Of a stretch of 64,000 nt of DNA, positions 1-64,000 are shown piece by piece (the first letter of the stretch is position 1; every line of letters starts with the position of its first letter). The DNA is from Acidovorax sp. NCPPB 4044 (lineage in GTDB: Bacteria > Pseudomonadota > Gammaproteobacteria > Burkholderiales > Burkholderiaceae_C), in contig NZ_JAMCOS010000001.1 in NCBI RefSeq assembly GCF_028069655.1, forward strand, positions 154,001 through 218,000, in the 5' to 3' direction. The notes under the pieces were generated by a model. The model saw only the letters and a list, made by a program, of their open reading frames with translations, ran no database searches and was not told where the DNA came from. The position numbers and the translations under genes were made by a program.

Positions 1-438
1 AAGGCGATTGTTGCTTGGCGCACGGAACGCGGCCCGCTCCGCACCACCGCCGAGCTGGCCCAGCTCGTGGCTGGCGCGGTCAAGACCCGCGAGGCTGGCC
101 AGAACCCCGCGACACGGACCTTTCAAGCTCTTCGGATTTTCATCAACGCTGAACTGGAAGAGCTGCAGGTAGCGCTGGAAGCCAGCCTGCGTGTGCTCGC
201 TCCGGGCGGGCGGCTGGTGGTCATCAGCTTCCATTCGCTGGAAGACCGCATCGCCAAGCAATTCATCGCGCAGCACTCCAAGGAGGTCTATGACCGCCGT
301 GCGCCGTTCGCCGCGCCGCAGCCGATGCGCTTGAAAGCCCTGGAGCGCATCAAGCCCGGTGCCGCCGAAGTGGAGGCCAATCCGCGTGCGCGCAGCGCCG
401 TGATGCGCGTGGCCGAACGCACCGAGGTGGCGGCATGA
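1..438 (+). CDS. rsmH: 16S rRNA m4C1402 methyltransferase RsmH (MraW), C-terminal part
   Basis: The frame is open from the first base, so the 5' part lies outside the window; about 145 C-terminal residues remain. RsmH N4-methylates C1402 of 16S rRNA with SAM and is usually near the start of the dcw cluster. Visible family hallmarks are the stretch around NAELEEL, the [17 protein letters not shown] block and the [14 protein letters not shown] tail. The SAM-binding N-terminus is missing only because of the window edge. The stop codon overlaps the ATG of a 21-codon ORF (ATGA at 435-438), which in turn overlaps ftsL. Confidence 0.95.
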
Positions 439-500
439 GCTCGGCCTTCTTCCGGGCGGGCCCGGTGGCGCGGCGTGCCGCAGTGGGGCAGCGGCCATGA
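435..500 (+). CDS. 21-codon ORF bridging rsmH and ftsL
   Basis: ATG at 435 lies in the ATGA overlap with the rsmH stop. The frame runs 21 codons (starting [10 protein letters not shown], ending AVGQRP) and its TGA at 498-500 lies in the ATGA that starts ftsL. No homology is recognised. It could keep ribosomes loaded between rsmH and ftsL, or simply be the remains of an upstream-extended ftsL start region. Protein function is doubtful; the coupling geometry is directly visible. Confidence 0.35.
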
Positions 501-835
501 CCCGGCTGAGCCTCGTCCTGCTGCTGGCCGTGCTGGCCAGCGCGCTCTACCTCGTGCACACGCAATACGAGTCGCGCCGCCTCTTCACCGAGCTGGACCG
601 CGCCATCGCCGAGTCCCGCCGCCTGGAAACGGAACACCAGCGCCTGCAGGTCGAGAAGCGCGCACAGGCCACGCCGCTGCGCGTGGAAAAGCTCGCGCGA
701 GACCGGCTGCACATGCGCACGGCCACGCCTGCGATCACGCAGTACGTCGCCGATGACGGCACGCCCGTCGTAACGGCTGCCGCGCCCATGGCGGGCGCCT
801 CCGTGAGCGCCGCCTCTCCGGGAGCGCGCCGATGA
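497..835 (+). CDS. ftsL: Cell division protein FtsL
   Basis: This 112-residue bitopic protein has an N-terminal transmembrane helix (about residues 3-20, RLSLVLLLAVLASALYLV) followed by a heptad-rich periplasmic segment (ESRRLFTELDRAIAESRRLETEHQRL), as expected for the FtsL subunit of FtsQLB. A basic segment (VEKLARDRLHM) follows, as is usual in the family. Position between rsmH and ftsI fits the canonical dcw order. The start overlaps the preceding small ORF and the stop overlaps the ftsI start (ATGA, 832-835). The Ala/Ser-rich tail is not conserved in the family in general. Confidence 0.93.
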   Translation: MTRLSLVLLLAVLASALYLVHTQYESRRLFTELDRAIAESRRLETEHQRLQVEKRAQATPLRVEKLARDRLHMRTATPAITQYVADDGTPVVTAAAPMAGASVSAASPGARR

Positions 836-2577
836 GCCGCAGCGTTCTCTACACCTCCAGCCCGTTGCTCGCGAGCAAGACGCCCGTGTGGCGCAGCAAG
901 TTCATCGTCGCCATGGTGGCGCTGGGCTTCCTGGCCCTGGGTGGGCGCGCGGCCTATGTGCAGGTGTTCGGCAACGCGTTCTTCCAGCGGCAGGGCGAAG
1001 TGCGTTTCGCCCGAACGCTCGAACTGCCTGCGAACCGCGGACGCATCGTGGACCGCAATGGCCTGATCCTGGCCTCCAGCGTGCCGGCCGCAAGCATCTG
1101 GGCCATTCCCGAGGACGTGGAGCAGGACAAGCCGGAAGTGCGCGCCAAGCTGCAGGAACTGGCCAGGCTGCTGGAGATGCCGCTGCCGGCGCTGCAGTCG
1201 CGCCTGGCGGACGAAGACAAGACTTTCGTCTGGATCAAGCGCCAGCTCGATTGGGAGCTGGGGCAGAAGATCGCCGCGCTGGACATCAAGGGCATCTACC
1301 AGCGCAAGGAATACAAGCGCCAATACCCCGAGGGCGAATCCGCCGCGCACGTGGTGGGGTTCACCAACGTGGAGGACCATGGGCAGGAAGGCGTGGAGCT
1401 CGCCTTCGACAAGGACCTCGCCGGCAAGGCGGGGTCGCGCCGCGTCATCAAGGACCGGCTCGGCCGCGTCGTGGAAGGCGTAGGGGCCGAGGTGCCGCCC
1501 GTGGACGGCAAGGACATGCAGCTCTCGATCGACAGCAAGGTGCAGTTCTTCGCCTACCAGAAGCTGCGCGACCAGGTCGCTCTGCACAAGGCCAAGGCCG
1601 GCAGCGTGGTGGTGATCGATGCGCACACGGGCGAGTTGCTGGCGCTCGCCAACTACCCGAGCTATGTGCCCGACAAGCGGCAGAACCTGACCGGCGAGCA
1701 GTTGCGCAACCGCGCCATCACGGACGTGTTCGAGCCCGGCTCCACGATGAAGCCCTTCACCATCGGGCTCGCGCTGGAGTCCGGCCGCGTGAAGCCCGAG
1801 ACCATCATCGACACCAATCCCGGCCGCGTCACCGTGACCGGTTCCACCATTTCCGACACCAGCAACCATGGGGTGCTCACGGTGGAAGGCGTGATCCAGA
1901 AGTCGAGCAACGTGGGCACGACCAAGATCGCCATGCAGATGCCTGCCCGGGAGATGTGGGAGACCTTCTCGGCTGCGGGCTTCGGCCAGAAGCCGCAGAT
2001 CCATTTCCCCGGCGTGGTGAGCGGCCGGCTGCGCCCCTACAAGACCTGGCGGCCGATCGAGCAGGCCACGATGTCCTATGGCTACGGCCTCTCGGCGAGC
2101 CTGCTGCAGATGGCCCGCTCCTATACCGTCTTCGCGAACAACGGCAAGATCATCCCCGCCACCATGCTCAAGACGCACGAGCCGGCGGTGGGCGTGCCCG
2201 TGTTCTCCGAGCGCACGGCCCTGCAGATCCGCAAGATGCTGCAGATGGCCGCCGGTCCCGGCGGCACCGGCCAGCAGGCGCAGACCGTGGGCTATTCCGT
2301 GGGCGGAAAGTCCGGTACGGCGCGCAAGCAGGTCGGCAAGAACTATGCCTCCGGGAAGTACCGTGCCTGGTTCACCGGTCTCGCACCCATCGACAAGCCA
2401 CGCATCATCGTCGCGGTGATGATCGACGAGCCCAGCAACGGCGTGTTCTACGGCGGCGCCGTGGCCGCGCCGGTGTTCAGTGAGGTGGTGCAGCAGACGC
2501 TGCGCATGATGGGCGTGCCGCCCGACATGGCCGTGAAGCCCCGGATCGTCGCCAACAGCGCCGAGGAGTCGCTATGA
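832..2577 (+). CDS. ftsI: Peptidoglycan D,D-transpeptidase FtsI (PBP3)
   Basis: A 581-residue class B penicillin-binding protein that cross-links septal peptidoglycan together with FtsW. It has a membrane anchor at about residues 24-45, a dimerisation/pedestal domain, and a transpeptidase domain with all three motifs: STMK (nucleophile Ser304, Lys307), SSN at 358-360 and KSGT at 493-496. Length is normal for the family. It starts in an ATGA overlap with ftsL and ends in one with murE. Confidence 0.97.
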   Translation: MSRSVLYTSSPLLASKTPVWRSKFIVAMVALGFLALGGRAAYVQVFGNAFFQRQGEVRFARTLELPANRGRIVDRNGLILASSVPAASIWAIPEDVEQDKPEVRAKLQELARLLEMPLPALQSRLADEDKTFVWIKRQLDWELGQKIAALDIKGIYQRKEYKRQYPEGESAAHVVGFTNVEDHGQEGVELAFDKDLAGKAGSRRVIKDRLGRVVEGVGAEVPPVDGKDMQLSIDSKVQFFAYQKLRDQVALHKAKAGSVVVIDAHTGELLALANYPSYVPDKRQNLTGEQLRNRAITDVFEPGSTMKPFTIGLALESGRVKPETIIDTNPGRVTVTGSTISDTSNHGVLTVEGVIQKSSNVGTTKIAMQMPAREMWETFSAAGFGQKPQIHFPGVVSGRLRPYKTWRPIEQATMSYGYGLSASLLQMARSYTVFANNGKIIPATMLKTHEPAVGVPVFSERTALQIRKMLQMAAGPGGTGQQAQTVGYSVGGKSGTARKQVGKNYASGKYRAWFTGLAPIDKPRIIVAVMIDEPSNGVFYGGAVAAPVFSEVVQQTLRMMGVPPDMAVKPRIVANSAEESL

Positions 2578-4136
2578 CCGAAATTGCCGTCGCGTCCGAA
2601 ACTCCGATGCCGCCCCTGCTCGGCTCCGTGCAGGAGGCCCTGGCCTGGTTGCGGGCGCGCGCCGTGCAGGGCACGCTCAAGACCGACAGCCGCGAGGTGG
2701 GGCCCGGCGACGTGTTCATCGCATGGCCCGGCGCGGCCACGGACGGGCGCATGCACGTGGGCGAGGCGCTCGCGCGCGGCGCGGCGGCCTGCCTCGTGGA
2801 GCACGAAGGGGTCGAGGCCTTCCGCTTCGGCGCCGACGGCGTGGCCGCGCTGCGCGACCTGAAGGCCGTCACGGGCCTGCTGGCGGCCGAATGGTTCGGC
2901 CTGCCCACCCAGCGCCTGGACGTGGTCGCGGTGACGGGCACCAATGGCAAGACCAGCACCACCTGGTGGCTGGCCGATGCGATCAACCTGCTCGCAGGCA
3001 GCGGGCTGGTCACGCGCGGCGGTTGCGGCCTGATCGGCACCCTGGGCGTGGGCGTGCCGCCCGAGCTGGAAAGCACCGGGCTCACCACCCCCGATCCCGT
3101 GCGGCTGCAACGCGCATTCGCCGGCTTTGTCGAGAACGGCCTGGGCGCCTGCGCCATCGAGGCTTCGTCCATCGGTCTCGCGGAACACCGGCTTGCCGGC
3201 ATGCGCGTGCGGGCGGCGGTGTTCACCAACTTCACGCAGGACCATCTGGACTACCACTCCGGCATGGCGGCGTACTGGCAGGCCAAGAGCGCACTGTTCG
3301 ACTGGCCCGGCCTGCAGGCGGCCATCGTGAACATCGACGATCCACGCGGCGCGGAACTGCACGACACGCTCTCCCCGCGTCCGCTCGACCTCTGGAGCAC
3401 CTCCATCATCGGCCCGGCCCGGCTGCAGGCCCGCGACATCGCCTGGGGCGATGGCGGCCTGCGCTTCACGGTGGCCGAAGGCGTGCAGTCACACGTGCTG
3501 CAGACGCGCCTGATCGGCCACTACAACATCCACAACCTGCTGGCCGTGATCGCCACGCTGCGCGCGCTGGGCATTCCGCTGGAGCATGCGCTCTGGGCGT
3601 CTGCGCAACTCGCGCCCGTGCCGGGCCGCATGGAGCTCATCCATCGGCCAGGCCAGCCGCTGGTGGCCGTGGATTACGCCCACACGCCGGACGCCCTGGA
3701 TCAGGCGCTGCAGGCGCTGCGGCCCGTGGCCACGCAGCGCGGCGGGCGCCTGTGGTGCGTGTTCGGCTGCGGAGGCAACCGCGACCGCGCCAAGCGGCCG
3801 CTGATGGGGCGCATCGCGCAGCAGCGCGCCGATGCGGTGATCGCCACCAGCGACAACCCCCGCAACGAAGAGCCGGCCGCCATCCTGCACGAGATCCTGC
3901 TGGGCACCGTGGCGGGCACGTCGGTGCAGGCCGAACCCGAGCGTGACGTGGCCATCGCCCGGGCCATTGCCGACGCCGACGAGCGCGACGTGGTGCTCAT
4001 CGCCGGCAAGGGCCACGAGGACTACCAGGAGATCGCCGGCGTTCGCCGGCCGTTCTCCGACGCCGCCCATGCGCGCGCCACGCTGGATGCGCGCGGGGCT
4101 TCCGCCGCGGTGCATGGACGGGGAGAGGCCGCATGA
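2574..4136 (+). CDS. murE: UDP-MurNAc-L-Ala-D-Glu:meso-diaminopimelate ligase MurE
   Basis: The 520-residue Mur ligase adds the third residue of the peptidoglycan stem. The ATP-binding loop VTGTNGKT is at residues 120-127, and the DNPR motif at 427-430 is the classical signature for meso-diaminopimelate rather than lysine. The N-terminal substrate domain includes KTDSREVGPGDVF. Cytoplasmic; uses the MurD product and feeds MurF, the next gene. Both ends are ATGA overlaps. Confidence 0.97.
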   Translation: MTEIAVASETPMPPLLGSVQEALAWLRARAVQGTLKTDSREVGPGDVFIAWPGAATDGRMHVGEALARGAAACLVEHEGVEAFRFGADGVAALRDLKAVTGLLAAEWFGLPTQRLDVVAVTGTNGKTSTTWWLADAINLLAGSGLVTRGGCGLIGTLGVGVPPELESTGLTTPDPVRLQRAFAGFVENGLGACAIEASSIGLAEHRLAGMRVRAAVFTNFTQDHLDYHSGMAAYWQAKSALFDWPGLQAAIVNIDDPRGAELHDTLSPRPLDLWSTSIIGPARLQARDIAWGDGGLRFTVAEGVQSHVLQTRLIGHYNIHNLLAVIATLRALGIPLEHALWASAQLAPVPGRMELIHRPGQPLVAVDYAHTPDALDQALQALRPVATQRGGRLWCVFGCGGNRDRAKRPLMGRIAQQRADAVIATSDNPRNEEPAAILHEILLGTVAGTSVQAEPERDVAIARAIADADERDVVLIAGKGHEDYQEIAGVRRPFSDAAHARATLDARGASAAVHGRGEAA

Positions 4137-5644
4137 ACGGCACGGCCATGCTCACGCTGCAGCAGGCCCATGCCCTGGTGCAGGCGCGCATTCCGCAGGC
4201 GCGGCTGGTGGGCGCGCCCGGCACGCTGCTGGGCCGCGTGCATACCGATACCCGCACGCTGCAGCCGGGCGATCTGTTCGTGGCGCTGCGGGGCGAGCGC
4301 TTCGACGCCAACGAATTCCTGGCCGATGCACGGGCCTCGGGCGCGGCGGCTGCCATCGCCCATCCGGGCCGGCTGGAGCCCGCGGGGCTGCCCGGCATCG
4401 AGGTGCCTAGCACCCTGGCCGCGCTGGGCGCGCTCGCGGCCGGCTGGCGCGAGCGGTTCTCCCTTCCGCTGATCGGCGTGACCGGCAGCAACGGCAAGAC
4501 CACCGTCACGCAGATGACGGCCTCGGTGCTGCGGGCCTGGAAAGGCGACGCCGCATTTGCAACGCAAGGCAACTTCAACAACGACATCGGCGTGCCGCTC
4601 ATGCTGCTGCGCCTGCGCGCCGCGCACGAGGCCGCGGTGATCGAGTTGGGCATGAACCACCCGGGCGAGATCGCCGTGCTGGCCGGCATCGCGCGGCCCA
4701 CGGTCGCGCTGGTGAACAACGCGCAGCGCGAGCACCTGGAATTCATGCACACGGTGCAGGCCGTGGCCGAGGAGAACGGTGCGGTGATCTCCGCGCTGCC
4801 TGCCGATGGCGTGGCCGTGTTCCCTGCCGGCGACGCCTATGCGCCGCTCTGGCGTGGCCTGGCGGGCGCGCGCCGCTGCCTCGTGTTCGGTGGTGCGGAG
4901 CCTGGGGCGGATGCGGACGTGCGCTGCACGCGCGCGCAGTGGGAGTCCGGCGCCTGGCATGTACACATCGACACGCCGCAGGGCGGTTTCGATGCCACGC
5001 TGCGCATCGCGGGCCGCCACAACGTGGCCAACGCGCTGGCGGCCACGGCCTGTGCGCTGGCTGCCGGCGCGCCACTCGGTGCCATCGCGCGCGGGCTTGC
5101 GGATTTCGAGCCGGTGAAGGGGCGCTCGCGCGCCTTCACCGTCGCGGTGCCGCGGCCGGACGGATCGGCCCGGCGCCTGACGGCGGTGGACGACACCTAC
5201 AACGCCAACCCCGATTCGATGCGAGCGGCCATCGACGTACTGGCCGAGCTGCCGGGCCCGCGCCTGCTGGTGATGGGCGACATGGGCGAAGTGGGCGACC
5301 AGGGGCCCCAGTTCCATGCGGAGTCCGGCGGGCAGGCGCGCGATTGCGGCATCGACCGTTTGTTCGCGCTCGGATCGCTCGGCATTCACGCCGTGCAGGC
5401 CTTCGGGCCGGAGGCACGGCATTTCAATGACATGGCATCGCTGCTTGCGGCGGTGCGGGACGCCGTGCCCGGGGTGGGCAGCGTGCTGGTGAAGGGATCG
5501 CGGTTCATGAAGATGGAACAGGTGGTGCAGGCGCTCGAAGCGCCGGATGCGGTGTCGCAGGGCCACCCACGAAAAGACGACAGCGGCCACGGCGCCGCGG
5601 GCCCGGTCCGCGCCATCGCCGAAGGGAGCACCGCATGCTCCTGA
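4133..5644 (+). CDS. murF: UDP-MurNAc-tripeptide:D-Ala-D-Ala ligase MurF
   Basis: A 503-residue Mur ligase that adds D-Ala-D-Ala, made from D-Ala by Ddl (also in this window), to complete the pentapeptide. The P-loop VTGSNGKTT begins near residue 116, and the family motif [11 protein letters not shown] lies in the C-terminal domain. The last about 25 residues are Arg/Ala-rich and unlike the core. The coding end overlaps mraY by 10 nt, the only overlap of this kind in the cluster. Confidence 0.96.
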
Positions 5645-6813
5645 TGCTTTCCCAATGGCTGCAGGGGCTGTCGCCCGAGTTCGGCTTCTTCCGCGTGTTC
5701 CAGTACCTCACCTTTCGCGCGGTGATGGCGGCCATGACGGCGCTGCTCATCGGCCTCGTGGCGGGCCCCAAGGTGATCCGCATGCTGACCGCGCTCAAGA
5801 TCGGCCAGCCGATCCGCGGCTACGCCATGGAATCGCACCTCTCCAAGAGCGGCACGCCCACCATGGGCGGCGTGCTCATCCTGGGGGCGATCGCCATCTC
5901 CACGCTGCTGTGGTTCGACCTCTCCAACCGCTTCGTCTGGGTCGTGCTGGCCGTCACCCTGGGCTTCGGCGCCATCGGCTGGGTGGACGACTGGCGCAAG
6001 GTGGTGCGCAAGGACCCCGAGGGCATGCGTTCTCGCGAGAAGTATTTCTGGCAGTCCGTCATCGGCCTGCTGGCTGCGCTGTACCTGGTGTTCTGCATTT
6101 CCGAGAACTCCAATGCGCGCGTGTTCGAGCTGTTCATCACCTGGATCCAGTCGGGCTTCTCGATGGATCTGCCGCCCCAGGCCGGCCTACTCGTGCCGTT
6201 CTTCAAGGAAGTGAGCTATCCGCTCGGCGTGCTCGGCTTCGTGATCCTGACCTACCTCGTGATCGTGGGGTCGAGCAATGCCGTGAACCTGACCGACGGC
6301 CTCGATGGCCTCGCCATCATGCCGGTGGTGATGGTGGGCGCTTCGCTGGGCGTGTTCGCCTACGTGACGGGCAGCGCGGTGTACTCCAAGTACCTGCTGT
6401 TCCCCTACATCGCCGGTGCCGGCGAGCTGCTGATCTTCTGCTCGGCCATGGCGGGCGCGGGCCTCGCCTTTCTCTGGTTCAACACCCACCCCGCCCAGGT
6501 TTTCATGGGCGACGTCGGGGCGCTGGCCCTGGGCGGCGCCCTCGGCACCATCGCCATCATCGTGCGCCAGGAGATCGTGCTGGCCATCATGGGCGGCATC
6601 TTCGTCGTCGAGGCGCTTTCGGTGATGCTGCAGGTCAGCTGGTTCAAGTACACCAAGCGGCGCTACGGCGAAGGCCGGCGCCTGCTCAAGATGGCGCCGC
6701 TGCACCACCATTTCGAGAAAAGCGGCTGGAAGGAAACGCAGGTGGTCGTGCGCTTCTGGATCGTCACCATGCTGCTGTGCCTGATCGGTCTCACAACGCT
6801 GAAGCTGCGATGA
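5635..6813 (+). CDS. mraY: Phospho-MurNAc-pentapeptide transferase MraY
   Basis: A 392-residue polytopic membrane enzyme that transfers phospho-MurNAc-pentapeptide to undecaprenyl phosphate, giving lipid I. Diagnostic sites are DDWRK in an early cytoplasmic loop, [10 protein letters not shown] at about 218-227, and the C-terminal [12 protein letters not shown] loop. About ten hydrophobic helices are apparent. The start lies inside the end of murF. The stop shares ATGA with murD. Confidence 0.97.
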
Positions 6814-8771
6814 ACCCGATCGACCGCCTCCCACCCGAACCCGGCGCCGGCCCCGTACCGGCGCCGAACGCTTTGCCTGCGCGGCCCGCTGCAGAGTGGG
6901 CTGCGCCGGCTCCGCTGCAGGGCGATGCGGAAGCGCAAGCGAACGCCGGCGCCGCCGGCACGGAGGGTGTCGAGCCGCAAGCCGCAGGCCATCATGAAGC
7001 CGGCGAGCCGTCCGTCGACACGCCCGCCAGCGCGGGCCTGCGCGGGCTCGACATGACCGCCCCGCGCATCTCGGCGGCGCAGGCCGCCACCGAATTCGTG
7101 GCGCGCATCTTCTCCGACGTGCAGGCCGATGGCCCGGCGGCAGCAGAGGCCGCCGAGGGGGTCGCCACCGCACCCGTCGCCGAGGCCCACGCCGCCCCGG
7201 AAGATGCCGAAGAGGCGGCTCCGCTGGAGCGCCCGGCCGACACGTTGCGCCCCCTGGCAGGACAGAACATCCTCGTGCTGGGGCTGGGCGCCTCGGGGCT
7301 TGCCATGGCGCGCTGGTGCGTTCGCTGCGGCGCGAGCGAGGTGACCGTGGCAGACACGCGCGAGGCGCCTCCGCAGCTTGCCGTGCTGCAGGCCGAACTG
7401 CCGCAGGTGCGCTTCGTGCCCGGTGCGTTCGATGCGGCACTGGTCCAGGGCCGCGGGCTGCATGCGGTCTACCGCTCCCCGGGGCTGGGCCCCGACGCGG
7501 TGGCGCCCGTGTTCGTGGCCGCCAGCACGGAAGGCGTTGCCACCGGGGGCGAACTGGGCCTCTTCGCGATGGCCCTGGACGCGCTGCAGTCCTCCCACGG
7601 CTATGCCCCGGCCGTGCTGGCCGTCACCGGCACCAACGGCAAGACCACGGTGACTTCCCTCACGGGCCTGCTGGTGGAATGCGCCGGCCGCTCCGTGGCG
7701 GTTGCCGGCAACATCGGGCCGACCCTGCTCGATACGCTGGGCCGCCACCTCGATGCCGATGCGCTGCCGCAGGCATGGGTGCTCGAACTCTCCAGCTTCC
7801 AGCTCGAAGGCGCGAGCGGCTTCGAGCCGACGGCAGCCACGGTGCTCAACATCACGCAGGACCACCTCGACTGGCACGGAGACCTGAACGCCTACGCCGG
7901 CGCGAAGGCCCGCATCTTCGGGGCCTCGGGCCTCATGGTGCTCAACCGGGAAGATGCCGCCGTCATGGCCATGCTGCCCCCGCCCGTGCGCGTGAAGCTG
8001 CAGAAGCCCCAGCTGCGTCCCCACGTCACCTTCGGCGGCGACCTGCCCCAGCGTCCTGGCGACTTCGGGATCGAAGTGGTCAACGGCATGGCCTGGCTGG
8101 TGCGCGCCCAGGAATCGGATGAAACCGCCCGGCGCTCCCGCAGCCCGTCGGACGAAGAACTGCATATCCAGCGGCTGATGCCGGCCGATGCGCTGCGCAT
8201 CCGCGGCCGCCACAACGCGGTGAATGCGCTGGCCGCGCTGGCACTGGCCCACGCTGCGGGCTGCGCCTTCGCGCCCATGCTCTACGCCCTGCGCGAATAC
8301 CGCGGGGAGCCGCACCGCGTGGAGCCCCTGGGCCGCGTGAACGAGGTGGAATATTTCGACGACAGCAAAGGCACGAACGTGGGCGCCACCGTGGCCGCCC
8401 TGAACGGTCTGGGTGCGGACCGGCGCATCGTTGCGATCCTGGGTGGCGACGGCAAGGGGCAGGATTTCACGCCCCTGGCCATGCCCGTGGCCCGCTACGC
8501 ACGCGCCGCCGTGCTCATCGGCCGTGACGGCCCGCAGATCCGCGCCGCGCTGGAAGGCGCGGGCGTGCCCCTGCTCGACGCGGCCACGCTGCCCGAGGCC
8601 GTGCGCCTGGCCACGCAGCGGGCCCATGCGGGCGATGCCGTGCTCATGTCCCCGGCGTGCGCGAGCTTCGACATGTTCAAGAACTACGAGCACCGCGCCG
8701 AAGTCTTCCGCGAGGCCGTGCAGGCGCTGGCGGACGAGGCCGGGCAGGCCCTGGAAGGAGGGCTCGCATGA
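6810..8771 (+). CDS. murD: UDP-MurNAc-L-Ala:D-Glu ligase MurD with long N-terminal extension
   Basis: The start at 6810 is the ATGA overlap with mraY, giving 653 residues against about 440-500 in typical MurD. The catalytic protein begins near residue 150 ([17 protein letters not shown]) and contains the ATP loop VTGTNGKT at about 272-279. Residues 1-149 are rich in Ala, Pro and Glu, with one likely amphipathic helix near 87-104 ([18 protein letters not shown]). No alternative start close to residue 150 is in the usual overlap position. MurD adds D-Glu to UDP-MurNAc-L-Ala in the cytoplasm. The role of the extension is unknown. Confidence 0.95.
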
Positions 8772-10042
8772 GCGCAAGTGCGCCATCGCCAGGGCTCTGG
8801 CAGCGCATGACCGGCTGGTTCGGCGGCGGCGCCGCGCCTGCGGCCGACGTGCTGCCGGTGCGCGTGGGCGGTACCGAGTACCGCCAGACCACGACCACCC
8901 CGGCGCGCGTGCTGGGGTTCGACCAGGCGCTGCTCTGGGTGGTGGTGGCATTGCTGGCCTGGGGCCTGGTGATGGTGTATTCGGCCTCCATCGCCATGCC
9001 GGACAACCCCCGCTTCGGGAAGATCGCGCCCACCCACTTCCTCATGCGGCACATCATTGCCCTGGTGCTGGGCTTCGTGGCGGCGCTGCTCGCCTTCCAG
9101 GTGCCCATGTCCGCCTGGGAGCGCGTGGCGCCGTGGCTCTTCCTGCTTTCCATCGTCTTGCTGGTGGCGGTGCTCGTGCCGCACGTGGGCACGGTGGTCA
9201 ATGGTGCCCGCCGCTGGCTGTCGCTCGGGGTCATGAATTTCCAGCCCTCCGAACTGGCCAAGTTCGCCGTGCTCATCTACGCGGCCGACTACATGGTGCG
9301 CAAGATGGACGTGAAGGAGCGCTTCTTCCGCGCCGTGCTGCCCATGGGCGTGGCGGTGGCGGTGGTGGGCGTGCTGCTGCTGGCCGAGCCCGACATGGGC
9401 GCCTTCATGGTGATCGCCATCATCGCCATGGGCATCCTGTTCCTCGGCGGCGTGAACGCGCGGATGTTCTTCCTGATTGCCGCCGTGCTCGTGCTGGCCT
9501 TCGCCATCATGGTGATGGGAAGCCCCTGGCGGCGCGAGCGGATCTTCGCCTACCTCGATCCGTTCAGCGAGGCCCACGCGCTCGGCAAGGGCTACCAGCT
9601 CTCGCATTCGCTGATCGCCATCGGGCGTGGCGAGATCTTCGGCGTGGGCCTGGGCGGCAGCGTGGAAAAGCTGCACTGGCTGCCCGAGGCGCACACCGAC
9701 TTTCTGCTCGCGGTGATCGGCGAGGAATTCGGCCTGGCCGGCGTGCTCGTGCTGATCGTGCTCTTCTTCTGGATGACGCGCCGCATCATGCACATCGGCC
9801 GCCAGGCCATCGCGCTCGACCGCGTGTTCGCCGGCCTCGTCGCGCAGGGCGTGGCGATCTGGATGGGCTTCCAGGCCTTCATCAACATGGGCGTGAACCT
9901 GGGCGCGCTGCCCACCAAGGGCCTGACGCTGCCGCTCATGAGCTTCGGCGGCTCGGCCATCCTCATGAACCTCGTGGCCATCGCGGTGGTCCTGCGCGTG
10001 GATTATGAAAACAAGCACCTCATGCGCGGAGGCCGCGTATGA
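8768..10042 (+). CDS. ftsW: Septal peptidoglycan polymerase FtsW (SEDS family)
   Basis: The start at 8768 (ATGA overlap with murD) gives 424 residues with about ten transmembrane helices. Family hallmarks include NGARRWL, QPSELAK, the [16 protein letters not shown] region, the EEFGLAG segment and the SFGGSA C-terminal loop. FtsW polymerises lipid II with FtsI at the septum. The C-terminus ends MRGGRV, and its TGA lies within the first copy of the tandem repeat that separates ftsW from murG. Confidence 0.96.
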
Positions 10043-10055
10043 GGTGCTTGTTTCA
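10006..10055. repeat. Long imperfect inverted repeat at the ftsW stop
   Basis: The left arm 10006-10023 lies in ftsW codons (starts TGAAAACAAGC). It is the reverse complement, with one extra A, of the right arm 10039-10055 (ends GCTTGTTTCA). The 15-nt spacer is itself partly self-complementary (GCGCGG/CCGCGT), so RNA or single-stranded DNA could fold into a stem of about 22 bp that buries the ribosome site. The right arm looks like an inverted copy of ftsW coding DNA. Confidence 0.8.
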
Positions 10056-10209
10056 GCAAAACAACGCACCCGACGCGCGCCAGCGCGGCGAGGCGCGCAG
10101 CGCCCATGCGCGGAGGCCGCGTATGAGGTGCTTGTTTCACCAAAACAATGCACCCGACGCGCGCCAGCGCGGCGAGGCGCGCAGCGCCATGCGCGGAGGC
10201 CGCGTATGA
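10023..10209 (+). repeat. Tandem repeat (84 + 83 bp plus partial third copy) between ftsW and murG
   Basis: The module carrying the ftsW stop and the start signal (GCGCGGAGGCCGCGT then ATGAG) occurs three times, with ATG at 10039, 10123 and 10206. The spacings are 84 and 83 bp. The two full units differ at only a few bases (for example CAG/CAC and AAC/AAT) and by one deleted C. Each unit has a GGAGG Shine-Dalgarno sequence 6 nt before ATG, and a GC-rich palindrome (GCGCGCC ... GGCGCGC). The last ATG is the murG start. Confidence 0.95.
10039..10209 (+). CDS. 56-codon ORF filling the ftsW-murG gap (repeat-encoded)
   Basis: ATG at 10039 shares ATGA with the ftsW stop. The frame stays open through both repeat units. 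Its TGA at 10207-10209 shares ATGA with the murG start. The peptide is two near-copies beginning MRCLF(Q/H)[12 protein letters not shown]; the second ends MRGGRV, the same as the FtsW C-terminus, because of a one-base deletion. A functional protein is unlikely. More plausibly the frame is kept so ribosomes can travel from ftsW to murG. Each start has the same GGAGG ribosome site. Confidence 0.4.
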
Positions 10210-11276
10210 GCACGGCCCCCAGGACCGCCCTCGTCATGGCCGGTGGCACCGGTGGCCATATCTTCCCGGGCCTGGCCGTGGCCGAGGAACTGCGTGCGCG
10301 CGGCTGGCGCGTGCACTGGCTGGGCACGCCGGGCAGCATGGAGTCGCGCATCGTGCCGCCCCAGGGGTTTGCGTTCGAGCCCATCGATTTCTCGGGGGTG
10401 CGCGGCAAGGGCCTTGCCACCCTGGCGCTGCTGCCGCTGCGGTTGCTGCGCGCCTTCTGGCAGGCGCTGGCCGTGGTGCGCCGCGTGAAGCCCGACGTGG
10501 TCGTGGGCCTCGGTGGATACGTCACTTTCCCGGGCGGGATGATGGCCGTTCTGTGCGGTAAGCCGCTCGTGGTGCACGAGCAGAATTCCGTCGCGGGCCT
10601 GGTGAACAAGGTGCTGGCCGGAGTGGCCGACCGGGTGTTCACCGCGTTCCCGCAGGCGTTGAAGCAGGGCGCCTGGGTCGGCAATCCGCTGCGCGCGCCT
10701 TTCACGCGGCAGCCTGCGCCCGAGGCGCGCTTCGCGGGCCGCAGCGGTCCGCTGCGCCTGCTGGTGGTGGGGGGCAGCCTGGGCGCGAAGGCGCTCAACG
10801 ACATCGTGCCGCAGGCGCTCGCGCTGATTCCCGCGGAACGCCGCCCTGTGGTGGTGCACCAGAGCGGCGCCACGCAGATCGACGCACTGCGTGCGAACTA
10901 CGCCGCCGCCGGCGTGGACGCCACGCTGACCCCGTTCATCGACGACACCGCCACCGCATTCGCCGAAGCCGACCTCATCGTCTGCCGTGCGGGGGCGAGC
11001 ACGGTGACCGAAATCGCCGCCGTGGGCGCGGCCGCCGTCTTCGTGCCTTTCCCGCACGCGGTGGACGACCACCAGACGGCCAACGCCCGATTCCTGGCCA
11101 ATGCCGGCGGGGGATGGCTCGTGCAGCAGCGCGACCTGTCCGCCGAGGGGCTGGCCCAATTGCTACAAGACACGGAGCGCCCGGCGCTGCTGGAGCGCGC
11201 GCTGAAAGCCAAGACGATGCAGAAGATCCACGCCACCCGCGAAGTGGCCAACGCGTGCGAGGAGCTGGCCGCATGA
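10206..11276 (+). CDS. murG: UDP-GlcNAc transferase MurG (lipid II synthesis)
   Basis: The start at 10206 ([14 protein letters not shown]) has GGAGG 6 nt upstream and gives 356 residues, normal for MurG. The glycine-rich [10 protein letters not shown] loop is at about 13-22, followed by a second donor-binding motif with [11 protein letters not shown] and the HEQNS motif. It adds GlcNAc to lipid I at the inner face of the membrane. An in-frame ATG at 10005 would add 67 residues encoded by ftsW codons and the repeat; I reject that start. The stop overlaps murC (ATGA). Confidence 0.96.
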
Positions 11277-12691
11277 AGCACGCCATCCGCCATATCCATT
11301 TCGTGGGCCTCGGGGGCGCCGGCATGTGCGGCATCGCCGAAGTGCTGTTCAACCTGGGCTACGAGATCTCGGGCTCTGACCTCTCCGACAGCGCCACGCT
11401 GCGCCGCCTCGCGGCCCTGGGCATCGCTACGCACGTCGGCCATGCCGCCTCGAACATCGAAGGCGCCGATGCGGTGGTCACGTCCACCGCCGTGCAGGCC
11501 GACAACCCCGAAGTGCTGGCCGCACGCGAGCGCAAGATCCCGGTGGTGCCGCGCGCGCTCATGCTGGCCGAACTCATGCGGCTCAAGCGCGGCATCGCCA
11601 TCGCCGGCACGCACGGCAAGACGACCACCACGAGCCTGGTGACCAGCGTGCTCGCCGAAGCGGGGCTGGACCCGACGTTCGTGATCGGCGGGCGGCTCAA
11701 CAGCGCCGGCGCCAATGCCAAGCTGGGCGAGGGCGACTACATCGTGGTCGAGGCCGACGAGTCCGATGCCTCGTTCCTCAACCTGCTGCCGGTGATGGCG
11801 GTGGTGACGAACATCGACGCCGACCACATGGAAACCTATGGCCACGACTTCAACCGTCTGAAGTCGGCCTTCGTGGATTTCCTGCACCGGATGCCGTTCT
11901 ACGGCACGGCGATCCTCTGCACCGACAACCCGGCCATCCGCGAGATCCTGCCCGACGTCACCTGCCCTGTCACCAGCTACGGCTTCGCCGAAGGCGCGCA
12001 GGTACGGGCGGTGGACGTGCGCGCAGATGCGGGCCGCATGCGCTTCCGCGTCGAGCGGCGCAACGGCGTCACGCTGCCCGACCTCGACGTGGTGCTGAAC
12101 CTCGCGGGCGAGCACAACGTGCTCAATGCGCTGTCGGCGATCGCGGTGGCGGTGGAGCTGAACATCCCCGACGAGGCGCTGCTGCGCGCGCTCGCGCAGT
12201 TCAAGGGCGTGGGCCGGCGGTTCCAGCGCTACGGCGACCTGCCCGCGCAGGGCGGCGGCACGTTCACCCTGATCGAGGACTACGGGCACCACCCGGTCGA
12301 GATGACGGCGACGATCGCCGCGGCACGCGGTGCCTTTCCGGACCGTCGCCTGGTGCTGGCCTTCCAGCCGCACCGCTACAGCCGCACGCGCGACTGCTTC
12401 GAGGATTTCGTCAAGGTGATGGGCAGCGCCGATGCGGTGCTGCTGACCGAGGTGTATGCGGCCGGGGAGGCCCCGATCGTGGCGGCGGATGGCCGCTCGC
12501 TCGCGCGCGCCGTGCGGGTCGCCGGGCAGGTCGAGCCGGTCTTCATCGACGACATCGCCGAGCTGCCGCAGCGCATCGTGGACAACGCGCGCGGCGGCGA
12601 CGTGGTCCTCTGCATGGGCGCGGGCTCCATCGGGGCCGTGCCCGCGAAGGTGCTCGAAATGCTACAAAAAGAAGAGCAAACTATTCAATAA
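11273..12691 (+). CDS. murC: UDP-MurNAc:L-alanine ligase MurC
   Basis: A 472-residue Mur ligase that adds the first stem residue, L-Ala. It has the N-terminal [14 protein letters not shown] nucleotide fold, the [13 protein letters not shown] loop from about residue 111, EADESDASF, and the DDYGHHP-like motif (EDYGHHPVE). The start overlaps murG. The last residues (LQKEEQTIQ and the TAA) are written by a 44-bp dispersed element (12661-12704), so the native C-terminus has probably been replaced. Confidence 0.97.
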
Positions 12692-12704
12692 GGACGGCGG
12701 CATT
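12661..12704 (-). repeat. 44-bp dispersed element, copy A (murC end / ddl start)
   Basis: Read along murC it begins GCTACAAAAAGAAGAGC and ends in ACGGCGGCAT. About 36 of 44 positions match copy D at 46915-46958 (opposite strand). It supplies the murC stop codon and the AAGGA ribosome site of ddl. Confidence 0.75.
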
Positions 12705-13701
12705 GAACCCGAAAGACCTTGAAATCGACGTGCGTGCCCTCGGCAAGGTGGCCGTGCTCATGGGCGGCGACTCGGCAGAGCGCGAGGTGTCGCTCATGTC
12801 CGGCGGCGGCGTGCTGCAGGCACTGCGCGCGCGCGGCGTGGACGCGCACGCCTTCGACCCTTCGCAGACCGATCTCTCCGAGCTCAAGCGGCATGGCTAC
12901 GCACGCTGCTTCATCGCGCTGCACGGCCGCCATGGCGAGGACGGAACGGTGCAGGGCGCGCTGGAACTGCTGCGCATCCCCTACACGGGACCGGGCGTGA
13001 TGGCTTCCGCCATCGCCATGGACAAGATCATGACCAAGCGCATCTGGCGCTTCGAGGGCCTGCCCACGCCGGACTGGCGGCTCGTCGCGAGCGCGGCGGA
13101 AACCGCGCACGCGCTGGAGGCACTGGGTGCTCCGATGATCGTGAAGCCCGCGCGCGAAGGCTCGACCATCGGCCTCACCAAGGTCACGTCGCCCGGCCAG
13201 TGCGAGCAGGCCTACCGCCTCGCATCGCGCTACGACCCCGAGGTGCTGTGCGAGCAGTTCATCGAAGGCGACGAGACCACCTGCCCCGTGATGGGCCAGG
13301 GCGCGGGCGCGCACGCGCTGCCGCTCATCCACATCGTGGCGCCGCAGGGCAACTACGACTACCAGAACAAGTACTTCACCGACGTGACCCAGTACCGCTG
13401 CCCGAGCGGCCTGCCCGAGGCCGAGGAGCGCGAGATCCAGCGCCTCGTCGTCGAGGCCTACCGCACGCTGGGTTGCCGCGGCTGGGCCCGGGCGGACATC
13501 ATGGTCCGCGCGAGCGACCGCAAGCCCTTCCTGCTGGAGATCAACACCTCGCCGGGCATGACGGGCCATTCTCTGGTGCCGATGTCGGCGCGCGCCATGG
13601 GCGTGAGCTACGAAGAGCTGTGCCTGCGCATCCTCGCGGGCGCATCGCTCGATGCCAGCCAGGGCCACGAGCCCGCCACCGGAAACCCGGGAGCCGCATG
13701 A
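12703..13701 (+). CDS. ddl: D-alanine:D-alanine ligase
   Basis: A 332-residue ATP-grasp enzyme making D-Ala-D-Ala for MurF. Hallmarks are the [12 protein letters not shown]-terminal loop, [24 protein letters not shown] and the metal-site end [12 protein letters not shown]. The best start is TTG at 12703, 8 nt after AAGGA. A later ATG near 12759 would remove the first strand of the fold. The rare start codon and its ribosome site lie at the edge of a dispersed 44-bp element, which may affect expression. The stop overlaps ftsQ. Confidence 0.95.
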
Positions 13702-14558
13702 CCTCCGCCACGCTGCCTGCGCCGTTCGACGTCAAGCTCATGAACTGGACCGCCACGGTCCTCTTCGTGGGCTGTGCCGCGGCCGTGCTCATGGCGGCGG
13801 GATCGTGGGCGCGCCACCACCCGATGTTCGCCATCGGGCGCATCGTGGTGCAGGGGGAGCTGGTGCACAACAACGCGGTGACGCTGCGCGCCAACGTGGG
13901 CCCGCACCTCGTGGGCAACTTCTTCACCATGGACCTGAAGGCCGTGCGCGAGGCGTTCGAGCAGGTGCCCTGGGTCCGCCGGGCCCTGGTGCGGCGCGAG
14001 TTCCCGAACGGCCTGCGCGTCGAGCTGCAGGAGCACGACGCCTTCGCCTATTGGGGCCCGGAAGAGGGCGCGACGCTGCTCAGCACCGAGGGCGAGGTCT
14101 TCGAGGCCAGTGCCGACGATGTCGAGGACGACGAGCTCCCGCGGCTGCAGGGACCGCAGGGCCAGTCGCTCGAAGTGATGCGCATGTACCAGCGGCTCGC
14201 GCCGGCCGTGGAGCCCCTGGGTGCGCGGCTGGCCGTGCTGGAGCTTTCGAAGCGCGGCAGCTGGCGCGCATCGCTGGCGAGCGGAGCCGCGATCGAACTG
14301 GGGGGCGGCACGCCCGACGAAGTGGAAGCTCGCACCCGGCGCTTCGTGCGCACGGTGGCGCGCGTGGCGGGCCAGTACGGGCGCAGGCCCGATGCCCTTG
14401 AATCGGCCGATCTGCGCCATCCGGACGGCTACGCCATGCGCTTGCGCGGCGTGACCACGGTGGATGGCGATGCGCCCCGTGCCGCACCGGCGCGGGCGCG
14501 GGCAGTCCAACGGAACACAAACCCGGGCGCGCGGCGGGAGCCCCCGAGGAATCGCTGA
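13698..14558 (+). CDS. ftsQ: Cell division protein FtsQ
   Basis: A 286-residue bitopic protein. A short cytoplasmic N-terminus is followed by a membrane helix at about 17-38, a POTRA domain (about 46-115, with [14 protein letters not shown] and [30 protein letters not shown]) and a C-terminal FtsQ domain. It scaffolds FtsL/FtsB at the septum. The Arg/Pro-rich tail after about residue 262 appears disordered. The start overlaps ddl, and ftsA follows after 22 nt. Confidence 0.94.
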
Positions 14559-14580
14559 CCCAAGTCAGGACACACAAGAT

Positions 14581-15810
14581 ATGGCACGAGAATACAAAGA
14601 CGTGGTGGTGGGGCTGGACATCGGGACGGCCAAGGTGATGGCCGTCGTGGCCGAGGTGCTGCCGGGCGGCGAGCTGAAGCTCGCGGGCCTGGGCGTGGCG
14701 CCGAGCAATGGCCTCAAGCGCGGCGTGGTGGTCAACATCGACGCTACGGTGCAGAGCATCCAGCAGGCCTTGAAGGAGGCCGAGCTGATGGCCGACTGCA
14801 AGATCCAGCGCGTCTACACGGGCATCACGGGCAGCCACATCCGGGGCCTCAACTCGAGCGGCATGGTGGCCGTGAAGGACAAGGAGGTCACCCCCGCCGA
14901 CGTGGCGCGCGTGGTCGAGACCGCCAAGGCCATCAACATCTCCAGCGACCAGCGCCTGCTGCTCGTGGAGCCGCAGGAATTCGTGATCGACGGGCAGGAC
15001 GTGAAAGAGCCCATCGGCATGAGCGGCATCCGCCTGGAGGCCAAGATCCACATCGTGACCGGTGCGCAGAGCGCGGCCGAGAACATCATCAAATGCGTGC
15101 GCCGCTGCGGCCTGGAAGTGGAGCAACTGATGCTCAATCCGCTAGCCTCCAGCCAGGCGGTGCTGACCGACGACGAGCGCGAACTCGGCGTGGCCGTGGT
15201 GGACGTGGGCGCGGGCACGACCGACGTCGCGATCTTCACGGGCGGCGCCATCCGGCACACGGCCGTCATCCCGATCGCGGGCGACCTCATCACGAGCGAC
15301 ATCGCCATGGCGCTGCGCACGCCCACCAAGGACGCGGAGGACATCAAGGTCGAGAGCGGCTATGCGAAGCAGCTGCTCGCCGACCCCGAGGCCCAGGTAG
15401 AGGTGCCGGGCCTGGGCGACCGCAGTCCGCGCATGCTGTCCAAGCAGGCGCTGGCCGGCGTGATCGAGCCGCGCGTGGAGGAGATCTTCTCGCTCGTGCA
15501 GCAGGTGATCCGCGAGTCGGGCTACGAGGAAGTGCTCTCGTCGGGCATCGTGCTGACGGGTGGCAGCGCCATCATGCCGGGCATGGTCGAACTGGGCGAG
15601 GACATCTTCCTGAAGCCCGTGCGGCGCGGCATTCCAAAGTATTCCAGCGCTTTGTCTGACATGGTGGCCCAGCCGCGTGCTGCTACCGTTATGGGTTTGC
15701 TCGAAGAAGCGCGGCAGGCCCGTCTTCGGGGGTTCAAGGTGGCGCAAAAGAGCGGCTCGGTGAAAACCGCATTCGGCCGCTTCAAAGATTTCATCATCGG
15801 GAACTTCTGA
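14581..15810 (+). CDS. ftsA: Cell division protein FtsA
   Basis: A 409-residue actin-fold ATPase that tethers FtsZ to the membrane. Nucleotide-site segments are VVVGLDIGTAKVMAVV (start), VVDVGAGTTDVAIF (middle) and SSGIVLTGGSAIMPG (C-terminal). The amphipathic membrane-targeting helix is likely the last about 15 residues (FGRFKDFIIGNF). The 22-nt gap before it contains a weak AGGA. ATG at 14581 is supported by the conserved MAREYKDVVVGLDIG opening. Confidence 0.97.
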   Translation: MAREYKDVVVGLDIGTAKVMAVVAEVLPGGELKLAGLGVAPSNGLKRGVVVNIDATVQSIQQALKEAELMADCKIQRVYTGITGSHIRGLNSSGMVAVKDKEVTPADVARVVETAKAINISSDQRLLLVEPQEFVIDGQDVKEPIGMSGIRLEAKIHIVTGAQSAAENIIKCVRRCGLEVEQLMLNPLASSQAVLTDDERELGVAVVDVGAGTTDVAIFTGGAIRHTAVIPIAGDLITSDIAMALRTPTKDAEDIKVESGYAKQLLADPEAQVEVPGLGDRSPRMLSKQALAGVIEPRVEEIFSLVQQVIRESGYEEVLSSGIVLTGGSAIMPGMVELGEDIFLKPVRRGIPKYSSALSDMVAQPRAATVMGLLEEARQARLRGFKVAQKSGSVKTAFGRFKDFIIGNF

Positions 15811-15990
15811 GATGTACGCCCATCTGCACCGGCTTGCCCGCGGGAGTCCCCTGGCTTCCTGCCGCCACCGATGGCGGAGCACCGGCCCGCCTTCCACAGC
15901 CGCAGCACCGTTTTTTTTGAATCCCCGACCGGCCGTAGGTATCGGCCAATCGCACATCTCACGTGAAAGACCAGGACTAGGAGCACCAGC

Positions 15991-17223
15991 ATGACCATCG
16001 AAATGATCGAAGCCGAAGAATTCAACCAGGGCACTCAGATCAAGGTGATCGGTGTCGGCGGCGGCGGCGGCAATGCCGTCGAGCACATGATCTCGCGCCA
16101 CGTGCAGGGCGTGGAGTTCGTCTGCGCCAATACCGATGCGCAGGCGCTCACCCGCAGCACCGCGCACCGCGTCATCCAGCTGGGCCACAGCGGACTGGGC
16201 GCCGGCAGCAAGCCCGAGAAGGCCCGCGAGGCCGCAGAAGCCGCGCAGGAAGACATCCGCCAGGCCATCCAGGGCGCGCACATGCTCTTCATCACCGCCG
16301 GCATGGGCGGCGGCACGGGCACCGGCGCCGCCCCCGTGATCGCGCGCGTGGCCAAGGAAATGGGCATCCTCACCGTGGGTGTGGTGACCAAGCCCTTCGA
16401 CTGGGAAGGCGGCCGCCGCATGCAGAACGCCGACAACGGCCTGGCCGAACTCGAGGCGAACGTCGATTCGCTCATCGTCGTGCTCAACGAGAAGCTGCTG
16501 GAAGTGCTGGGCGACGACATCTCCCAGGACGAGGCCTTCGCGCATGCCAACGACGTGCTCAAGAACGCCGTGGGCGGCATTGCCGAGATCATCAATGAGT
16601 ACGGCCATGTGAACGTCGACTTCGAAGACGTCCGCACCGTGATGGGCGAGCCCGGCAAGGCCATGATGGGCACGGCCACCGCGAGCGGCCCGGACCGCGC
16701 GCGCATCGCCGCCGAGCAGGCCGTGGCCTGCCCGCTGCTGGAGGGCATCGACCTGTCCGGCGCCAAGGGCGTGCTGGTGCTGGTGACCGCGGCCAAGGGC
16801 AGCCTGAAGCTGTCCGAATCGCGCCTGGCGATGAGCACCATCAATGCCTATGCGTCCCCTGACGCGCACGTGATCTACGGCGCCGCCTATGACGACAGCC
16901 TGGGCGAAGACATCCGCGTGACCGTGGTGGCCACGGGCCTCTCGCGCGCCAACGCGCGCCGCCAGCCCATCTCGGTGGTGCAGGGCGGTCTGCGCACCGG
17001 CACCGACAACCTCGCCTATCAGATGCCCATCGCCGGTGCCGGCGTCGGCATGGCCGGCGGTATCGTGGGCGGGGCGACCACCCAGGCCGACTACGGCAGC
17101 ATGTCGGTCCCCAGCGTCTGGCGCACCAACCGCACGCAGGCGGCAGCGCGCGTCGATGCGCTGTCTTCCGGCGGCATGGACGACCTGGAGATTCCGGCGT
17201 TCCTGCGCAAGCAGGCGGATTGA
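15991..17223 (+). CDS. ftsZ: Cell division GTPase FtsZ
   Basis: A 410-residue tubulin-like GTPase forming the Z ring. It has the GGGGGNAVEHM N-terminal loop, the tubulin signature GGGTGTGAAP at about 107-116, and the C-terminal DDLEIPAFLRKQAD peptide that binds FtsA and other partners. A good AGGAG lies 8 nt before ATG. The 180-nt leader after ftsA may contain a promoter, but none is convincing. Two terminator-like hairpins follow, separating it from lpxC. Confidence 0.98.
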   Translation: MTIEMIEAEEFNQGTQIKVIGVGGGGGNAVEHMISRHVQGVEFVCANTDAQALTRSTAHRVIQLGHSGLGAGSKPEKAREAAEAAQEDIRQAIQGAHMLFITAGMGGGTGTGAAPVIARVAKEMGILTVGVVTKPFDWEGGRRMQNADNGLAELEANVDSLIVVLNEKLLEVLGDDISQDEAFAHANDVLKNAVGGIAEIINEYGHVNVDFEDVRTVMGEPGKAMMGTATASGPDRARIAAEQAVACPLLEGIDLSGAKGVLVLVTAAKGSLKLSESRLAMSTINAYASPDAHVIYGAAYDDSLGEDIRVTVVATGLSRANARRQPISVVQGGLRTGTDNLAYQMPIAGAGVGMAGGIVGGATTQADYGSMSVPSVWRTNRTQAAARVDALSSGGMDDLEIPAFLRKQAD

Positions 17224-17225
17224 CC

Positions 17226-17277
17226 GGCGCCTCCCTGAGCCGCCTTCGGCGCCTCCCTGAGCCGCCTTCGGCGCCTT
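17226..17277. repeat. 22-bp tandem repeat with adjoining hairpin downstream of ftsZ
   Basis: A 22-bp unit (GGCGCCTCCCTGAGCCGCCTTC) occurs twice, at 17226-17247 and 17248-17269, followed by a partial third unit. It runs into a CTTCCCCC-AA-GGGGGA hairpin. Repeats of this style are frequent between Comamonadaceae genes as far as I recall. They resemble REP elements. Confidence 0.85.
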
Positions 17278-17350
17278 CCCCCAAGGGGGACGACGCCGGT
17301 GGCCCGGCGAAGCCGGTTCCACGGCGTCTGCTGGCATGGCCTGCTCCGCG

Positions 17351-17381
17351 GCCTCCCGAAGAGGGAGGCCGTTTGCTTTCT
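17351..17381 (+). terminator. Terminator-like hairpin after ftsZ
   Basis: Stem GGCCTCCC (17351-17358) pairs perfectly with GGGAGGCC (17364-17371) across a 5-nt loop and is followed by GTTTGCTTT. A plausible intrinsic terminator for the dcw transcript. Confidence 0.65.
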
Positions 17382-17446
17382 GGCGTTGTGCTCCGAAGCA
17401 GGGTTCCGTCGCGTCCTGTTGGATGGTGGCGGTAGCGGTGAACATC

Positions 17447-17480
17447 CCCCGCTCCTGCACGGCGCGGGGCGGTTTTTTGT
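17447..17480 (+). terminator. Second terminator upstream of lpxC
   Basis: CCCCGC (17447-17452) pairs with GCGGGG (17464-17469), followed by CGGTTTTTTG. The T-run makes this the stronger intrinsic terminator of the two in the ftsZ-lpxC gap. It suggests lpxC has its own promoter. Confidence 0.65.
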
Positions 17481-17497
17481 TTCCGATGTGACGTTCG

Positions 17498-17516
17498 GGC
17501 TATGCGCGCCATAGCC
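17498..17516. promoter_or_regulatory. Perfect 7-bp inverted repeat upstream of lpxC
   Basis: GGCTATG-CGCGC-CATAGCC ends 43 nt before the lpxC ATG, after the terminators, where an lpxC promoter or 5' leader should be. It could be an operator or an mRNA hairpin. No regulator is identified. Confidence 0.35.
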
Positions 17517-17559
17517 TTGGATACGAGCAGGGAAGGGTGCCGCCACCTAAAATCCCGGG

Positions 17560-18483
17560 ATGCTCCAGCAACGCACGATCAAGACCCTCACCCGCGCCGT
17601 CGGCGTGGGCCTGCACAGCGGCCAGCGGGTCGAACTCACGTTGCGTCCGGCCGCTCCGGACACGGGCATCGTCTTCCGCCGCATCGATCTGCCGGAGCCC
17701 GTGGACATTCCCATCCGGGCCGAATCCGTGGTCGATACGCGCATGGCTTCCACCATCGGCGTGGGAGGGGCCAAGGTGCACACGGTCGAGCACCTCATGT
17801 CCGCCTGCGCCGGGCTGGGGCTGGACAACCTCTACATCGATATCACGGCCGAAGAGGTGCCCATCCTCGATGGGTCCTCGGCCTCGTTCGTGTTCCTGCT
17901 GCAGAGCGCGGGCGTGACATTGCAGAACGCGCCCAAGAAATTCATCCGCGTCACGCGGCCCGTGGAAGTGCGCGAAGGAGAAGGGCACCAGCTCAAGTGG
18001 GCGCGGCTCGATCCCTACCATGGCTACAAGCTGCGGTTCGAGATCGACTTTGCGCACCCTGCCGTGGACTCCACGGGGCAGAGCGTGGAGTTCGATCTGG
18101 GTTCGGGCAGCTACACGCGCGACATCGCCCGCGCCCGCACCTTCGGGTTCACGAAGGACGTGGAGATGATGCGCGCGAGCGGCCTGGCGCTCGGCGGAGG
18201 GCTCGACAACGCCATCGTCATGGACGACTACAAGGTGCTCAATGCCGACGGGCTGCGCTACGACGACGAGTTCGTGAAGCACAAGATCCTCGATGCCATC
18301 GGCGACCTCTACATCGTCGGCAAGCCCCTGCTGGCGGCCTACAGCGCCTTCCGCTCGGGGCACGCGATGAACAACCAGTTGCTGCGCGCACTGCTGGCGA
18401 ACGAGGATGCCTGGGAGATCGCCACGTTCGAGAGCGAGCGGCAGGCGCCCGCCGGGTTCGCCGCCGCCGCGCAGGCCTGGTGA
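17560..18483 (+). CDS. lpxC: UDP-3-O-acyl-GlcNAc deacetylase LpxC
   Basis: A 307-residue zinc enzyme of the committed step of lipid A synthesis. Zinc ligands fit His78 ([10 protein letters not shown]) and His241/Asp245 ([11 protein letters not shown]). The general-acid His268 is in SGHAMNNQ. Length and the opening ([18 protein letters not shown]) are standard. It follows ftsZ as in many proteobacteria, but behind two hairpins. A small membrane protein gene follows 7 nt downstream. Confidence 0.97.
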
Positions 18484-18490
18484 GCCGGCC

Positions 18491-18667
18491 ATGCTGCTCT
18501 TCCGCTGGGTCTTCCTGCTGCTGTTGCTGGCGGCCGGCGTGTCGTTGGTGCTCTACATGGCCACGGGGCAGGCGCGCTACAAGCGCTTCGGTGTCGCCAT
18601 CGTCAAATGGACGGTCATTTCCGCGTTCGCCTTCTTCGCCGTGCTGGCGCTAGAACGTTTCCTTTGA
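18491..18667 (+). CDS. Small two-helix membrane protein (58 aa)
   Basis: ATG at 18491, 7 nt after the lpxC stop, opens a 58-residue frame. It has two hydrophobic segments (about 2-22, LLFRWVFLLLLLAAGVSLVL, and 37-55) separated by a basic loop (GQARYKRFG). I do not recognise a named family. Short membrane proteins in this position are common in Comamonadaceae as far as I recall. It is probably cotranscribed with lpxC. Confidence 0.7.
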   Translation: MLLFRWVFLLLLLAAGVSLVLYMATGQARYKRFGVAIVKWTVISAFAFFAVLALERFL

Positions 18668-18685
18668 CCACGTGCCAGCGCGGTG

Positions 18686-18714
18686 GTGACACCGCCGGGC
18701 ATCGCTCCTATACT
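18686..18714 (+). promoter_or_regulatory. Predicted sigma-70 promoter for thiC
   Basis: GTGACA at 18686-18691 and TATACT at 18709-18714 are separated by 17 bp. A transcript would begin near 18721, right at the 5' side of the TPP riboswitch, which supports the call. Confidence 0.6.
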
Positions 18715-18721
18715 CGCGCCT

Positions 18722-20749
<2,028 letters not shown>

Positions 20750-20774
20750 GCCTCCGCTGCCCGGCCGCCAGCAG

Positions 20775-22520
20775 TCAGCCGGCGGCGGACAGGCGCCGCG
20801 GCTGCGGAGCGGGCAGGGTGGGCCGCACGGTGGCCGGCGCTGCCGCGCCCGGGCGCGGCTCCTGCGCCGGCGGCAGCACGAACCGGTCCACGAGGCTCGC
20901 CAGGTCGTGGGTCTGCCCGCGCAGGCTTTCGGCCGCGGCGGCCGATTCCTCCACCAGTGCCGCGTTCTGCTGGGTCATCTCGTCCAGCCGCGTCATGGCG
21001 GCATGGATCGCGGCGATGTCCTCGTTCTGCGACTGCGCATGGCTGCGGATCTCGCCCATCGTGCGTGCCGTGTCCTCGATGGTGGCCACCACGCGGTGCA
21101 TGGTCTGGCCAGCCTGCTCGGCCAGTCCCGCACCCGCCTCCACCTGCTGTACCGAGGCCGTGGTGAGGTGCTTGATTTCCCGGGCGGCTTCGGCGGAGCG
21201 GTTGGCCAGGCTGCGCACCTCGGCCGCCACCACCGCGAAGCCCCGGCCCTGCTCGCCTGCGCGCGCCGACTCGACGGCCGCGTTGAGCGCCAGGATGTTG
21301 GTCTGGAAGGCGATGGTGTCGATCACGCCCGTGATGTCGGCGATGCGGCGCGAACTGGCCGCGATCTGCTGCATGGTCTGCGCCACCTGGCCGACGACGC
21401 CGTTGCCTTCGCGCGCCACCTGGGCGGCCTCGGAGGCGAGCCGTTCGGTGCGCTGCGCGGAGTCCGCCGCGTCGGACACGCGGCGCGTGACGTGCTCCAG
21501 CGATGCCGCCGTCTCCTGCAGGCGCGCGGCGGTCTCTTCCGTGCGGCTGGACAGGTCCGCATTGCCGCCCGCGATTTCCGAGGAGGCTACGTTGATCGTC
21601 TGGCCCAGTGCCTGGACGCGGCGCACGAGGTTGCGCAGCGCGGTCTGCATGACGGCGAGCGATGCCAGCATGTGGCCCGTCTCGTCGCGGCCATGGCCCT
21701 GGATCTCCTGGCGCAGGTCCAGCCCGGCGACGCGGTCCGCGGTGGCGCTGGCCAGGGCGATGGGGTGCGTGATGCGGCGCACGAGCCACAGGGCCAGCAG
21801 CGTGCCCAGGGCCAGCGACAGCGCGCCGAAGGCCAGCAGCGCCCAGCGCCCGGTGGCGCCCAGGGCGGCCACCTCCGAAGCGCCGGCGTCGATGGCCTGG
21901 CGCTGCGACTGCGACAGCCCGCCGAGCGCCGACAGCAGCCGTGCCGCTGCCGGCACGAAATGTTCGCCATACACCTTGCGGATGCGCTCCGTCAGCCCGG
22001 AGTCGCGTGCGGCGATGAGGGCCTCGCAGGCCTTGCGGAAATCCGCCCCGGCGGTGTGCACCGCCGCCACGCGCTGCGCATCTTCGGTGCCCTGCAGGCG
22101 CTCGGCCAATTGCGCCAGCAGCGCGTCGTATTGCTGCTGCGTGCGGGCGATGTCGGCGCCGAGGATCTCGCCCACCTCCGGCTCGGAACTGAGGGCGACG
22201 GCCTTGTAGCGCTCCGCGTTCATGGCCTGCAGCCGGTGCGCATCGGCCACCAGGCGTTCGGTGGCGACGCGGCGGTCCACCATGTCGGACGCCGACTGGC
22301 CGATCCGTTGCAGGGCCACCACGCCGATGGCCGATCCGATGCCGTTGAGCACCAGCACGGCCAGGAAGGCGCCGAGCAGCCTGCGGCCGAGCGTGCCCAG
22401 GCGGGTGGACGGTGGGGGGCCTCCGACAGCGTCCGCCGCAGGCGCGGGTGCGGAATGCCGTGCGCTATCGGGTGTGGTGCGAGGGCCGAAGTTGTCTATG
22501 GAAGAAGTGAAGGAAGTCAC
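20775..22520 (-). CDS. Methyl-accepting chemotaxis protein
   Basis: A 581-residue receptor. A Pro/Ala-rich cytoplasmic N-terminus (about 45 residues, longer than usual) precedes membrane helix 1 (48-70). A four-helix-type periplasmic domain, membrane helix 2 (about 224-247), HAMP, and the signalling domain follow. The invariant hairpin tip is present ([28 protein letters not shown] region). The ligand is unknown. It is divergent from the next receptor gene across 251 nt. The tail is Pro/Ala-rich with no CheR-docking pentapeptide. Confidence 0.9.
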   Translation of the reverse strand: MTSFTSSIDNFGPRTTPDSARHSAPAPAADAVGGPPPSTRLGTLGRRLLGAFLAVLVLNGIGSAIGVVALQRIGQSASDMVDRRVATERLVADAHRLQAMNAERYKAVALSSEPEVGEILGADIARTQQQYDALLAQLAERLQGTEDAQRVAAVHTAGADFRKACEALIAARDSGLTERIRKVYGEHFVPAAARLLSALGGLSQSQRQAIDAGASEVAALGATGRWALLAFGALSLALGTLLALWLVRRITHPIALASATADRVAGLDLRQEIQGHGRDETGHMLASLAVMQTALRNLVRRVQALGQTINVASSEIAGGNADLSSRTEETAARLQETAASLEHVTRRVSDAADSAQRTERLASEAAQVAREGNGVVGQVAQTMQQIAASSRRIADITGVIDTIAFQTNILALNAAVESARAGEQGRGFAVVAAEVRSLANRSAEAAREIKHLTTASVQQVEAGAGLAEQAGQTMHRVVATIEDTARTMGEIRSHAQSQNEDIAAIHAAMTRLDEMTQQNAALVEESAAAAESLRGQTHDLASLVDRFVLPPAQEPRPGAAAPATVRPTLPAPQPRRLSAAG

Positions 22521-22771
22521 GGTGGTGGCCGCGGCGGGCGGCTGGTAGCGCAGGCTTGCCCGCGATCCGTGCGACTGTGCACCGCTCTTGTGACAATTTG
22601 TTTATGCTGGATGCCCGCGGACATGCCCACCGTGACTTCGCCAGTCGTGGTTACCCTGCAGGGGCCCGCCGGCCGCAGCCCTATAGTGGGCGGCCCGGCG
22701 ACCCACGAGGTGGCTTTTGGGGTGGGCGCGTTTATTGCTTGCGCTCCGTGTAACGTTTTGTAGAGGAAGCC

Positions 22772-24415
22772 ATGAACGCTCTGGGACGCCTGTCGATCCG
22801 TACGCGCCTGTACTTCGGCACGATCTTTTCCCTGGTGCTGCTCGTCGTCATCGGAGGCCTGGGCTATGCAGCCCTCGACCGCACCCGCGACACGCTGCAG
22901 GTGCTCTTTTCACAGCGCGTGCAGACGCTGACCGACATGGCCGATCTCCGCACGACGCTGGGCACGCTGCGCCGCACCGAGAAGGACATCATTCTCAATT
23001 TCAACAACTCGGTCGAAGTCGCTTCCCAGCGCGAAACCTGGGGCAAGACCCTGGCCGCGCTGCGCAAGAGCCTGACCGACGTGCGGCAGGTGCAGGCCGG
23101 CGATGCAGATTTCGTGGGCGCCATCGACAAGGCCCTGGCCGAGATCCAGCAATACCAGGCCGGCATCTCGCCGATCTTCGAGCAGATCGAGCGCGCGCAG
23201 CTCGACGGCGCCGGCGGGGCGGCCTACGCCGACCGGTTCCGCCAGCACATGGAGGCGACCGACCAGATCCTCGCGAGCCTCGCACAGACGGCGCGCCAGC
23301 AGATGGAAGAGGCGCGGCAGGGCGTGGAAGCCCGCACGGCCACGATGTCGGCCGTGATCGGCATCGCGCTCCTGCTGGGCCTGGCGGTGCTGATCCCGCT
23401 CACCTTCTTCAGCGTGCGCTCGATCACGCGCTCGCTGGCCCAGGCCCAGGCACTGGCCGAGCGCATCGCGGGCGGCGACCTGTCCCACGAGGTCCGCCCC
23501 GCGCAGATGGACGAGGTCGGCCAGTTGGTCCTGTCCATGGGCCGCATGCAGGACGCGCTGCGCGGCCTCGTGCGGCAGGTGCAGGAGGCCTCGGGCAGCA
23601 TTTCCACCGCCAGCACCGAGATCGCCTCGGGCAACCACGACCTGAGCCAGCGCACCGAGCAGACCGCCGCCAACCTCGAGGAGACGGCGTCGTCGATGGA
23701 GATGCTCACCAGCACCGTGCAACAGAGCACGCAGTCGGCGCGGCAGGCCAGCGAGTTCGCCTCGACGGCGGCCCAGGTGGCGGCACGCGGCGGCAGCGTG
23801 GTCTCGCAGGTGGTGGACACGATGGGCCAGATCACCCAGAGCTCGCGCAAGATCGCCGACATCACCGGCGTGATCGACTCGATCGCCTTCCAGACCAACA
23901 TCCTGGCGCTCAACGCCGCCGTGGAGGCCGCGCGCGCGGGCGAGCAGGGCCGGGGCTTCGCGGTGGTGGCGGCCGAAGTGCGCAGCCTCGCGCAGCGCTC
24001 GGCCTCGGCGGCCAAGGAGATCAAGGAACTCATCGGATCGTCGGTGGAGCGCGTGGAAGACGGCTCCCGCCTCGTCACCCAGGCCGGCAGCACGATGACC
24101 GAGATCGTGGACAGCGTGCGCCGCGTGTCGGAGATGATTTCCGAGATCACCGCGTCCTCGGCCGAGCAGAGCGACAACATCGGCCAGATCAGCCAGTCGG
24201 TGAGCCAGCTCGACCAGATGACGCAGCAGAACGCCGCGCTGGTCGAAGAGTCCACGGCCGCATCGGAATCGCTGCGCGAGCAGGCGGTCCAGCTCATCGG
24301 CGCGGTGAGCCGCTTCCACCTCGACGACGGCAACGCGGCGATCGCGCTCGCGGTACCGCCGCCCCGCGCACCCGGCGCGGTGGCGGGGCTCGTGCGCCAC
24401 GAACCGGCGGTCTGA
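22772..24415 (+). CDS. Methyl-accepting chemotaxis protein, Tar/Tsr-like layout
   Basis: A 547-residue receptor with membrane helices at about 13-34 and 192-214, a 4HB-type periplasmic sensor between them, HAMP, and a full signalling domain with the conserved hairpin. ATG at 22772 follows AGAGGAAGCC. The neighbouring receptor is transcribed away from it, so the pair may share regulation. No canonical sigma-28 promoter was found in the 251-nt gap by eye. Confidence 0.92.
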
Positions 24416-24498
24416 ACCGGGTTCCGTGGCGGCGGGGCCGGCCGGCAAGGCAGGCGGCCGGCGGGTGATACCCTGCGGCTTTTGCCGGAGGCCCAGCC

Positions 24499-25032
24499 AT
24501 GCCACGTACCGAATCCTTCTCTGCCCAGCCGCCCCGCGGGTGCGTGCCGCGCGTGCTGCGCGCTGCCGGCCTCGCACTGGCCTTGGGCACCACTTTCCTG
24601 TCCGCGCAGGCGCAACCCTACGACGGCGTGCCGGGCCGGGAGCGTGAACGCGAGCGCGGGCACGGCCCTTCGCACCGGGACGGCCGCCACGGCGACCGAG
24701 AGCGCCCTGGCCACGGCCACCCTGGGCACCACGCCGGCCCCCGCCACGCGCCGCCGCCGGCCTACCACGCGCCCCACGCCGGCCCACGCCACCATCCCGG
24801 TCCTCCGCCGCATGCGCGCGCCCACGGCCGGCGCGGCGCCGGGCCGCACCACGATTGGTACCAGGGCGGGCACGTACCGCCGATGTACCGTTCGCGCCAC
24901 TATGTGGTGCAGGACTGGCGCGTGCACCAGCTCGCCCCGCCGCCCCGCGGCTACCACTGGGTGCAGAACGGCCCGGACTACCTGCTGGTCACGGTCGGCT
25001 CGGGCGTGATCGCACAGATCGTTTTCCGCTGA
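24499..25032 (+). CDS. RcnB-like His-rich periplasmic protein
   Basis: A 177-residue protein with a signal peptide (basic start, hydrophobic core LRAAGLALALGTTFLSAQA). An unusually His/Gly/Pro/Arg-rich segment follows (about 45-118), then an RcnB-type C-terminal domain (WYQGGHVPPMYR, YVVQDWR, PPRGYHWVQNGPDYLLV). RcnB proteins are linked to nickel/cobalt homeostasis in E. coli. The His-rich region could bind metal or simply be low-complexity drift. No metal transporter is adjacent. Confidence 0.7.
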   Translation: MPRTESFSAQPPRGCVPRVLRAAGLALALGTTFLSAQAQPYDGVPGRERERERGHGPSHRDGRHGDRERPGHGHPGHHAGPRHAPPPAYHAPHAGPRHHPGPPPHARAHGRRGAGPHHDWYQGGHVPPMYRSRHYVVQDWRVHQLAPPPRGYHWVQNGPDYLLVTVGSGVIAQIVFR

Positions 25033-25086
25033 GGAGGCAGGGGCTCCGCGGATGAAAGCGCTGGCGCCGGAGGCGGTCCGGGAGCG

Positions 25087-25635
25087 TCAGTAGCTCCGGC
25101 CGCCCTTGTACATGGCGTGCTGGCGGCGCGTGAGCGTGCCGGCCTGCCCCAGCCGGGCCATGGCCGCGCCGGCATGGGCATGCGTGATGGCCAGGCCCAG
25201 CGCGTCGGCCGCGTCGGTGCCGGGCAGCCCGGGCAGCTGCAGCAGGCGGCGCACCATTTCCTGCACCTGCGACTTGGCCGCGCGGCCGTGGCCCACGACG
25301 GCCTTCTTCATCTGCAGCGCGGTGTATTCGGCCACCGGCAGGCCGCTGGCCACCAGCGCGGTGACGCAGGCGCCGCGCGCCTGCCCCAGCAGCAGCGTGG
25401 ACTGCGGATTCACGTTCACGAAGACGATCTCCACCGTGGACACGTCGGGCTGGTAGCGCGCGGCCACCTCGGTGATGCCGTCGAAGAGCACCTTCAGGCG
25501 CGCGGGCAGATCGCCCAGCGCCACGCTGGAGGTGCGGATGGTGCCGCTGGCCACGTAGCTCAGCCGGTGCCCGTCCACGTCCACCACGCCGAAGCCGGTG
25601 GTCTGCAGGCCGGGATCGATGCCCAGGATTCTCAT
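25087..25635 (-). CDS. ruvC: Holliday junction resolvase RuvC
   Basis: A 182-residue endonuclease. The N-terminal [16 protein letters not shown] contains the catalytic Asp7. The other acidic residues lie in STVEIVFVN and [13 protein letters not shown]. It resolves Holliday junctions with RuvAB, which are not in this window. The gene lies downstream of cdsA, and a 44-bp dispersed element occupies the space just before its ATG. Confidence 0.96.
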
Positions 25636-25637
25636 TT

Positions 25638-25681
25638 GCTATGTTTTTTGTAGCTAACTATTGAATGTTTCCGGCGGCATG
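25638..25681 (-). repeat. 44-bp dispersed element, copy B (upstream of ruvC)
   Basis: Exactly 44 nt. On the minus strand it starts CATGCCGCCG and ends in a GCTA-loop-TAGC hairpin whose loop is inverted relative to the other copies. About 31 of 44 positions match copy D. It ends 2 nt before the ruvC ATG. Confidence 0.65.
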
Positions 25682-25694
25682 GAGGCGAAAACAC

Positions 25695-26696
25695 TCAAAG
25701 TCCGAAGTACCAGCGCACCGAATGGAAGAACACCGGCCCCGCGAAGCACAGCGCGTCCACGCGGTCCAGCAGGCCGCCGGCGCCCGTGGTGGACTGGCCC
25801 TGCATGCCCCAGCTGGTCACGCCGCGGTCGCGCTTGAGCGCCTTCATCACCAGGTGGCCCAGGCTGCCGGCCAGGCAGGCCAGCAGCGCCATGCCGAGCG
25901 CCTGGCCCGGCTTGAAGGGCGTGATGAACGAAAGCGCCACGCCCGCCAGCCCCCCCACGCCCACGCCGATGACCCAGCTCAGCCACTGGAAGCTCTGGCT
26001 CACCTGCGGCGCCACGGGCCGGTGCGGGAAGCGGCGCCCCAGCAGGTGCTGCACGATGACGCTGGTCTGCACCACGGCCACGAGGAAGAAGACGAGGAAC
26101 GCGCCCTTGCCTTCGTAGTTGGGGAAGTCGAGCAGCAGCAGCGCCGGCACATGGCTCATGCCGTACACGCAGACCATGATGCCCCACTGCAGCTTGGCGT
26201 TGCGCTCCAGGAAGCGCTCGGGGTCGTTGGCCAGCGCGCTCGCCACCGGCAGCGCGAGGAACACATAGACCGGGATGAACACCGTGACCAGATCGAACTT
26301 GCGCAGCCCCACGATGGCGAACTGCAGCGGCAGCACCACGAAGAAGGCCAGCACCAGGCTGCGGTGGTCCCCGCGCCGCGTGGGCGAGAGCGTGATGAAC
26401 TCGCGCAGCGCCAGGAACGCGACGATGGCGAAGAGCACCGTGGCGACGGCATCGCCCAGCGCCCAGCCCACCCAGAACACGGTGGCCATGACCCACGAGG
26501 TCTTGAGCAGGCTCCAGAAGCGCCGCCATTCCTGCAGGTGCGCTTCGTGCGCGGCCTGGTCCGCGGCGCCGGTGCCGCGGGCCTCGCGCAGGGTCTGGAA
26601 GAACGCGTAGAGCGTCACCATCGACAGCAGCCCGAACATCGCGACGAACAGCGCACCGATCTGCTGCGTGGTGGTGAGATTGCGCAGGAACTCCAT
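25695..26696 (-). CDS. cdsA: Phosphatidate cytidylyltransferase (CdsA family)
   Basis: A 333-residue polytopic membrane enzyme making CDP-diacylglycerol from phosphatidate and CTP. The C-terminal signature around STTGAGGLLDRVDALCFAGP matches the CTP-transferase family (GGxLDRxDS). About eight helices are apparent. ATG at 26696 is 2 nt past the stop of the acyltransferase gene upstream, so the two are surely one operon: the acyltransferase makes phosphatidate and this enzyme uses it. Confidence 0.9.
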   Translation of the reverse strand: MEFLRNLTTTQQIGALFVAMFGLLSMVTLYAFFQTLREARGTGAADQAAHEAHLQEWRRFWSLLKTSWVMATVFWVGWALGDAVATVLFAIVAFLALREFITLSPTRRGDHRSLVLAFFVVLPLQFAIVGLRKFDLVTVFIPVYVFLALPVASALANDPERFLERNAKLQWGIMVCVYGMSHVPALLLLDFPNYEGKGAFLVFFLVAVVQTSVIVQHLLGRRFPHRPVAPQVSQSFQWLSWVIGVGVGGLAGVALSFITPFKPGQALGMALLACLAGSLGHLVMKALKRDRGVTSWGMQGQSTTGAGGLLDRVDALCFAGPVFFHSVRWYFGL

Positions 26697-26698
26697 GG

Positions 26699-27583
26699 TC
26701 ACACCTCCCGTAGCGCGATGACCGCGCGCCGCGCGCGGTCGAGGAAGGCGCGGCGCTCTTCGCCGGGCGCGAGTTCGATGGGCGCGCCGAAGGTCACCGA
26801 GCACAGGATCGGCACGGGCACGACCTCGCCCTTGGGCATGACGCGCTGCACGTTCTGGATCCAGGCCGGCACCAGCACGACCTGCGGGAACATCTGCGCG
26901 AGCCGGTAGAGGCCGGACTTGAAGGGCTGGGGCTCGTCCCCGTGGCCGCGCGTGCCCTCGGGAAAGATCACGATCGAATCGCCGCTCTCCAGCGCGCGCA
27001 CCAGGGGCTCCAGCGGATCGCCTTCCGGCAGCGCGGCACGCAGCGCCTCGGGGCTGGGTGCGGGCGCCGGCGCGGGCGACGGGGGTGTCGCTTCCGCGGC
27101 GCCGGCGGGGGGGGGAAGGCTGCCCGGGCCATGGAAGCCTTCGAGCACGCTCTGGGCCGGAACCTGCGGGGCACCGGCGACCGACGGGGCAGGGAGCGGC
27201 GGCTCCTGCACGGGCACGGGCACGGGCGAAGGCGCGGCGGGGGCCACGGGACTTCCGGCGGCCGGCCCGGCGGCTTCCGCCGCAGGGCGGGGACCCTGGG
27301 GGCCGGCGACCCGGTCCACATAGACCGCGTTGAACACGGCCGTGGTGATCCACTGGCGGAAAGGCGTCTTGGTCCAGTAGTCCTTGGCGGCGATGGGCCG
27401 CGTGATGCTGCGCAACTCCTGCGGCAGCGCCGCCCAGATCATGACGAGGTCGGCATGGCTCTGGTGGTTGGCGAAATAGATACGCTGCTCGGCCTTGGGC
27501 GGGCACCCGTACCACCGGGCCTGCGAACCGGTGAGAAAGCGCACCAGCCCGAGCAGGAAAAGGCTCATCAACTTGGACAACAT
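26699..27583 (-). CDS. plsC: 1-acyl-glycerol-3-phosphate acyltransferase (PlsC-like) with internal low-complexity insertion
   Basis: 294 residues from ATG at 27583. Acyltransferase motif I is NHQSHAD (39-45) and motif III is FPEGTR (207-212). Between them, after VYVDR (about 87-91), residues 93-187 are a Pro/Ala/Val-rich stretch absent from usual family members, where the catalytic domain normally runs on directly. The core on either side is intact, so the enzyme is probably active with a long loop. It is operonic with cdsA. Confidence 0.85.
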   Translation of the reverse strand: MLSKLMSLFLLGLVRFLTGSQARWYGCPPKAEQRIYFANHQSHADLVMIWAALPQELRSITRPIAAKDYWTKTPFRQWITTAVFNAVYVDRVAGPQGPRPAAEAAGPAAGSPVAPAAPSPVPVPVQEPPLPAPSVAGAPQVPAQSVLEGFHGPGSLPPPAGAAEATPPSPAPAPAPSPEALRAALPEGDPLEPLVRALESGDSIVIFPEGTRGHGDEPQPFKSGLYRLAQMFPQVVLVPAWIQNVQRVMPKGEVVPVPILCSVTFGAPIELAPGEERRAFLDRARRAVIALREV

Positions 27584-27827
27584 GGGCCGGGATGATACGG
27601 GGGCGCACCCGGCTTGCCGCCGCAATCTGCTGGCGCGCGCAGCGCCCCGAAATCCATGCCACGGTTGGGGGTTTGTTTGCGGAAAGTGCTCCAAACGTTC
27701 CATTGTTCGGAATCCGGAAAGTTCGCCTCCTATTTGGCGAATATGGATCCTAGACTTGCCCAATCGCGAGTTTGAAAATGATTTTCGAATCGTTTTTTTC
27801 AGATTAATCAGAAGAGGGACCGATCGT

Positions 27828-28838
27828 ATGCCATCCACCACCGTGTTGTCGCGCCGCAAAGCGCTCGCTTTCTGCCTGGCGGGCTCGGCCATGCCCTGGG
27901 CCGCGCATGCCCAGGGCCCGCAAGCGGGGGCGGGGGCGGGGGATTTCCCGACCAGGCCGGTGCGGCTGATCGTGCCCTTCGCCCCGGCCGGCTCGACCGA
28001 CATCCTCGCCCGCCTGCTTTCCAAGCACCTGTTCGCGGCCAGCGGCCAGCCGATGGTGGTCGAGAACGTCGCCGGTGCCGGCGGCAACCTGGGCGCGGCC
28101 GTGGTGGCCCGCGCGCCCGCCGATGGCTACACGCTCGAGATCGGCGCGATGTCCACGCACGCGATGAACGGCAGCCTCTACAAGCAGCTCGCGTTCGATC
28201 CGATGAACGATTTCGACACCGTCGCCATGCTGGCCTACGCGATCAACGTGATCGCCGTGTCCGCCAGCCTGCCGGTGCGCACCTTCCCCGAACTGCTGGC
28301 CTACATCCGCGCCAATCCCGGCAAGATCAACTACGCCTCGGGCGGCATCGGCACGCACAACCACCTCACCCTGGCGCTGCTGGCCAAGACGGCCAACCTC
28401 GACATCGTCCACGTGCCCTACAAGGGCGGCGGCCCGGCCGTGGCGGCGTTGCTGCAGGGCGAATGCCAGATGTTCGCGGGCGGCGCCTCGCTGCTGCTGC
28501 CGCATGCGCAGGCCGGCAAGATCCGCCTCATCGCCGTGACCGAGAAAACCCGCACCGACCTGCTGCCCGACGTGCCGAGCGCCTCCGAGACGCTCAAGGG
28601 CTTCGAGGTGACCAACTGGTACGGCGTGTTCGCGCCGCGCGGGCTCGACCCCGCCCGCCGCGCGCAGATCAACCAGGAAATCAACCGCGTCACCGCCCTG
28701 CCCGAAGTCGCCGAGCGGTTCAAGGGCCTGGGCATGGTGCGGGCCCCGCTGTCGCCGCTGCAGTTGCGGGCGGTGCTCCAGGCCGACCACGACCTGTGGT
28801 CGCACACCATCCAATCCCTGCGGATCGCCCCCGAATGA
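27828..28838 (+). CDS. Tripartite tricarboxylate transporter substrate-binding protein (Bug family)
   Basis: A 336-residue periplasmic receptor. The signal peptide has a twin-arginine motif (SRRKALAF) and a clear AHAQ cleavage region. The mature protein shows the Bug pattern (YPTRPVRLIVPF-like DFPTRPVRLIVPFAPAGSTD, then GAGGNLGAAVVARAPADGYT). Bug proteins bind small carboxylates; the ligand is not predictable here. The stop overlaps the cupin gene. The 244-nt upstream gap is AT-rich and carries imperfect palindromes near 27710-27750 that could be regulator sites. Confidence 0.92.
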   Translation: MPSTTVLSRRKALAFCLAGSAMPWAAHAQGPQAGAGAGDFPTRPVRLIVPFAPAGSTDILARLLSKHLFAASGQPMVVENVAGAGGNLGAAVVARAPADGYTLEIGAMSTHAMNGSLYKQLAFDPMNDFDTVAMLAYAINVIAVSASLPVRTFPELLAYIRANPGKINYASGGIGTHNHLTLALLAKTANLDIVHVPYKGGGPAVAALLQGECQMFAGGASLLLPHAQAGKIRLIAVTEKTRTDLLPDVPSASETLKGFEVTNWYGVFAPRGLDPARRAQINQEINRVTALPEVAERFKGLGMVRAPLSPLQLRAVLQADHDLWSHTIQSLRIAPE

Positions 28839-29212
28839 CACCCTCCACCCCCGCCACCCTGCCGCCGGCCGCCATGGCCACCCTGCACAGCGTCGACTGG
28901 AGCGCGCTCGAGTGGAAGCCCGTGCGCCGCGGCATCGAACGCAAGGCCTTCGGCAGCGATCACGTCACGCTGGCGCTGCACCGGCTCATGCCGGGCCACG
29001 AGCCCCGGCCGCACTCCCATCCGAACGAGCAGGTGATGTACATCCTGGCGGGCCAGATGGACGTGCACGTGGACGACCAGGTGGTGCGGCTCGGCCCGGG
29101 CGGGCTCCTGCTCATTCCGCCCAACGTGCAGCACTACGGCGTCGTGGTGGGCGACGAACCCGTGCTCAACCTGGACGTCTTCACGCCCGCCCGGCCGGAC
29201 TACCTCCTATGA
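28835..29212 (+). CDS. Cupin-domain protein
   Basis: 125 residues with a single cupin fold. The metal-site motif is PHSHPNEQVMYILAGQMDVHVDD and the second motif includes PPNVQHYGVVV. ATGA overlap with the receptor upstream and with the aldolase downstream makes a tight three-gene operon. It may be an isomerase or a binding component of the same catabolic pathway. The substrate is unknown. Confidence 0.85.
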   Translation: MTPSTPATLPPAAMATLHSVDWSALEWKPVRRGIERKAFGSDHVTLALHRLMPGHEPRPHSHPNEQVMYILAGQMDVHVDDQVVRLGPGGLLLIPPNVQHYGVVVGDEPVLNLDVFTPARPDYLL

Positions 29213-30018
29213 ACACCGCCCTGGACTCCCTGCAGGCCGACACCGCCCCCGCCGCCCGGATGCGCCAGCGCATCCTGGCGCGCGACCGGCTCCTCGCGAC
29301 CTTCGTCAAGACCACCTCGCACCAGACGGTGGAAGTGCTGGCGGCCACGGGGCTGGACACGCTCGTGCTCGATGCCGAACACGCGCCCTTCGGGCCGGAG
29401 AGCCTCGACCGCAGCCTGCTCGCGGCGCATGCCTGCAGCCTGCCGGTGCTGGTGCGCGTGCCGTACCCGCGGGCCGCGGCCATCCAGCAGGCGCTGGACC
29501 TCGGCGCGGCGGGCGTGATGGTGCCGCACGTGGACGACGCACGCATCGCCTCCGAGGTGGTGCGCGCGGCGCGCTACGGCCAGGGCGGCAGCCGCGGGTT
29601 CTCCAATTCCTCGCGGGCGGGCGGCTACGGCACCCGCGGCATGGCCGAGCATCTGCGCGCGAGCGACGCGCACACCACCGTCATCGTGCAGATCGAGAGC
29701 GCCCAGGCCGTGGCCGAGGCCGCCGCCATCGCCGCGGTGCCGGGCGTGGACTGCCTGTTCGTGGGCCCGGCCGATCTGGCCGTCTCCCTGGGCGCGCGGG
29801 GCCTGGACGATCCGCGCGTGACCGCCGCGGTGGCGGCCGTGAGCGCCGCCGGGCGGGCCGCGGGCCGGGCCGTCGGCTGCTTCGTGCCCGATGTGCGCGC
29901 CGTGCCCCTGCTGGCCGCGCAGGGCGTGTCCTTCTTCGTGGTCGGGTCCGACCAAGCCCTGTTGCGCCATGCGGCGCGGCAGGTCATGGCCGACGCGACC
30001 GAATCCGAGGCGGCCTGA
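29209..30018 (+). CDS. HpcH/HpaI family aldolase
   Basis: 269 residues. The family pattern is visible in LDTLVLDAEHAPFGPESLD, VRVPYPRAAAIQQALDLGAAGVMVPHVD, QIESAQAVAEA and the GPADLAVSLG metal-site region. These class II pyruvate aldolases cleave 2-keto-3-deoxy sugar acids or 4-hydroxy-2-oxo acids. The operon context suggests it acts on the product of the imported acid. It starts in an ATGA overlap. Confidence 0.88.
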   Translation: MNTALDSLQADTAPAARMRQRILARDRLLATFVKTTSHQTVEVLAATGLDTLVLDAEHAPFGPESLDRSLLAAHACSLPVLVRVPYPRAAAIQQALDLGAAGVMVPHVDDARIASEVVRAARYGQGGSRGFSNSSRAGGYGTRGMAEHLRASDAHTTVIVQIESAQAVAEAAAIAAVPGVDCLFVGPADLAVSLGARGLDDPRVTAAVAAVSAAGRAAGRAVGCFVPDVRAVPLLAAQGVSFFVVGSDQALLRHAARQVMADATESEAA

Positions 30019-30215
30019 GCGCCGTATTTCCGCTGGAGCCTGTCTTTCCGGGGAGCCGAACCATGCATGCACCATCCTTTCCGAGCCGCCGCCGGTCCTT
30101 GCCGGGCGATGCCAAACCCCATGCCTTGTCTGCGCGCGTGTCCGCGGGTCCCGCGCGCCATCGTCTCCGTTGAGCCAGTCCCGCCGGCCTCCACCCCCCA
30201 CAGAGAGAAATAACC

Positions 30216-31082
30216 ATGAGTACCGAAGTCCGTTCCGTACAACGTGCGCTGCTGATCCTGCGCGTGATGAACGAGCGCTCCACCTGGAGCCTGCAGGAGC
30301 TGCACCAGCGCACGGGGCTGGCCAAGTCCACGCTGCACCGCCTGCTGGGTACGCTCGAACACGAGAAATACGTGCGCAGCGACCCGCACGCCTATGGCCA
30401 GTACCAGCTCACGCTGGCCGTGGGCAACCTCAGCAGCGGCGTGAACGAGAAGCTGCGGCTGGCCGAACTGGCCGCGCCGCTGATGATCTCGGCCACGCGC
30501 CAGATCAAGTGGCCGCTCTCGCTGGCCGTGATCGACGGCCACCAGATGCGCGTGGTGTTCTGCACCATGCCCTACAGCCCCTACGCGATCCGGCCGTCGA
30601 GCCTGGGCCGCCGCTACGACCTGCTGCCCTCGGCCCTGGGCCGCGCGTACCTGGCCTACTGCACCCGCGCCGAGCGCCGCATCCTCGTGGAGGCCGCCAA
30701 CACCCACGGCGAGCCGCACCAGAAGATCACCGACCTGTGGGCCCTGCGCAGGATCGTGCGCGAGACGCGCCGCCAGGGCTACGCGATCCGCTACGCCCGC
30801 AACAATTCCGAGAGCACGGCCTTCGCGGTGCCGGTGTTCGGCGGCGGCGTGCTGCGCGGTGCGCTGGTGTATTCGACCTTCGCGAGCCAGATGGACGACC
30901 GCATGCTCAAGCGCTTCCTCTCGCTGGTCCAATCCACCGCCGCGCGCATCGGCGAAGAGGCTTCGGTGTCTTCGCAACTGCCCAGCATGGCGATGCCGCC
31001 GCAGACGGCCGGGATGCTGGCCGCGCCGCAGTCCCTGGCGGCGATGGCCAGCCTGGCGCCTGCCCATCCCGTGGCGGCCTGA
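30216..31082 (+). CDS. IclR-family transcriptional regulator
   Basis: 288 residues. The N-terminal winged helix (about 5-65) contains SLQELHQRTGLAKSTLHRLLGTLEHEKYV. A C-terminal IclR effector domain and a flexible Pro/Ala tail follow. It is downstream of the receptor/cupin/aldolase set on the same strand, separated by 197 nt in which I see no gene, and is the natural candidate regulator. The AGAGAAA upstream of ATG is a modest ribosome site. Confidence 0.9.
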   Translation: MSTEVRSVQRALLILRVMNERSTWSLQELHQRTGLAKSTLHRLLGTLEHEKYVRSDPHAYGQYQLTLAVGNLSSGVNEKLRLAELAAPLMISATRQIKWPLSLAVIDGHQMRVVFCTMPYSPYAIRPSSLGRRYDLLPSALGRAYLAYCTRAERRILVEAANTHGEPHQKITDLWALRRIVRETRRQGYAIRYARNNSESTAFAVPVFGGGVLRGALVYSTFASQMDDRMLKRFLSLVQSTAARIGEEASVSSQLPSMAMPPQTAGMLAAPQSLAAMASLAPAHPVAA

Positions 31083-31125
31083 CCACGCCAACCCGGGCAC
31101 CGCGCCTGCCCGGCCGGCAACCCGT

Positions 31126-31857
31126 TCAGGGCAGCTCGGCGCTGCCCATGCGGCCCAGGATGACGCGCGTGCGGCCCGACAGGTAGGCCGAGCCCGGGTT
31201 CTTCTCGAACCGCTGGGGGGCGGGCAGCATCACCGCCAGGCGCGCGGCCTCGGCGGCGCTCAGTTGCGATGCGCTCTTGCGGAAGTAGCGCTGCGCCGCG
31301 GCCTCGGCGCCGAAGACGCCTTCGCCCCACTCGACGCTGTTGAGGTAGATCTCCAGGATGCGCTCCTTGGAGAGCAGTTGCTCCAGCGCCAGCGTGAGCA
31401 CGAATTCCTGGCCCTTGCGCAGCAGCGTGCGCTCGCCCGACAGCAGCAGGTTCTTGGCGAGCTGCTGCGTGATCGTCGAGCCGCCGCGGATGCGCGCGGC
31501 ACGCACGTTGCGCCCGGGCTGGGCCTCCTGCAGCCGGGCGGTCTGCGCCTCGGCGCGGGCATTGCGCTCCCAGGCCTTCTCGATCGCATTCCAGTCCACC
31601 CCGTCGTGGCTGGCGAAGCCATCGTCCTCGGAGGCGATCACGGCGCGCTTGAGGGTGTCGGCTATGCGCGCATAGGGCACCCACTCCTGCCGCCACCGCA
31701 GCCCGCCTCCGGCGATCTGTGCCCAGGCCTCGGAGCGCTGGAAGCTCGTGGACTGCGGATCGACCACCGCCATCGCGGCGATGCGCAGGATGAAGAACAC
31801 CTGCAGCGCCACGCAGGCCAGCAGCACGCACCCGATCCACCGGAGCAGGGCTTTCAT
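31126..31857 (-). CDS. mtgA: Monofunctional peptidoglycan glycosyltransferase MtgA
   Basis: A 243-residue GT51 enzyme with an N-terminal membrane anchor (about 5-30). The catalytic EDDGFASHDG and the RGGSTITQQLAKNL motif are intact. It polymerises lipid II without cross-linking. It is the last gene of the rnb-tonB-aroE-mtgA set. A GC-rich inverted repeat (31094-31114) lies between it and the convergent IclR gene and may serve as a terminator. Confidence 0.96.
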   Translation of the reverse strand: MKALLRWIGCVLLACVALQVFFILRIAAMAVVDPQSTSFQRSEAWAQIAGGGLRWRQEWVPYARIADTLKRAVIASEDDGFASHDGVDWNAIEKAWERNARAEAQTARLQEAQPGRNVRAARIRGGSTITQQLAKNLLLSGERTLLRKGQEFVLTLALEQLLSKERILEIYLNSVEWGEGVFGAEAAAQRYFRKSASQLSAAEAARLAVMLPAPQRFEKNPGSAYLSGRTRVILGRMGSAELP

Positions 31858-31906
31858 GGGCGGCCCCCGGGCCGCGGGCGGGCGGCGGCGCCCGGCAGGC
31901 GGGCCG

Positions 31907-32752
31907 TCATAGCTGAGCTCGCAGTTCCTGCAGCACCTGCGCGGCCGGGGGGCGCACGCCGCGCCAGATCGCGAAGGCTTCCGCGGCCTGCTCCACGAGC
32001 ATGCCCAGCCCGTCGCGCGGCACCGCGCCGTGCGCGCGCGCCCAGTCCATGAACCCCTGCGCAGCGGGGCCGTACATCATGTCGTAGGCCAGCGCCCCGG
32101 GGCGCAGCACCTCGGCCGGCACCGGCACGGCGTCGCCGGCCAGGCTGCTGGCCGTGGCGTTGATGATCACATCAAAATCGGCCTCATGCCGCCGTATCCA
32201 TTGGGTTTTTAGCTCTGTTTTTTGTAGCAAGGCGAGGTCGGCATGCGCCTGTACCAGGGCGTCGGCGCGCGCCTGCGTGCGGTTGACCACGACGAGGCGC
32301 CGCGGGCCCTGCTCGAGCAGCGGCGCGAGCACGCCGGCCGCCGCCCCGCCGGCGCCCACCAGCAGCACGTCGCGCCCGGCGATCGCCACGCCCGCGTTGC
32401 GCACGATGTCGGCCACCAGGCCCAGGCCGTCGGTGTTGTCGGCATGGAGGGTGCCGTCGGGCCGGAAGCTCAGCGTGTTCGCCGCGCCGGCGCGGCGAAC
32501 ACGGTCGCTGGCGTGGGTGGCCAGCCGGGCGGCGTCGTGCTTGAACGGCACCGTCACATTGCAGCCGCGCCCGCCGGCCGCCGCGAAGTCCGCCAGCGCC
32601 GCGGCAAAGCCGTCCAGCGGCACCAGCCGGCGCCCGTAGGCGATGCGCTCGCCCGTGAGTTCGGCAAAGCGCGCGTGGATCCAGGGCGAGCGGCTGTGCT
32701 CCACGGGGTGGCCCATCACGCAGTACGCGTCCGGGGCGGAAGAATTCGTCAT
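31907..32752 (-). CDS. aroE: Shikimate dehydrogenase AroE (with repeat-encoded segment)
   Basis: 281 residues; reduces 3-dehydroshikimate with NADPH. Substrate-site motifs are HSRSPWIHARF and NVTVPFKHDAA (catalytic Lys71), and the dinucleotide motif is LLVGAGGAAAGV. Residues about 175-190 (LLQKTELKTQWIRRHE) are encoded by a copy of the 44-bp dispersed element, inserted in frame just before FDVIINATASSL. The enzyme probably tolerates this because it falls at the end of the NADP domain strand set. Confidence 0.93.
   Translation of the reverse strand: MTNSSAPDAYCVMGHPVEHSRSPWIHARFAELTGERIAYGRRLVPLDGFAAALADFAAAGGRGCNVTVPFKHDAARLATHASDRVRRAGAANTLSFRPDGTLHADNTDGLGLVADIVRNAGVAIAGRDVLLVGAGGAAAGVLAPLLEQGPRRLVVVNRTQARADALVQAHADLALLQKTELKTQWIRRHEADFDVIINATASSLAGDAVPVPAEVLRPGALAYDMMYGPAAQGFMDWARAHGAVPRDGLGMLVEQAAEAFAIWRGVRPPAAQVLQELRAQL
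32185..32228 (+). repeat. 44-bp dispersed element, copy C (inside aroE)
   Basis: Starts CATGCCGCCGTATCCATTG (19 nt identical to copy D) and ends TTTTGTAGC. About 35 of 44 positions match copy D, same length. It lies wholly within aroE codons and keeps the frame. Confidence 0.75.
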
Positions 32753-32791
32753 GGCGGGGAAGAAGAAAGAAGCAGCGGCGAAAAGGGATGG

Positions 32792-33652
32792 TCAGCGCAC
32801 GCTGGTCTCCAGCGTCTGCTCGCGCGTGAACTTGAAGCGCGACACCACCGCGATCTGGTCGGCCTTGGCGCGCATCGCGGGCCCGAAATTCCCGAAGGGG
32901 CCCGAGGCGCGCACGATGGCCTGCGCGCGCTGGTCGAGCAGGCGGTTGCCGGAACCCTGCACGATCTCGGTGTCGAGCACGCGGCCGTCGTGGTTCACGG
33001 TCACGATCATGGTCAGCTCGCCGTAGAGCTTCTTGCCGCCCTGTTCGGGAAAGCTCTCCGTGCCCCTGTCCTCGATCTTGCGGCGCAGCGCGTCGTAGTA
33101 GATCGCGTAGACCTCCTCGCGCGTGGCGGGGCTGATGTAGCGTTTCTTGGGGCGCGCGTTCTCTTCGTTGATGCGCTTCTCGATCTCTGCGAGCAGCTTC
33201 AGGAGCTGGCGGCGCTTTTCTTCCTGCTGCACGCGGTCGGTGTTCGGGCTCTGGTCGCGCGGGTCGGGCGGCGGCAGGCTCGCCAGCTGCTTGCGCAACT
33301 GGGCGAGCAGCTGGGCCTGCTGCTCCTGCATGGCGTCGAGCTTGCGCTGCGCCTCCTCGAAATCCTCGCCCACGTGGGTGATGGCGGAGTAGGGCAGGGG
33401 GCTGGTGGCGCGGCCCTGGGCCGCATCGCCGCCGCCGGCCAGCGACGACTGGGCGATGGCCTGCGCCCTGTCGGGCCGTTCGCTGGACTTGGCGTTGACC
33501 AGGATCACTTCGAGCGGCGTGTCCTGGAAGACCCGGTTGAAACTCTCGGGGTCGATGAAGCGCACCGACAGCAGTGCCGCGTGCACCAGGACCGAGAACG
33601 CGAGCGCGATCTGCAGCGTGCTGAACCGGAGGAGGAAGTCGGGACGTTTCAC
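32792..33652 (-). CDS. TonB-like energy transducer / TonB C-terminal domain protein
   Basis: 286 residues. There is one N-terminal membrane helix (about 10-30), a Gln/Leu-rich coiled coil (about 95-170, EEAQRKLDAMQEQQAQLLAQL) and a C-terminal TonB-type domain (LYGELTMIVTVNHDGRVLDTEIVQGSG). It lacks the long Pro-Glu/Pro-Lys spacer of classical TonB, so it may be TolA-like or serve a specific receptor. It is 40 nt upstream of aroE in a minus-strand operon after rnb. Confidence 0.8.
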   Translation of the reverse strand: MKRPDFLLRFSTLQIALAFSVLVHAALLSVRFIDPESFNRVFQDTPLEVILVNAKSSERPDRAQAIAQSSLAGGGDAAQGRATSPLPYSAITHVGEDFEEAQRKLDAMQEQQAQLLAQLRKQLASLPPPDPRDQSPNTDRVQQEEKRRQLLKLLAEIEKRINEENARPKKRYISPATREEVYAIYYDALRRKIEDRGTESFPEQGGKKLYGELTMIVTVNHDGRVLDTEIVQGSGNRLLDQRAQAIVRASGPFGNFGPAMRAKADQIAVVSRFKFTREQTLETSVR

Positions 33653-33735
33653 GGCGGCCGATTATGCGTGCATGGGGCCGCGCCGGCCCGGCCCCGAAGG
33701 CGACAGCGGCCAGGGATGGGCGGCGCGCACCGGGT

Positions 33736-35820
33736 TCAGGACGCGGCGGCCGGCGCTGCGCTGCCCGCCTCGGCTTCGTTCACGTCCACCGCGATGGCGA
33801 TGGGGCCGGCCACGGCTTCTTCGTCGTCGCCCTCGGGCTCGTCCACCGGGGCATCGTCGCCGGAGTCTGCCGGATCGTCCAGGCGCTCGGCCACCGTGCC
33901 GCCCACGTCGAGGGTGATGTCGTCGATCTCGCCGAGCTTGACCCGCACGCGCGCGCCGCGCGGCAGGCCCTGGGCGCCCAGCACGGGCAGCACCAGCGGC
34001 AGCGTGTCCGCGCGCACCAGGACATTCCCGCCGCCACCGTCCTTGATCACGCTGGCGTCGATTTCGGTGATGCCGTGCTGCCGCAGGTACTGCAGCGTCC
34101 AGAAGCGCTCCATGCCGGCCTGGTAGCCGTTGTAGGCGCTGTAGGCCGCATCGAAGCTGCTGATGATCGAGAACAGGTCGGCATCCTTGGGCTTGAACGG
34201 CGCCGCCAGCGCGGCGGTCTTGCCGTTGCGAACGCAGGCGATGATCTGCCACTGGTTCACGAGGTCCACGTAGCGGCGCAGCGGCGACGTGGCCCAGGCA
34301 TAGCTTTTCACCCCGATGCCCGCATGCGGCAGGGCCTTGGTGCCCATGCGCACCTTCATGCCGGGCGCCAGGCTGGCCTGGCTGCGGTAGATGCCGGGCA
34401 CGCCGTGCTCGGCCAGCAGGCCGCCCCAGGTGCTGTTGGCGACGATGGCGGCCTCGGCCACGATCAGGTCCAGCGGCGCGCCGCGGCGGCGCGTGGTGAT
34501 CGAGACGACCTCGGTGCCGAGCGGCTCGCCGCCGTCGGGCACGCCCGCCAGGCGGAAGTTGTAGTCGGGCCGGTTGAAGGTCTCGGGCTTGCCGCGCACC
34601 ACCTCGCGCTGCGCCTTGAGCTTCTGGGCGAGCCGGTGCAGGAACGACAGCTCCGCGCGGCGCTCGGCCAGCGCCGCCGGCGTGTTCTCGACCTGCACCG
34701 ACGGATCCTGCAGCCAGGCTTCGGTGACGATGTGGTCGAGCTGGTCGTGGCGCAGGTTCACGGCCACGGGAACGCGTTCGAGCTTCGTCTCGGTGCCGGT
34801 GATCTCCAGCGTGGCCTCGTCGATGGTCACGTAGAGCGACACGGCGGGGTTCGCGCGGCCTTCGTCCAGGGTGTAGATCCGCACCACCTCGTCCGGCAGC
34901 ATGGTGATCTTGTAGCCGGGCATGTAGACGGTGGAGAGGCGCTGGCGGCCGAGCTGGTCGAGCGGCGTGCCCGGCACGATGGCCAGCCCCGGCGCCGCGA
35001 TGTGGATGCCCAGCACCGCGGTGCCCGTGCCCAGCCCCTGCACCGAGAGCGCGTCGTCGATCTCGGTGGTCTGAGAATCGTCGATCGAGTAGGCCTGCAC
35101 GGGCGCGAGCGGCAGGTCGGCCGGCGGCTGCGGCGCCGTAAGGGTCGGGAAACCCGTGCCCTTGGGGAAGTTGTCGAACAGGAAGCGCTTCCAGTGGAAC
35201 TGGTAGGGCGAGTCGATCGCGCCGGCCTGCTGCAGCAGGTCCAGCGGCGCCTTGTGCGTGGCGCGGCTGGCCTCGACCACGGCCTTGTATTCCGGTGCGT
35301 TCTTGTCGGGCCGGAACAGGATCTTGTAGAGCTGCTCGCGGATCGCCTGCGGGCATTCGCCCTGGCCGAGCTGGCTGGCCCAGTCGGCGATCTGCTGCTG
35401 TACCAGCTTCTTCTTCTCGATGGCGGCGAGCGCCTGCTGCACGATCTCGGCGGGCGCCTTCTTGAAGCGCCCCTTGCCGGCGCGGCGGAAGTAATGCGGC
35501 GCCTCGTACAGGGCGAACAGCGCGCCGGCCTGCTGGGCCAGCGTGGCGTGCTCGGAGAAATAGTCGCGCGCGAGGTCGGCAAAGCCGAATTCGTCCTCCG
35601 GGGCGAACTCCCAGGCCAGGGGCAGCTCGATGGTCGCGGCGACGGCCTGGCCTTCGCGCAGCAGTTCGGCGGGAGCGGGTTTCTCGAACCGGATCAGGAT
35701 GTGGGCGGCCTTCACCTTCACCCGCTTGCCCGAATCGAGCTCGATCTGGGCCGAGCTTTCGGCCTCGGACAGGATGCGGCCGGCGAGGAACTTGCCGGCT
35801 TCTTCAAACAGTGCGTGCAT
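33736..35820 (-). CDS. RNB-domain exoribonuclease (RNase II family)
   Basis: 694 residues. An N-terminal region with predicted helices is followed by the RNB catalytic domain, with the acidic cluster SIDDSQTTEIDDALSV (magnesium ligands). Other blocks are LRRYVDLVNQWQ and PLRRYVDL. A C-terminal S1-like segment (RARVRVKLGEIDDITLDV) and an acidic disordered tail follow. It degrades RNA 3' to 5'. First gene of the minus-strand operon with tonB-like, aroE and mtgA. Assignment to RNase II rather than RNase R is by length and layout. Confidence 0.88.
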   Translation of the reverse strand: MHALFEEAGKFLAGRILSEAESSAQIELDSGKRVKVKAAHILIRFEKPAPAELLREGQAVAATIELPLAWEFAPEDEFGFADLARDYFSEHATLAQQAGALFALYEAPHYFRRAGKGRFKKAPAEIVQQALAAIEKKKLVQQQIADWASQLGQGECPQAIREQLYKILFRPDKNAPEYKAVVEASRATHKAPLDLLQQAGAIDSPYQFHWKRFLFDNFPKGTGFPTLTAPQPPADLPLAPVQAYSIDDSQTTEIDDALSVQGLGTGTAVLGIHIAAPGLAIVPGTPLDQLGRQRLSTVYMPGYKITMLPDEVVRIYTLDEGRANPAVSLYVTIDEATLEITGTETKLERVPVAVNLRHDQLDHIVTEAWLQDPSVQVENTPAALAERRAELSFLHRLAQKLKAQREVVRGKPETFNRPDYNFRLAGVPDGGEPLGTEVVSITTRRRGAPLDLIVAEAAIVANSTWGGLLAEHGVPGIYRSQASLAPGMKVRMGTKALPHAGIGVKSYAWATSPLRRYVDLVNQWQIIACVRNGKTAALAAPFKPKDADLFSIISSFDAAYSAYNGYQAGMERFWTLQYLRQHGITEIDASVIKDGGGGNVLVRADTLPLVLPVLGAQGLPRGARVRVKLGEIDDITLDVGGTVAERLDDPADSGDDAPVDEPEGDDEEAVAGPIAIAVDVNEAEAGSAAPAAAS

Positions 35821-35975
35821 GGGCGGATTCTCCCATGCGCGCCCCGGGGACCCGGCCGCCCGGCGGCGGGCACCGCCGCCGGGCCCCCTATGATCGGGCG
35901 CTCGACCACCGCGGCGGCCCCGGGCCGCCTGCCATCCGCCCGCTCGTCCGCAGCCCTCCAGGCCCCCACCTTCCG

Positions 35976-37601
35976 ATGACCGCGCCCCTCTCCGCGCCCC
36001 GCACCCGTCTCCATTACCTGCTGCCGCCGTTGCTGTCCATCCTTGCCGCGGTGGCCATCGCGCTGCCGTTCCTGTACGGCTACACCGCGGCGCCGCTGTC
36101 CAACTTCTGGCCCCTGATCGCGTCGGGGCTCTGCGCGCTGGTGGTGGCTGCGGCGTTCGCCGTGGCCTGGGCCGGCCAGCCCCCCGGGGCCTCCGGGGCC
36201 GGCCTGCGCCGGCAGGCCGCGGGCGTCGTGGCGGCCGGGGTGCTGGGCGCCGCGCTGGTGGCGGCGGTCATCGGGCTGGCGCAGTTCTTCTGGGGCGATC
36301 CGGGGTGGGCGCCGTGGGTCTACCCCTCCACGCACGGCATCGCCATGGGGAACCTGCGCCAGCGCAACCAGCAGGCCACGCTGCTGTGCATGGGCGTGTG
36401 GGCGCTCGCCTGGTGGGTGGCGCGGATGCAGGGCGACGCTTCGCAGCCGGGCGCGCCGGGCCGTAGCCTGCGGCCCGCCTTCATCGGGCTCGGCATGCTG
36501 GCTTCGTGGTCGTTGGCGCTGCTGGCCGCCGGTGCGGCCGCGACGGCATCGCGCACCGGAGCGCTCGAATGGGGCGCCCTGCTGGTGTTGCTGCTGCTCT
36601 GGCGCCGCTCCCTCGGCACGCCGGCTCTCGCGCTCGGGGTGCTGGGCATCGCCTTCTATGCGGCGTTCGCCTGGCTGCTGCCGGTCCTGCTGGAGCGGTG
36701 GACGGGATTCGCCGTCGATGGCCTTTTCACGCGGTTCTCGGCCGAGGGGCATGTCTGCGACAACCGCCGGGTGCTCTGGGCCAACGTGGTGCAACTCATC
36801 CTGGAGCGGCCCTTCACCGGCTGGGGATGGGGCGAGCTGTCCTACGCGCACTACAGCACCGCATTTCCCGGCACGCGTTTCTGCCTGCTGGTGGACAACG
36901 CCCACAACCTGCCCCTGCACCTGGCGGTCGAGCTGGGCCTGCCGTTCGCGCTGGCGGCGTGCGGCCTGGCGCTGTGGCTGGCATGGCGCGCCCGCCCCTG
37001 GCGGGAAACCGAGCCGGCACGGCAACTGGCCTGGGGCCTGCTGGCCGTGGTCGGCGTGCACAGCCTGCTGGAGTTCCCGCTCTGGTACGGGCCCTTCCAG
37101 CTCGTCGCGCTCTGTGCGCTGGCCCTGCTCTGGCCGGGGCTGTGGCGGGCGCCGGCGCGGGCGGCTTTCCGTACGGCGTTGCTGGGCGTTGGCGCCCTGA
37201 CCGCCGGGCTCTGGCTGGCATGCGGATGGCTGCTGGTGCGCGATTACCACCGCGTCTCGCAGCTCTACCTGGCCGTGGACCAGCGCGATCCGGCCTTCCG
37301 GCACGACACCACGCGGCGCGTGGCGGCCTCCACCGTGTTCTTTCGCGACACGCTCGACTTCGCGGTGCTCACCACCACGCAGCCCACGCCGGCCAATGCG
37401 GCCGACGTATATGCCATGGCCCGGCGCATCGTCCACTACTCTCCCGAGCCGCGCGTCATCGAGGCGCTGATCGACAGCGCCGCGTTGCTGGGCCGGACGG
37501 AGGAAGCCGCGCAGCAGATGCAGCGCTACCGTGCGGCCTACCCGCAGGAATACGGCATCTGGCTGCGCAAGCGCCCGCCGGCAGCCAGCGCCCCGGGGTG
37601 A
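35976..37601 (+). CDS. PglL-like O-oligosaccharyltransferase / Wzy-type ligase
   Basis: 541 residues from ATG at 35976 with about ten membrane helices. The conserved periplasmic loop motif is VDNAHNLPLHLAVELG, preceded by GWGWGELSYAHYS. A C-terminal soluble domain (RDYHRVSQLYLAVDQRDPAFR onward, the Wzy_C_2 region) follows. Such proteins attach lipid-linked glycans to pilin or other proteins, or polymerise O-antigen. No pilin or glycan cluster is adjacent, so the acceptor is unknown. Confidence 0.82.
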   Translation: MTAPLSAPRTRLHYLLPPLLSILAAVAIALPFLYGYTAAPLSNFWPLIASGLCALVVAAAFAVAWAGQPPGASGAGLRRQAAGVVAAGVLGAALVAAVIGLAQFFWGDPGWAPWVYPSTHGIAMGNLRQRNQQATLLCMGVWALAWWVARMQGDASQPGAPGRSLRPAFIGLGMLASWSLALLAAGAAATASRTGALEWGALLVLLLLWRRSLGTPALALGVLGIAFYAAFAWLLPVLLERWTGFAVDGLFTRFSAEGHVCDNRRVLWANVVQLILERPFTGWGWGELSYAHYSTAFPGTRFCLLVDNAHNLPLHLAVELGLPFALAACGLALWLAWRARPWRETEPARQLAWGLLAVVGVHSLLEFPLWYGPFQLVALCALALLWPGLWRAPARAAFRTALLGVGALTAGLWLACGWLLVRDYHRVSQLYLAVDQRDPAFRHDTTRRVAASTVFFRDTLDFAVLTTTQPTPANAADVYAMARRIVHYSPEPRVIEALIDSAALLGRTEEAAQQMQRYRAAYPQEYGIWLRKRPPAASAPG

Positions 37602-37617
37602 GGGGCGGCATCCAGGG

Positions 37618-38211
37618 TCAGGCCAGGCCGCAGAACTCCACCACGGCCTGGAGGTGCTGCGCGAAGTCGCCGAGGGCATGGTCGCCGCCTTCCAGCAGCA
37701 GCATGCGGGCATGCGCATAGCGGGCTGCCATCTCCCGCCAATCCAGAAGCTCGTCGCCCTTGGCGATGATGGCCATTTCCGGGCCGGCAGGCGGTCGTCC
37801 CGACACGTCCAGCGCGCGCAGCTCGGCGATGTACTCGGCGCGGAAATAGAACGATTCCGATGGGGCGTGCCAGGCGGTCTGCTGGCCGATGTAGCGTTCC
37901 AGGTCGCGGGCCGGGTGGACGGCGGGGTTCAGCAGCACGCTGGCGCAACCCGGCTTCTGCTGCGCCACCCAGCTCGCATAGAAACCGCCGAGCGAGGAGC
38001 CCACCACGGCCATGCGCCCGGCCGGCCAGTCCGCGATGCCGCGTGCGACCAGCGCCATCGCCTCGCGCGGCGAAGGCGGCAGCTGCGGACACCAGCAATG
38101 CGCGTCCGGCCGGTGGGTGGCCATCCAGTCGGCCATCTGTTGCGCCTTGGCCGAACGGGGCGACGAACGGAAGCCGTGCAGGTAGAGCAGGTGGGTGGTG
38201 GCGTGCGGCAT
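37618..38211 (-). CDS. YqiA-like alpha/beta-hydrolase esterase
   Basis: 197 residues with YqiA family hallmarks: the opening LLYLHGFRSSPRSAKAQQM, the nucleophile elbow GSSLGG (Ser73) and a C-terminal His in EGGDHALGDF. It converges with the ligase gene and diverges from rodA. Probably a small cytosolic esterase of unknown substrate. Confidence 0.88.
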   Translation of the reverse strand: MPHATTHLLYLHGFRSSPRSAKAQQMADWMATHRPDAHCWCPQLPPSPREAMALVARGIADWPAGRMAVVGSSLGGFYASWVAQQKPGCASVLLNPAVHPARDLERYIGQQTAWHAPSESFYFRAEYIAELRALDVSGRPPAGPEMAIIAKGDELLDWREMAARYAHARMLLLEGGDHALGDFAQHLQAVVEFCGLA

Positions 38212-38295
38212 GGTGCGGGGATGTCATCGGGGCGGAGCGGGCATTGTGCCGCGCGGCCCTGCCGCGGCCGGGGTGCCCCCCGATAATGCCGCCCC

Positions 38296-39456
38296 ATGTC
38301 CGCCGTTTTCGACAAGCCCTCCCTGCCGCAGCGCATCCTGCCCCTGTTCCGGGGCTTCGACTGGCCGCTCATCGCGGTCCTGCTGCTGCTGTCCGCGACC
38401 GGGCTCGTGGCGATGTACTCCTCGGGCTACGACCACGGCACCCGGTTCTACGACCATGGGCGCAACATGGTCCTGGCGGCGGGCATCCTGTTCGTGGTGG
38501 CCCAGATCCCGCCGCAGCGCATCATGCAGCTCGCCGTGCCGCTCTATGCCGCCGGCGTGGCCCTGCTCGTGGCGGTGGCGGTCTTCGGCATCGTCAAGAA
38601 AGGCGCGCAGCGGTGGATCAACATCGGCCTCGTGATCCAGCCGAGCGAGATCCTCAAGATCGCCATGCCGCTCATGCTGGCCTGGTGGTTCCAGAAACGC
38701 GAAGGCCAGTTGCGTCCCCTGGACTTCGTGGTGGCCGGCGTGCTGCTGGCGATGCCGGTGGGCCTCATCATGAAGCAGCCCGACCTCGGGACCTCGCTGC
38801 TGGTGCTGGCGGCAGGTCTCTCGGTGATCTTCTTCGCCGGCCTGCCGTGGAAGCTCGTGCTGCCGCCCGTGATCCTGGGCGGCATCGGCATCGCCCTCAT
38901 CGTCTGGTTCGAACCCCAGCTCTGCGCCGACGGCGTGCGCTGGCCGGTCCTGCACGACTACCAGCAGCAGCGCATCTGCACACTGCTCGACCCCACGCGC
39001 GACCCGCTCGGCAAAGGGTTCCACATCATCCAGGGAATGATCGCCATCGGCTCGGGCGGCCTGTGGGGCAAGGGGTTCATGGCCGGCACGCAGACGCACC
39101 TGGAGTTCATCCCCGAGCGCACCACCGACTTCATCTTCGCCGCCTACTCGGAGGAATTCGGGCTGGCCGGCAACATCTTCCTCATCATCTGCCTGCTGCT
39201 GCTGGTGTGGCGCGGGCTGGCCATCGCGCTGGGCGCCGGCACCCTGTTCGGCCGCCTCATGGCCGGAGCGGTGTCTATGATCTTCTTCACGTATGCCTTC
39301 GTGAACATGGGCATGGTGAGCGGCATCCTGCCCGTGGTGGGCGTGCCGCTGCCCTTCGTGAGCTATGGCGGCACGGCCATGGTCACCCTCGGGCTCGCGC
39401 TGGGGGTGCTGATGTCCATCGCCCGGGCGCAGCGGCAGCCGCTGGCCGACAGCTAG
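38296..39456 (+). CDS. rodA: Rod-shape peptidoglycan polymerase RodA (SEDS family)
   Basis: A 386-residue SEDS protein with about ten membrane helices. Segments include GAQRWINIGLVIQPSEILK, KQPDLGTSLLV, the GKGFHIIQGMIAIGSGG loop, the TDFIFAAYSEEFG segment and the SYGGTA C-terminal loop. It elongates the sidewall with PBP2, which is not in the window. It is the second SEDS polymerase here after ftsW. The end abuts the convergent amidase gene. Confidence 0.95.
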   Translation: MSAVFDKPSLPQRILPLFRGFDWPLIAVLLLLSATGLVAMYSSGYDHGTRFYDHGRNMVLAAGILFVVAQIPPQRIMQLAVPLYAAGVALLVAVAVFGIVKKGAQRWINIGLVIQPSEILKIAMPLMLAWWFQKREGQLRPLDFVVAGVLLAMPVGLIMKQPDLGTSLLVLAAGLSVIFFAGLPWKLVLPPVILGGIGIALIVWFEPQLCADGVRWPVLHDYQQQRICTLLDPTRDPLGKGFHIIQGMIAIGSGGLWGKGFMAGTQTHLEFIPERTTDFIFAAYSEEFGLAGNIFLIICLLLLVWRGLAIALGAGTLFGRLMAGAVSMIFFTYAFVNMGMVSGILPVVGVPLPFVSYGGTAMVTLGLALGVLMSIARAQRQPLADS

Positions 39457-39477
39457 CTGCGCAGGCGGCCGCTGCGT

Positions 39478-40851
39478 TCACCGCTGCGTGTGCGGCGCGC
39501 GGACACAGGCTTCCACGGCCCGCCCCACCTGCAGCACGCGGGCATCCGCGCCGTGGAGCCCGGCCACCGACAGGCCCACCGGCAATTCCCCAGGCCCGGT
39601 GCAGGGCAGCGACAGCGCGCAGCCATCCAGGAAATTGACCACCGACGTGTTGCGCAGCACCAGCGCGTTGGTGGCGAAGAATTTGGCTTCGTCCTGCTCC
39701 AGCGCCGCCCGCTGCGGTGCGCGGATCGCCACCGTGGGCATGAGCCAGGCATCCAGGTGCCCCAGGCGCTCGCGCGCGATGGCCTGCAGCCGGGCCCGCG
39801 CGTCCTGCACATCGATGTAGTCCGCCGCCGAGATCGCCTCGCCCCGCCGCGTGCGCTGCGCCACGCGCGTGTCGTAGCGCCGGGCAGTGCCGGCATCGGC
39901 CAGGCGCTGGCGGTGCACCTGCCAGGCTTCGGCGGCGATCAGGCCGCCGGCCGCATTGATCTGCGGGAGGGTGGCCAGCTCGGCGAAGGCCACCCGCTCA
40001 ATGCGTGCGCCGGCTGCCGAGAGCCGCTGCAGCGCCGCGTCGAACGCTGCGGCCACTTCCGGCTCCAGGCCCTCCATGACGAAGTCGTCGGTGACTCCCA
40101 GCCGCAGGCCCGCGAGCGGCGCCGGGCGGGTGTCCAGCCTTTCGCCGCTGAGCACGGCGTCCAGGATCGCGCAGCAGTCCACGCTGCGTGCCAGCGGGCC
40201 GACCGAGTCGAGGCTGCGCGACAGCGGGTAGGCGCCGGTCAGCGGGACCCGGCGCGCAGTCGGCTTGAAGCCGGTGAGCCCGCAGAAGGCTGCCGGGATG
40301 CGGACCGATCCGCCCGTATCGGTGCCGAGGGCAGCCGCGGCCAGCCCCAGCGCCACCGTGGCGGCCGCGCCGGAACTCGATCCGCCCGTGATGCGGGAGG
40401 GATCGTGCGGATGGGCGGGTGTGCCATGGTGCGGGTTGAGCCCCAGCCCCGAGAACGCGAATTCGCTCATGTTCGTGCGGCCGAGCAGGATGCCTCCCGC
40501 GGCACGCAGCCGGGCCACCGCGGCGGCATCCTCCGCGGCAGGGGCGTGGTCCGCGAACACCGCAGACCCGGCGCCCGTCACCTGGCCCCGCACATCGAAG
40601 AGGTCCTTGATGGACACCGGCAGCCCGGCGATCACCGAAGGCGCGGGGCCTGCGGCGCGCGCCAGGTCGCTGGCCCGGGCCGCCAGGCGCGCCGACTGCG
40701 CATCCACCTCGCCGATGTAGGCCGTGCCGCCGTCGGCCCGGTGCCCGGCGATGCGCTCCAGGGCCTCTTCGACCAGCCTCTCGCTCGTCGTCGTGCCGTC
40801 GTTCAGGGCGCGTGCGAGGTCGCGCAGCGGCGGGAGTGGGCGGGATGGCAT
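39478..40851 (-). CDS. Amidase signature-family hydrolase
   Basis: 457 residues from ATG at 40851, chosen because AGGAGA lies about 8 nt upstream. The Ser-cisSer-Lys triad is recognisable: Lys in PVSIKDLFDV, and the serines in the SRITGGSSSGAAATVALG signature. Substrate cannot be predicted (GatA, urea amidolyase-type or other amides). A standalone gene divergent from tldD; there are no GatB/C partners here. Confidence 0.85.
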   Translation of the reverse strand: MPSRPLPPLRDLARALNDGTTTSERLVEEALERIAGHRADGGTAYIGEVDAQSARLAARASDLARAAGPAPSVIAGLPVSIKDLFDVRGQVTGAGSAVFADHAPAAEDAAAVARLRAAGGILLGRTNMSEFAFSGLGLNPHHGTPAHPHDPSRITGGSSSGAAATVALGLAAAALGTDTGGSVRIPAAFCGLTGFKPTARRVPLTGAYPLSRSLDSVGPLARSVDCCAILDAVLSGERLDTRPAPLAGLRLGVTDDFVMEGLEPEVAAAFDAALQRLSAAGARIERVAFAELATLPQINAAGGLIAAEAWQVHRQRLADAGTARRYDTRVAQRTRRGEAISAADYIDVQDARARLQAIARERLGHLDAWLMPTVAIRAPQRAALEQDEAKFFATNALVLRNTSVVNFLDGCALSLPCTGPGELPVGLSVAGLHGADARVLQVGRAVEACVRAPHTQR

Positions 40852-40985
40852 GCGGAATGTCTCCTGGAAAGTGGCGGGCAAAAGCGCGAAGCGCATTCTT
40901 GCAGGCCGAACGAGAGGCCACGCCACCGTGCGGGATGTGCCCGGGCAATGCGGCAGGGGCTGCCCCGGGCTTCTAGAATCCGCCC

Positions 40986-42449
<1,464 letters not shown>

Positions 42450-42517
42450 CCTGATCCCTCTCCCGGATGGGCCGGTCGCTTGCCGGCGGTCCACGCTTCT
42501 TGCGGAGGCAGAAACAC

Positions 42518-42553
42518 AAAAGCCCGGCGTGGGCCATCCCGCCGGGCTTTTTT
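42518..42553. terminator. Bidirectional intrinsic terminator after tldD
   Basis: AAAAGCCCGGCG (42518-42529) pairs perfectly with CGCCGGGCTTTT (42540-42551), leaving T-runs on both strands. It serves tldD (+) and the membrane protein gene ending at 42580 (-). Confidence 0.92.
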
Positions 42554-42579
42554 GCGAGCGCCCCCGGGGCGCTTGCAGA

Positions 42580-43587
42580 TCAGGCTGCCACGATCACGCC
42601 GGCAGGGCGCTGGCGGCGGAAACCGAGCATGCCGCAGCCCGCGGCCACTGCCGCGCCGATGAGCAGTACCACCAGCGTGCCCCAGGAGCCGCGGGCCACG
42701 TTCTTGGCGGCTTCGGCGCCTGCTTCCCGGGCTTTCTGCTCGGCCTGCTGTTTGGCTTCTTCCAGCTTGGCGCGGGCCTGGTTGTAGGTCTGCTCGTAGT
42801 TGTTGGCGATCTGTTCGGCTTCGGCGCGGGACTTGCCGGTGCGGGCCATGATGATGTTGATCAGCGCTTCCTTGTCTGCCGCGTTCAACACCCGTTCGCC
42901 GCGTTGCAGGACGCCGGCCAGCCAGCCCTTGGCGTCCGCATCGGCATTCTGCGGCGCCGTGGCGGCGCTCTCGGCGCTGGCCTGGCCCTGGCTGGCGGCG
43001 GCCTGTGCTTCGTTCTTCAGGTTCTCGGGTTGCAGTTCGGGCTTGCCGGTCTGGCGCAGCAGCTTTTCCAGTTCGGACTGCAGGCTGTTCGCGTCCAGTG
43101 AAATGCCGGCCTGGTCCAGCTGGCGCTGCACTGCATTGCCCACCGCGGGTGCGGCGGCCGAAACCCCCGCGCCGGCCACGGCGCCTACGGTGGCGAGCCC
43201 GGTCTTGGCTGCGCCGCCCGCCACGTTGAGTGCGCTGCCGGTGGCACTGACCAGCAGATAGACCGTGACCAGGGTGGTGAGCCCCCAGGCCAGCAGGCCA
43301 TGCAGCGCTCCCGAGCGCCGTGCCAGATAGCCCGCCACGAAGCCCCCCACCGCAATCGCCAGCAGCGTCGTTGCGCCGGCCCAGATGCCTGCGCCCATGC
43401 CGAAGCCGCTGAAAGGATTGCGGTCACCCAGCGGGTCGATCGCCGAGGCGCCAATCGCCGTCCCCAGGACGGACAGAACCAGGTAGACGATCAGCGACAG
43501 GACGAGACCGGCGAACACGGCGCCCCATGAAACGGTGGGAGTCCAGAGGCGCTCCTCGTGGAGGGTGGCGGTGGAGTGGATGGACAT
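42580..43587 (-). CDS. Membrane protein with coiled-coil domain (function unknown)
   Basis: 335 residues. Three to four hydrophobic helices lie in the first 130 residues (GAVFAGLVLSLIVYLVLSVLG, GAGIWAGATTLLAIAVGGFVAG, LTTLVTVYLLVSA). A long Ala/Gln/Glu-rich helical region (about 150-300) and a final membrane helix (LVVLLIGAAVAAGCGMLG) follow. Similar proteins are sometimes annotated PhnA-like; I do not trust that name functionally. A perfect 6-bp inverted repeat lies about 70 nt upstream. Confidence 0.8.
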   Translation of the reverse strand: MSIHSTATLHEERLWTPTVSWGAVFAGLVLSLIVYLVLSVLGTAIGASAIDPLGDRNPFSGFGMGAGIWAGATTLLAIAVGGFVAGYLARRSGALHGLLAWGLTTLVTVYLLVSATGSALNVAGGAAKTGLATVGAVAGAGVSAAAPAVGNAVQRQLDQAGISLDANSLQSELEKLLRQTGKPELQPENLKNEAQAAASQGQASAESAATAPQNADADAKGWLAGVLQRGERVLNAADKEALINIIMARTGKSRAEAEQIANNYEQTYNQARAKLEEAKQQAEQKAREAGAEAAKNVARGSWGTLVVLLIGAAVAAGCGMLGFRRQRPAGVIVAA

Positions 43588-43994
43588 GATCGGCTTTCTG
43601 GTTACTGAGGGGACGCGCAGCCAACAAAGGCGGCGAGTGGAAGGTGAGGAACGGTTTCACCGGACCGGGTCCGGACCCTGGCGCTGGCCTTGGCGGGTAC
43701 GGTCGAGCTTAGAAAACTGCTGTAACCGTCTGCGTCGCCTGAAGCACCGGGTTACCGTAGGACAACTGCCGAACGGCCGAGCCTTGGGCTCTCAGCCCGC
43801 TTTGTGTCGGGTACTGCGGCCGTGCTCGCTTGTGCAAGGAATGCTCTGGCTTGCAAAAGTCTTGTTACATTGGGCCCATGCCTGACGGTTTCTTTCCCGA
43901 TTGCCGTCCCTGCCTGCCGGCCCGTGCCGTGCAGCCGCGGATGCGGTGCCCGACCGAGAAGGGTTCCCGCGGCTGAGGATGCACGCCCGACACC
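43588..43994. other. 407-nt intergenic region
   Basis: No gene of convincing length. Contains CCGGAC-CGG-GTCCGG (43660-43674) and, on the + strand, an extended -10-like TGTTACATT (43864-43871... last base 43871). Six nt after it an ATG opens a 32-codon ORF (43878-43976) that would be leaderless if that promoter is real. No Shine-Dalgarno lies before it. Confidence 0.5.
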
Positions 43995-44561
43995 ATGGCC
44001 ATCACCCGCACGCAGCTTCCCACCAGCCTGCAGACCTTCGGCGACATCAGCCGGCTGCTGCGCGAAGGCGTGGCGGACGAAGACTCGCGGCAATTCCGCG
44101 ATGCCCTCACCGCGCTGTCCGGGCTGGTAGAGAAGGCCCTTCAGACCCGCCGCGCGCCCGGCGCCCATCCCGACGCCGTGCTGCAGTGCGCCGGCCAGTT
44201 GCTCGACGAGGCCCGCGAGCACCAGCGGTTCCTGACCGGGCTGGGCTCGGCGTGGCATGCGCTCTACGAATTCGCCGCCTACGAGAACGCCATGCGCCAG
44301 CTGGTCCGCACCACGGCGGCATGGCAGCAGGCCCTGCAACGCCGCAGCCGCAACGAAGCCCAGTGCTTCCAGGCCTTCGAAGGCCATGCGTGGCGTGCGC
44401 TCGGGGAAGCCGTGCTCGTGATCGACATGTACGAGCAGGGCGGCATGGGCACCAGCGAGCTGCAGGGCCTGCTGGGCGATAGCGAGCCGCCGCCCGGTCG
44501 CCGGCGCGGCTGGTGGGGCCGCATCGGGGGCTGGTTGGCCCGGGGCCGCACCGGGCGCTGA
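43995..44561 (+). CDS. Hypothetical protein, helical (188 aa)
   Basis: 188 residues, mostly helical, with no signal peptide or membrane segment. It begins MAITRTQLPTSLQTFGDISRLL and has an Arg/Gly-rich tail. Not recognised. Base composition and codon use match its neighbours, which supports a real gene. It lies between a membrane protein gene and the aroG leader region. Confidence 0.65.
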   Translation: MAITRTQLPTSLQTFGDISRLLREGVADEDSRQFRDALTALSGLVEKALQTRRAPGAHPDAVLQCAGQLLDEAREHQRFLTGLGSAWHALYEFAAYENAMRQLVRTTAAWQQALQRRSRNEAQCFQAFEGHAWRALGEAVLVIDMYEQGGMGTSELQGLLGDSEPPPGRRRGWWGRIGGWLARGRTGR

Positions 44562-44653
44562 TCGCCTGCGTACCGCACCGGACGCGGCTCCTGTCGCCGT
44601 CGCACAACGCGGCAGTGTGCCGCGCCGCGAAAAAGAGTGCTACATTGCCAGCC

Positions 44654-44713
44654 ATGCCGATTCGCAGCGCGTTTTATTTTTGGTCCTTTTGGTTCTCTGT
44701 CCCTGGCGGATGA
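44654..44713 (+). CDS. Aromatic-rich leader peptide of aroG
   Basis: The 19-codon ORF encodes MPIRSAFYFWSFWFSVPGG: codons 7-14 contain four Phe, two Trp and one Tyr. It ends 40 nt before a terminator hairpin upstream of a DAHP synthase gene, whose product starts the synthesis of just these amino acids. No Shine-Dalgarno sequence is visible. An extended -10-like TGCTACATT (44638-44646) would put transcription initiation at or near the ATG, so the leader could be translated from a leaderless start. Confidence 0.75.
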   Translation: MPIRSAFYFWSFWFSVPGG

Positions 44714-44791
44714 GAGGTTAGCGCGCAACCACCCAAAGCACCTACCCCTGACGACCGCCGAAGCTGAAAAGCCCGGCGGTTTTTTGTTTTT
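44705..44791 (+). promoter_or_regulatory. Transcription attenuator of aroG
   Basis: The terminator stem ACCGCCG (44754-44760) with CGGCGGT (44774-44780) is followed by TTTTTGTTTTT. GGCGG at 44705-44709, inside leader codons 18-19, can pair with CCGCC at 44755-44759 and so block the terminator. GGTT/AACC (44716-44719 with 44727-44730) makes a possible pause hairpin. Ribosomes stalled at the Phe/Tyr/Trp codons would leave GGCGG free (read-through). Ribosomes reaching the stop codon would cover it (termination). Confidence 0.75.
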
Positions 44792-44852
44792 CCAGCCTCC
44801 CGTTTTCCGTCCCGATCCCTTTTCCACCGAATCCACCCACGAGGAAGCAGCC

Positions 44853-45998
44853 ATGACGGCCCCAGTCCACTCCGCCCAGTCCGCCAGCGATGCCTGGTAC
44901 CGCAACGTCGAGAAAACCAGCCAGACCGACGACGAACGTATCAAGGACATCACCGTGTTGCCTCCTCCCGAACATCTGATCCGCTTCTTCCCCATCCGGG
45001 GCACGCCGATAGAGACGCTGATCTCCCGCACGCGCCAGCGCATCCAGGACATCATGGCCCGCCGCGACGACCGGCTGCTCGTGGTGATCGGTCCCTGTTC
45101 CATCCACGATCCTGCCGCTGCGCTGGAATACGCCCGCCGCCTGCAGTCGGTGCGCGCGCAGTACGCCGACACGCTGGAGATCGTGATGCGCGTGTATTTC
45201 GAGAAGCCGCGCACCACGGTGGGCTGGAAGGGCCTGATAAACGACCCCTACCTCGACGAGAGCTACCGCATCGACGAGGGCCTGCGCATCGCCCGCCAGC
45301 TGCTCATCGACATCAACCGGCTGGGCGTGCCGGCCGGCAGCGAGTTCCTCGATGTGATCTCGCCCCAATACATCGGCGACCTCATCAGCTGGGGCGCCAT
45401 CGGCGCGCGCACCACGGAAAGCCAGGTGCACCGCGAACTGGCTTCCGGGCTGTCCGCCCCCATCGGCTTCAAGAACGGCACGGACGGCAACATCCGCATC
45501 GCCACCGACGCGATCCAGTCCGCGAGCCGCGGGCACCACTTCCTGTCGGTGCACAAAAACGGCCAGGTCGCCATCGTCAACACGCAGGGCAACCGCGACT
45601 GCCATGTGATCCTGCGCGGCGGAAAGACCCCCAATTACGACGCCGACAGCGTGGCCGCCGCCTGCAAGGACCTGGAAGCTGCCAAGCTGCCGCCCACGCT
45701 CATGGTGGACTGCAGCCACGCCAACAGCAGCAAGCAGCACGAGCGCCAGCGCGACGTGGCACGCGACATCGGCGGACAGATCGCGGGCGGATCGCACAGC
45801 ATCTTCGGCGTGATGATCGAAAGCCACCTCGTGGCCGGCGCGCAGAAATTCACGCCCGGCAAGGACGATGTCTGCGCGATCGAGTACGGCAAGAGCATCA
45901 CCGACGCGTGCCTGGGCTGGGACGATTCGCTCGGGGTGCTGGCCGAACTGTCCACCGCCGTCGCGGCGCGCCGCAGCGCCGTGGCCCTGGCGGCCTGA
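44853..45998 (+). CDS. aroG: 3-deoxy-7-phosphoheptulonate (DAHP) synthase
   Basis: A 381-residue class I DAHP synthase, condensing PEP and erythrose 4-phosphate in the first shikimate step. Active-site segments are VVIGPCSIHDPAAALEYA, VYFEKPRTTVGWKG, GARTTESQVHRELASG and the metal residues in DCSHANSSK. ATG at 44853 follows GAGGAAGC. Which aromatic amino acid inhibits it (Phe, Tyr or Trp type) cannot be told by eye. The mixed leader peptide suggests response to all three. Confidence 0.95.
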   Translation: MTAPVHSAQSASDAWYRNVEKTSQTDDERIKDITVLPPPEHLIRFFPIRGTPIETLISRTRQRIQDIMARRDDRLLVVIGPCSIHDPAAALEYARRLQSVRAQYADTLEIVMRVYFEKPRTTVGWKGLINDPYLDESYRIDEGLRIARQLLIDINRLGVPAGSEFLDVISPQYIGDLISWGAIGARTTESQVHRELASGLSAPIGFKNGTDGNIRIATDAIQSASRGHHFLSVHKNGQVAIVNTQGNRDCHVILRGGKTPNYDADSVAAACKDLEAAKLPPTLMVDCSHANSSKQHERQRDVARDIGGQIAGGSHSIFGVMIESHLVAGAQKFTPGKDDVCAIEYGKSITDACLGWDDSLGVLAELSTAVAARRSAVALAA

Positions 45999-46035
45999 CA
46001 GCGCACCCTGCTTCATTGAACCCTCAGGAGGCACC

Positions 46036-46323
46036 GTGTCATCGAATGAAAACAACGCTGCGGGCGGCACTGCTCCGGACCATCGGCTGGAGGCTTTGAA
46101 GGCCTTGATGGAATCGTCTCCCGTGTTCCGGGAGATGCCGGATCTGCAGGACTGGCTGCAGACATTCCGCGCGGTGCTCGATATGAAGGTCCGCGTGGAT
46201 CACCAGGGCAGAGTGGTGGTTCCCGCGGGCACCCTCGTCCATGTGCCCGGCAAAGCCGTCCGGGAGGACGTTCAATTCACCATCGGTTCGGACGGTGTGA
46301 ACATCATGGTCGCGACCCGTTGA
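46036..46323 (+). CDS. Hypothetical protein (95 aa, GTG start)
   Basis: GTG at 46036 follows a strong CAGGAGG ribosome site, 37 nt after the aroG stop. The 95-residue frame starts (M)SSNENNAAGG. It has a possible helical N-terminal half and beta-rich C-terminal half (VRVDHQGRVVVPAGTLVHVPG, VQFTIGSDGVNIMVATR). Not recognised. It may be cotranscribed with aroG. Confidence 0.65.
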   Translation: MSSNENNAAGGTAPDHRLEALKALMESSPVFREMPDLQDWLQTFRAVLDMKVRVDHQGRVVVPAGTLVHVPGKAVREDVQFTIGSDGVNIMVATR

Positions 46324-46473
46324 TCGCGCCCGGCAGGCCGGGAGAGGGGTTTCCCCCGGGCCCCGGCGCGGAGGGCCGTGTAAGCTTTTCGGCAGATGCC
46401 CGATGCAGCGGGGCCCCGTGCGTGCGGGTGGAGGCTTCCCTGCATTCCTAGCAACCCGCCGAAAGAGATCTCC

Positions 46474-46782
46474 ATGCGCAGCGAAGTCACCGTCCTCCTC
46501 GGACCCGGCCAGGAATTCCGATTCGACCTCGAAGGCGAGGCGCCCATGGCCCACGAGATCGCGCGCCGCTGGCTCGATGACGAATTCGTGCGCCTGGAAT
46601 GCGAGCCGCTGCGTGCCAGCGGCAAGGTGCTGACCGCCGACAAGGTGCTCACGGTGGCGCAGGCCGCAGGGCCTGCGTTGCTGGCCCAGGGCTGGGGCCG
46701 CGAATTCGCGCTGGCGGCCACCGCGGCGCTGGCCCGGCCGGTCGTGCGGGTCGATCTGCCGGCCATGGCGATCAGCTACTGA
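46474..46782 (+). CDS. Hypothetical protein (102 aa)
   Basis: 102 residues from ATG at 46474, with GAAAGAG a few nt upstream. It begins MRSEVTVLLGPGQEF. There is a mixed alpha/beta appearance and an Ala-rich second half, with no signal peptide. Not recognised. Convergent with mpl. Confidence 0.6.
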   Translation: MRSEVTVLLGPGQEFRFDLEGEAPMAHEIARRWLDDEFVRLECEPLRASGKVLTADKVLTVAQAAGPALLAQGWGREFALAATAALARPVVRVDLPAMAISY

Positions 46783-46914
46783 AGCTAAGGGCTGTCAACT
46801 GGTGAACGTGGGGGCGGCGGCTGGCCGTGATGCAGGACCGTCTGCGGCTTCTCGCCGGCTTCTGCGGATGGCGGCCTCTGGATGTAGCTGGCATGAGTTT
46901 GATGAAATATGCTC

Positions 46915-46958
46915 CATGCCGCCGTATCCATTGAATAGTTTGCTATTGATTTTGTAGC
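46915..46958 (+). repeat. 44-bp dispersed element, copy D (end of mpl)
   Basis: Begins CATGCCGCCGTATCCATTG and ends in GCTATTGATTTTGTAGC, which forms a GCTA/TAGC hairpin. It supplies the last codons (LQNQ) and the stop of mpl on the minus strand, in the same orientation relative to the gene as copies A (murC) and C (aroE). Confidence 0.75.
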
Positions 46959-48355
46959 GAATCGAGCAGCCTGGCGTGGATGCCCCCGAAGCTGCCGTTG
47001 CTCATGCAGACCACATGGTCGCCTGGCCGGGCCGCTGCGGTGATCTGCGCCACGAGCGCATCGATGTCTGCGGCAGTGCGTGCCCGGTCTCCCAGGGGCG
47101 CCATCACGGCGGCCGCGTCCCAGTCCAGCCCTGCCGTGTGGCAGAACGCCAGATCGGCGCTTTCCAGTGCCCACGGCAACTGCGACTTCATGGTGCCCAG
47201 TTTCATCGTGTTGCTGCGCGGCTCGAACGCGGCCAGGATGCGCGCCTGCGGGCCGATGCGGCGGCGCAGGCCGTCGAGCGTCGTGCGCAGGGCGGTGGGG
47301 TGGTGAGCGAAGTCGTCGTACACCGCGATGCCGTTGGCCGTGCCGCGCAGCTCCATGCGCCGCTTGACGTTCTGGAACCGGGCCAGCGCCGCCGCTGCGT
47401 CGGCAGGATCGACCCCCACATGCTCGGCCGCGGCGATGGCCGCCAGCGCGTTGAGCTGGTTGTGCACCCCGGTGAGTGCCCACTCCACGCGCGCTACCGG
47501 GCGGTCGCCCCGCAGCACATCGAATGCCTGAGGCTCGCCCCGGGCGGAAAAATCGCTGACGGCGGCGCCGAAGCTGGCCACGCCGCTCCAGCAGCCTTCG
47601 TGCAGCACGCGGGCCAGGCTTTCTTCGAGACCGTTGACCACCACGCGCCCCGAAGGCGGCACGGTGCGCACGAGATGGTGGAACTGCCGCTCGATCGCGC
47701 GCAGGTCGTCGAAGATGTCGGCGTGGTCGAATTCGAGGTTGTTCAGCACGGCCGTGCGCGGGCGGTAGTGCACGAACTTGCTGCGCTTGTCGAAGAAAGC
47801 GGTGTCGTATTCGTCGGCTTCGATGACGAAGAGCGGCGCGCTGCCGGCCGGCCCGTCGGAGGCCACCGGCCGTTGCGGCGTGCCCAGCCGCGCGGACACG
47901 CCGAAATCGAGGGGTACGCCCCCCACCAGAAACCCGGGCTGCAGACCCGCGCATTCCAGGATCCAGGCCAGCATGGACGTGGTGGTGGTCTTGCCGTGGG
48001 TGCCGGCCACGGCCAGCACGTGGCGCCCCTGGAGGACATGCTCGGCCAGCCACTGGGGGCCGCTGGTGTAGGGCGCGCCCGCGTCCAGGATGGCTTCCAT
48101 CAGCGGGAACTTGGGGCTGCCATCGGCCAGCCGTGCGCGGCTCACCACGTTGCCCACCACGAACATGTCCGGCGCCAGGTCGAGCTGCCCGGCACCATAG
48201 CCCTCGATGAGTTCGATGCCCAATGCCCGCAACTGGTCGCTCATCGGCGGGTACACCCCGGTATCGCAGCCCGTGACCTTGTGGCCGGCTTCCCGCGCCA
48301 GCGCGGCCAGGCCCCCCATGAACGTTCCGCAGATGCCCAGAATGTGTATATGCAT
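46943..48355 (-). CDS. mpl: Murein tripeptide ligase Mpl
   Basis: A 470-residue Mur-ligase family enzyme that re-attaches the recycled tripeptide L-Ala-D-Glu-meso-DAP to UDP-MurNAc. The N-terminal HILGICGTFMGGLAALA, the [18 protein letters not shown] loop and the YDDFAHHPTALR motif separate it from MurC. It pairs functionally with AmpD in this window. The final codons and stop are supplied by a 44-bp element. Confidence 0.94.
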   Translation of the reverse strand: MHIHILGICGTFMGGLAALAREAGHKVTGCDTGVYPPMSDQLRALGIELIEGYGAGQLDLAPDMFVVGNVVSRARLADGSPKFPLMEAILDAGAPYTSGPQWLAEHVLQGRHVLAVAGTHGKTTTTSMLAWILECAGLQPGFLVGGVPLDFGVSARLGTPQRPVASDGPAGSAPLFVIEADEYDTAFFDKRSKFVHYRPRTAVLNNLEFDHADIFDDLRAIERQFHHLVRTVPPSGRVVVNGLEESLARVLHEGCWSGVASFGAAVSDFSARGEPQAFDVLRGDRPVARVEWALTGVHNQLNALAAIAAAEHVGVDPADAAAALARFQNVKRRMELRGTANGIAVYDDFAHHPTALRTTLDGLRRRIGPQARILAAFEPRSNTMKLGTMKSQLPWALESADLAFCHTAGLDWDAAAVMAPLGDRARTAADIDALVAQITAAARPGDHVVCMSNGSFGGIHARLLDSLQNQ

Positions 48356-48547
48356 GGGCGCCGATTCTACGGTTGGGGTCCGGCCCGCCCCGTGCCGCCG
48401 CCGAGGCTCGAGCCGCTGCTATTTTTTCAGGAGTGCGCGCGGCAGGGCAGTGCCAAGACCCCGCGCGCCGCGGGCGCATTGGACGCCGCGCGGCGGTGGC
48501 TCCGCGCCACAATGCGTGCTTCCTTCCCTTCCACCCGAGACGCCGCC

Positions 48548-49150
48548 ATGCCCAACGCACTCGCCCCCGAGATCGCCAACGCCGCCGCCCGCCTCGTCGT
48601 CGAGGAGGGGATGGAATGGGGGCCCGCCAAGCGGCGGGCCGTCCGCCAGCTGGGGTTGCCGGCCCGCACCGCGCTGCCCGACAACGACCTGGTCGAGGAC
48701 GCCGTGCGCGAATACATCGGCCTTTTCTGCGCCGACACCCAGCCGGCCGAACTGCGCGCGTTGCGCGAACTGGCCCTGCTCTGGATGGAGCGCCTGGCCG
48801 AGTTCCGGCCCCATCTGGGCGGGGCGGTGTGGTACGGCACGGCCACGCGCCTTTCGGACATCTACCTGCAGCTCTTCTGCGATGACTGCAAATCGGCCGA
48901 GATCTCGCTCATCGACCACCACGTGGATTACGAGCCCCGCACGGTCACGGGCTTCCATGGCGAATCGGTGGAGGCGCTCAGCCTGTCGAGCCACTCGCCC
49001 GCCCTGGGCGAGGCGATCGGCGTGCACCTGCTTGTCTATGATCTGGACGATCTGCGCGGCGCGCTCCGGCCCGACGCGCGCGGGCGGGTTCAGCGGGGTG
49101 ACGCCCGGGCCGTTCGCAAACTTCTGGACAACGAGGACACCCCTTCATGA
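48548..49150 (+). CDS. Conserved hypothetical protein (200 aa)
   Basis: 200 residues. The central block GGAVWYGTATRLSDIYLQLFCDDCKSAEISLIDH is reminiscent of nucleotidyltransferase-like folds, but without a clear catalytic triad, so I give no function. ATG at 48548 is chosen as the first start in a compositionally consistent frame. The stop overlaps the TlpA-like gene (ATGA at 49147-49150), so they are coupled. The 192-nt gap to divergent mpl holds no gene. Confidence 0.7.
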   Translation: MPNALAPEIANAAARLVVEEGMEWGPAKRRAVRQLGLPARTALPDNDLVEDAVREYIGLFCADTQPAELRALRELALLWMERLAEFRPHLGGAVWYGTATRLSDIYLQLFCDDCKSAEISLIDHHVDYEPRTVTGFHGESVEALSLSSHSPALGEAIGVHLLVYDLDDLRGALRPDARGRVQRGDARAVRKLLDNEDTPS

Positions 49151-49725
49151 CCGATCTTCCCGAGGCCGGGGGCCCCGGCACGCCGTCGCCCCTGAGCCCC
49201 TCGCGCCGCCGCGCGCTCTATGCCGGTGCGGCGGTCGTGGCCGCTGCGGGTGGTGCCGGCCTGGCGTGGTGGCGCCTGCAGCCCCATGCGGCGGAGCCGG
49301 GTGCCGAGGCCGCACTGTGGACACAGCGCTTCGACGCGCCGCAGCAGGGCGCCGCGGCGCTCGACATGCAGGCGTTCCGGGGCAAGCCCATGCTGGTGAA
49401 CTTCTGGGCCACCTGGTGCCCCCCGTGCGTGGAAGAGCTTCCGATGCTCAATGCTTTCTATCGCACGCATAAAGAAAAGGGTTGGCAGGTCGTGGGCCTG
49501 GCTATAGACCAGCCTTCGGCGGTGCGCCAGTTCCTGGCCCGCGTGCCTCTGGATTTCCCGATCGGCCTTGCAGGCCTGCAAGGAACCGACCTGGGGCGCA
49601 GCCTGGGCAACCTCACGGGAGGCCTTCCATTTACCGTGCTTTTGGGCGCAGATGGCAGCATCCGGCACCGTAAAATGGGCCAAGTCACCGCCGAAGACCT
49701 CACGCAGTGGGCATCGCTGGCATGA
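49147..49725 (+). CDS. TlpA-family thiol:disulfide oxidoreductase
   Basis: 192 residues. A Pro/Ser-rich N-terminus and membrane anchor (about 22-45) lead into a periplasmic thioredoxin fold with the WCPPC active site in [17 protein letters not shown] and a cis-Pro segment [11 protein letters not shown] likely role is periplasmic disulfide reduction or cytochrome c maturation. Translationally coupled to the preceding hypothetical gene; accB follows after 109 nt. Confidence 0.9.
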
Positions 49726-49834
49726 AGTTCCTGTCTTTCCATATGAAGATAATGGAATTTGCGGCCGGATAGAGGTTGAAGGCATAAATTGGGGTAAATT
49801 CGCGCCCTATTTCGTTTTAGGCGTTGGAGTCCCC

Positions 49835-50284
49835 ATGGATTTGCGAAAACTCAAGACCTTGATTGACCTCGTTTCCGAGTCGAATGTGTCGGAACTCGAG
49901 ATTACCGAGGCGGAAGGCAAGGTTCGCATCGTCAAGAGCGGTGGCGCTGTCGTCCAGCAATTCGTGGCAGCCCCGGTGGCCGCTCCCACCGCCCCGGCGC
50001 CCGCAGCCGCCGCCCCCGTGGCCGAGTTGCCCGCGCCTGCTGCACCCACCGGCCATATCGTCAAGTCCCCCATGGTGGGCACGTTCTACCGGGCGTCCAG
50101 CCCGGGTGCCAAGTCGTTCGTCGAAGTCGGCAGCCAGGTCAAGGAAGGCGACACCATCTGCATCATCGAGGCCATGAAGATCCTCAACGAAATCGAAGCC
50201 GACAAGACCGGAACGGTCACGCGCATCCTGGGCGAGAACGGCCAGGCCGTCGAATACGGACAACCGCTGTTCGTCATCGAATAA
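49835..50284 (+). CDS. accB: Biotin carboxyl carrier protein of acetyl-CoA carboxylase
   Basis: 149 residues. An N-terminal helix region ([16 protein letters not shown]), a Pro/Ala linker (about 46-72) and a biotinyl domain with EAMKI follow (biotin Lys115). It carries CO2 from AccC to AccA/AccD, which are elsewhere. ATG follows TTGGAG. The 270-nt gap to accC is filled by duplicated copies of the accC start region. Confidence 0.96.
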
Positions 50285-50337
50285 GCTCCCGGCGCCGCGT
50301 TCCCCGTTGATGCCTGCCGCAAACCAGGACACTCCCT

Positions 50338-50562
50338 TGAAAGAGATCCTCGTTGCCGCTGCCGCGGTCATGCCGCAGGCAGGCGGGACCGGCCGCAGTG
50401 GCGCACGCCTACGCCCATGCGCGGGCGATGCATCGCCGGAAAGCCATGTTTAAAAAGATCCTTGTCGCCCACCGCGGCGGTCGCGCCGCAGGCAAGGCGA
50501 AGCAGATCGCAGTGGCGCATGCCAGTGCGCGGGCGATGAACCGCCGGAAAGCCTATGTTTAA
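50338..50562 (+). repeat. Tandem decayed copies of the accC translation-start region
   Basis: Segments matching the first codons of accC (ATGTTTAAAAAGATCCTTG) start at about 50338 (diverged: TTGAAAGAGATCCTCGTTGCC), 50446 and, as the real gene, 50555. Spacing is about 108-109 bp. Each unit also carries a GC-rich middle (GCCGCAGGC) and a CCGGAAAGCC ribosome-site segment. U1 and U2 share GCGCGGGCGATG followed by the CGCCGGAAAGCC block. The copies read as overlapping short ORFs. Confidence 0.85.
50446..50562 (+). CDS. 38-codon ORF mimicking the AccC N-terminus
   Basis: ATG at 50446 has CCGGAAAGCC upstream, as accC does. The product begins [16 protein letters not shown], against [16 protein letters not shown] in AccC. 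Its TAA (50560-50562) falls within ATGTTTAA, 8 nt inside accC. A TTG-initiated frame from 50338 ends the same way within this ORF's start (TAA at 50451-50453). Probably not a functional protein, but the geometry suggests re-initiation coupling. Confidence 0.4.
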
Positions 50563-51904
50563 AAAGATCCTTGTTGCCAATCGCGGCGAAATCGCCCTGC
50601 GCATCCAGCGCGCCTGCCATGAGCTGGGCGTGAAGGCCGTGATGGTGTATTCCGAGGCCGACCGCGACGCCAAGTACGTCAAGCTGGCGGAGGAGGCGGT
50701 GTGCATCGGGCCGGCGCCCTCGCCGCTGTCCTATCTCAACATGCCGGCCATCATCTCCGCGGCGGAAGTGACCGATGCCGAAGCGATCCACCCCGGCTAC
50801 GGTTTCCTCTCCGAGAACGCCGACTTCGCCGAGCGCGTGGAAAAGAGCGGCTTCCAGTTCATCGGCCCCACCCCCGAGTCCATCCGCACGATGGGCGACA
50901 AGGTGTCTGCCAAGCAGGCCATGATCCGCGCGGGCGTGCCCTGCGTGCCGGGGTCGGAGGGCGAGTTGCCCGAAGACCCGGTGCAGATCCGCCGCATTGC
51001 GCGCACCGTCGGGTATCCGGTGATCATCAAGGCCGCGGGCGGCGGCGGTGGCCGCGGCATGCGCGTGGTGCACACCGAGGCGGCCCTGGTCAACGCCGTG
51101 CAGATGACGAAGGCCGAAGCCCAGGCGGCTTTCGGCAATCCGGCCGTGTACATGGAGAAGTTCCTCCAGAACCCGCGCCACATCGAGATCCAGATCCTCG
51201 CGGACAAGTTCAAGAACGCGGTGTACCTGGGCGAGCGCGACTGCTCCATGCAGCGCCGCCACCAGAAGGTGATCGAAGAGGCTCCGGCCCCCGGCATCCC
51301 GCGCAAGCTCATCGAGAAGATCGGCGAGCGCTGCGTCGCCGCCTGCAAGAAGATCGGCTACCGCGGCGCCGGCACGTTCGAATTCCTCTACGAGAACGGC
51401 GAGTTCTATTTCATCGAGATGAACACGCGCGTGCAGGTCGAGCATCCCGTGACCGAATGGATCACCGGCGTGGACATCGTGAAGACGCAGATCATGGTGG
51501 CCGCCGGCGAAAAGCTGCCGTTCACCCAGCGCCAGATCGAAATCCGGGGCCACGCGATCGAGTGCCGCGTGAACGCCGAAGACCCCTACAAGTTCACGCC
51601 GTCGCCGGGCCGCATCACCATGTGGCACGCACCGGGCGGCCCCGGCGTGCGCGTCGATTCGCATGCCTACACCAACTACTACGTGCCGCCGAACTACGAC
51701 TCGATGATCGGCAAGATCATCGTGCACGGCGACACGCGGGAGCAGGCCCTGGCGCGCATGCGCACCGCGCTGTCCGAGACGGTGGTGGAAGGTATCAACA
51801 CCAACATTCCGCTGCACCGCGAGCTGATGGTGGATGCCAAGTTCGTCGCCGGTGGCACGAACATCCATTACCTGGAAGAGTGGCTGGGCGCGCACAAGCG
51901 CTGA
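50555..51904 (+). CDS. accC: Biotin carboxylase AccC
   Basis: A 449-residue ATP-grasp enzyme that carboxylates biotin on AccB. The opening [17 protein letters not shown], the ATP loop [26 protein letters not shown] and [14 protein letters not shown] are diagnostic. Length is standard. The start is the last of three similar start regions; it is chosen because only this frame continues into the enzyme. prmA follows after 91 nt. Confidence 0.97.
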
Positions 51905-51995
51905 CCGGTGCCGGCCCGCCGCCGGACCCAGGCATGCTGGCATCCCGGCAACGGGTGCCAGCATTGTCGTTTTTGCAGCAAGGAGATTGCCGTCC

Positions 51996-52877
51996 ATGTT
52001 TGAGCTGAGCCTGTTGTGCCCCGAAGAGCGGGTGGAAGCCCTGAGCGAAGCCCTCGAGGCGCTCGATGCACTGAGCGTTTCCGTCGAAGACGCAGACGCA
52101 CAGACCGATGCCGAGCAGGCGCTTTTCGGCGAGCCGGGCATGCCGCCGCCCAAGGACGGATGGCAGCGCAGCCGCGTCGTGGCGCTGTTCCCGGCGCAGG
52201 AGGCGGCCGCAGAGGCCCGCGCGCTGCTGGAAGTGCAGGATTTCTTCGAAGGCTGCCGCATCCTGGGCATCGCCGAAGTGCAGGACCAGGACTGGGTGCG
52301 GCTCACGCAATCGCAGTTCGCCCCGGTGGACATCACGCCCGATTTCTGGATCGTGCCGACCTGGCACGAGCTGCCAGCCCAGGCCGTGCGCAGCATCCGC
52401 CTCGACCCGGGCCTGGCCTTCGGCACCGGCACGCATCCCACCACCCGCATGTGCCTGCGCTGGATCGCGCACCGCGGTGGCGATTTCGGCCGCGTGCTCG
52501 ACTATGGCTGCGGCTCGGGCATTCTGGCGATCGGCGCCGCCAAGTTCGGTGCGGCCGATATTGATGCGGTGGACATCGACCCCGCGGCGGTGCAGTCGAC
52601 CCGCCTCAATGCCGAAGCCAACGGCGTGGCGCTGAAGGCCGGCCTGCCCGACGCGGCGCAGGGCCGGTACGGCACGGTGCTGGCCAACATCCTGGCGACG
52701 CCGCTCAAGGTGCTGGCGCCACTGCTCTGCGCCCACGTAGCCGAAGGCGGCCACCTGGTGCTGGCGGGCATCCTGGAACGCCAGGCGGAGGAACTCCAGG
52801 AAGCCTACGCGCCGTGGCTCGCCCTGCAGGTGAGCGACACCGAGGACGGCTGGATCCTCATGACGGCATCTCGCTGA
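51996..52877 (+). CDS. prmA: Ribosomal protein L11 methyltransferase PrmA
   Basis: 293 residues. The N-terminal substrate-recognition domain is followed by a SAM-binding domain with LDYGCGSGILAIGAAKFGA and the family motif ANILATPLKVLAPLL. LDPGLAFGTGTHPTT is also typical. AAGGAGATTGCC precedes ATG. The accBC-prmA order is common in proteobacteria. Confidence 0.95.
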   Translation: MFELSLLCPEERVEALSEALEALDALSVSVEDADAQTDAEQALFGEPGMPPPKDGWQRSRVVALFPAQEAAAEARALLEVQDFFEGCRILGIAEVQDQDWVRLTQSQFAPVDITPDFWIVPTWHELPAQAVRSIRLDPGLAFGTGTHPTTRMCLRWIAHRGGDFGRVLDYGCGSGILAIGAAKFGAADIDAVDIDPAAVQSTRLNAEANGVALKAGLPDAAQGRYGTVLANILATPLKVLAPLLCAHVAEGGHLVLAGILERQAEELQEAYAPWLALQVSDTEDGWILMTASR

Positions 52878-52935
52878 TGCGCGGGCCGCGTGCAGCCTCT
52901 GGCCGCCGCGGAGCGCCCCCTACAATCCCGAGCCG

Positions 52936-54558
52936 ATGAGCCAGATCACCCGATGCCCTGCCTGCGGCACGACCTTCAAGGTCGTCGCGGACCAGTTGCG
53001 CATCTCCGAGGGCTGGGTTCGCTGCGGGCAGTGCAAGGAGGTGTTCGACGCCTCGGCCCACCTCGTGGTGCCTGCGGCGCGTCCGGGAGAGTTGCTGTCC
53101 GACATGGCGTTGCCGCAGGGGCCCCGTGCCGCCCCTCGGCCCGAGCCCGTGCCGCAGGTGGCCTGGGGCGCGCGCCCGCCGACCCCCGGGGCTTCGCCGG
53201 CGGCCCGCCGCCCGGTGGCTCCACCGGTAGCCCAATCCGTGGCCGTGCCGCCGGCACCTGCTGCGGCCAATCCACCGGCTGGGCCCCCGGTCTCTCCTGT
53301 GGCGGTTCCCCCGGTCGCGGTTGCGGCCGCGGTACCGGCCTTCCTCTCGGCACGCCCGCAGGGCGCCGCGTCTGCGGACGGGTCTGCCGGCGAAGCCGAG
53401 TGGAGCCTGGAGCCGCTGTCGCCCCTGGCATGGCGGGTACGGCCGCCTGCGGCGGAGGTGCCGCCTCCTGCACCCGCTCCAGCGCTTCTCCCATCGGCCG
53501 ATCCTGCGGCAGTGGGCGTTGCCGTGGCCGTGCCCCCCCCTCAGCCAACCCCGGCTCCGCCGGCAGAACCCGGGCGTGCCGCTGCGGCCCCTGAAGCGGC
53601 GGCCGAGCGCGAGTCGCTGGGCGGGTACGAACTGCCTTTCGCCGAACTGCGCGATTCCGGATGGCCGGAAGAGGCCGATGCCGGCGAGGAAGGGCCGCCG
53701 CTGGAAGGCCTGCCGCTGCCGGGGCGGCCGAGTGCGCACTCCTCCGCCCCGACAGACGGCGAAGGCGACACGCCGGACGACGCAGGCGATGACGATGGTG
53801 TGGAGCAGGCGGTCGCGATGGAGCTTGCACACGAGGGGATCGATACCGATACAGACCCGGTGGACATGGCAACGCAGGCGATGCCGCTGCCCTTGCCGGC
53901 GCTGGCTGCCGCTGCGGCCAGTCCGGCGCCTTCGGTGTGGCGGTCTGCGCGCGATGCTGCCGCGGCCCCGGCTGCCCAAGGGGTGGGTTGGCGCCGCGGT
54001 GCGGACGACGATGAGGACGAAGACGACGATGGTCCATCCTCCAACGAACCCGGCTTCGTGCGGGCCGCGAGACGCAGGGCCTGGTGGCGCCGCCCCGGGG
54101 TGCGCATCGGCCTCGGTGTCGCAGGCGTGCTGTTGCTCGGCGGGCTGCTCCTGCAGGTCGGGCTGCAGGAGCGGGACCGCCTGGCGGCACAGTACCCCGC
54201 GATCCGGCCTCTGCTGCAGGTGCTGTGCGCGCCGCTGCAATGCCAGCTCTCGGCGCCACGGCGCATCGCCGACGTGGTGATCGACAGCTCATCCTTCAAC
54301 AAGGCGCGCGGGGACGGCTACCAGCTCGCCCTCACCATCAAGAGCCGTGCGGATTTCCCGGTGGCCATGCCGGCCCTGGAGCTGACCCTGACCGATGCGC
54401 AGGAGCAACCCATCCTGCGCCGGGTACTGATGCCCCAGGAGCTCGCGGCGCCGGTGGAACTGGCGCCGGGCGGGGAGTGGGGCGGTGCCTGGCCCGTCAA
54501 CGTGGGTGCGGCGGGCGCACGCGTGGCCGGCTACCGGCTGCTCGCTTTCTATCCCTGA
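52936..54558 (+). CDS. Zinc-ribbon membrane protein (DUF3426 type) with long Pro/Ala/acidic linker
   Basis: 540 residues. An N-terminal MJ0042-type zinc finger uses CPACGTTF and CGQCKEVFD (CxxC pairs). A low-complexity linker of about 340 residues rich in Pro, Ala and Glu/Asp follows, then one membrane helix (about 395-415, VRIGLGVAGVLLLGGLLLQVG) and a C-terminal DUF3426 domain (YQLALTIKSRADFPVAMPALELTLTD). Function unknown; a gene of this type often follows prmA. Likely inner membrane with the C-terminus periplasmic. Confidence 0.85.
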   Translation: MSQITRCPACGTTFKVVADQLRISEGWVRCGQCKEVFDASAHLVVPAARPGELLSDMALPQGPRAAPRPEPVPQVAWGARPPTPGASPAARRPVAPPVAQSVAVPPAPAAANPPAGPPVSPVAVPPVAVAAAVPAFLSARPQGAASADGSAGEAEWSLEPLSPLAWRVRPPAAEVPPPAPAPALLPSADPAAVGVAVAVPPPQPTPAPPAEPGRAAAAPEAAAERESLGGYELPFAELRDSGWPEEADAGEEGPPLEGLPLPGRPSAHSSAPTDGEGDTPDDAGDDDGVEQAVAMELAHEGIDTDTDPVDMATQAMPLPLPALAAAAASPAPSVWRSARDAAAAPAAQGVGWRRGADDDEDEDDDGPSSNEPGFVRAARRRAWWRRPGVRIGLGVAGVLLLGGLLLQVGLQERDRLAAQYPAIRPLLQVLCAPLQCQLSAPRRIADVVIDSSSFNKARGDGYQLALTIKSRADFPVAMPALELTLTDAQEQPILRRVLMPQELAAPVELAPGGEWGGAWPVNVGAAGARVAGYRLLAFYP

Positions 54559-54623
54559 GCCAGCGGTTCTCGCGTGCTCGGGTCTTTTCTTGCTTTTTTA
54601 TCCTTCAGACCGACAGGACTTTC

Positions 54624-55520
54624 ATGGCTGCCTTGATTTGCGGTTCCCTGGCCTTTGACACCATCATGACGTTCGAGGGCCGCTTCGCCGAACAGATCCT
54701 GCCCGACCAGTTGCACATCCTCAACGTGTCGTTCCTGGTGCCTTCGCTGCGGCGGGACTTCGGGGGCTGTGCCGGCAACATCGCCTACAGCCTCAAGCTG
54801 CTGGGCGGCGAGCCGGTGCCCATGGCGATGCTCGGCAGCGACGGAGCCGACTACCTCCAGCGGCTGCGGGACCTCGCCATCGACACCCGCCATGTGGCGC
54901 AGGCGGACGAGACCTACACCGCGCAGGCGCTCATCATGACCGACCGCGACAACAACCAGATCACCGCCTTCCACCCCGGGGCCATGATGCTGGCCCACCG
55001 CGCCCGCATCGTTGCGGAGCCTGACCTGCTCGTGGCGATCATCGCGCCGGACGGCCGTGACGCGATGATCGAGCATGCGGCGCAGTGCCAGGCGGCGGGG
55101 ATTCCGTTCGTCTTCGATCCGGGCCAGGGCCTGCCGATGTTCAACGGCGAGGAACTCGCCCGGTTCATCGAGCAGGCGAGCTGGGTGACGGTGAACGATT
55201 ACGAAGGCCGCATGCTGTGCGAGCGCACGGGATGGAGCTTTGCCGAGATCTCGCGCAAGGTGCAGGGCCTGGTCGTCACGCTGGGCGCGCAGGGCTGCGA
55301 GGTCTGGGAAGACGGCGTGGGCACGCCCGTGCCGGCCGTGCAGCCCGCCGAGGTGGTGGACCCCACCGGGTGCGGCGACGCATGGCGCGGCGCGCTGCTC
55401 TTCGGGCTGGAGCGGGGCTGGTCCCTCGCGCGCTGCGCTGCGCTGGGCAACCGCCTGGGCGCGCTCAAGATCGCGCAGCGCGGACCGCAGAACTACACGC
55501 TCGATTTCGAGCCGTCCTGA
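54624..55520 (+). CDS. PfkB-family carbohydrate/nucleoside kinase
   Basis: 298 residues from ATG at 54624. The N-terminal glycine motif is GGCAGNIAYSLKLLGG. The C-terminal kinase motif is DPTGCGDAWRGALL (catalytic Asp252), where most relatives have GAGD. NDYEG and VVTLGAQGCEVW are also family segments. Layout resembles adenosine-kinase-like members, but the substrate is uncertain (ribose, adenosine or another). It lies 65 nt after the zinc-ribbon gene. Confidence 0.87.
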   Translation: MAALICGSLAFDTIMTFEGRFAEQILPDQLHILNVSFLVPSLRRDFGGCAGNIAYSLKLLGGEPVPMAMLGSDGADYLQRLRDLAIDTRHVAQADETYTAQALIMTDRDNNQITAFHPGAMMLAHRARIVAEPDLLVAIIAPDGRDAMIEHAAQCQAAGIPFVFDPGQGLPMFNGEELARFIEQASWVTVNDYEGRMLCERTGWSFAEISRKVQGLVVTLGAQGCEVWEDGVGTPVPAVQPAEVVDPTGCGDAWRGALLFGLERGWSLARCAALGNRLGALKIAQRGPQNYTLDFEPS

Positions 55521-55539
55521 CGCGGCAGAGGAAGTCTGC

Positions 55540-55579
55540 GCAGGGTCCTGTGCGGCAGCGATGCCGCACAGGACCCTGC
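55540..55579. repeat. Perfect 18-bp inverted repeat downstream of the PfkB gene
   Basis: The arm at 55540-55557 (starts GCAGGGTCCTG) is the exact reverse complement of 55562-55579, with a GCGA loop. It begins 19 nt after the stop codon. No T-run follows, so it may be a rho-independent-like or RNA-stabilising structure. Confidence 0.85.
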
Positions 55580-55670
55580 AATGGACCGTCGCCTCCATCG
55601 GCGCAGTCCCGGGCGGTGTGCCTGGGGCCCGGCGGATGGCGGCCTTGCCGCCGAATCGAAAGACCCATGA

Positions 55671-55700
55671 AAAAACCCGGTGCATGCACCGGGTTGTCTT
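55671..55700 (-). terminator. Terminator of the histone-like gene
   Basis: AACCCGGTGCA/TGCACCGGGTT (55674-55695) is an 11-bp perfect palindrome. On the minus strand it is followed by T residues (AAAAA at 55671-55675 on +), so it fits an intrinsic terminator for the Lys/Ala-repeat gene. Confidence 0.75.
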
Positions 55701-55741
55701 TGGTACCTCGCGTGCCTCGTAGGAGGCGCGCGGGAGGTGCC

Positions 55742-56383
55742 TCAGGGCTTGCCGCCCGTGGGAAACGGCCATGCAGCCTGCGGGTTCAGCGTGGTTTGCG
55801 CAGCAGGGGCAGGGGCGGGGGCCGCAGCGGCCGCTTTGGCCGCAGCCTTCTTGGGAGCCGCCTTGGCCTTCTTCGCGGCGGGAGCGGCTTTCTTTGCAGG
55901 GGCTGCAGCAGCCTTCTTGGTCGTTGCGGCCTTCTTCGCCGGTGCGGCGGCGGACTTCTTCGTCGACGCCGCCTTCTTGGCGGGCGCTGCAGCCTTCTTC
56001 GCGGGGGCCGCGGCCTTCTTTGCCGGAGCAGCAGCCTTCTTGGCGGCCGTGGCCTTCTTCGCAGGTGCAGCCGCCTTCTTCGCTGGAGCGGCCTTCTTCG
56101 CCGGGGCGGCAGCCTTCTTCGCTACGGCAGTCTTCTTGGCGGGTGCGGCGGCCTTCTTGGCAGGAGCTGCAGCCTTCTTCGCTGGCACGGCCTTCTTGGC
56201 GGCGGCAGCCTTCTTTGCAGGTGCTGCAGCCTTCTTGGCGGGTGCAGCGGCCTTCTTTGCCGGAGCCGCAGCCTTCTTGGCAGGTGCAGCGGCCTTCTTG
56301 GCTACCGTGGCCTTCTTGGCTGGAGCCGCTTTTTTCGCGGCGGGGGCGGCCTTCTTGGCGGTGGTCTTTTTCGCAGTTGCCAT
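55742..56383 (-). CDS. Histone H1-like Lys/Ala-repeat protein
   Basis: 213 residues from the ATG at 56383, the second of two adjacent ATGs, chosen because AAGGAG then lies at 6 nt. The protein is almost wholly repeats of K-K-A-A-(A/P)-P-A-type units (PAKKAAAPAKKA), with a C-terminal QAAWPFPTGGKP. Similar bacterial proteins (BpH1, AlgP) bind DNA and condense or regulate it. The repeats at the DNA level are variable, so copy number may vary between strains. Confidence 0.85.
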   Translation of the reverse strand: MATAKKTTAKKAAPAAKKAAPAKKATVAKKAAAPAKKAAAPAKKAAAPAKKAAAPAKKAAAAKKAVPAKKAAAPAKKAAAPAKKTAVAKKAAAPAKKAAPAKKAAAPAKKATAAKKAAAPAKKAAAPAKKAAAPAKKAASTKKSAAAPAKKAATTKKAAAAPAKKAAPAAKKAKAAPKKAAAKAAAAAPAPAPAAQTTLNPQAAWPFPTGGKP

Positions 56384-56491
56384 CATTTTCTCCTTGGGTC
56401 GATTTGCAAAGAGCGCTCCGTGCCTGCATTGGACAGGAAGCGATCCATGGCGATGGGCGCGTTGCAGCACCCACCGCCATGAACACGGGAA

Positions 56492-56534
56492 CGCCCCGCG
56501 CGGCAGGGTCCTTGCGAACTGCCGGTGCGGGGCG
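56492..56534. terminator. Hairpin between nrdB and the histone-like gene
   Basis: CGCCCCGC (56492-56499) pairs with GCGGGGCG (56527-56534), extended inward by CGGCA/TGCCG. There is no T-run on the minus strand. A weak terminator for nrdB at most. Confidence 0.4.
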
Positions 56535-56569
56535 TGGAATGAAAATACATGGCCTGGAATACCGGGGTG

Positions 56570-57763
56570 CTAATCCCAGGACAGTGCGCCGCCGGACTGG
56601 TACTCGATGACGCGCGTCTCGAAGAAGTTGCGTTCCTTCTTCAGGTCGATCATCTCGCTCATCCAGGGGAAGGGGTTTTCCTCGTTGGGGAACAGCGCCT
56701 CCAGCCCGATCTGCGTGGCACGCCGGTTGGCGATGTAGCGCAGGTAGCCCTTGAACATGGACGCGTTCATGCCCAGCACGCCGCGGGGCATGGTGTCCTC
56801 CGCGTATTGGTACTCCAGCTCGACGGCCTTCATGAAGAGGTCCTTGATCTCTTCCTTGAAATCCGCGGTCCAGAGATGAGGGTTCTCCAGCTTGAGCTGG
56901 TTGATCAGGTCGATGCCGAAGTTGCAGTGCATCGACTCGTCGCGCAGGATGTACTGGTACTGCTCGGCGGCGCCGGTCATCTTGTTCTGGCGGCCGAGCG
57001 CGAGGATCTGCGTGAAGCCGACGTAGAAGAAGAGGCCTTCCATGAGGCAGGCGAACACGATGAGCGACTTCAGCAGCGTGCGGTCGGTCTCGGGCGTGCC
57101 GGTCTTGAACTCGGGATCCATGATCGCCTCGATGAAGGGGATCAGGAACTCATCCTTGTTGCGGATCGAATCGACCTCGTTGTAGGCGTTGAAGATCTCG
57201 CTTTCGTCGAGCCCGAGCGATTCGACGATGTACTGGTAGGCGTGCGTGTGGATCGCTTCCTCGAACGCCTGGCGCAGCAGGAACTGGCGGCATTCCGGCG
57301 CGGTGATGTGGCGGTACGTGCCGAGCACGATGTTGTTGGCGGCCAGCGAATCGGCTGTCACGAAGAAGCCGAGGTTGCGCTTGACGATGCGGCGCTCGTC
57401 CTCGGTGAGGCCGTTCGGATCTTTCCAGAGCGCGATGTCGCGCGTCATGTTCACCTCCTGCGGCATCCAGTGGTTGGCGCAGGTGGCGAGGTATTTTTCC
57501 CAGGCCCACTTGTACTTGAAGGGGACGAGCTGGTTGACGTCGGTCTGGCCGTTGATGATGCGCTTGTCGGCGGCATTCACGCGGCGGTGCTGTATGGCGG
57601 CAGGTGCCGCCTGCGATGGTGAGATGGGGGCGGCTGCGGCGGCGGGCTGCAGCGCAGGGGTCTGGAGAGACGCGGGGGACAGCACGTCCTGACGGTGGCC
57701 TTGCAGACCGCCGTCCAGAGGTTTCTGTGATGAGGGCTTGACTTCTTCGTCCCAGTTCAGCAT
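56570..57763 (-). CDS. nrdB: Class Ia ribonucleotide reductase, beta subunit NrdB
   Basis: 397 residues from ATG at 57763, with GGAAG upstream. The di-iron/tyrosyl radical protein R2: iron-ligand segments are [40 protein letters not shown] and [11 protein letters not shown]. The conserved C-terminal tail ([10 protein letters not shown]) binds NrdA. An extended N-terminus of about 75 residues (Ala/Pro/Gln-rich) is longer than in E. coli. Downstream of nrdA with a perfect hairpin in between. Confidence 0.95.
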
Positions 57764-57855
57764 AGGTCTTCCAGTGGTCGGATTATGAAAGCAGCGCTGC
57801 AAAAATAAAAGCACTGCAGCGTGGCGCAGCCATGTTTTTGTTGCTTCAGAGCACA

Positions 57856-57888
57856 TGCGCGAAGGTCCCGGCGCGGGACCTTCGCGCA
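57856..57888. repeat. Perfect 15-bp hairpin between nrdA and nrdB
   Basis: TGCGCGAAGGTCCCG (57856-57870) pairs with CGGGACCTTCGCGCA (57874-57888) across a 3-nt loop, just after the nrdA stop. There is no T-run. It may protect the nrdA mRNA end, be a processing site, or partly terminate, setting the ratio of NrdA to NrdB. Confidence 0.8.
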
Positions 57889-57899
57889 CATGCGTGCCA

Positions 57900-60854
57900 T
57901 CACTGGCAGGCTTCGCAGGTCGGGTCGTCGATGGCGCAGAACTTCACATCGGTGGCGGGCAGCGCGGCGGCCTGTGCCTGGGCTGCCGCGGCGGCTGCGT
58001 CGAGTGCGCTGGTGCGCGGCGCATCGGCCGCCCCTGCCGACGACATTCCGCCTTCGCTGCCTGACGACACGGCGTTGAGCTGGCGCGTGTTGACGGTGCT
58101 CATCTCGACGTGCGTGGCGCTTTGCGTGCGCAGGTAGTACGTGGTCTTGAGGCCGCGCACCCAGGCGAGCTTGTAGGTCTCGTCGAGCTTCTTGCCGGAG
58201 GCGCCGGCCATGTAGATGTTCAGGCTCTGTGCCTGGTCGATCCACTTCTGGCGGCGCGAGGCGGCTTCCACGAGCCACGTGGGCGCGACTTCAAAGGCGG
58301 TGGAGTAGAGCGCCTTGACGTCCTGGGGCACGCGGTCGATGGGGTGCAGCGAGCCCTTGAAGTGCTTGAGGTCCATGACCATCACGTCGTCCCACAGGCC
58401 CAGGCGCTTGAGGTCGCGCACGAGGTAGCCGTTGATGACGGTGAATTCGCCCGACAGGTTCGACTTGACCGACAGGTTGCCGAAGGACGGCTCGATGGAC
58501 GCATCCACGCCGACGATGTTGGAGATCGTGGCCGTCGGCGCGATGGCCACGCAGTTGGAGTTGCGCATGCCGTCCTGCGCGATCTTCGTGCGCAGCGTGT
58601 CCCAGTCGAGCGTGGCGGCGCGGTTCACTTCCACGTAGCCGCCGCGGGCCTTCTCGAGCAGGTCGAGCGTGTCGATGGGCAGGATGCCGCGGTCCCACAG
58701 CGAGCCGGGGTAGCTGGAATACTTGCCGCGTTCCTTGGCGAGTTCGGTGGAGGCCCAGTAGGCGTAGTAGCAGATCGCCTCCATGGACCGATCGGCGAAC
58801 TCCACGGCGGCCTGCGATGCGTAGGGAATGCGCAGCTCGTACAGGCTGTCCTGGAAGGCCATGAGGCCCAGGCCCACGGGGCGGTGCCGCATGTTGGAGT
58901 TGCGCGCCTTTTCCACGGCGTAGTAGTTGATGTCGATCACGTTGTCGAGCATGCGCATGGCCGTGGAGATGGTCCGGCGCAGCTTCTCGTGGTCGAGCTC
59001 GCGGCCGTTCGGGCCGTCCTTCAGGTGGCGCACGAGGTTCACCGAACCGAGGTTGCAGACCGCGGTCTCGGCATCGCTGGTGTTGAGCGTGATCTCGGTG
59101 CAGAGGTTGGACGAATGCACCACGCCCGCGTGCTGCTGGGGCGAACGCACGTTGCAGGCGTCCTTGAACGTGATCCACGGATGGCCGGTTTCGAACAGCA
59201 TCGTGAGGATCTTGCGCCACAGGTCGGTCGCCTGCAGCGTGCGCGAAGGCTTGATCTCGCCGCGGGCGGCCTTTTCCTCGTAGGCCACGTAGGCCTTCTC
59301 GAAGTCGCTGCCGAAGAGGTCGTGCAGGTCCGGCACGCTGGAGGGCGAGAACAGGGTCCACGTGCCCTTTTCCATGACACGGCGCATGAACAGGTCGGGG
59401 ATCCAGTTGGCGGTGTTCATGTCGTGCGTGCGGCGGCGGTCGTCGCCGGTGTTCTTGCGCAGTTCCAGGAACTCCTCGATGTCGAGGTGCCAGGTTTCCA
59501 GGTAGGTGCAGACGGCGCCCTTGCGCTTGCCGCCCTGGTTCACGGCCACGGCCGTGTCGTTCACGACCTTGAGGAAGGGCACCACGCCCTGCGATTCGCC
59601 GTTCGTGCCCTTGATGTGCGAGCCCAGGGCGCGCACGCGCGTCCAGTCGTTGCCCAGGCCGCCCGCGAACTTGGACAGCAGGGCGTTTTCCTTGATCGAC
59701 TCGTAGATGCCGTCCAGGTCGTCGGGCACGGTGGTCAGGTAGCAGGACGAGAGCTGGGAGCGCAGCGTGCCGCTGTTGAAGAGCGTGGGCGTGGACGACA
59801 TGAAGTCGAACGACGACAGCACTTCATAGAACTCGATGGCGCGGGCTTCGCGGTCGGACTCGTTCAGGGCGAGGCCCATGGCCACGCGCATGAAGAAGGC
59901 CTGCGGCAGTTCGATGCGCGTCTTGCGCACGTGCAGGAAGTAGCGGTCGTAGAGGGTCTGCAGGCCCAGGTAGTCGAACTGCTGGTCGCGCTCGGCCCGG
60001 AGCGCCTTGCCGATCCGGGCCAGGTCGTACTGCAGCAGGCGCGGGTCGAGCAGGTCGTTGTCCACGCCCTTCTGGATGAACTGCGGGAAATAGGCGGCGT
60101 AGGCCGGGCCCATCTCGGCAGGCACGACGTCCTGGCCCAGCACCTCGCGAACGATCGTGTGCAGCAGCAGGCGCGCGGTGGCGTAGGTGTAGTCGGGGTC
60201 TTTCTCGATGAGCGTGCGCGCGGCCAGGATCGATGCCTTGTACACCTCGTCCATCGGCACGCCGTCGTACAGGTTGCGCATCGTCTCGGCCACGATGGGC
60301 GCGGCGTGGACATCGGCACCCAGGTTGGCGCAGGCGGAATCGATCAGGCCGCGCAGGCGCGCCTCGTCCAGCGGCACGCGCTGCCCGTTGTCGATGACGT
60401 GCAGGACCGGCACGGCGGGCACGGCCTGGCGCTCGTGCTGCTGGTGCGCGCGCTCCTGGGTGCGGCGTTCGCGGTAGAGCACATAGGCTCGGGCCACTTC
60501 ATGGTGGCCGCCGCGCATGAGGCCCAGCTCCACATGGTCCTGGACATCTTCGATGTGGAAGGTGCCGCCGCCCGGGCGCGAGCGCATGAGCGCGCGCACG
60601 ACGTTCTGCGTCAGCGTGTCGACCGTCTCGCGCACGCTGGCCGATGCCGCGCCCTGCGTGCCGTGCACTGCCAGGAAGGCCTTCATCATCGCGACGGCGA
60701 TCTTCTGCGGCTCGAACGGAACCACCGCGCCGTTGCGGCGGATGATCTGGTAATGCGAGAGCGCGTTGCCACCGGCGGCCGGCGAACTGGCGTGTGCCTG
60801 GGGCGTTGGATCGGGGGTGGTCGTGGCGGAGGAAGGGCTCAGCGCAGGCTGCAT
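57900..60854 (-). CDS. nrdA: Class Ia ribonucleotide reductase, alpha subunit NrdA, two ATP-cones
   Basis: 984 residues, about 220 more than E. coli NrdA. Two ATP-cone domains are visible: 36-128 ([20 protein letters not shown]) and 149-236 ([21 protein letters not shown]). Reductase motifs follow: [28 protein letters not shown] (redox and thiyl cysteines) and the C-terminal CEAC pair. The enzyme makes dNDPs from NDPs. Duplicate cones are known in Pseudomonas NrdA; usually only the first is active in dATP inhibition. Confidence 0.95.
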
Positions 60855-61222
60855 GGAAGAACCTCGGAAAGATTGGGGGAGGACGGAAACGGGGCCGTGA
60901 TGTAGGAGAACATCACCAACTGATTGCGCAATGCGGAACGCTATAGGTAGTGTTCCAGGGACTGCGCGGGCACTACATGTAGTGTATCTCTTGCCAAACG
61001 GCGGTGGTGGTAACGGACGGTTCCGGAGGGTGGCACAGGCGCTGCCATCGGCCGCGCAAGCCGCACCGGACCGACGTTCGGGCACCTGGCGCGAAGCCTG
61101 GCGCGCGTTGCCGGACCGGAATGCCGCAAAGAGCCAGCAGCGACGCTGGCAACGCAAGGGGAGCGAGTGTCGCGATTTGCCCGCACCCGCGCCAGCGCTA
61201 CGGGAAAACCCTTGCTCTTCGG
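60855..61222. other. 368-nt gap between ampD and nrdA
   Basis: Holds the NrdR boxes and presumably the nrdAB promoter on the minus strand. The part beyond 60990 towards ampD shows no ORF with convincing features and no strong hairpin terminator. Confidence 0.6.
60938..60985 (-). promoter_or_regulatory. Pair of NrdR boxes upstream of nrdA
   Basis: Two 16-bp sites, ACGCTATAGGTAGTGT at 60938-60953 and GCACTACATGTAGTGT at 60970-60985, resemble the NrdR consensus (ACAC-WATAT-WGTGT type). Their starts are 32 bp apart, three helical turns, the classical tandem spacing. NrdR-ATP/dATP would repress nrdA-nrdB. The nrdR gene is outside this window. Confidence 0.8.
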
Positions 61223-61831
61223 TCAGGAGGACTTGACTTGTGGCGGGAAGGCGATGTCCGTGCGGCCGAGCTGCCGCACGAGGCACGGCCAGTCGAACCC
61301 CGGACCGGGATCGCGCTTGCGGTCCGGGGCCACATGCTCGTGCCCGGCGATGTGGGCCACGGGGTAATGGTGCGCGATGTCCCGGCACAGGGTCGCCAGG
61401 GCGCGGTATTGGGCGGGCTCGAAGGTGTCGCCTTCCAGGCCCTCCAGTTCGATGCCGATCGAGTCGTTGTTGCAGTTCTCGCGGCCGCGGTAGGCGGACG
61501 GCCCCGCATGCCACGCCCGGTCATTGCAGCCGACGAATTGCCAGAGCCGCCCATCGCGCTCGATGAAGAAATGCGCGGACACCTGCAGGCCGCGGATGCC
61601 GGCGTAGTACGGATGCGCGTTCCAGTCCAGCGCATTCATGAAGAGCCGCTGGACTTCGCCGGTGCCGTATTCGCCCGGCGGCAGGCTGATGGAATGCACC
61701 ACGATGAGGTCGATGGCCGTGCCCCCGGGCCGCGGCCCGAAGTTGGGCGACGGCTGGTGCGTTGCCGGCGCATACCATCCGCCGCGCCAGAGTGCCGCGG
61801 GCGGCGCGCCGGGGGCCTCAGCAGGCGGCAT
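61223..61831 (-). CDS. ampD: 1,6-anhydro-MurNAc-L-alanine amidase AmpD
   Basis: 202 residues from ATG at 61831, which overlaps the response-regulator gene end by 14 nt; an ATG 15 nt further upstream is possible. The amidase zinc ligands are in [14 protein letters not shown] (His), [20 protein letters not shown] (His and Asp). It releases the stem peptide from 1,6-anhydromuropeptides in the cytoplasm; Mpl (also here) re-uses it. The N-terminal [10 protein letters not shown] extension is short. Confidence 0.92.
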
Positions 61832-63323
61832 GGTCGTCGGAGGCATCGTCGTCCTGGGGCGCCGCGATGGCCAGGCGGTCGATGCGGTAGCGGATCTGGC
61901 GCAGGCTGATGCCCAGGCGCGCCGCGGTGGCGGTGCGGTTGAATCCGTGCTCGCGCAGCGCGCGCACCAGGATCTCGCGCTCCTGCTGGTCCAGCCAGCC
62001 CTGCAGGTCGCTGGGCAGCGGGACGGTGGCCGCCGGCATCGCCCCGTTGCCGCCTTCGGGCGGCTCGGTGGTTCCGCTGCCGGCCGCGCCGCGCGCGGCC
62101 GCCATGCCCGCGGGCAGGGGCGCTGCGGTGGGCGCGGCCGGGTGTTCCACGTGCAGTTCTTCCCCGTCGCCCAGGGCCACCGCGCGGTGCAGCAGGTTTT
62201 CCAGCTCGCGCACGTTGCCCGTGAGCGGGTGGCGCGCAATGCTGGCCAGCACGCGGTCGGTCAGGCGCGGGACGGGCAGGCCCGCGTCCGCGGCGATGCG
62301 TTCGAGCAGGGCGGCGCAGAGGGCGGGAATGTCTTCGCGCCGTTCGCGCAGCGGAGGGATGGTCACCTCGATCACGTTCAGGCGGTAGTAGAGATCCTGG
62401 CGGAAGCGCCCGGCCTGCACGTCGGCGGCCAGGTCGCGGTGCGTGGCGCTCACGATGCGCACGTCCACCGTGTCTTCCTGCGTGGAGCCCAGGGGGCGCA
62501 CGCTGCGCTCCTGGATGGCGCGCAGCAGCTTGGCCTGCATGGGCAGGGGGAGGTCGCCGATCTCGTCGAGGAAGAGCGTGCCGCCGCGCGCGGCCTGGAA
62601 GTAGCCGTCGCGGTCCTGGCTCGCGCCGGTGTAGGAGCCCTTGCGCGCGCCGAAGAATTCCGCCTCCAGCAGGTTCTCGGGGATGGCGCCGCAGTTCACG
62701 GCCACCAGCGGGCCTTCGGCGCGCTGGCTGCAGGCATGCAGCGCGCGCGCCACGAGTTCCTTGCCGGTGCCCGATTCGCCCCGGATGAGCACGGGCGCCA
62801 TGCTGCGGGCCACCTTGGCGATGCGCTGCTTGACGTTGCGCATGGCCTCCGATTCGCCCACGAGGCGGTCCAGGCCCGGCGGCGGGTCGCCGGCCGCCGC
62901 TGTCTGCGCAGGACCGCTGGCGCGCGGCGACCGCGGCGCGGGCACGCCGCCGGTGCCCTGCACGGCCGAGGCCACCACGGAGCGGAACTGCTTCAGGTCG
63001 ACGGGTTTGGTGAGGTAGTCGAAGGCACCGGACCGCAGCGCCTCGACCGCGTTGTCGGCGGAGCCGTAGGCGGTCATGACCACGCAGCGTTCGCGCCGCT
63101 TCTGGTTGCGGATGTCCTGCAGCAGTTCCATGCCGAACCCGTCCGGCAGGCGCATGTCGGTGATGACCGCGTCGAAGCGCTGGGCCTGCAACTGCTGGCG
63201 GGCCTCGGCCACGGTGGCAGCCGTTTCCACGCGGTAGCCCTCGCGCAGCAGCGTGAGTTCGTAGAGGGTGCGCAGGTCGGGTTCGTCGTCGACGACCAGG
63301 ATGGTGGCGGCGGGTGCGTTCAT
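61818..63323 (-). CDS. NtrC-family response regulator, PilR-like
   Basis: 501 residues from ATG at 63323. The receiver domain has phosphorylation Asp56 ([10 protein letters not shown]). The AAA+ domain has Walker A GESGTGKE and the sigma-54 contact loop KGSYTGA, a variant of GAFTGA. A C-terminal Fis-type helix-turn-helix ([21 protein letters not shown]) follows. The pair with the upstream kinase resembles PilS/PilR, which controls type IV pilin genes. pilA is not in view, so the target is an inference. Confidence 0.88.
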
Positions 63324-63339
63324 GGGCGGGCGGGCGCGG

Positions 63340-64000
63340 TCAGACGACGATTGTGTCAAACAGTGTGGCCGGTCCGGCGGGCCGGCTGGCACGGCGGAAG
63401 GCCACGGTGAAGCCGTTGCCTCCCACGGCGCCGCGCGGCAGCACGCGTGTGAGGCGCTGGTAGTCGATGGAGGCACCGTGGCGCTGGCAGAGTTCGCGGC
63501 AGATGTACAGGCCCAGGCCGCTGGAGCGGCTCTCCGACGAGAAGAAGGGCTCGAAGAGGTGGCGCTCGACGCTCTTGTCCAGCGGCGCGCCGTCGCTCCA
63601 GACCTGCAGATGGGCCTGCCCGCTGGCGTTGGTGTAGGTGGAGACGCAGAGCGAATCGGCCTCCGTGCCCATGTAGCGCAGGGCGTTGTCGAGCAGGTTC
63701 ACCAGCACCCGCCGCAGGTGCTCGGGGTCGAATTCGACGGGCGAGCCCTCGGCATGCAGCGAGAGCTGGGCCCGGCGGCGCCCCGGCGCCTGCGATTGCC
63801 AGTCCTTGCAGACCTGCGCCACCGTGTCGTCCAGCGGCAGGACGCCCGCGGGCGCGTGGCTGATCTGGTGCTGCACGCGCGCGATGTCGAGCACATCCTC
63901 CGCGATGCGCGCGAGCCGGTCCGCGTTCTGCTGGACCATCTGGGCGAGCCGTCTCTGGGCAGGATCGACGAGGTCTTCTTCCAGCAGCGCATTGGCCTGC
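63340..64000 (-). CDS. PilS-like sensor histidine kinase, C-terminal part
   Basis: The frame is open to the window edge, so the N-terminal sensor and most of the dimerisation domain lie outside; the visible end begins in the DHp helix ([22 protein letters not shown]). The ATP-binding domain follows, with N-box [18 protein letters not shown] box [23 protein letters not shown]. It phosphorylates the downstream regulator; 16 nt separate the genes. A PilS identity is from context. Confidence 0.85.

Follow-up and report, generated by a model that had tools for sequence, protein, structure and literature searches.

The window analysed is a stretch of 64,000 nucleotides of contig NZ_JAMCOS010000001.1 (positions 154,001 to 218,000, forward strand) from Acidovorax sp. 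NCPPB 4044. Two of its gene junctions carry tandem arrays, whose features are listed in Table 1. At the ftsW-murG junction, two units of 84 and 83 nt contain ATGCGCGGAGGCCGCGTATGA three times, murG's own start lying inside the last copy. At accC, the first 34 nt of the gene recur at a spacing of 109 nt, first as a copy with 31 of the 34 positions identical and then, further upstream, as a degenerate one. A preliminary description had reported that start-adjacent repeats precede both genes and repeat their start regions, that the units are coupled short ORFs overlapping the next start, and that both arrays have palindromic cores; all of this was confirmed. The host of the two arrays is a plant-associated bacterium.

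Table 1. Features of the murG and accC arrays and of the adjoining genes (positions within the window)
Feature	Position	Strand	Basis or remark
ftsW	8657..10042	+	Pfam FTSW_RODA_SPOVE 8.5e-103; predicted ORF start GTG 8657
F, ftsW 3' segment GAAAACAAGCACCTC	10007..10021	+	sequence
Hairpin formed by F + P + F^rc	10009..10053		perfect, 21 bp
murG array	10021..10210		two units
P copy 1, palindromic start signal (GGAGG + ftsW stop + ATGA overlap)	10022..10042	+	sequence
Micro-ORF across both murG units, product ending MRGGRV-stop	10039..10209	+	56 codons
F^rc, inverted copy of F	10041..10053	+	
F', imperfect direct copy of F (AAAACAACGCACC)	10058..10070	+	sequence
Hairpin A, GCCA loop	10071..10090	+	
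Hairpin B, GGCGC-GCA-GCGCC	10092..10104	+	
P copy 2, start of unit 2	10106..10126	+	
P copy 3, containing the murG start ATG (10206)	10189..10209	+	
murG	10206..11276	+	Pfam Glyco_transf_28
accB	49835..50284	+	Pfam Biotin_lipoyl
accC array unit 1, degenerate (copy of accC start at 50337)	50337..50453	+	TTG ORF, TAA inside next ATGTTTAA
accC array unit 2, copied accC N-terminus (copy of accC start at 50446)	50446..50562	+	TAA inside accC-start ATGTTTAA
accC	50555..51904	+	Pfam Biotin_carb_N

The murG unit is ordered F-P-F^rc-F'-(two mini-loop hairpins)-P, where F and P are drawn from the last 12 codons of ftsW, stop counted. The hairpin formed by F, P and F^rc (-36.9 kcal/mol as RNA) encloses both GGAGG and ATG. 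The micro-ORF has a 4-nt overlap at either end, its TGA lying within the murG ATGA; its product has no Pfam match, and a protein search was empty at E up to 1. A dispersed repeat (L004-L006) was rejected as the source of the murG core, the likeness extending over about 20 nt and being within the range of other GC-rich matches.

Across the family, ftsW-murG junctions often carry a cassette of the form F-P-F^rc-(hairpins)-P, in which F is the 3' end of ftsW, P a start signal with a Shine-Dalgarno sequence, and F^rc the inverted F of the same genome. We read 46 inserted junctions (38 plus 8), and the 4-nt overlaps were unbroken in every one: 39 inserts are separate micro-ORFs, while seven give MurG a longer N-terminus (L263, L297, L322, L341, L343, L351 and L357). 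These seven, all among the 38, are of a type other than the hairpin cassette; the latter leaves FtsW and MurG full-length and encodes an overlapping ORF of its own. Tandem spacings (n = 23, from 18 genomes) were of length 3n-1 in 18 cases and 3n in five, and never 3n+1.

The fit of F^rc was compared over 34 distinct inserted junctions, 26 of them of the hairpin type. In 21 of these 26, the genome's own F fitted better than all other F's, that is, the reverse-complement copy of adjacent sequence expected of template switching is found; in the remaining five, one to three other F's fitted equally well. The arms scored under the top value of 13 at 12 of the 26 junctions, so exact pairing of F with F^rc is non-essential. 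For arrays of at least two units, the first arm fitted the host F at least as well as the later arms in 9 of 9, and strictly better in three.

Cassettes come and go among close relatives. Sister species differ by two units against none in three pairs (G000 and G005, G013 and G016, G011 and G010), and of 80 loci compiled without regard to inserts, 60 were empty (gap up to 80 nt). When indels in general were compared with G005 and G002, murG was the one case whose empty site showed an overlap longer than 9 nt. The tree comprised 17 genomes, ten with both genes and seven with murG alone; since the genomes are related, counts across them are not independent.

The hairpins themselves have a characteristic loop. 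GNA or GNNA loops made up 38 of 45, compared to 123 of 1606 (7.7%) in shuffled sequences, and 32 of the 38 are closed by a C-G pair (cGNAg or cGNNAg). Because of this closure, and because 13 of the 14 GNNA tetraloops are not GNRA, the loops are of the DNA type. Arms paired at 97 and 96% with their own partners, compared to 55 and 40% when swapped (12 and 9 distinct pairs of arms; 16 of 24 cores contributed).

From the observed anatomy, recurrence across genera, own-F fit, unbroken overlapping ORFs and presence or absence in sister species, we infer how the cassette may arise and act. The reading that we favour, with moderate confidence, is that the array at murG represents a junction cassette, produced by fold-back template switching at the palindromic start signal, followed by slippage and filtered by translational coupling. 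The nascent strand would fold back at P and copy F in reverse, giving F^rc; the folded strand would then capture or extend a hairpin module with cGNAg or cGNNAg loops and rejoin the template upstream of P, so that P would be duplicated. The P repeats could then gain or precisely lose units by slippage or recombination. The survivors would be products in which translation from FtsW to MurG is still coupled, and each unit would therefore be read as a micro-ORF overlapping its neighbours by 4 nt, or form part of one; F and F^rc may be kept matched through further template switching. As a by-effect, the murG start may be gated more tightly, because F:F^rc pairing would bury the Shine-Dalgarno sequence and the start until ribosomes finish ftsW. 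The junction would then offer a natural, repeatedly replayed case of what resembles template switching, with a multi-hairpin insert built at an essential gene junction. Comparison of F^rc with F supplies an internal record against which each event can be tested. New overlapping ORFs arise with the adjoining proteins intact, which bears on the evolution of micro-ORFs and translational coupling, and because unit number varies from 0 to 1 or 2 between sister species, the questions of template switching and of micro-ORFs can both be tested directly.

One hairpin module, designated M, was found at metK within Paracidovorax; in other genera it accompanies murG and argF. With up to one mismatch allowed, it was found in 38 of 250 family genomes, at 0 to 3 copies in all 250 except G119 (5) and G213 (29). 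Its outer stem is TTC..GAA / GGC..GCC. At argF, the order F-P-F^rc-M-F'-P is met again in G213 (boundary GAAAAC/GTTTC) and in G144 (boundary GAGAAC/GGTTCC). That M is found beside several different genes points to movement, which fold-back by itself would not provide. A possible but doubtful extension is that self-propagating single-stranded DNA hairpin modules enter GAAAAC-like sites at gene boundaries through transposase-free fold-back copying, writing an inverted flank and a boundary duplicate and making overlapping micro-genes. A 62-nt copy of M had no match in a plasmid collection, nor did an exact pattern search find the module in viral contigs.

A covariance model of M reported neither the murG core nor the accC array in the window, and the loose alignment of the two cores, put forward in the preliminary description, is unsupported as homology. 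The best Paracidovorax-type murG cores (G014, G004, G002) scored 18.5 bits (E 0.0027), the same as a match inside murG of G007, and in the genome of NCPPB 4044 a stretch resembling ordinary coding DNA reached 23.9 bits: weak scores of this model sit amid chance matches. The murG cores of G120 (23.6 bits) and G048 (27.2 bits) bridge the Paracidovorax type to M. Sense-strand accC matches scored 18.6 bits (E 0.0027) in G015 and 13.6 bits in G012; in G015 it is the outer stem that aligns, both inner hairpins being passed over.

The cassette might instead be a conserved cis-regulatory RNA: re-initiation at murG would be gated by F:F^rc together with the hairpins, and the compensatory changes would stem from selection acting on how the mRNA folds. 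The enclosure of GGAGG and ATG in a perfect hairpin is consistent with this, it is a principle already described that a downstream start can be gated through base pairing with the ORF before it (PMC6728339), and 12 of 23 copies of M retain sense-strand U-G pairs, so that some of the covariation could be due to RNA selection. We nevertheless consider such an RNA rather unlikely, given the empty unselected loci and sister species, the DNA-type rather than GNRA loops, and the F^rc arms under top score. Moreover, no Rfam family matched the window arrays at gathering score, or any of seven loci tested at E up to 0.5.

Distinctly less probable is a mobile element of the REP/BIME kind, moved by a hairpin-acting Y1 transposase of the RAYT type. 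In the excerpt of PMC2817692, these elements share with the cassette complementarity-preserving hairpins, tandem expansion and gene 3'-end capture, BIMEs being able to take up the 3' end of the rayt gene; the spread of M over several genes and genomes, with 29 copies in G213, points the same way. However, most genomes with matches hold 1 to 3 copies, whereas REP/BIME copies usually exceed 100 per genome, and the GT(A/G)G head 5' of the palindrome was seen in one of 23 aligned copies (GTAG, L406), 16 having GCAG there. In the five genomes searched for the Y1 transposase domain (PF01797), one match each was found in G000, G008 and G119, but none in the module carriers G213 and G144, and no hairpins of the module's kind were seen within 600 nt on either side of the G000 ORF. 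The duplicated host DNA is also long and site-dependent, being about 21 nt at murG, 34 nt at accC and longer at argF, which also differs from a MITE, whose target-site duplication would be short and of constant length.

The arrays at murG and accC could also be unrelated plain tandem duplications that merely look alike, an explanation to which we give even less weight. It agrees with the lack of any exact stretch of at least 14 nt common to the two arrays, and slippage accounts for the step from one unit to two. The 13-nt identity reported earlier does exist, at 10101 and 50412, and these are its only sites in 1.764 Mb of the genome searched on both strands; 146 of 20000 random window pairs, and 123 of 10000 GC-matched ones, had some exact 13-mer in common. 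By these searches it exceeds background frequency. As a sign of kinship it fails: at 34 murG and accC junctions in 17 genomes of the genus, only the two of NCPPB 4044 contain it. The relatives compared by sequence have a murG version without the extra C, and the first accC unit of the nearest relative differs, which, with the 34-locus count, rules it out as a family mark. The 13-mer is a coincidence, with a separate origin at each of the two sites, and shows no kinship. For murG, plain duplication is disfavoured: it yields neither F^rc nor hairpins, a sequence that empty junctions lack, and the same cassette recurs across genera. The accC array fits the same kind as the murG cassette by outcome, architecture and hairpin style rather than by sequence; GNA or GNNA loops are few in accC cores (7 of 31 by minimum-energy folding).

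An element that targets translation starts, as first proposed from murG and accC, is very improbable: these were the only start arrays to stand out in a scan of 1.764 of the 5.32 Mb, in which hits within coding repeats were left out of one-by-one inspection, and at metK and argF the duplicated part is a gene 3' end with its stop codon. Clear gene-boundary arrays in this third of the genome were those at murG, accC and the metK 3' end. The proposed family is partly supported: hairpin inserts that double a gene boundary together with its start signal, and keep the ORFs coupled, do recur as a class, but a preference for starts as such is unsupported.

The junction cassette can be set beside known systems. 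Rickettsia palindromic elements and other ORF-bearing bacterial MITEs are likewise palindromic, about 100 nt long and gene-compatible in their open frame (PMC2229807). Unlike the Rickettsia elements, the cassette lies at gene junctions, leaves both proteins as they are in the majority of cases, duplicates the start/stop region and carries an inverted local flank; in-frame insertion inside protein-coding genes was not seen for the hairpin cassette, MurG being lengthened by the other type of insert. Template-switch mutations also show reverse-complement copying beside a palindrome and homogenised arms (PMC8794818, PMC8604942), but those described there are within-region copies and mended stems, whereas here a cassette of about 84 nt recurs that brings a hairpin module along with a duplicate of the start signal. 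Serial genes are coupled through the same 4-nt overlap in termination-reinitiation at ATGA sites (PMC6728339); here, in contrast to those systems, the chain gains further micro-ORFs.

The window of Acidovorax sp. NCPPB 4044 (G000; 5.32 Mb, of the genus Paracidovorax judging from its relatives) carries two arrays, lying among ordinary FtsW, MurG, AccB and AccC genes. Their unit lengths were as claimed in the preliminary description: every murG and accC unit is closed by a copy of the start signal of the downstream gene, and supplies all or part of an ORF overlapping the following start. One ORF, MRCLFQQN...MRGGRV*, runs through both murG units; the accC array holds one further ORF and one degenerate TTG ORF.

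Arrays and minor features of G000 (positions in the window, or in G000 where marked G000:C1)
Feature	Position	Strand	Location	Description
murG array	10021-10210		5' of murG	units of 84 and 83 nt
Tandem repeat	17225-17276		immediately 3' of the stop of a gene, presumably ftsZ	22-nt unit
TPP riboswitch	18716-18825	+		57.7 bits
accC array	50337-50562		5' of accC	two 109-nt units
Alanine/lysine-rich codons	55841-56330	minus		long repeats, resembling a histone-H1-type gene
Y1-type transposase-like ORF	G000:C1:426923-427798			flanks without REP-like hairpins
CRISPR array	G000:C1 about 1125092-1131400		outside window	32-nt repeat GTTTCAATCCACGCGCCCACGTAGGGCGCGAC, spacing mostly 65-68
Tandem duplication	G000:C1:2087493			89 nt, with hairpin
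Possible fourth, degenerate gene-end duplication	G000:C1:4080699		outside window	last codons GDKIIDRV + stop; near-copy 128 nt downstream, hairpins between

The murG cassette has the unit order F-P-F^rc-F'-hairpins-P, where F is the 3' end of ftsW, P (ATGCGCGGAGGCCGCGTATGA) the palindromic murG start signal with its Shine-Dalgarno sequence, F^rc an inverted copy of F, and F' an imperfect direct copy; in the window, F-P-F^rc forms a perfect hairpin of 21 bp. Allowing up to 2 mismatches, P was matched in 63 of 250 family genomes, with 2 to 4 tandem copies in 18. The spacing of tandem P copies is constrained in frame: among 23 spacings, 18 were 3n-1, five 3n and none 3n+1 (a further G156 contig bearing this repeat, which breaks off within it, was excluded). 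Eighty named loci were picked by MurG similarity alone, and the 78 junctions read in a first pass comprised 60 empty sites, 12 hairpin cassettes and 6 other GC-rich inserts; L345, from this set, was read as empty in a later pass. Over all loci, the first reading gave inserts in 38 of 109 distinct junctions, and a second pass with a wider motif, on previously unread loci and L345, gave 8 further ones (L279, L298, L371, L372 and L376 remained unread). Overlaps of 4 nt from FtsW to MurG were kept in 46/46 inserted junctions, coupling being via micro-ORFs in 39 and the insert giving a longer MurG in 7. Most micro-ORFs terminate with the tail sequence of their own genome's FtsW (MRGGRV, MKGGRS, MHGGRL).

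The fit of F^rc is local. After 8 inserts of other type were dropped from 34 distinct inserts, 26 hairpin-type junctions were left; the genome's own F was the single best fit for F^rc in 21 of these, and the top score of 13 was reached in 14. In none of the 8 inserts of other type did own F alone give the best fit. Across nine tandem arrays, no later arm fitted the host F better than the first one, and the first was strictly better in three. Given the own-F fit and the first-arm fit, F and F^rc are either made together or kept matched; homogenisation of arms through template switching has been reported (PMC8604942, PMC8794818). Pairing of F with F^rc is a putative gate on the murG start; burial of a start in this way is a known means of gating genes downstream (PMC6728339).

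GNA or GNNA occupied 38 of 45 loops in 24 distinct murG cores, compared to 123 of 1606 in shuffles, and 13 of the 14 GNNA loops were not GNRA. Going by titles of Yoshizawa (1997) and Nakano (2002), GNA and d(cGNNAg), respectively, are reportedly stable DNA loops. Other perfect hairpins of G000 (at least 7 bp, 3-nt loops) showed no GCA preference (8/422). The loop types favour single-stranded DNA rather than RNA as the folding molecule.

The 3' end of metK, with tandem units of 115 nt in G000, bears a fast-changing hairpin run in the genus. Part of this run, GGCTCAYRTCGC-GMA-GCGAYRTGAAG (module M), was found in 38 of 250 family genomes, with 29 copies in G213; a reversed control pattern had no match in the 250. 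M was present at the ftsW-murG junction in one group of genomes, presumably Roseateles-like, and in two genera at the 3' end of a gene that we take, from its C-terminal sequence, to be argF, again within F-P-F^rc-M-F'-P (cassette boundary GAAAAC/GTTTC in G213, GAGAAC/GGTTCC in G144). M shows covariation: over 23 copies, 46 double-changed cells were counted, compared to 17.2 in shuffles, and 94.9% of cells were paired. The M model matched metK of G000 (31.1 and 30.8 bits) and murG of G048 (27.2) and G120 (23.6), likely chance matches reaching 23.9 bits in 1.664 Mb of G000; it did not report the murG and accC arrays of the window. The P. citrulli-type murG core matched weakly (18.5 bits, E 0.0027), equal to a likely chance match inside murG of G007. 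No match was found for one M copy among plasmids, or for the M pattern among viral contigs. At L391-L405 of G213, M is frequently embedded in another GC-rich repeat, with several copies close behind a possible stop codon. In six of the 80 named loci (L297, L322, L341, L343, L351, L357), the MurG N-terminus carries an in-frame GC-rich insert of a different kind; it is similar to the surroundings of M in G213.

Units turn over within the genus. Among 17 genomes, the murG junction had no unit in 6, one in 6 and two in 5, and the accC junction, by our reading of the sequences, none in 4, one in 8 and two in 5; unit number was unequal between sister species, as placed by tree. A single P is retained at the empty murG site, as expected from precise deletion between P repeats. 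A scan of 1.764 Mb of G000 for direct repeats spaced 45-160 nt revealed three clear gene-boundary arrays, those before murG and accC and one at the metK 3' end. The scan also picked up a CRISPR array and numerous coding repeats, which were not inspected one by one.

Cassettes may arise by fold-back copying at the palindromic P, which would capture a hairpin module, and by slippage between P copies, with a filter that would retain products having translational coupling. Among open PMC papers we found none on repeats at ftsW-murG in this bacterial family; an earlier report may still exist.

The murG and accC arrays had been proposed to form one class of start-adjacent repeat, with a shared 13-mer. 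Start copies, coupled ORFs and hairpins are indeed found in both, the accC hairpins having GCA/GCCA loops, but GNA/GNNA loops numbered only 7 of 31 in accC cores (minimum-energy folding of 13 distinct cores; G003, G002 and G007 yielded no core by script). On the sense strand, the M model gave 18.6 bits for the accC insert of G015 (outer stem only) and 13.6 bits for that of G012. Only its architecture assigns the accC array to the class. The 13-mer, CGCCCATGCGCGG, was confined to the two arrays in 1.764 Mb of G000, with no further copies, and among 34 loci, covering both junctions in the 17 genomes of the genus, it was present in just the two of G000. Its murG version requires an extra C not seen in relatives, and its accC version is missing from G005 despite 95% identity of the accC region. 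Some common 13-mer occurs in about 1% of random window pairs, and the sharing of CGCCCATGCGCGG is a coincidence.
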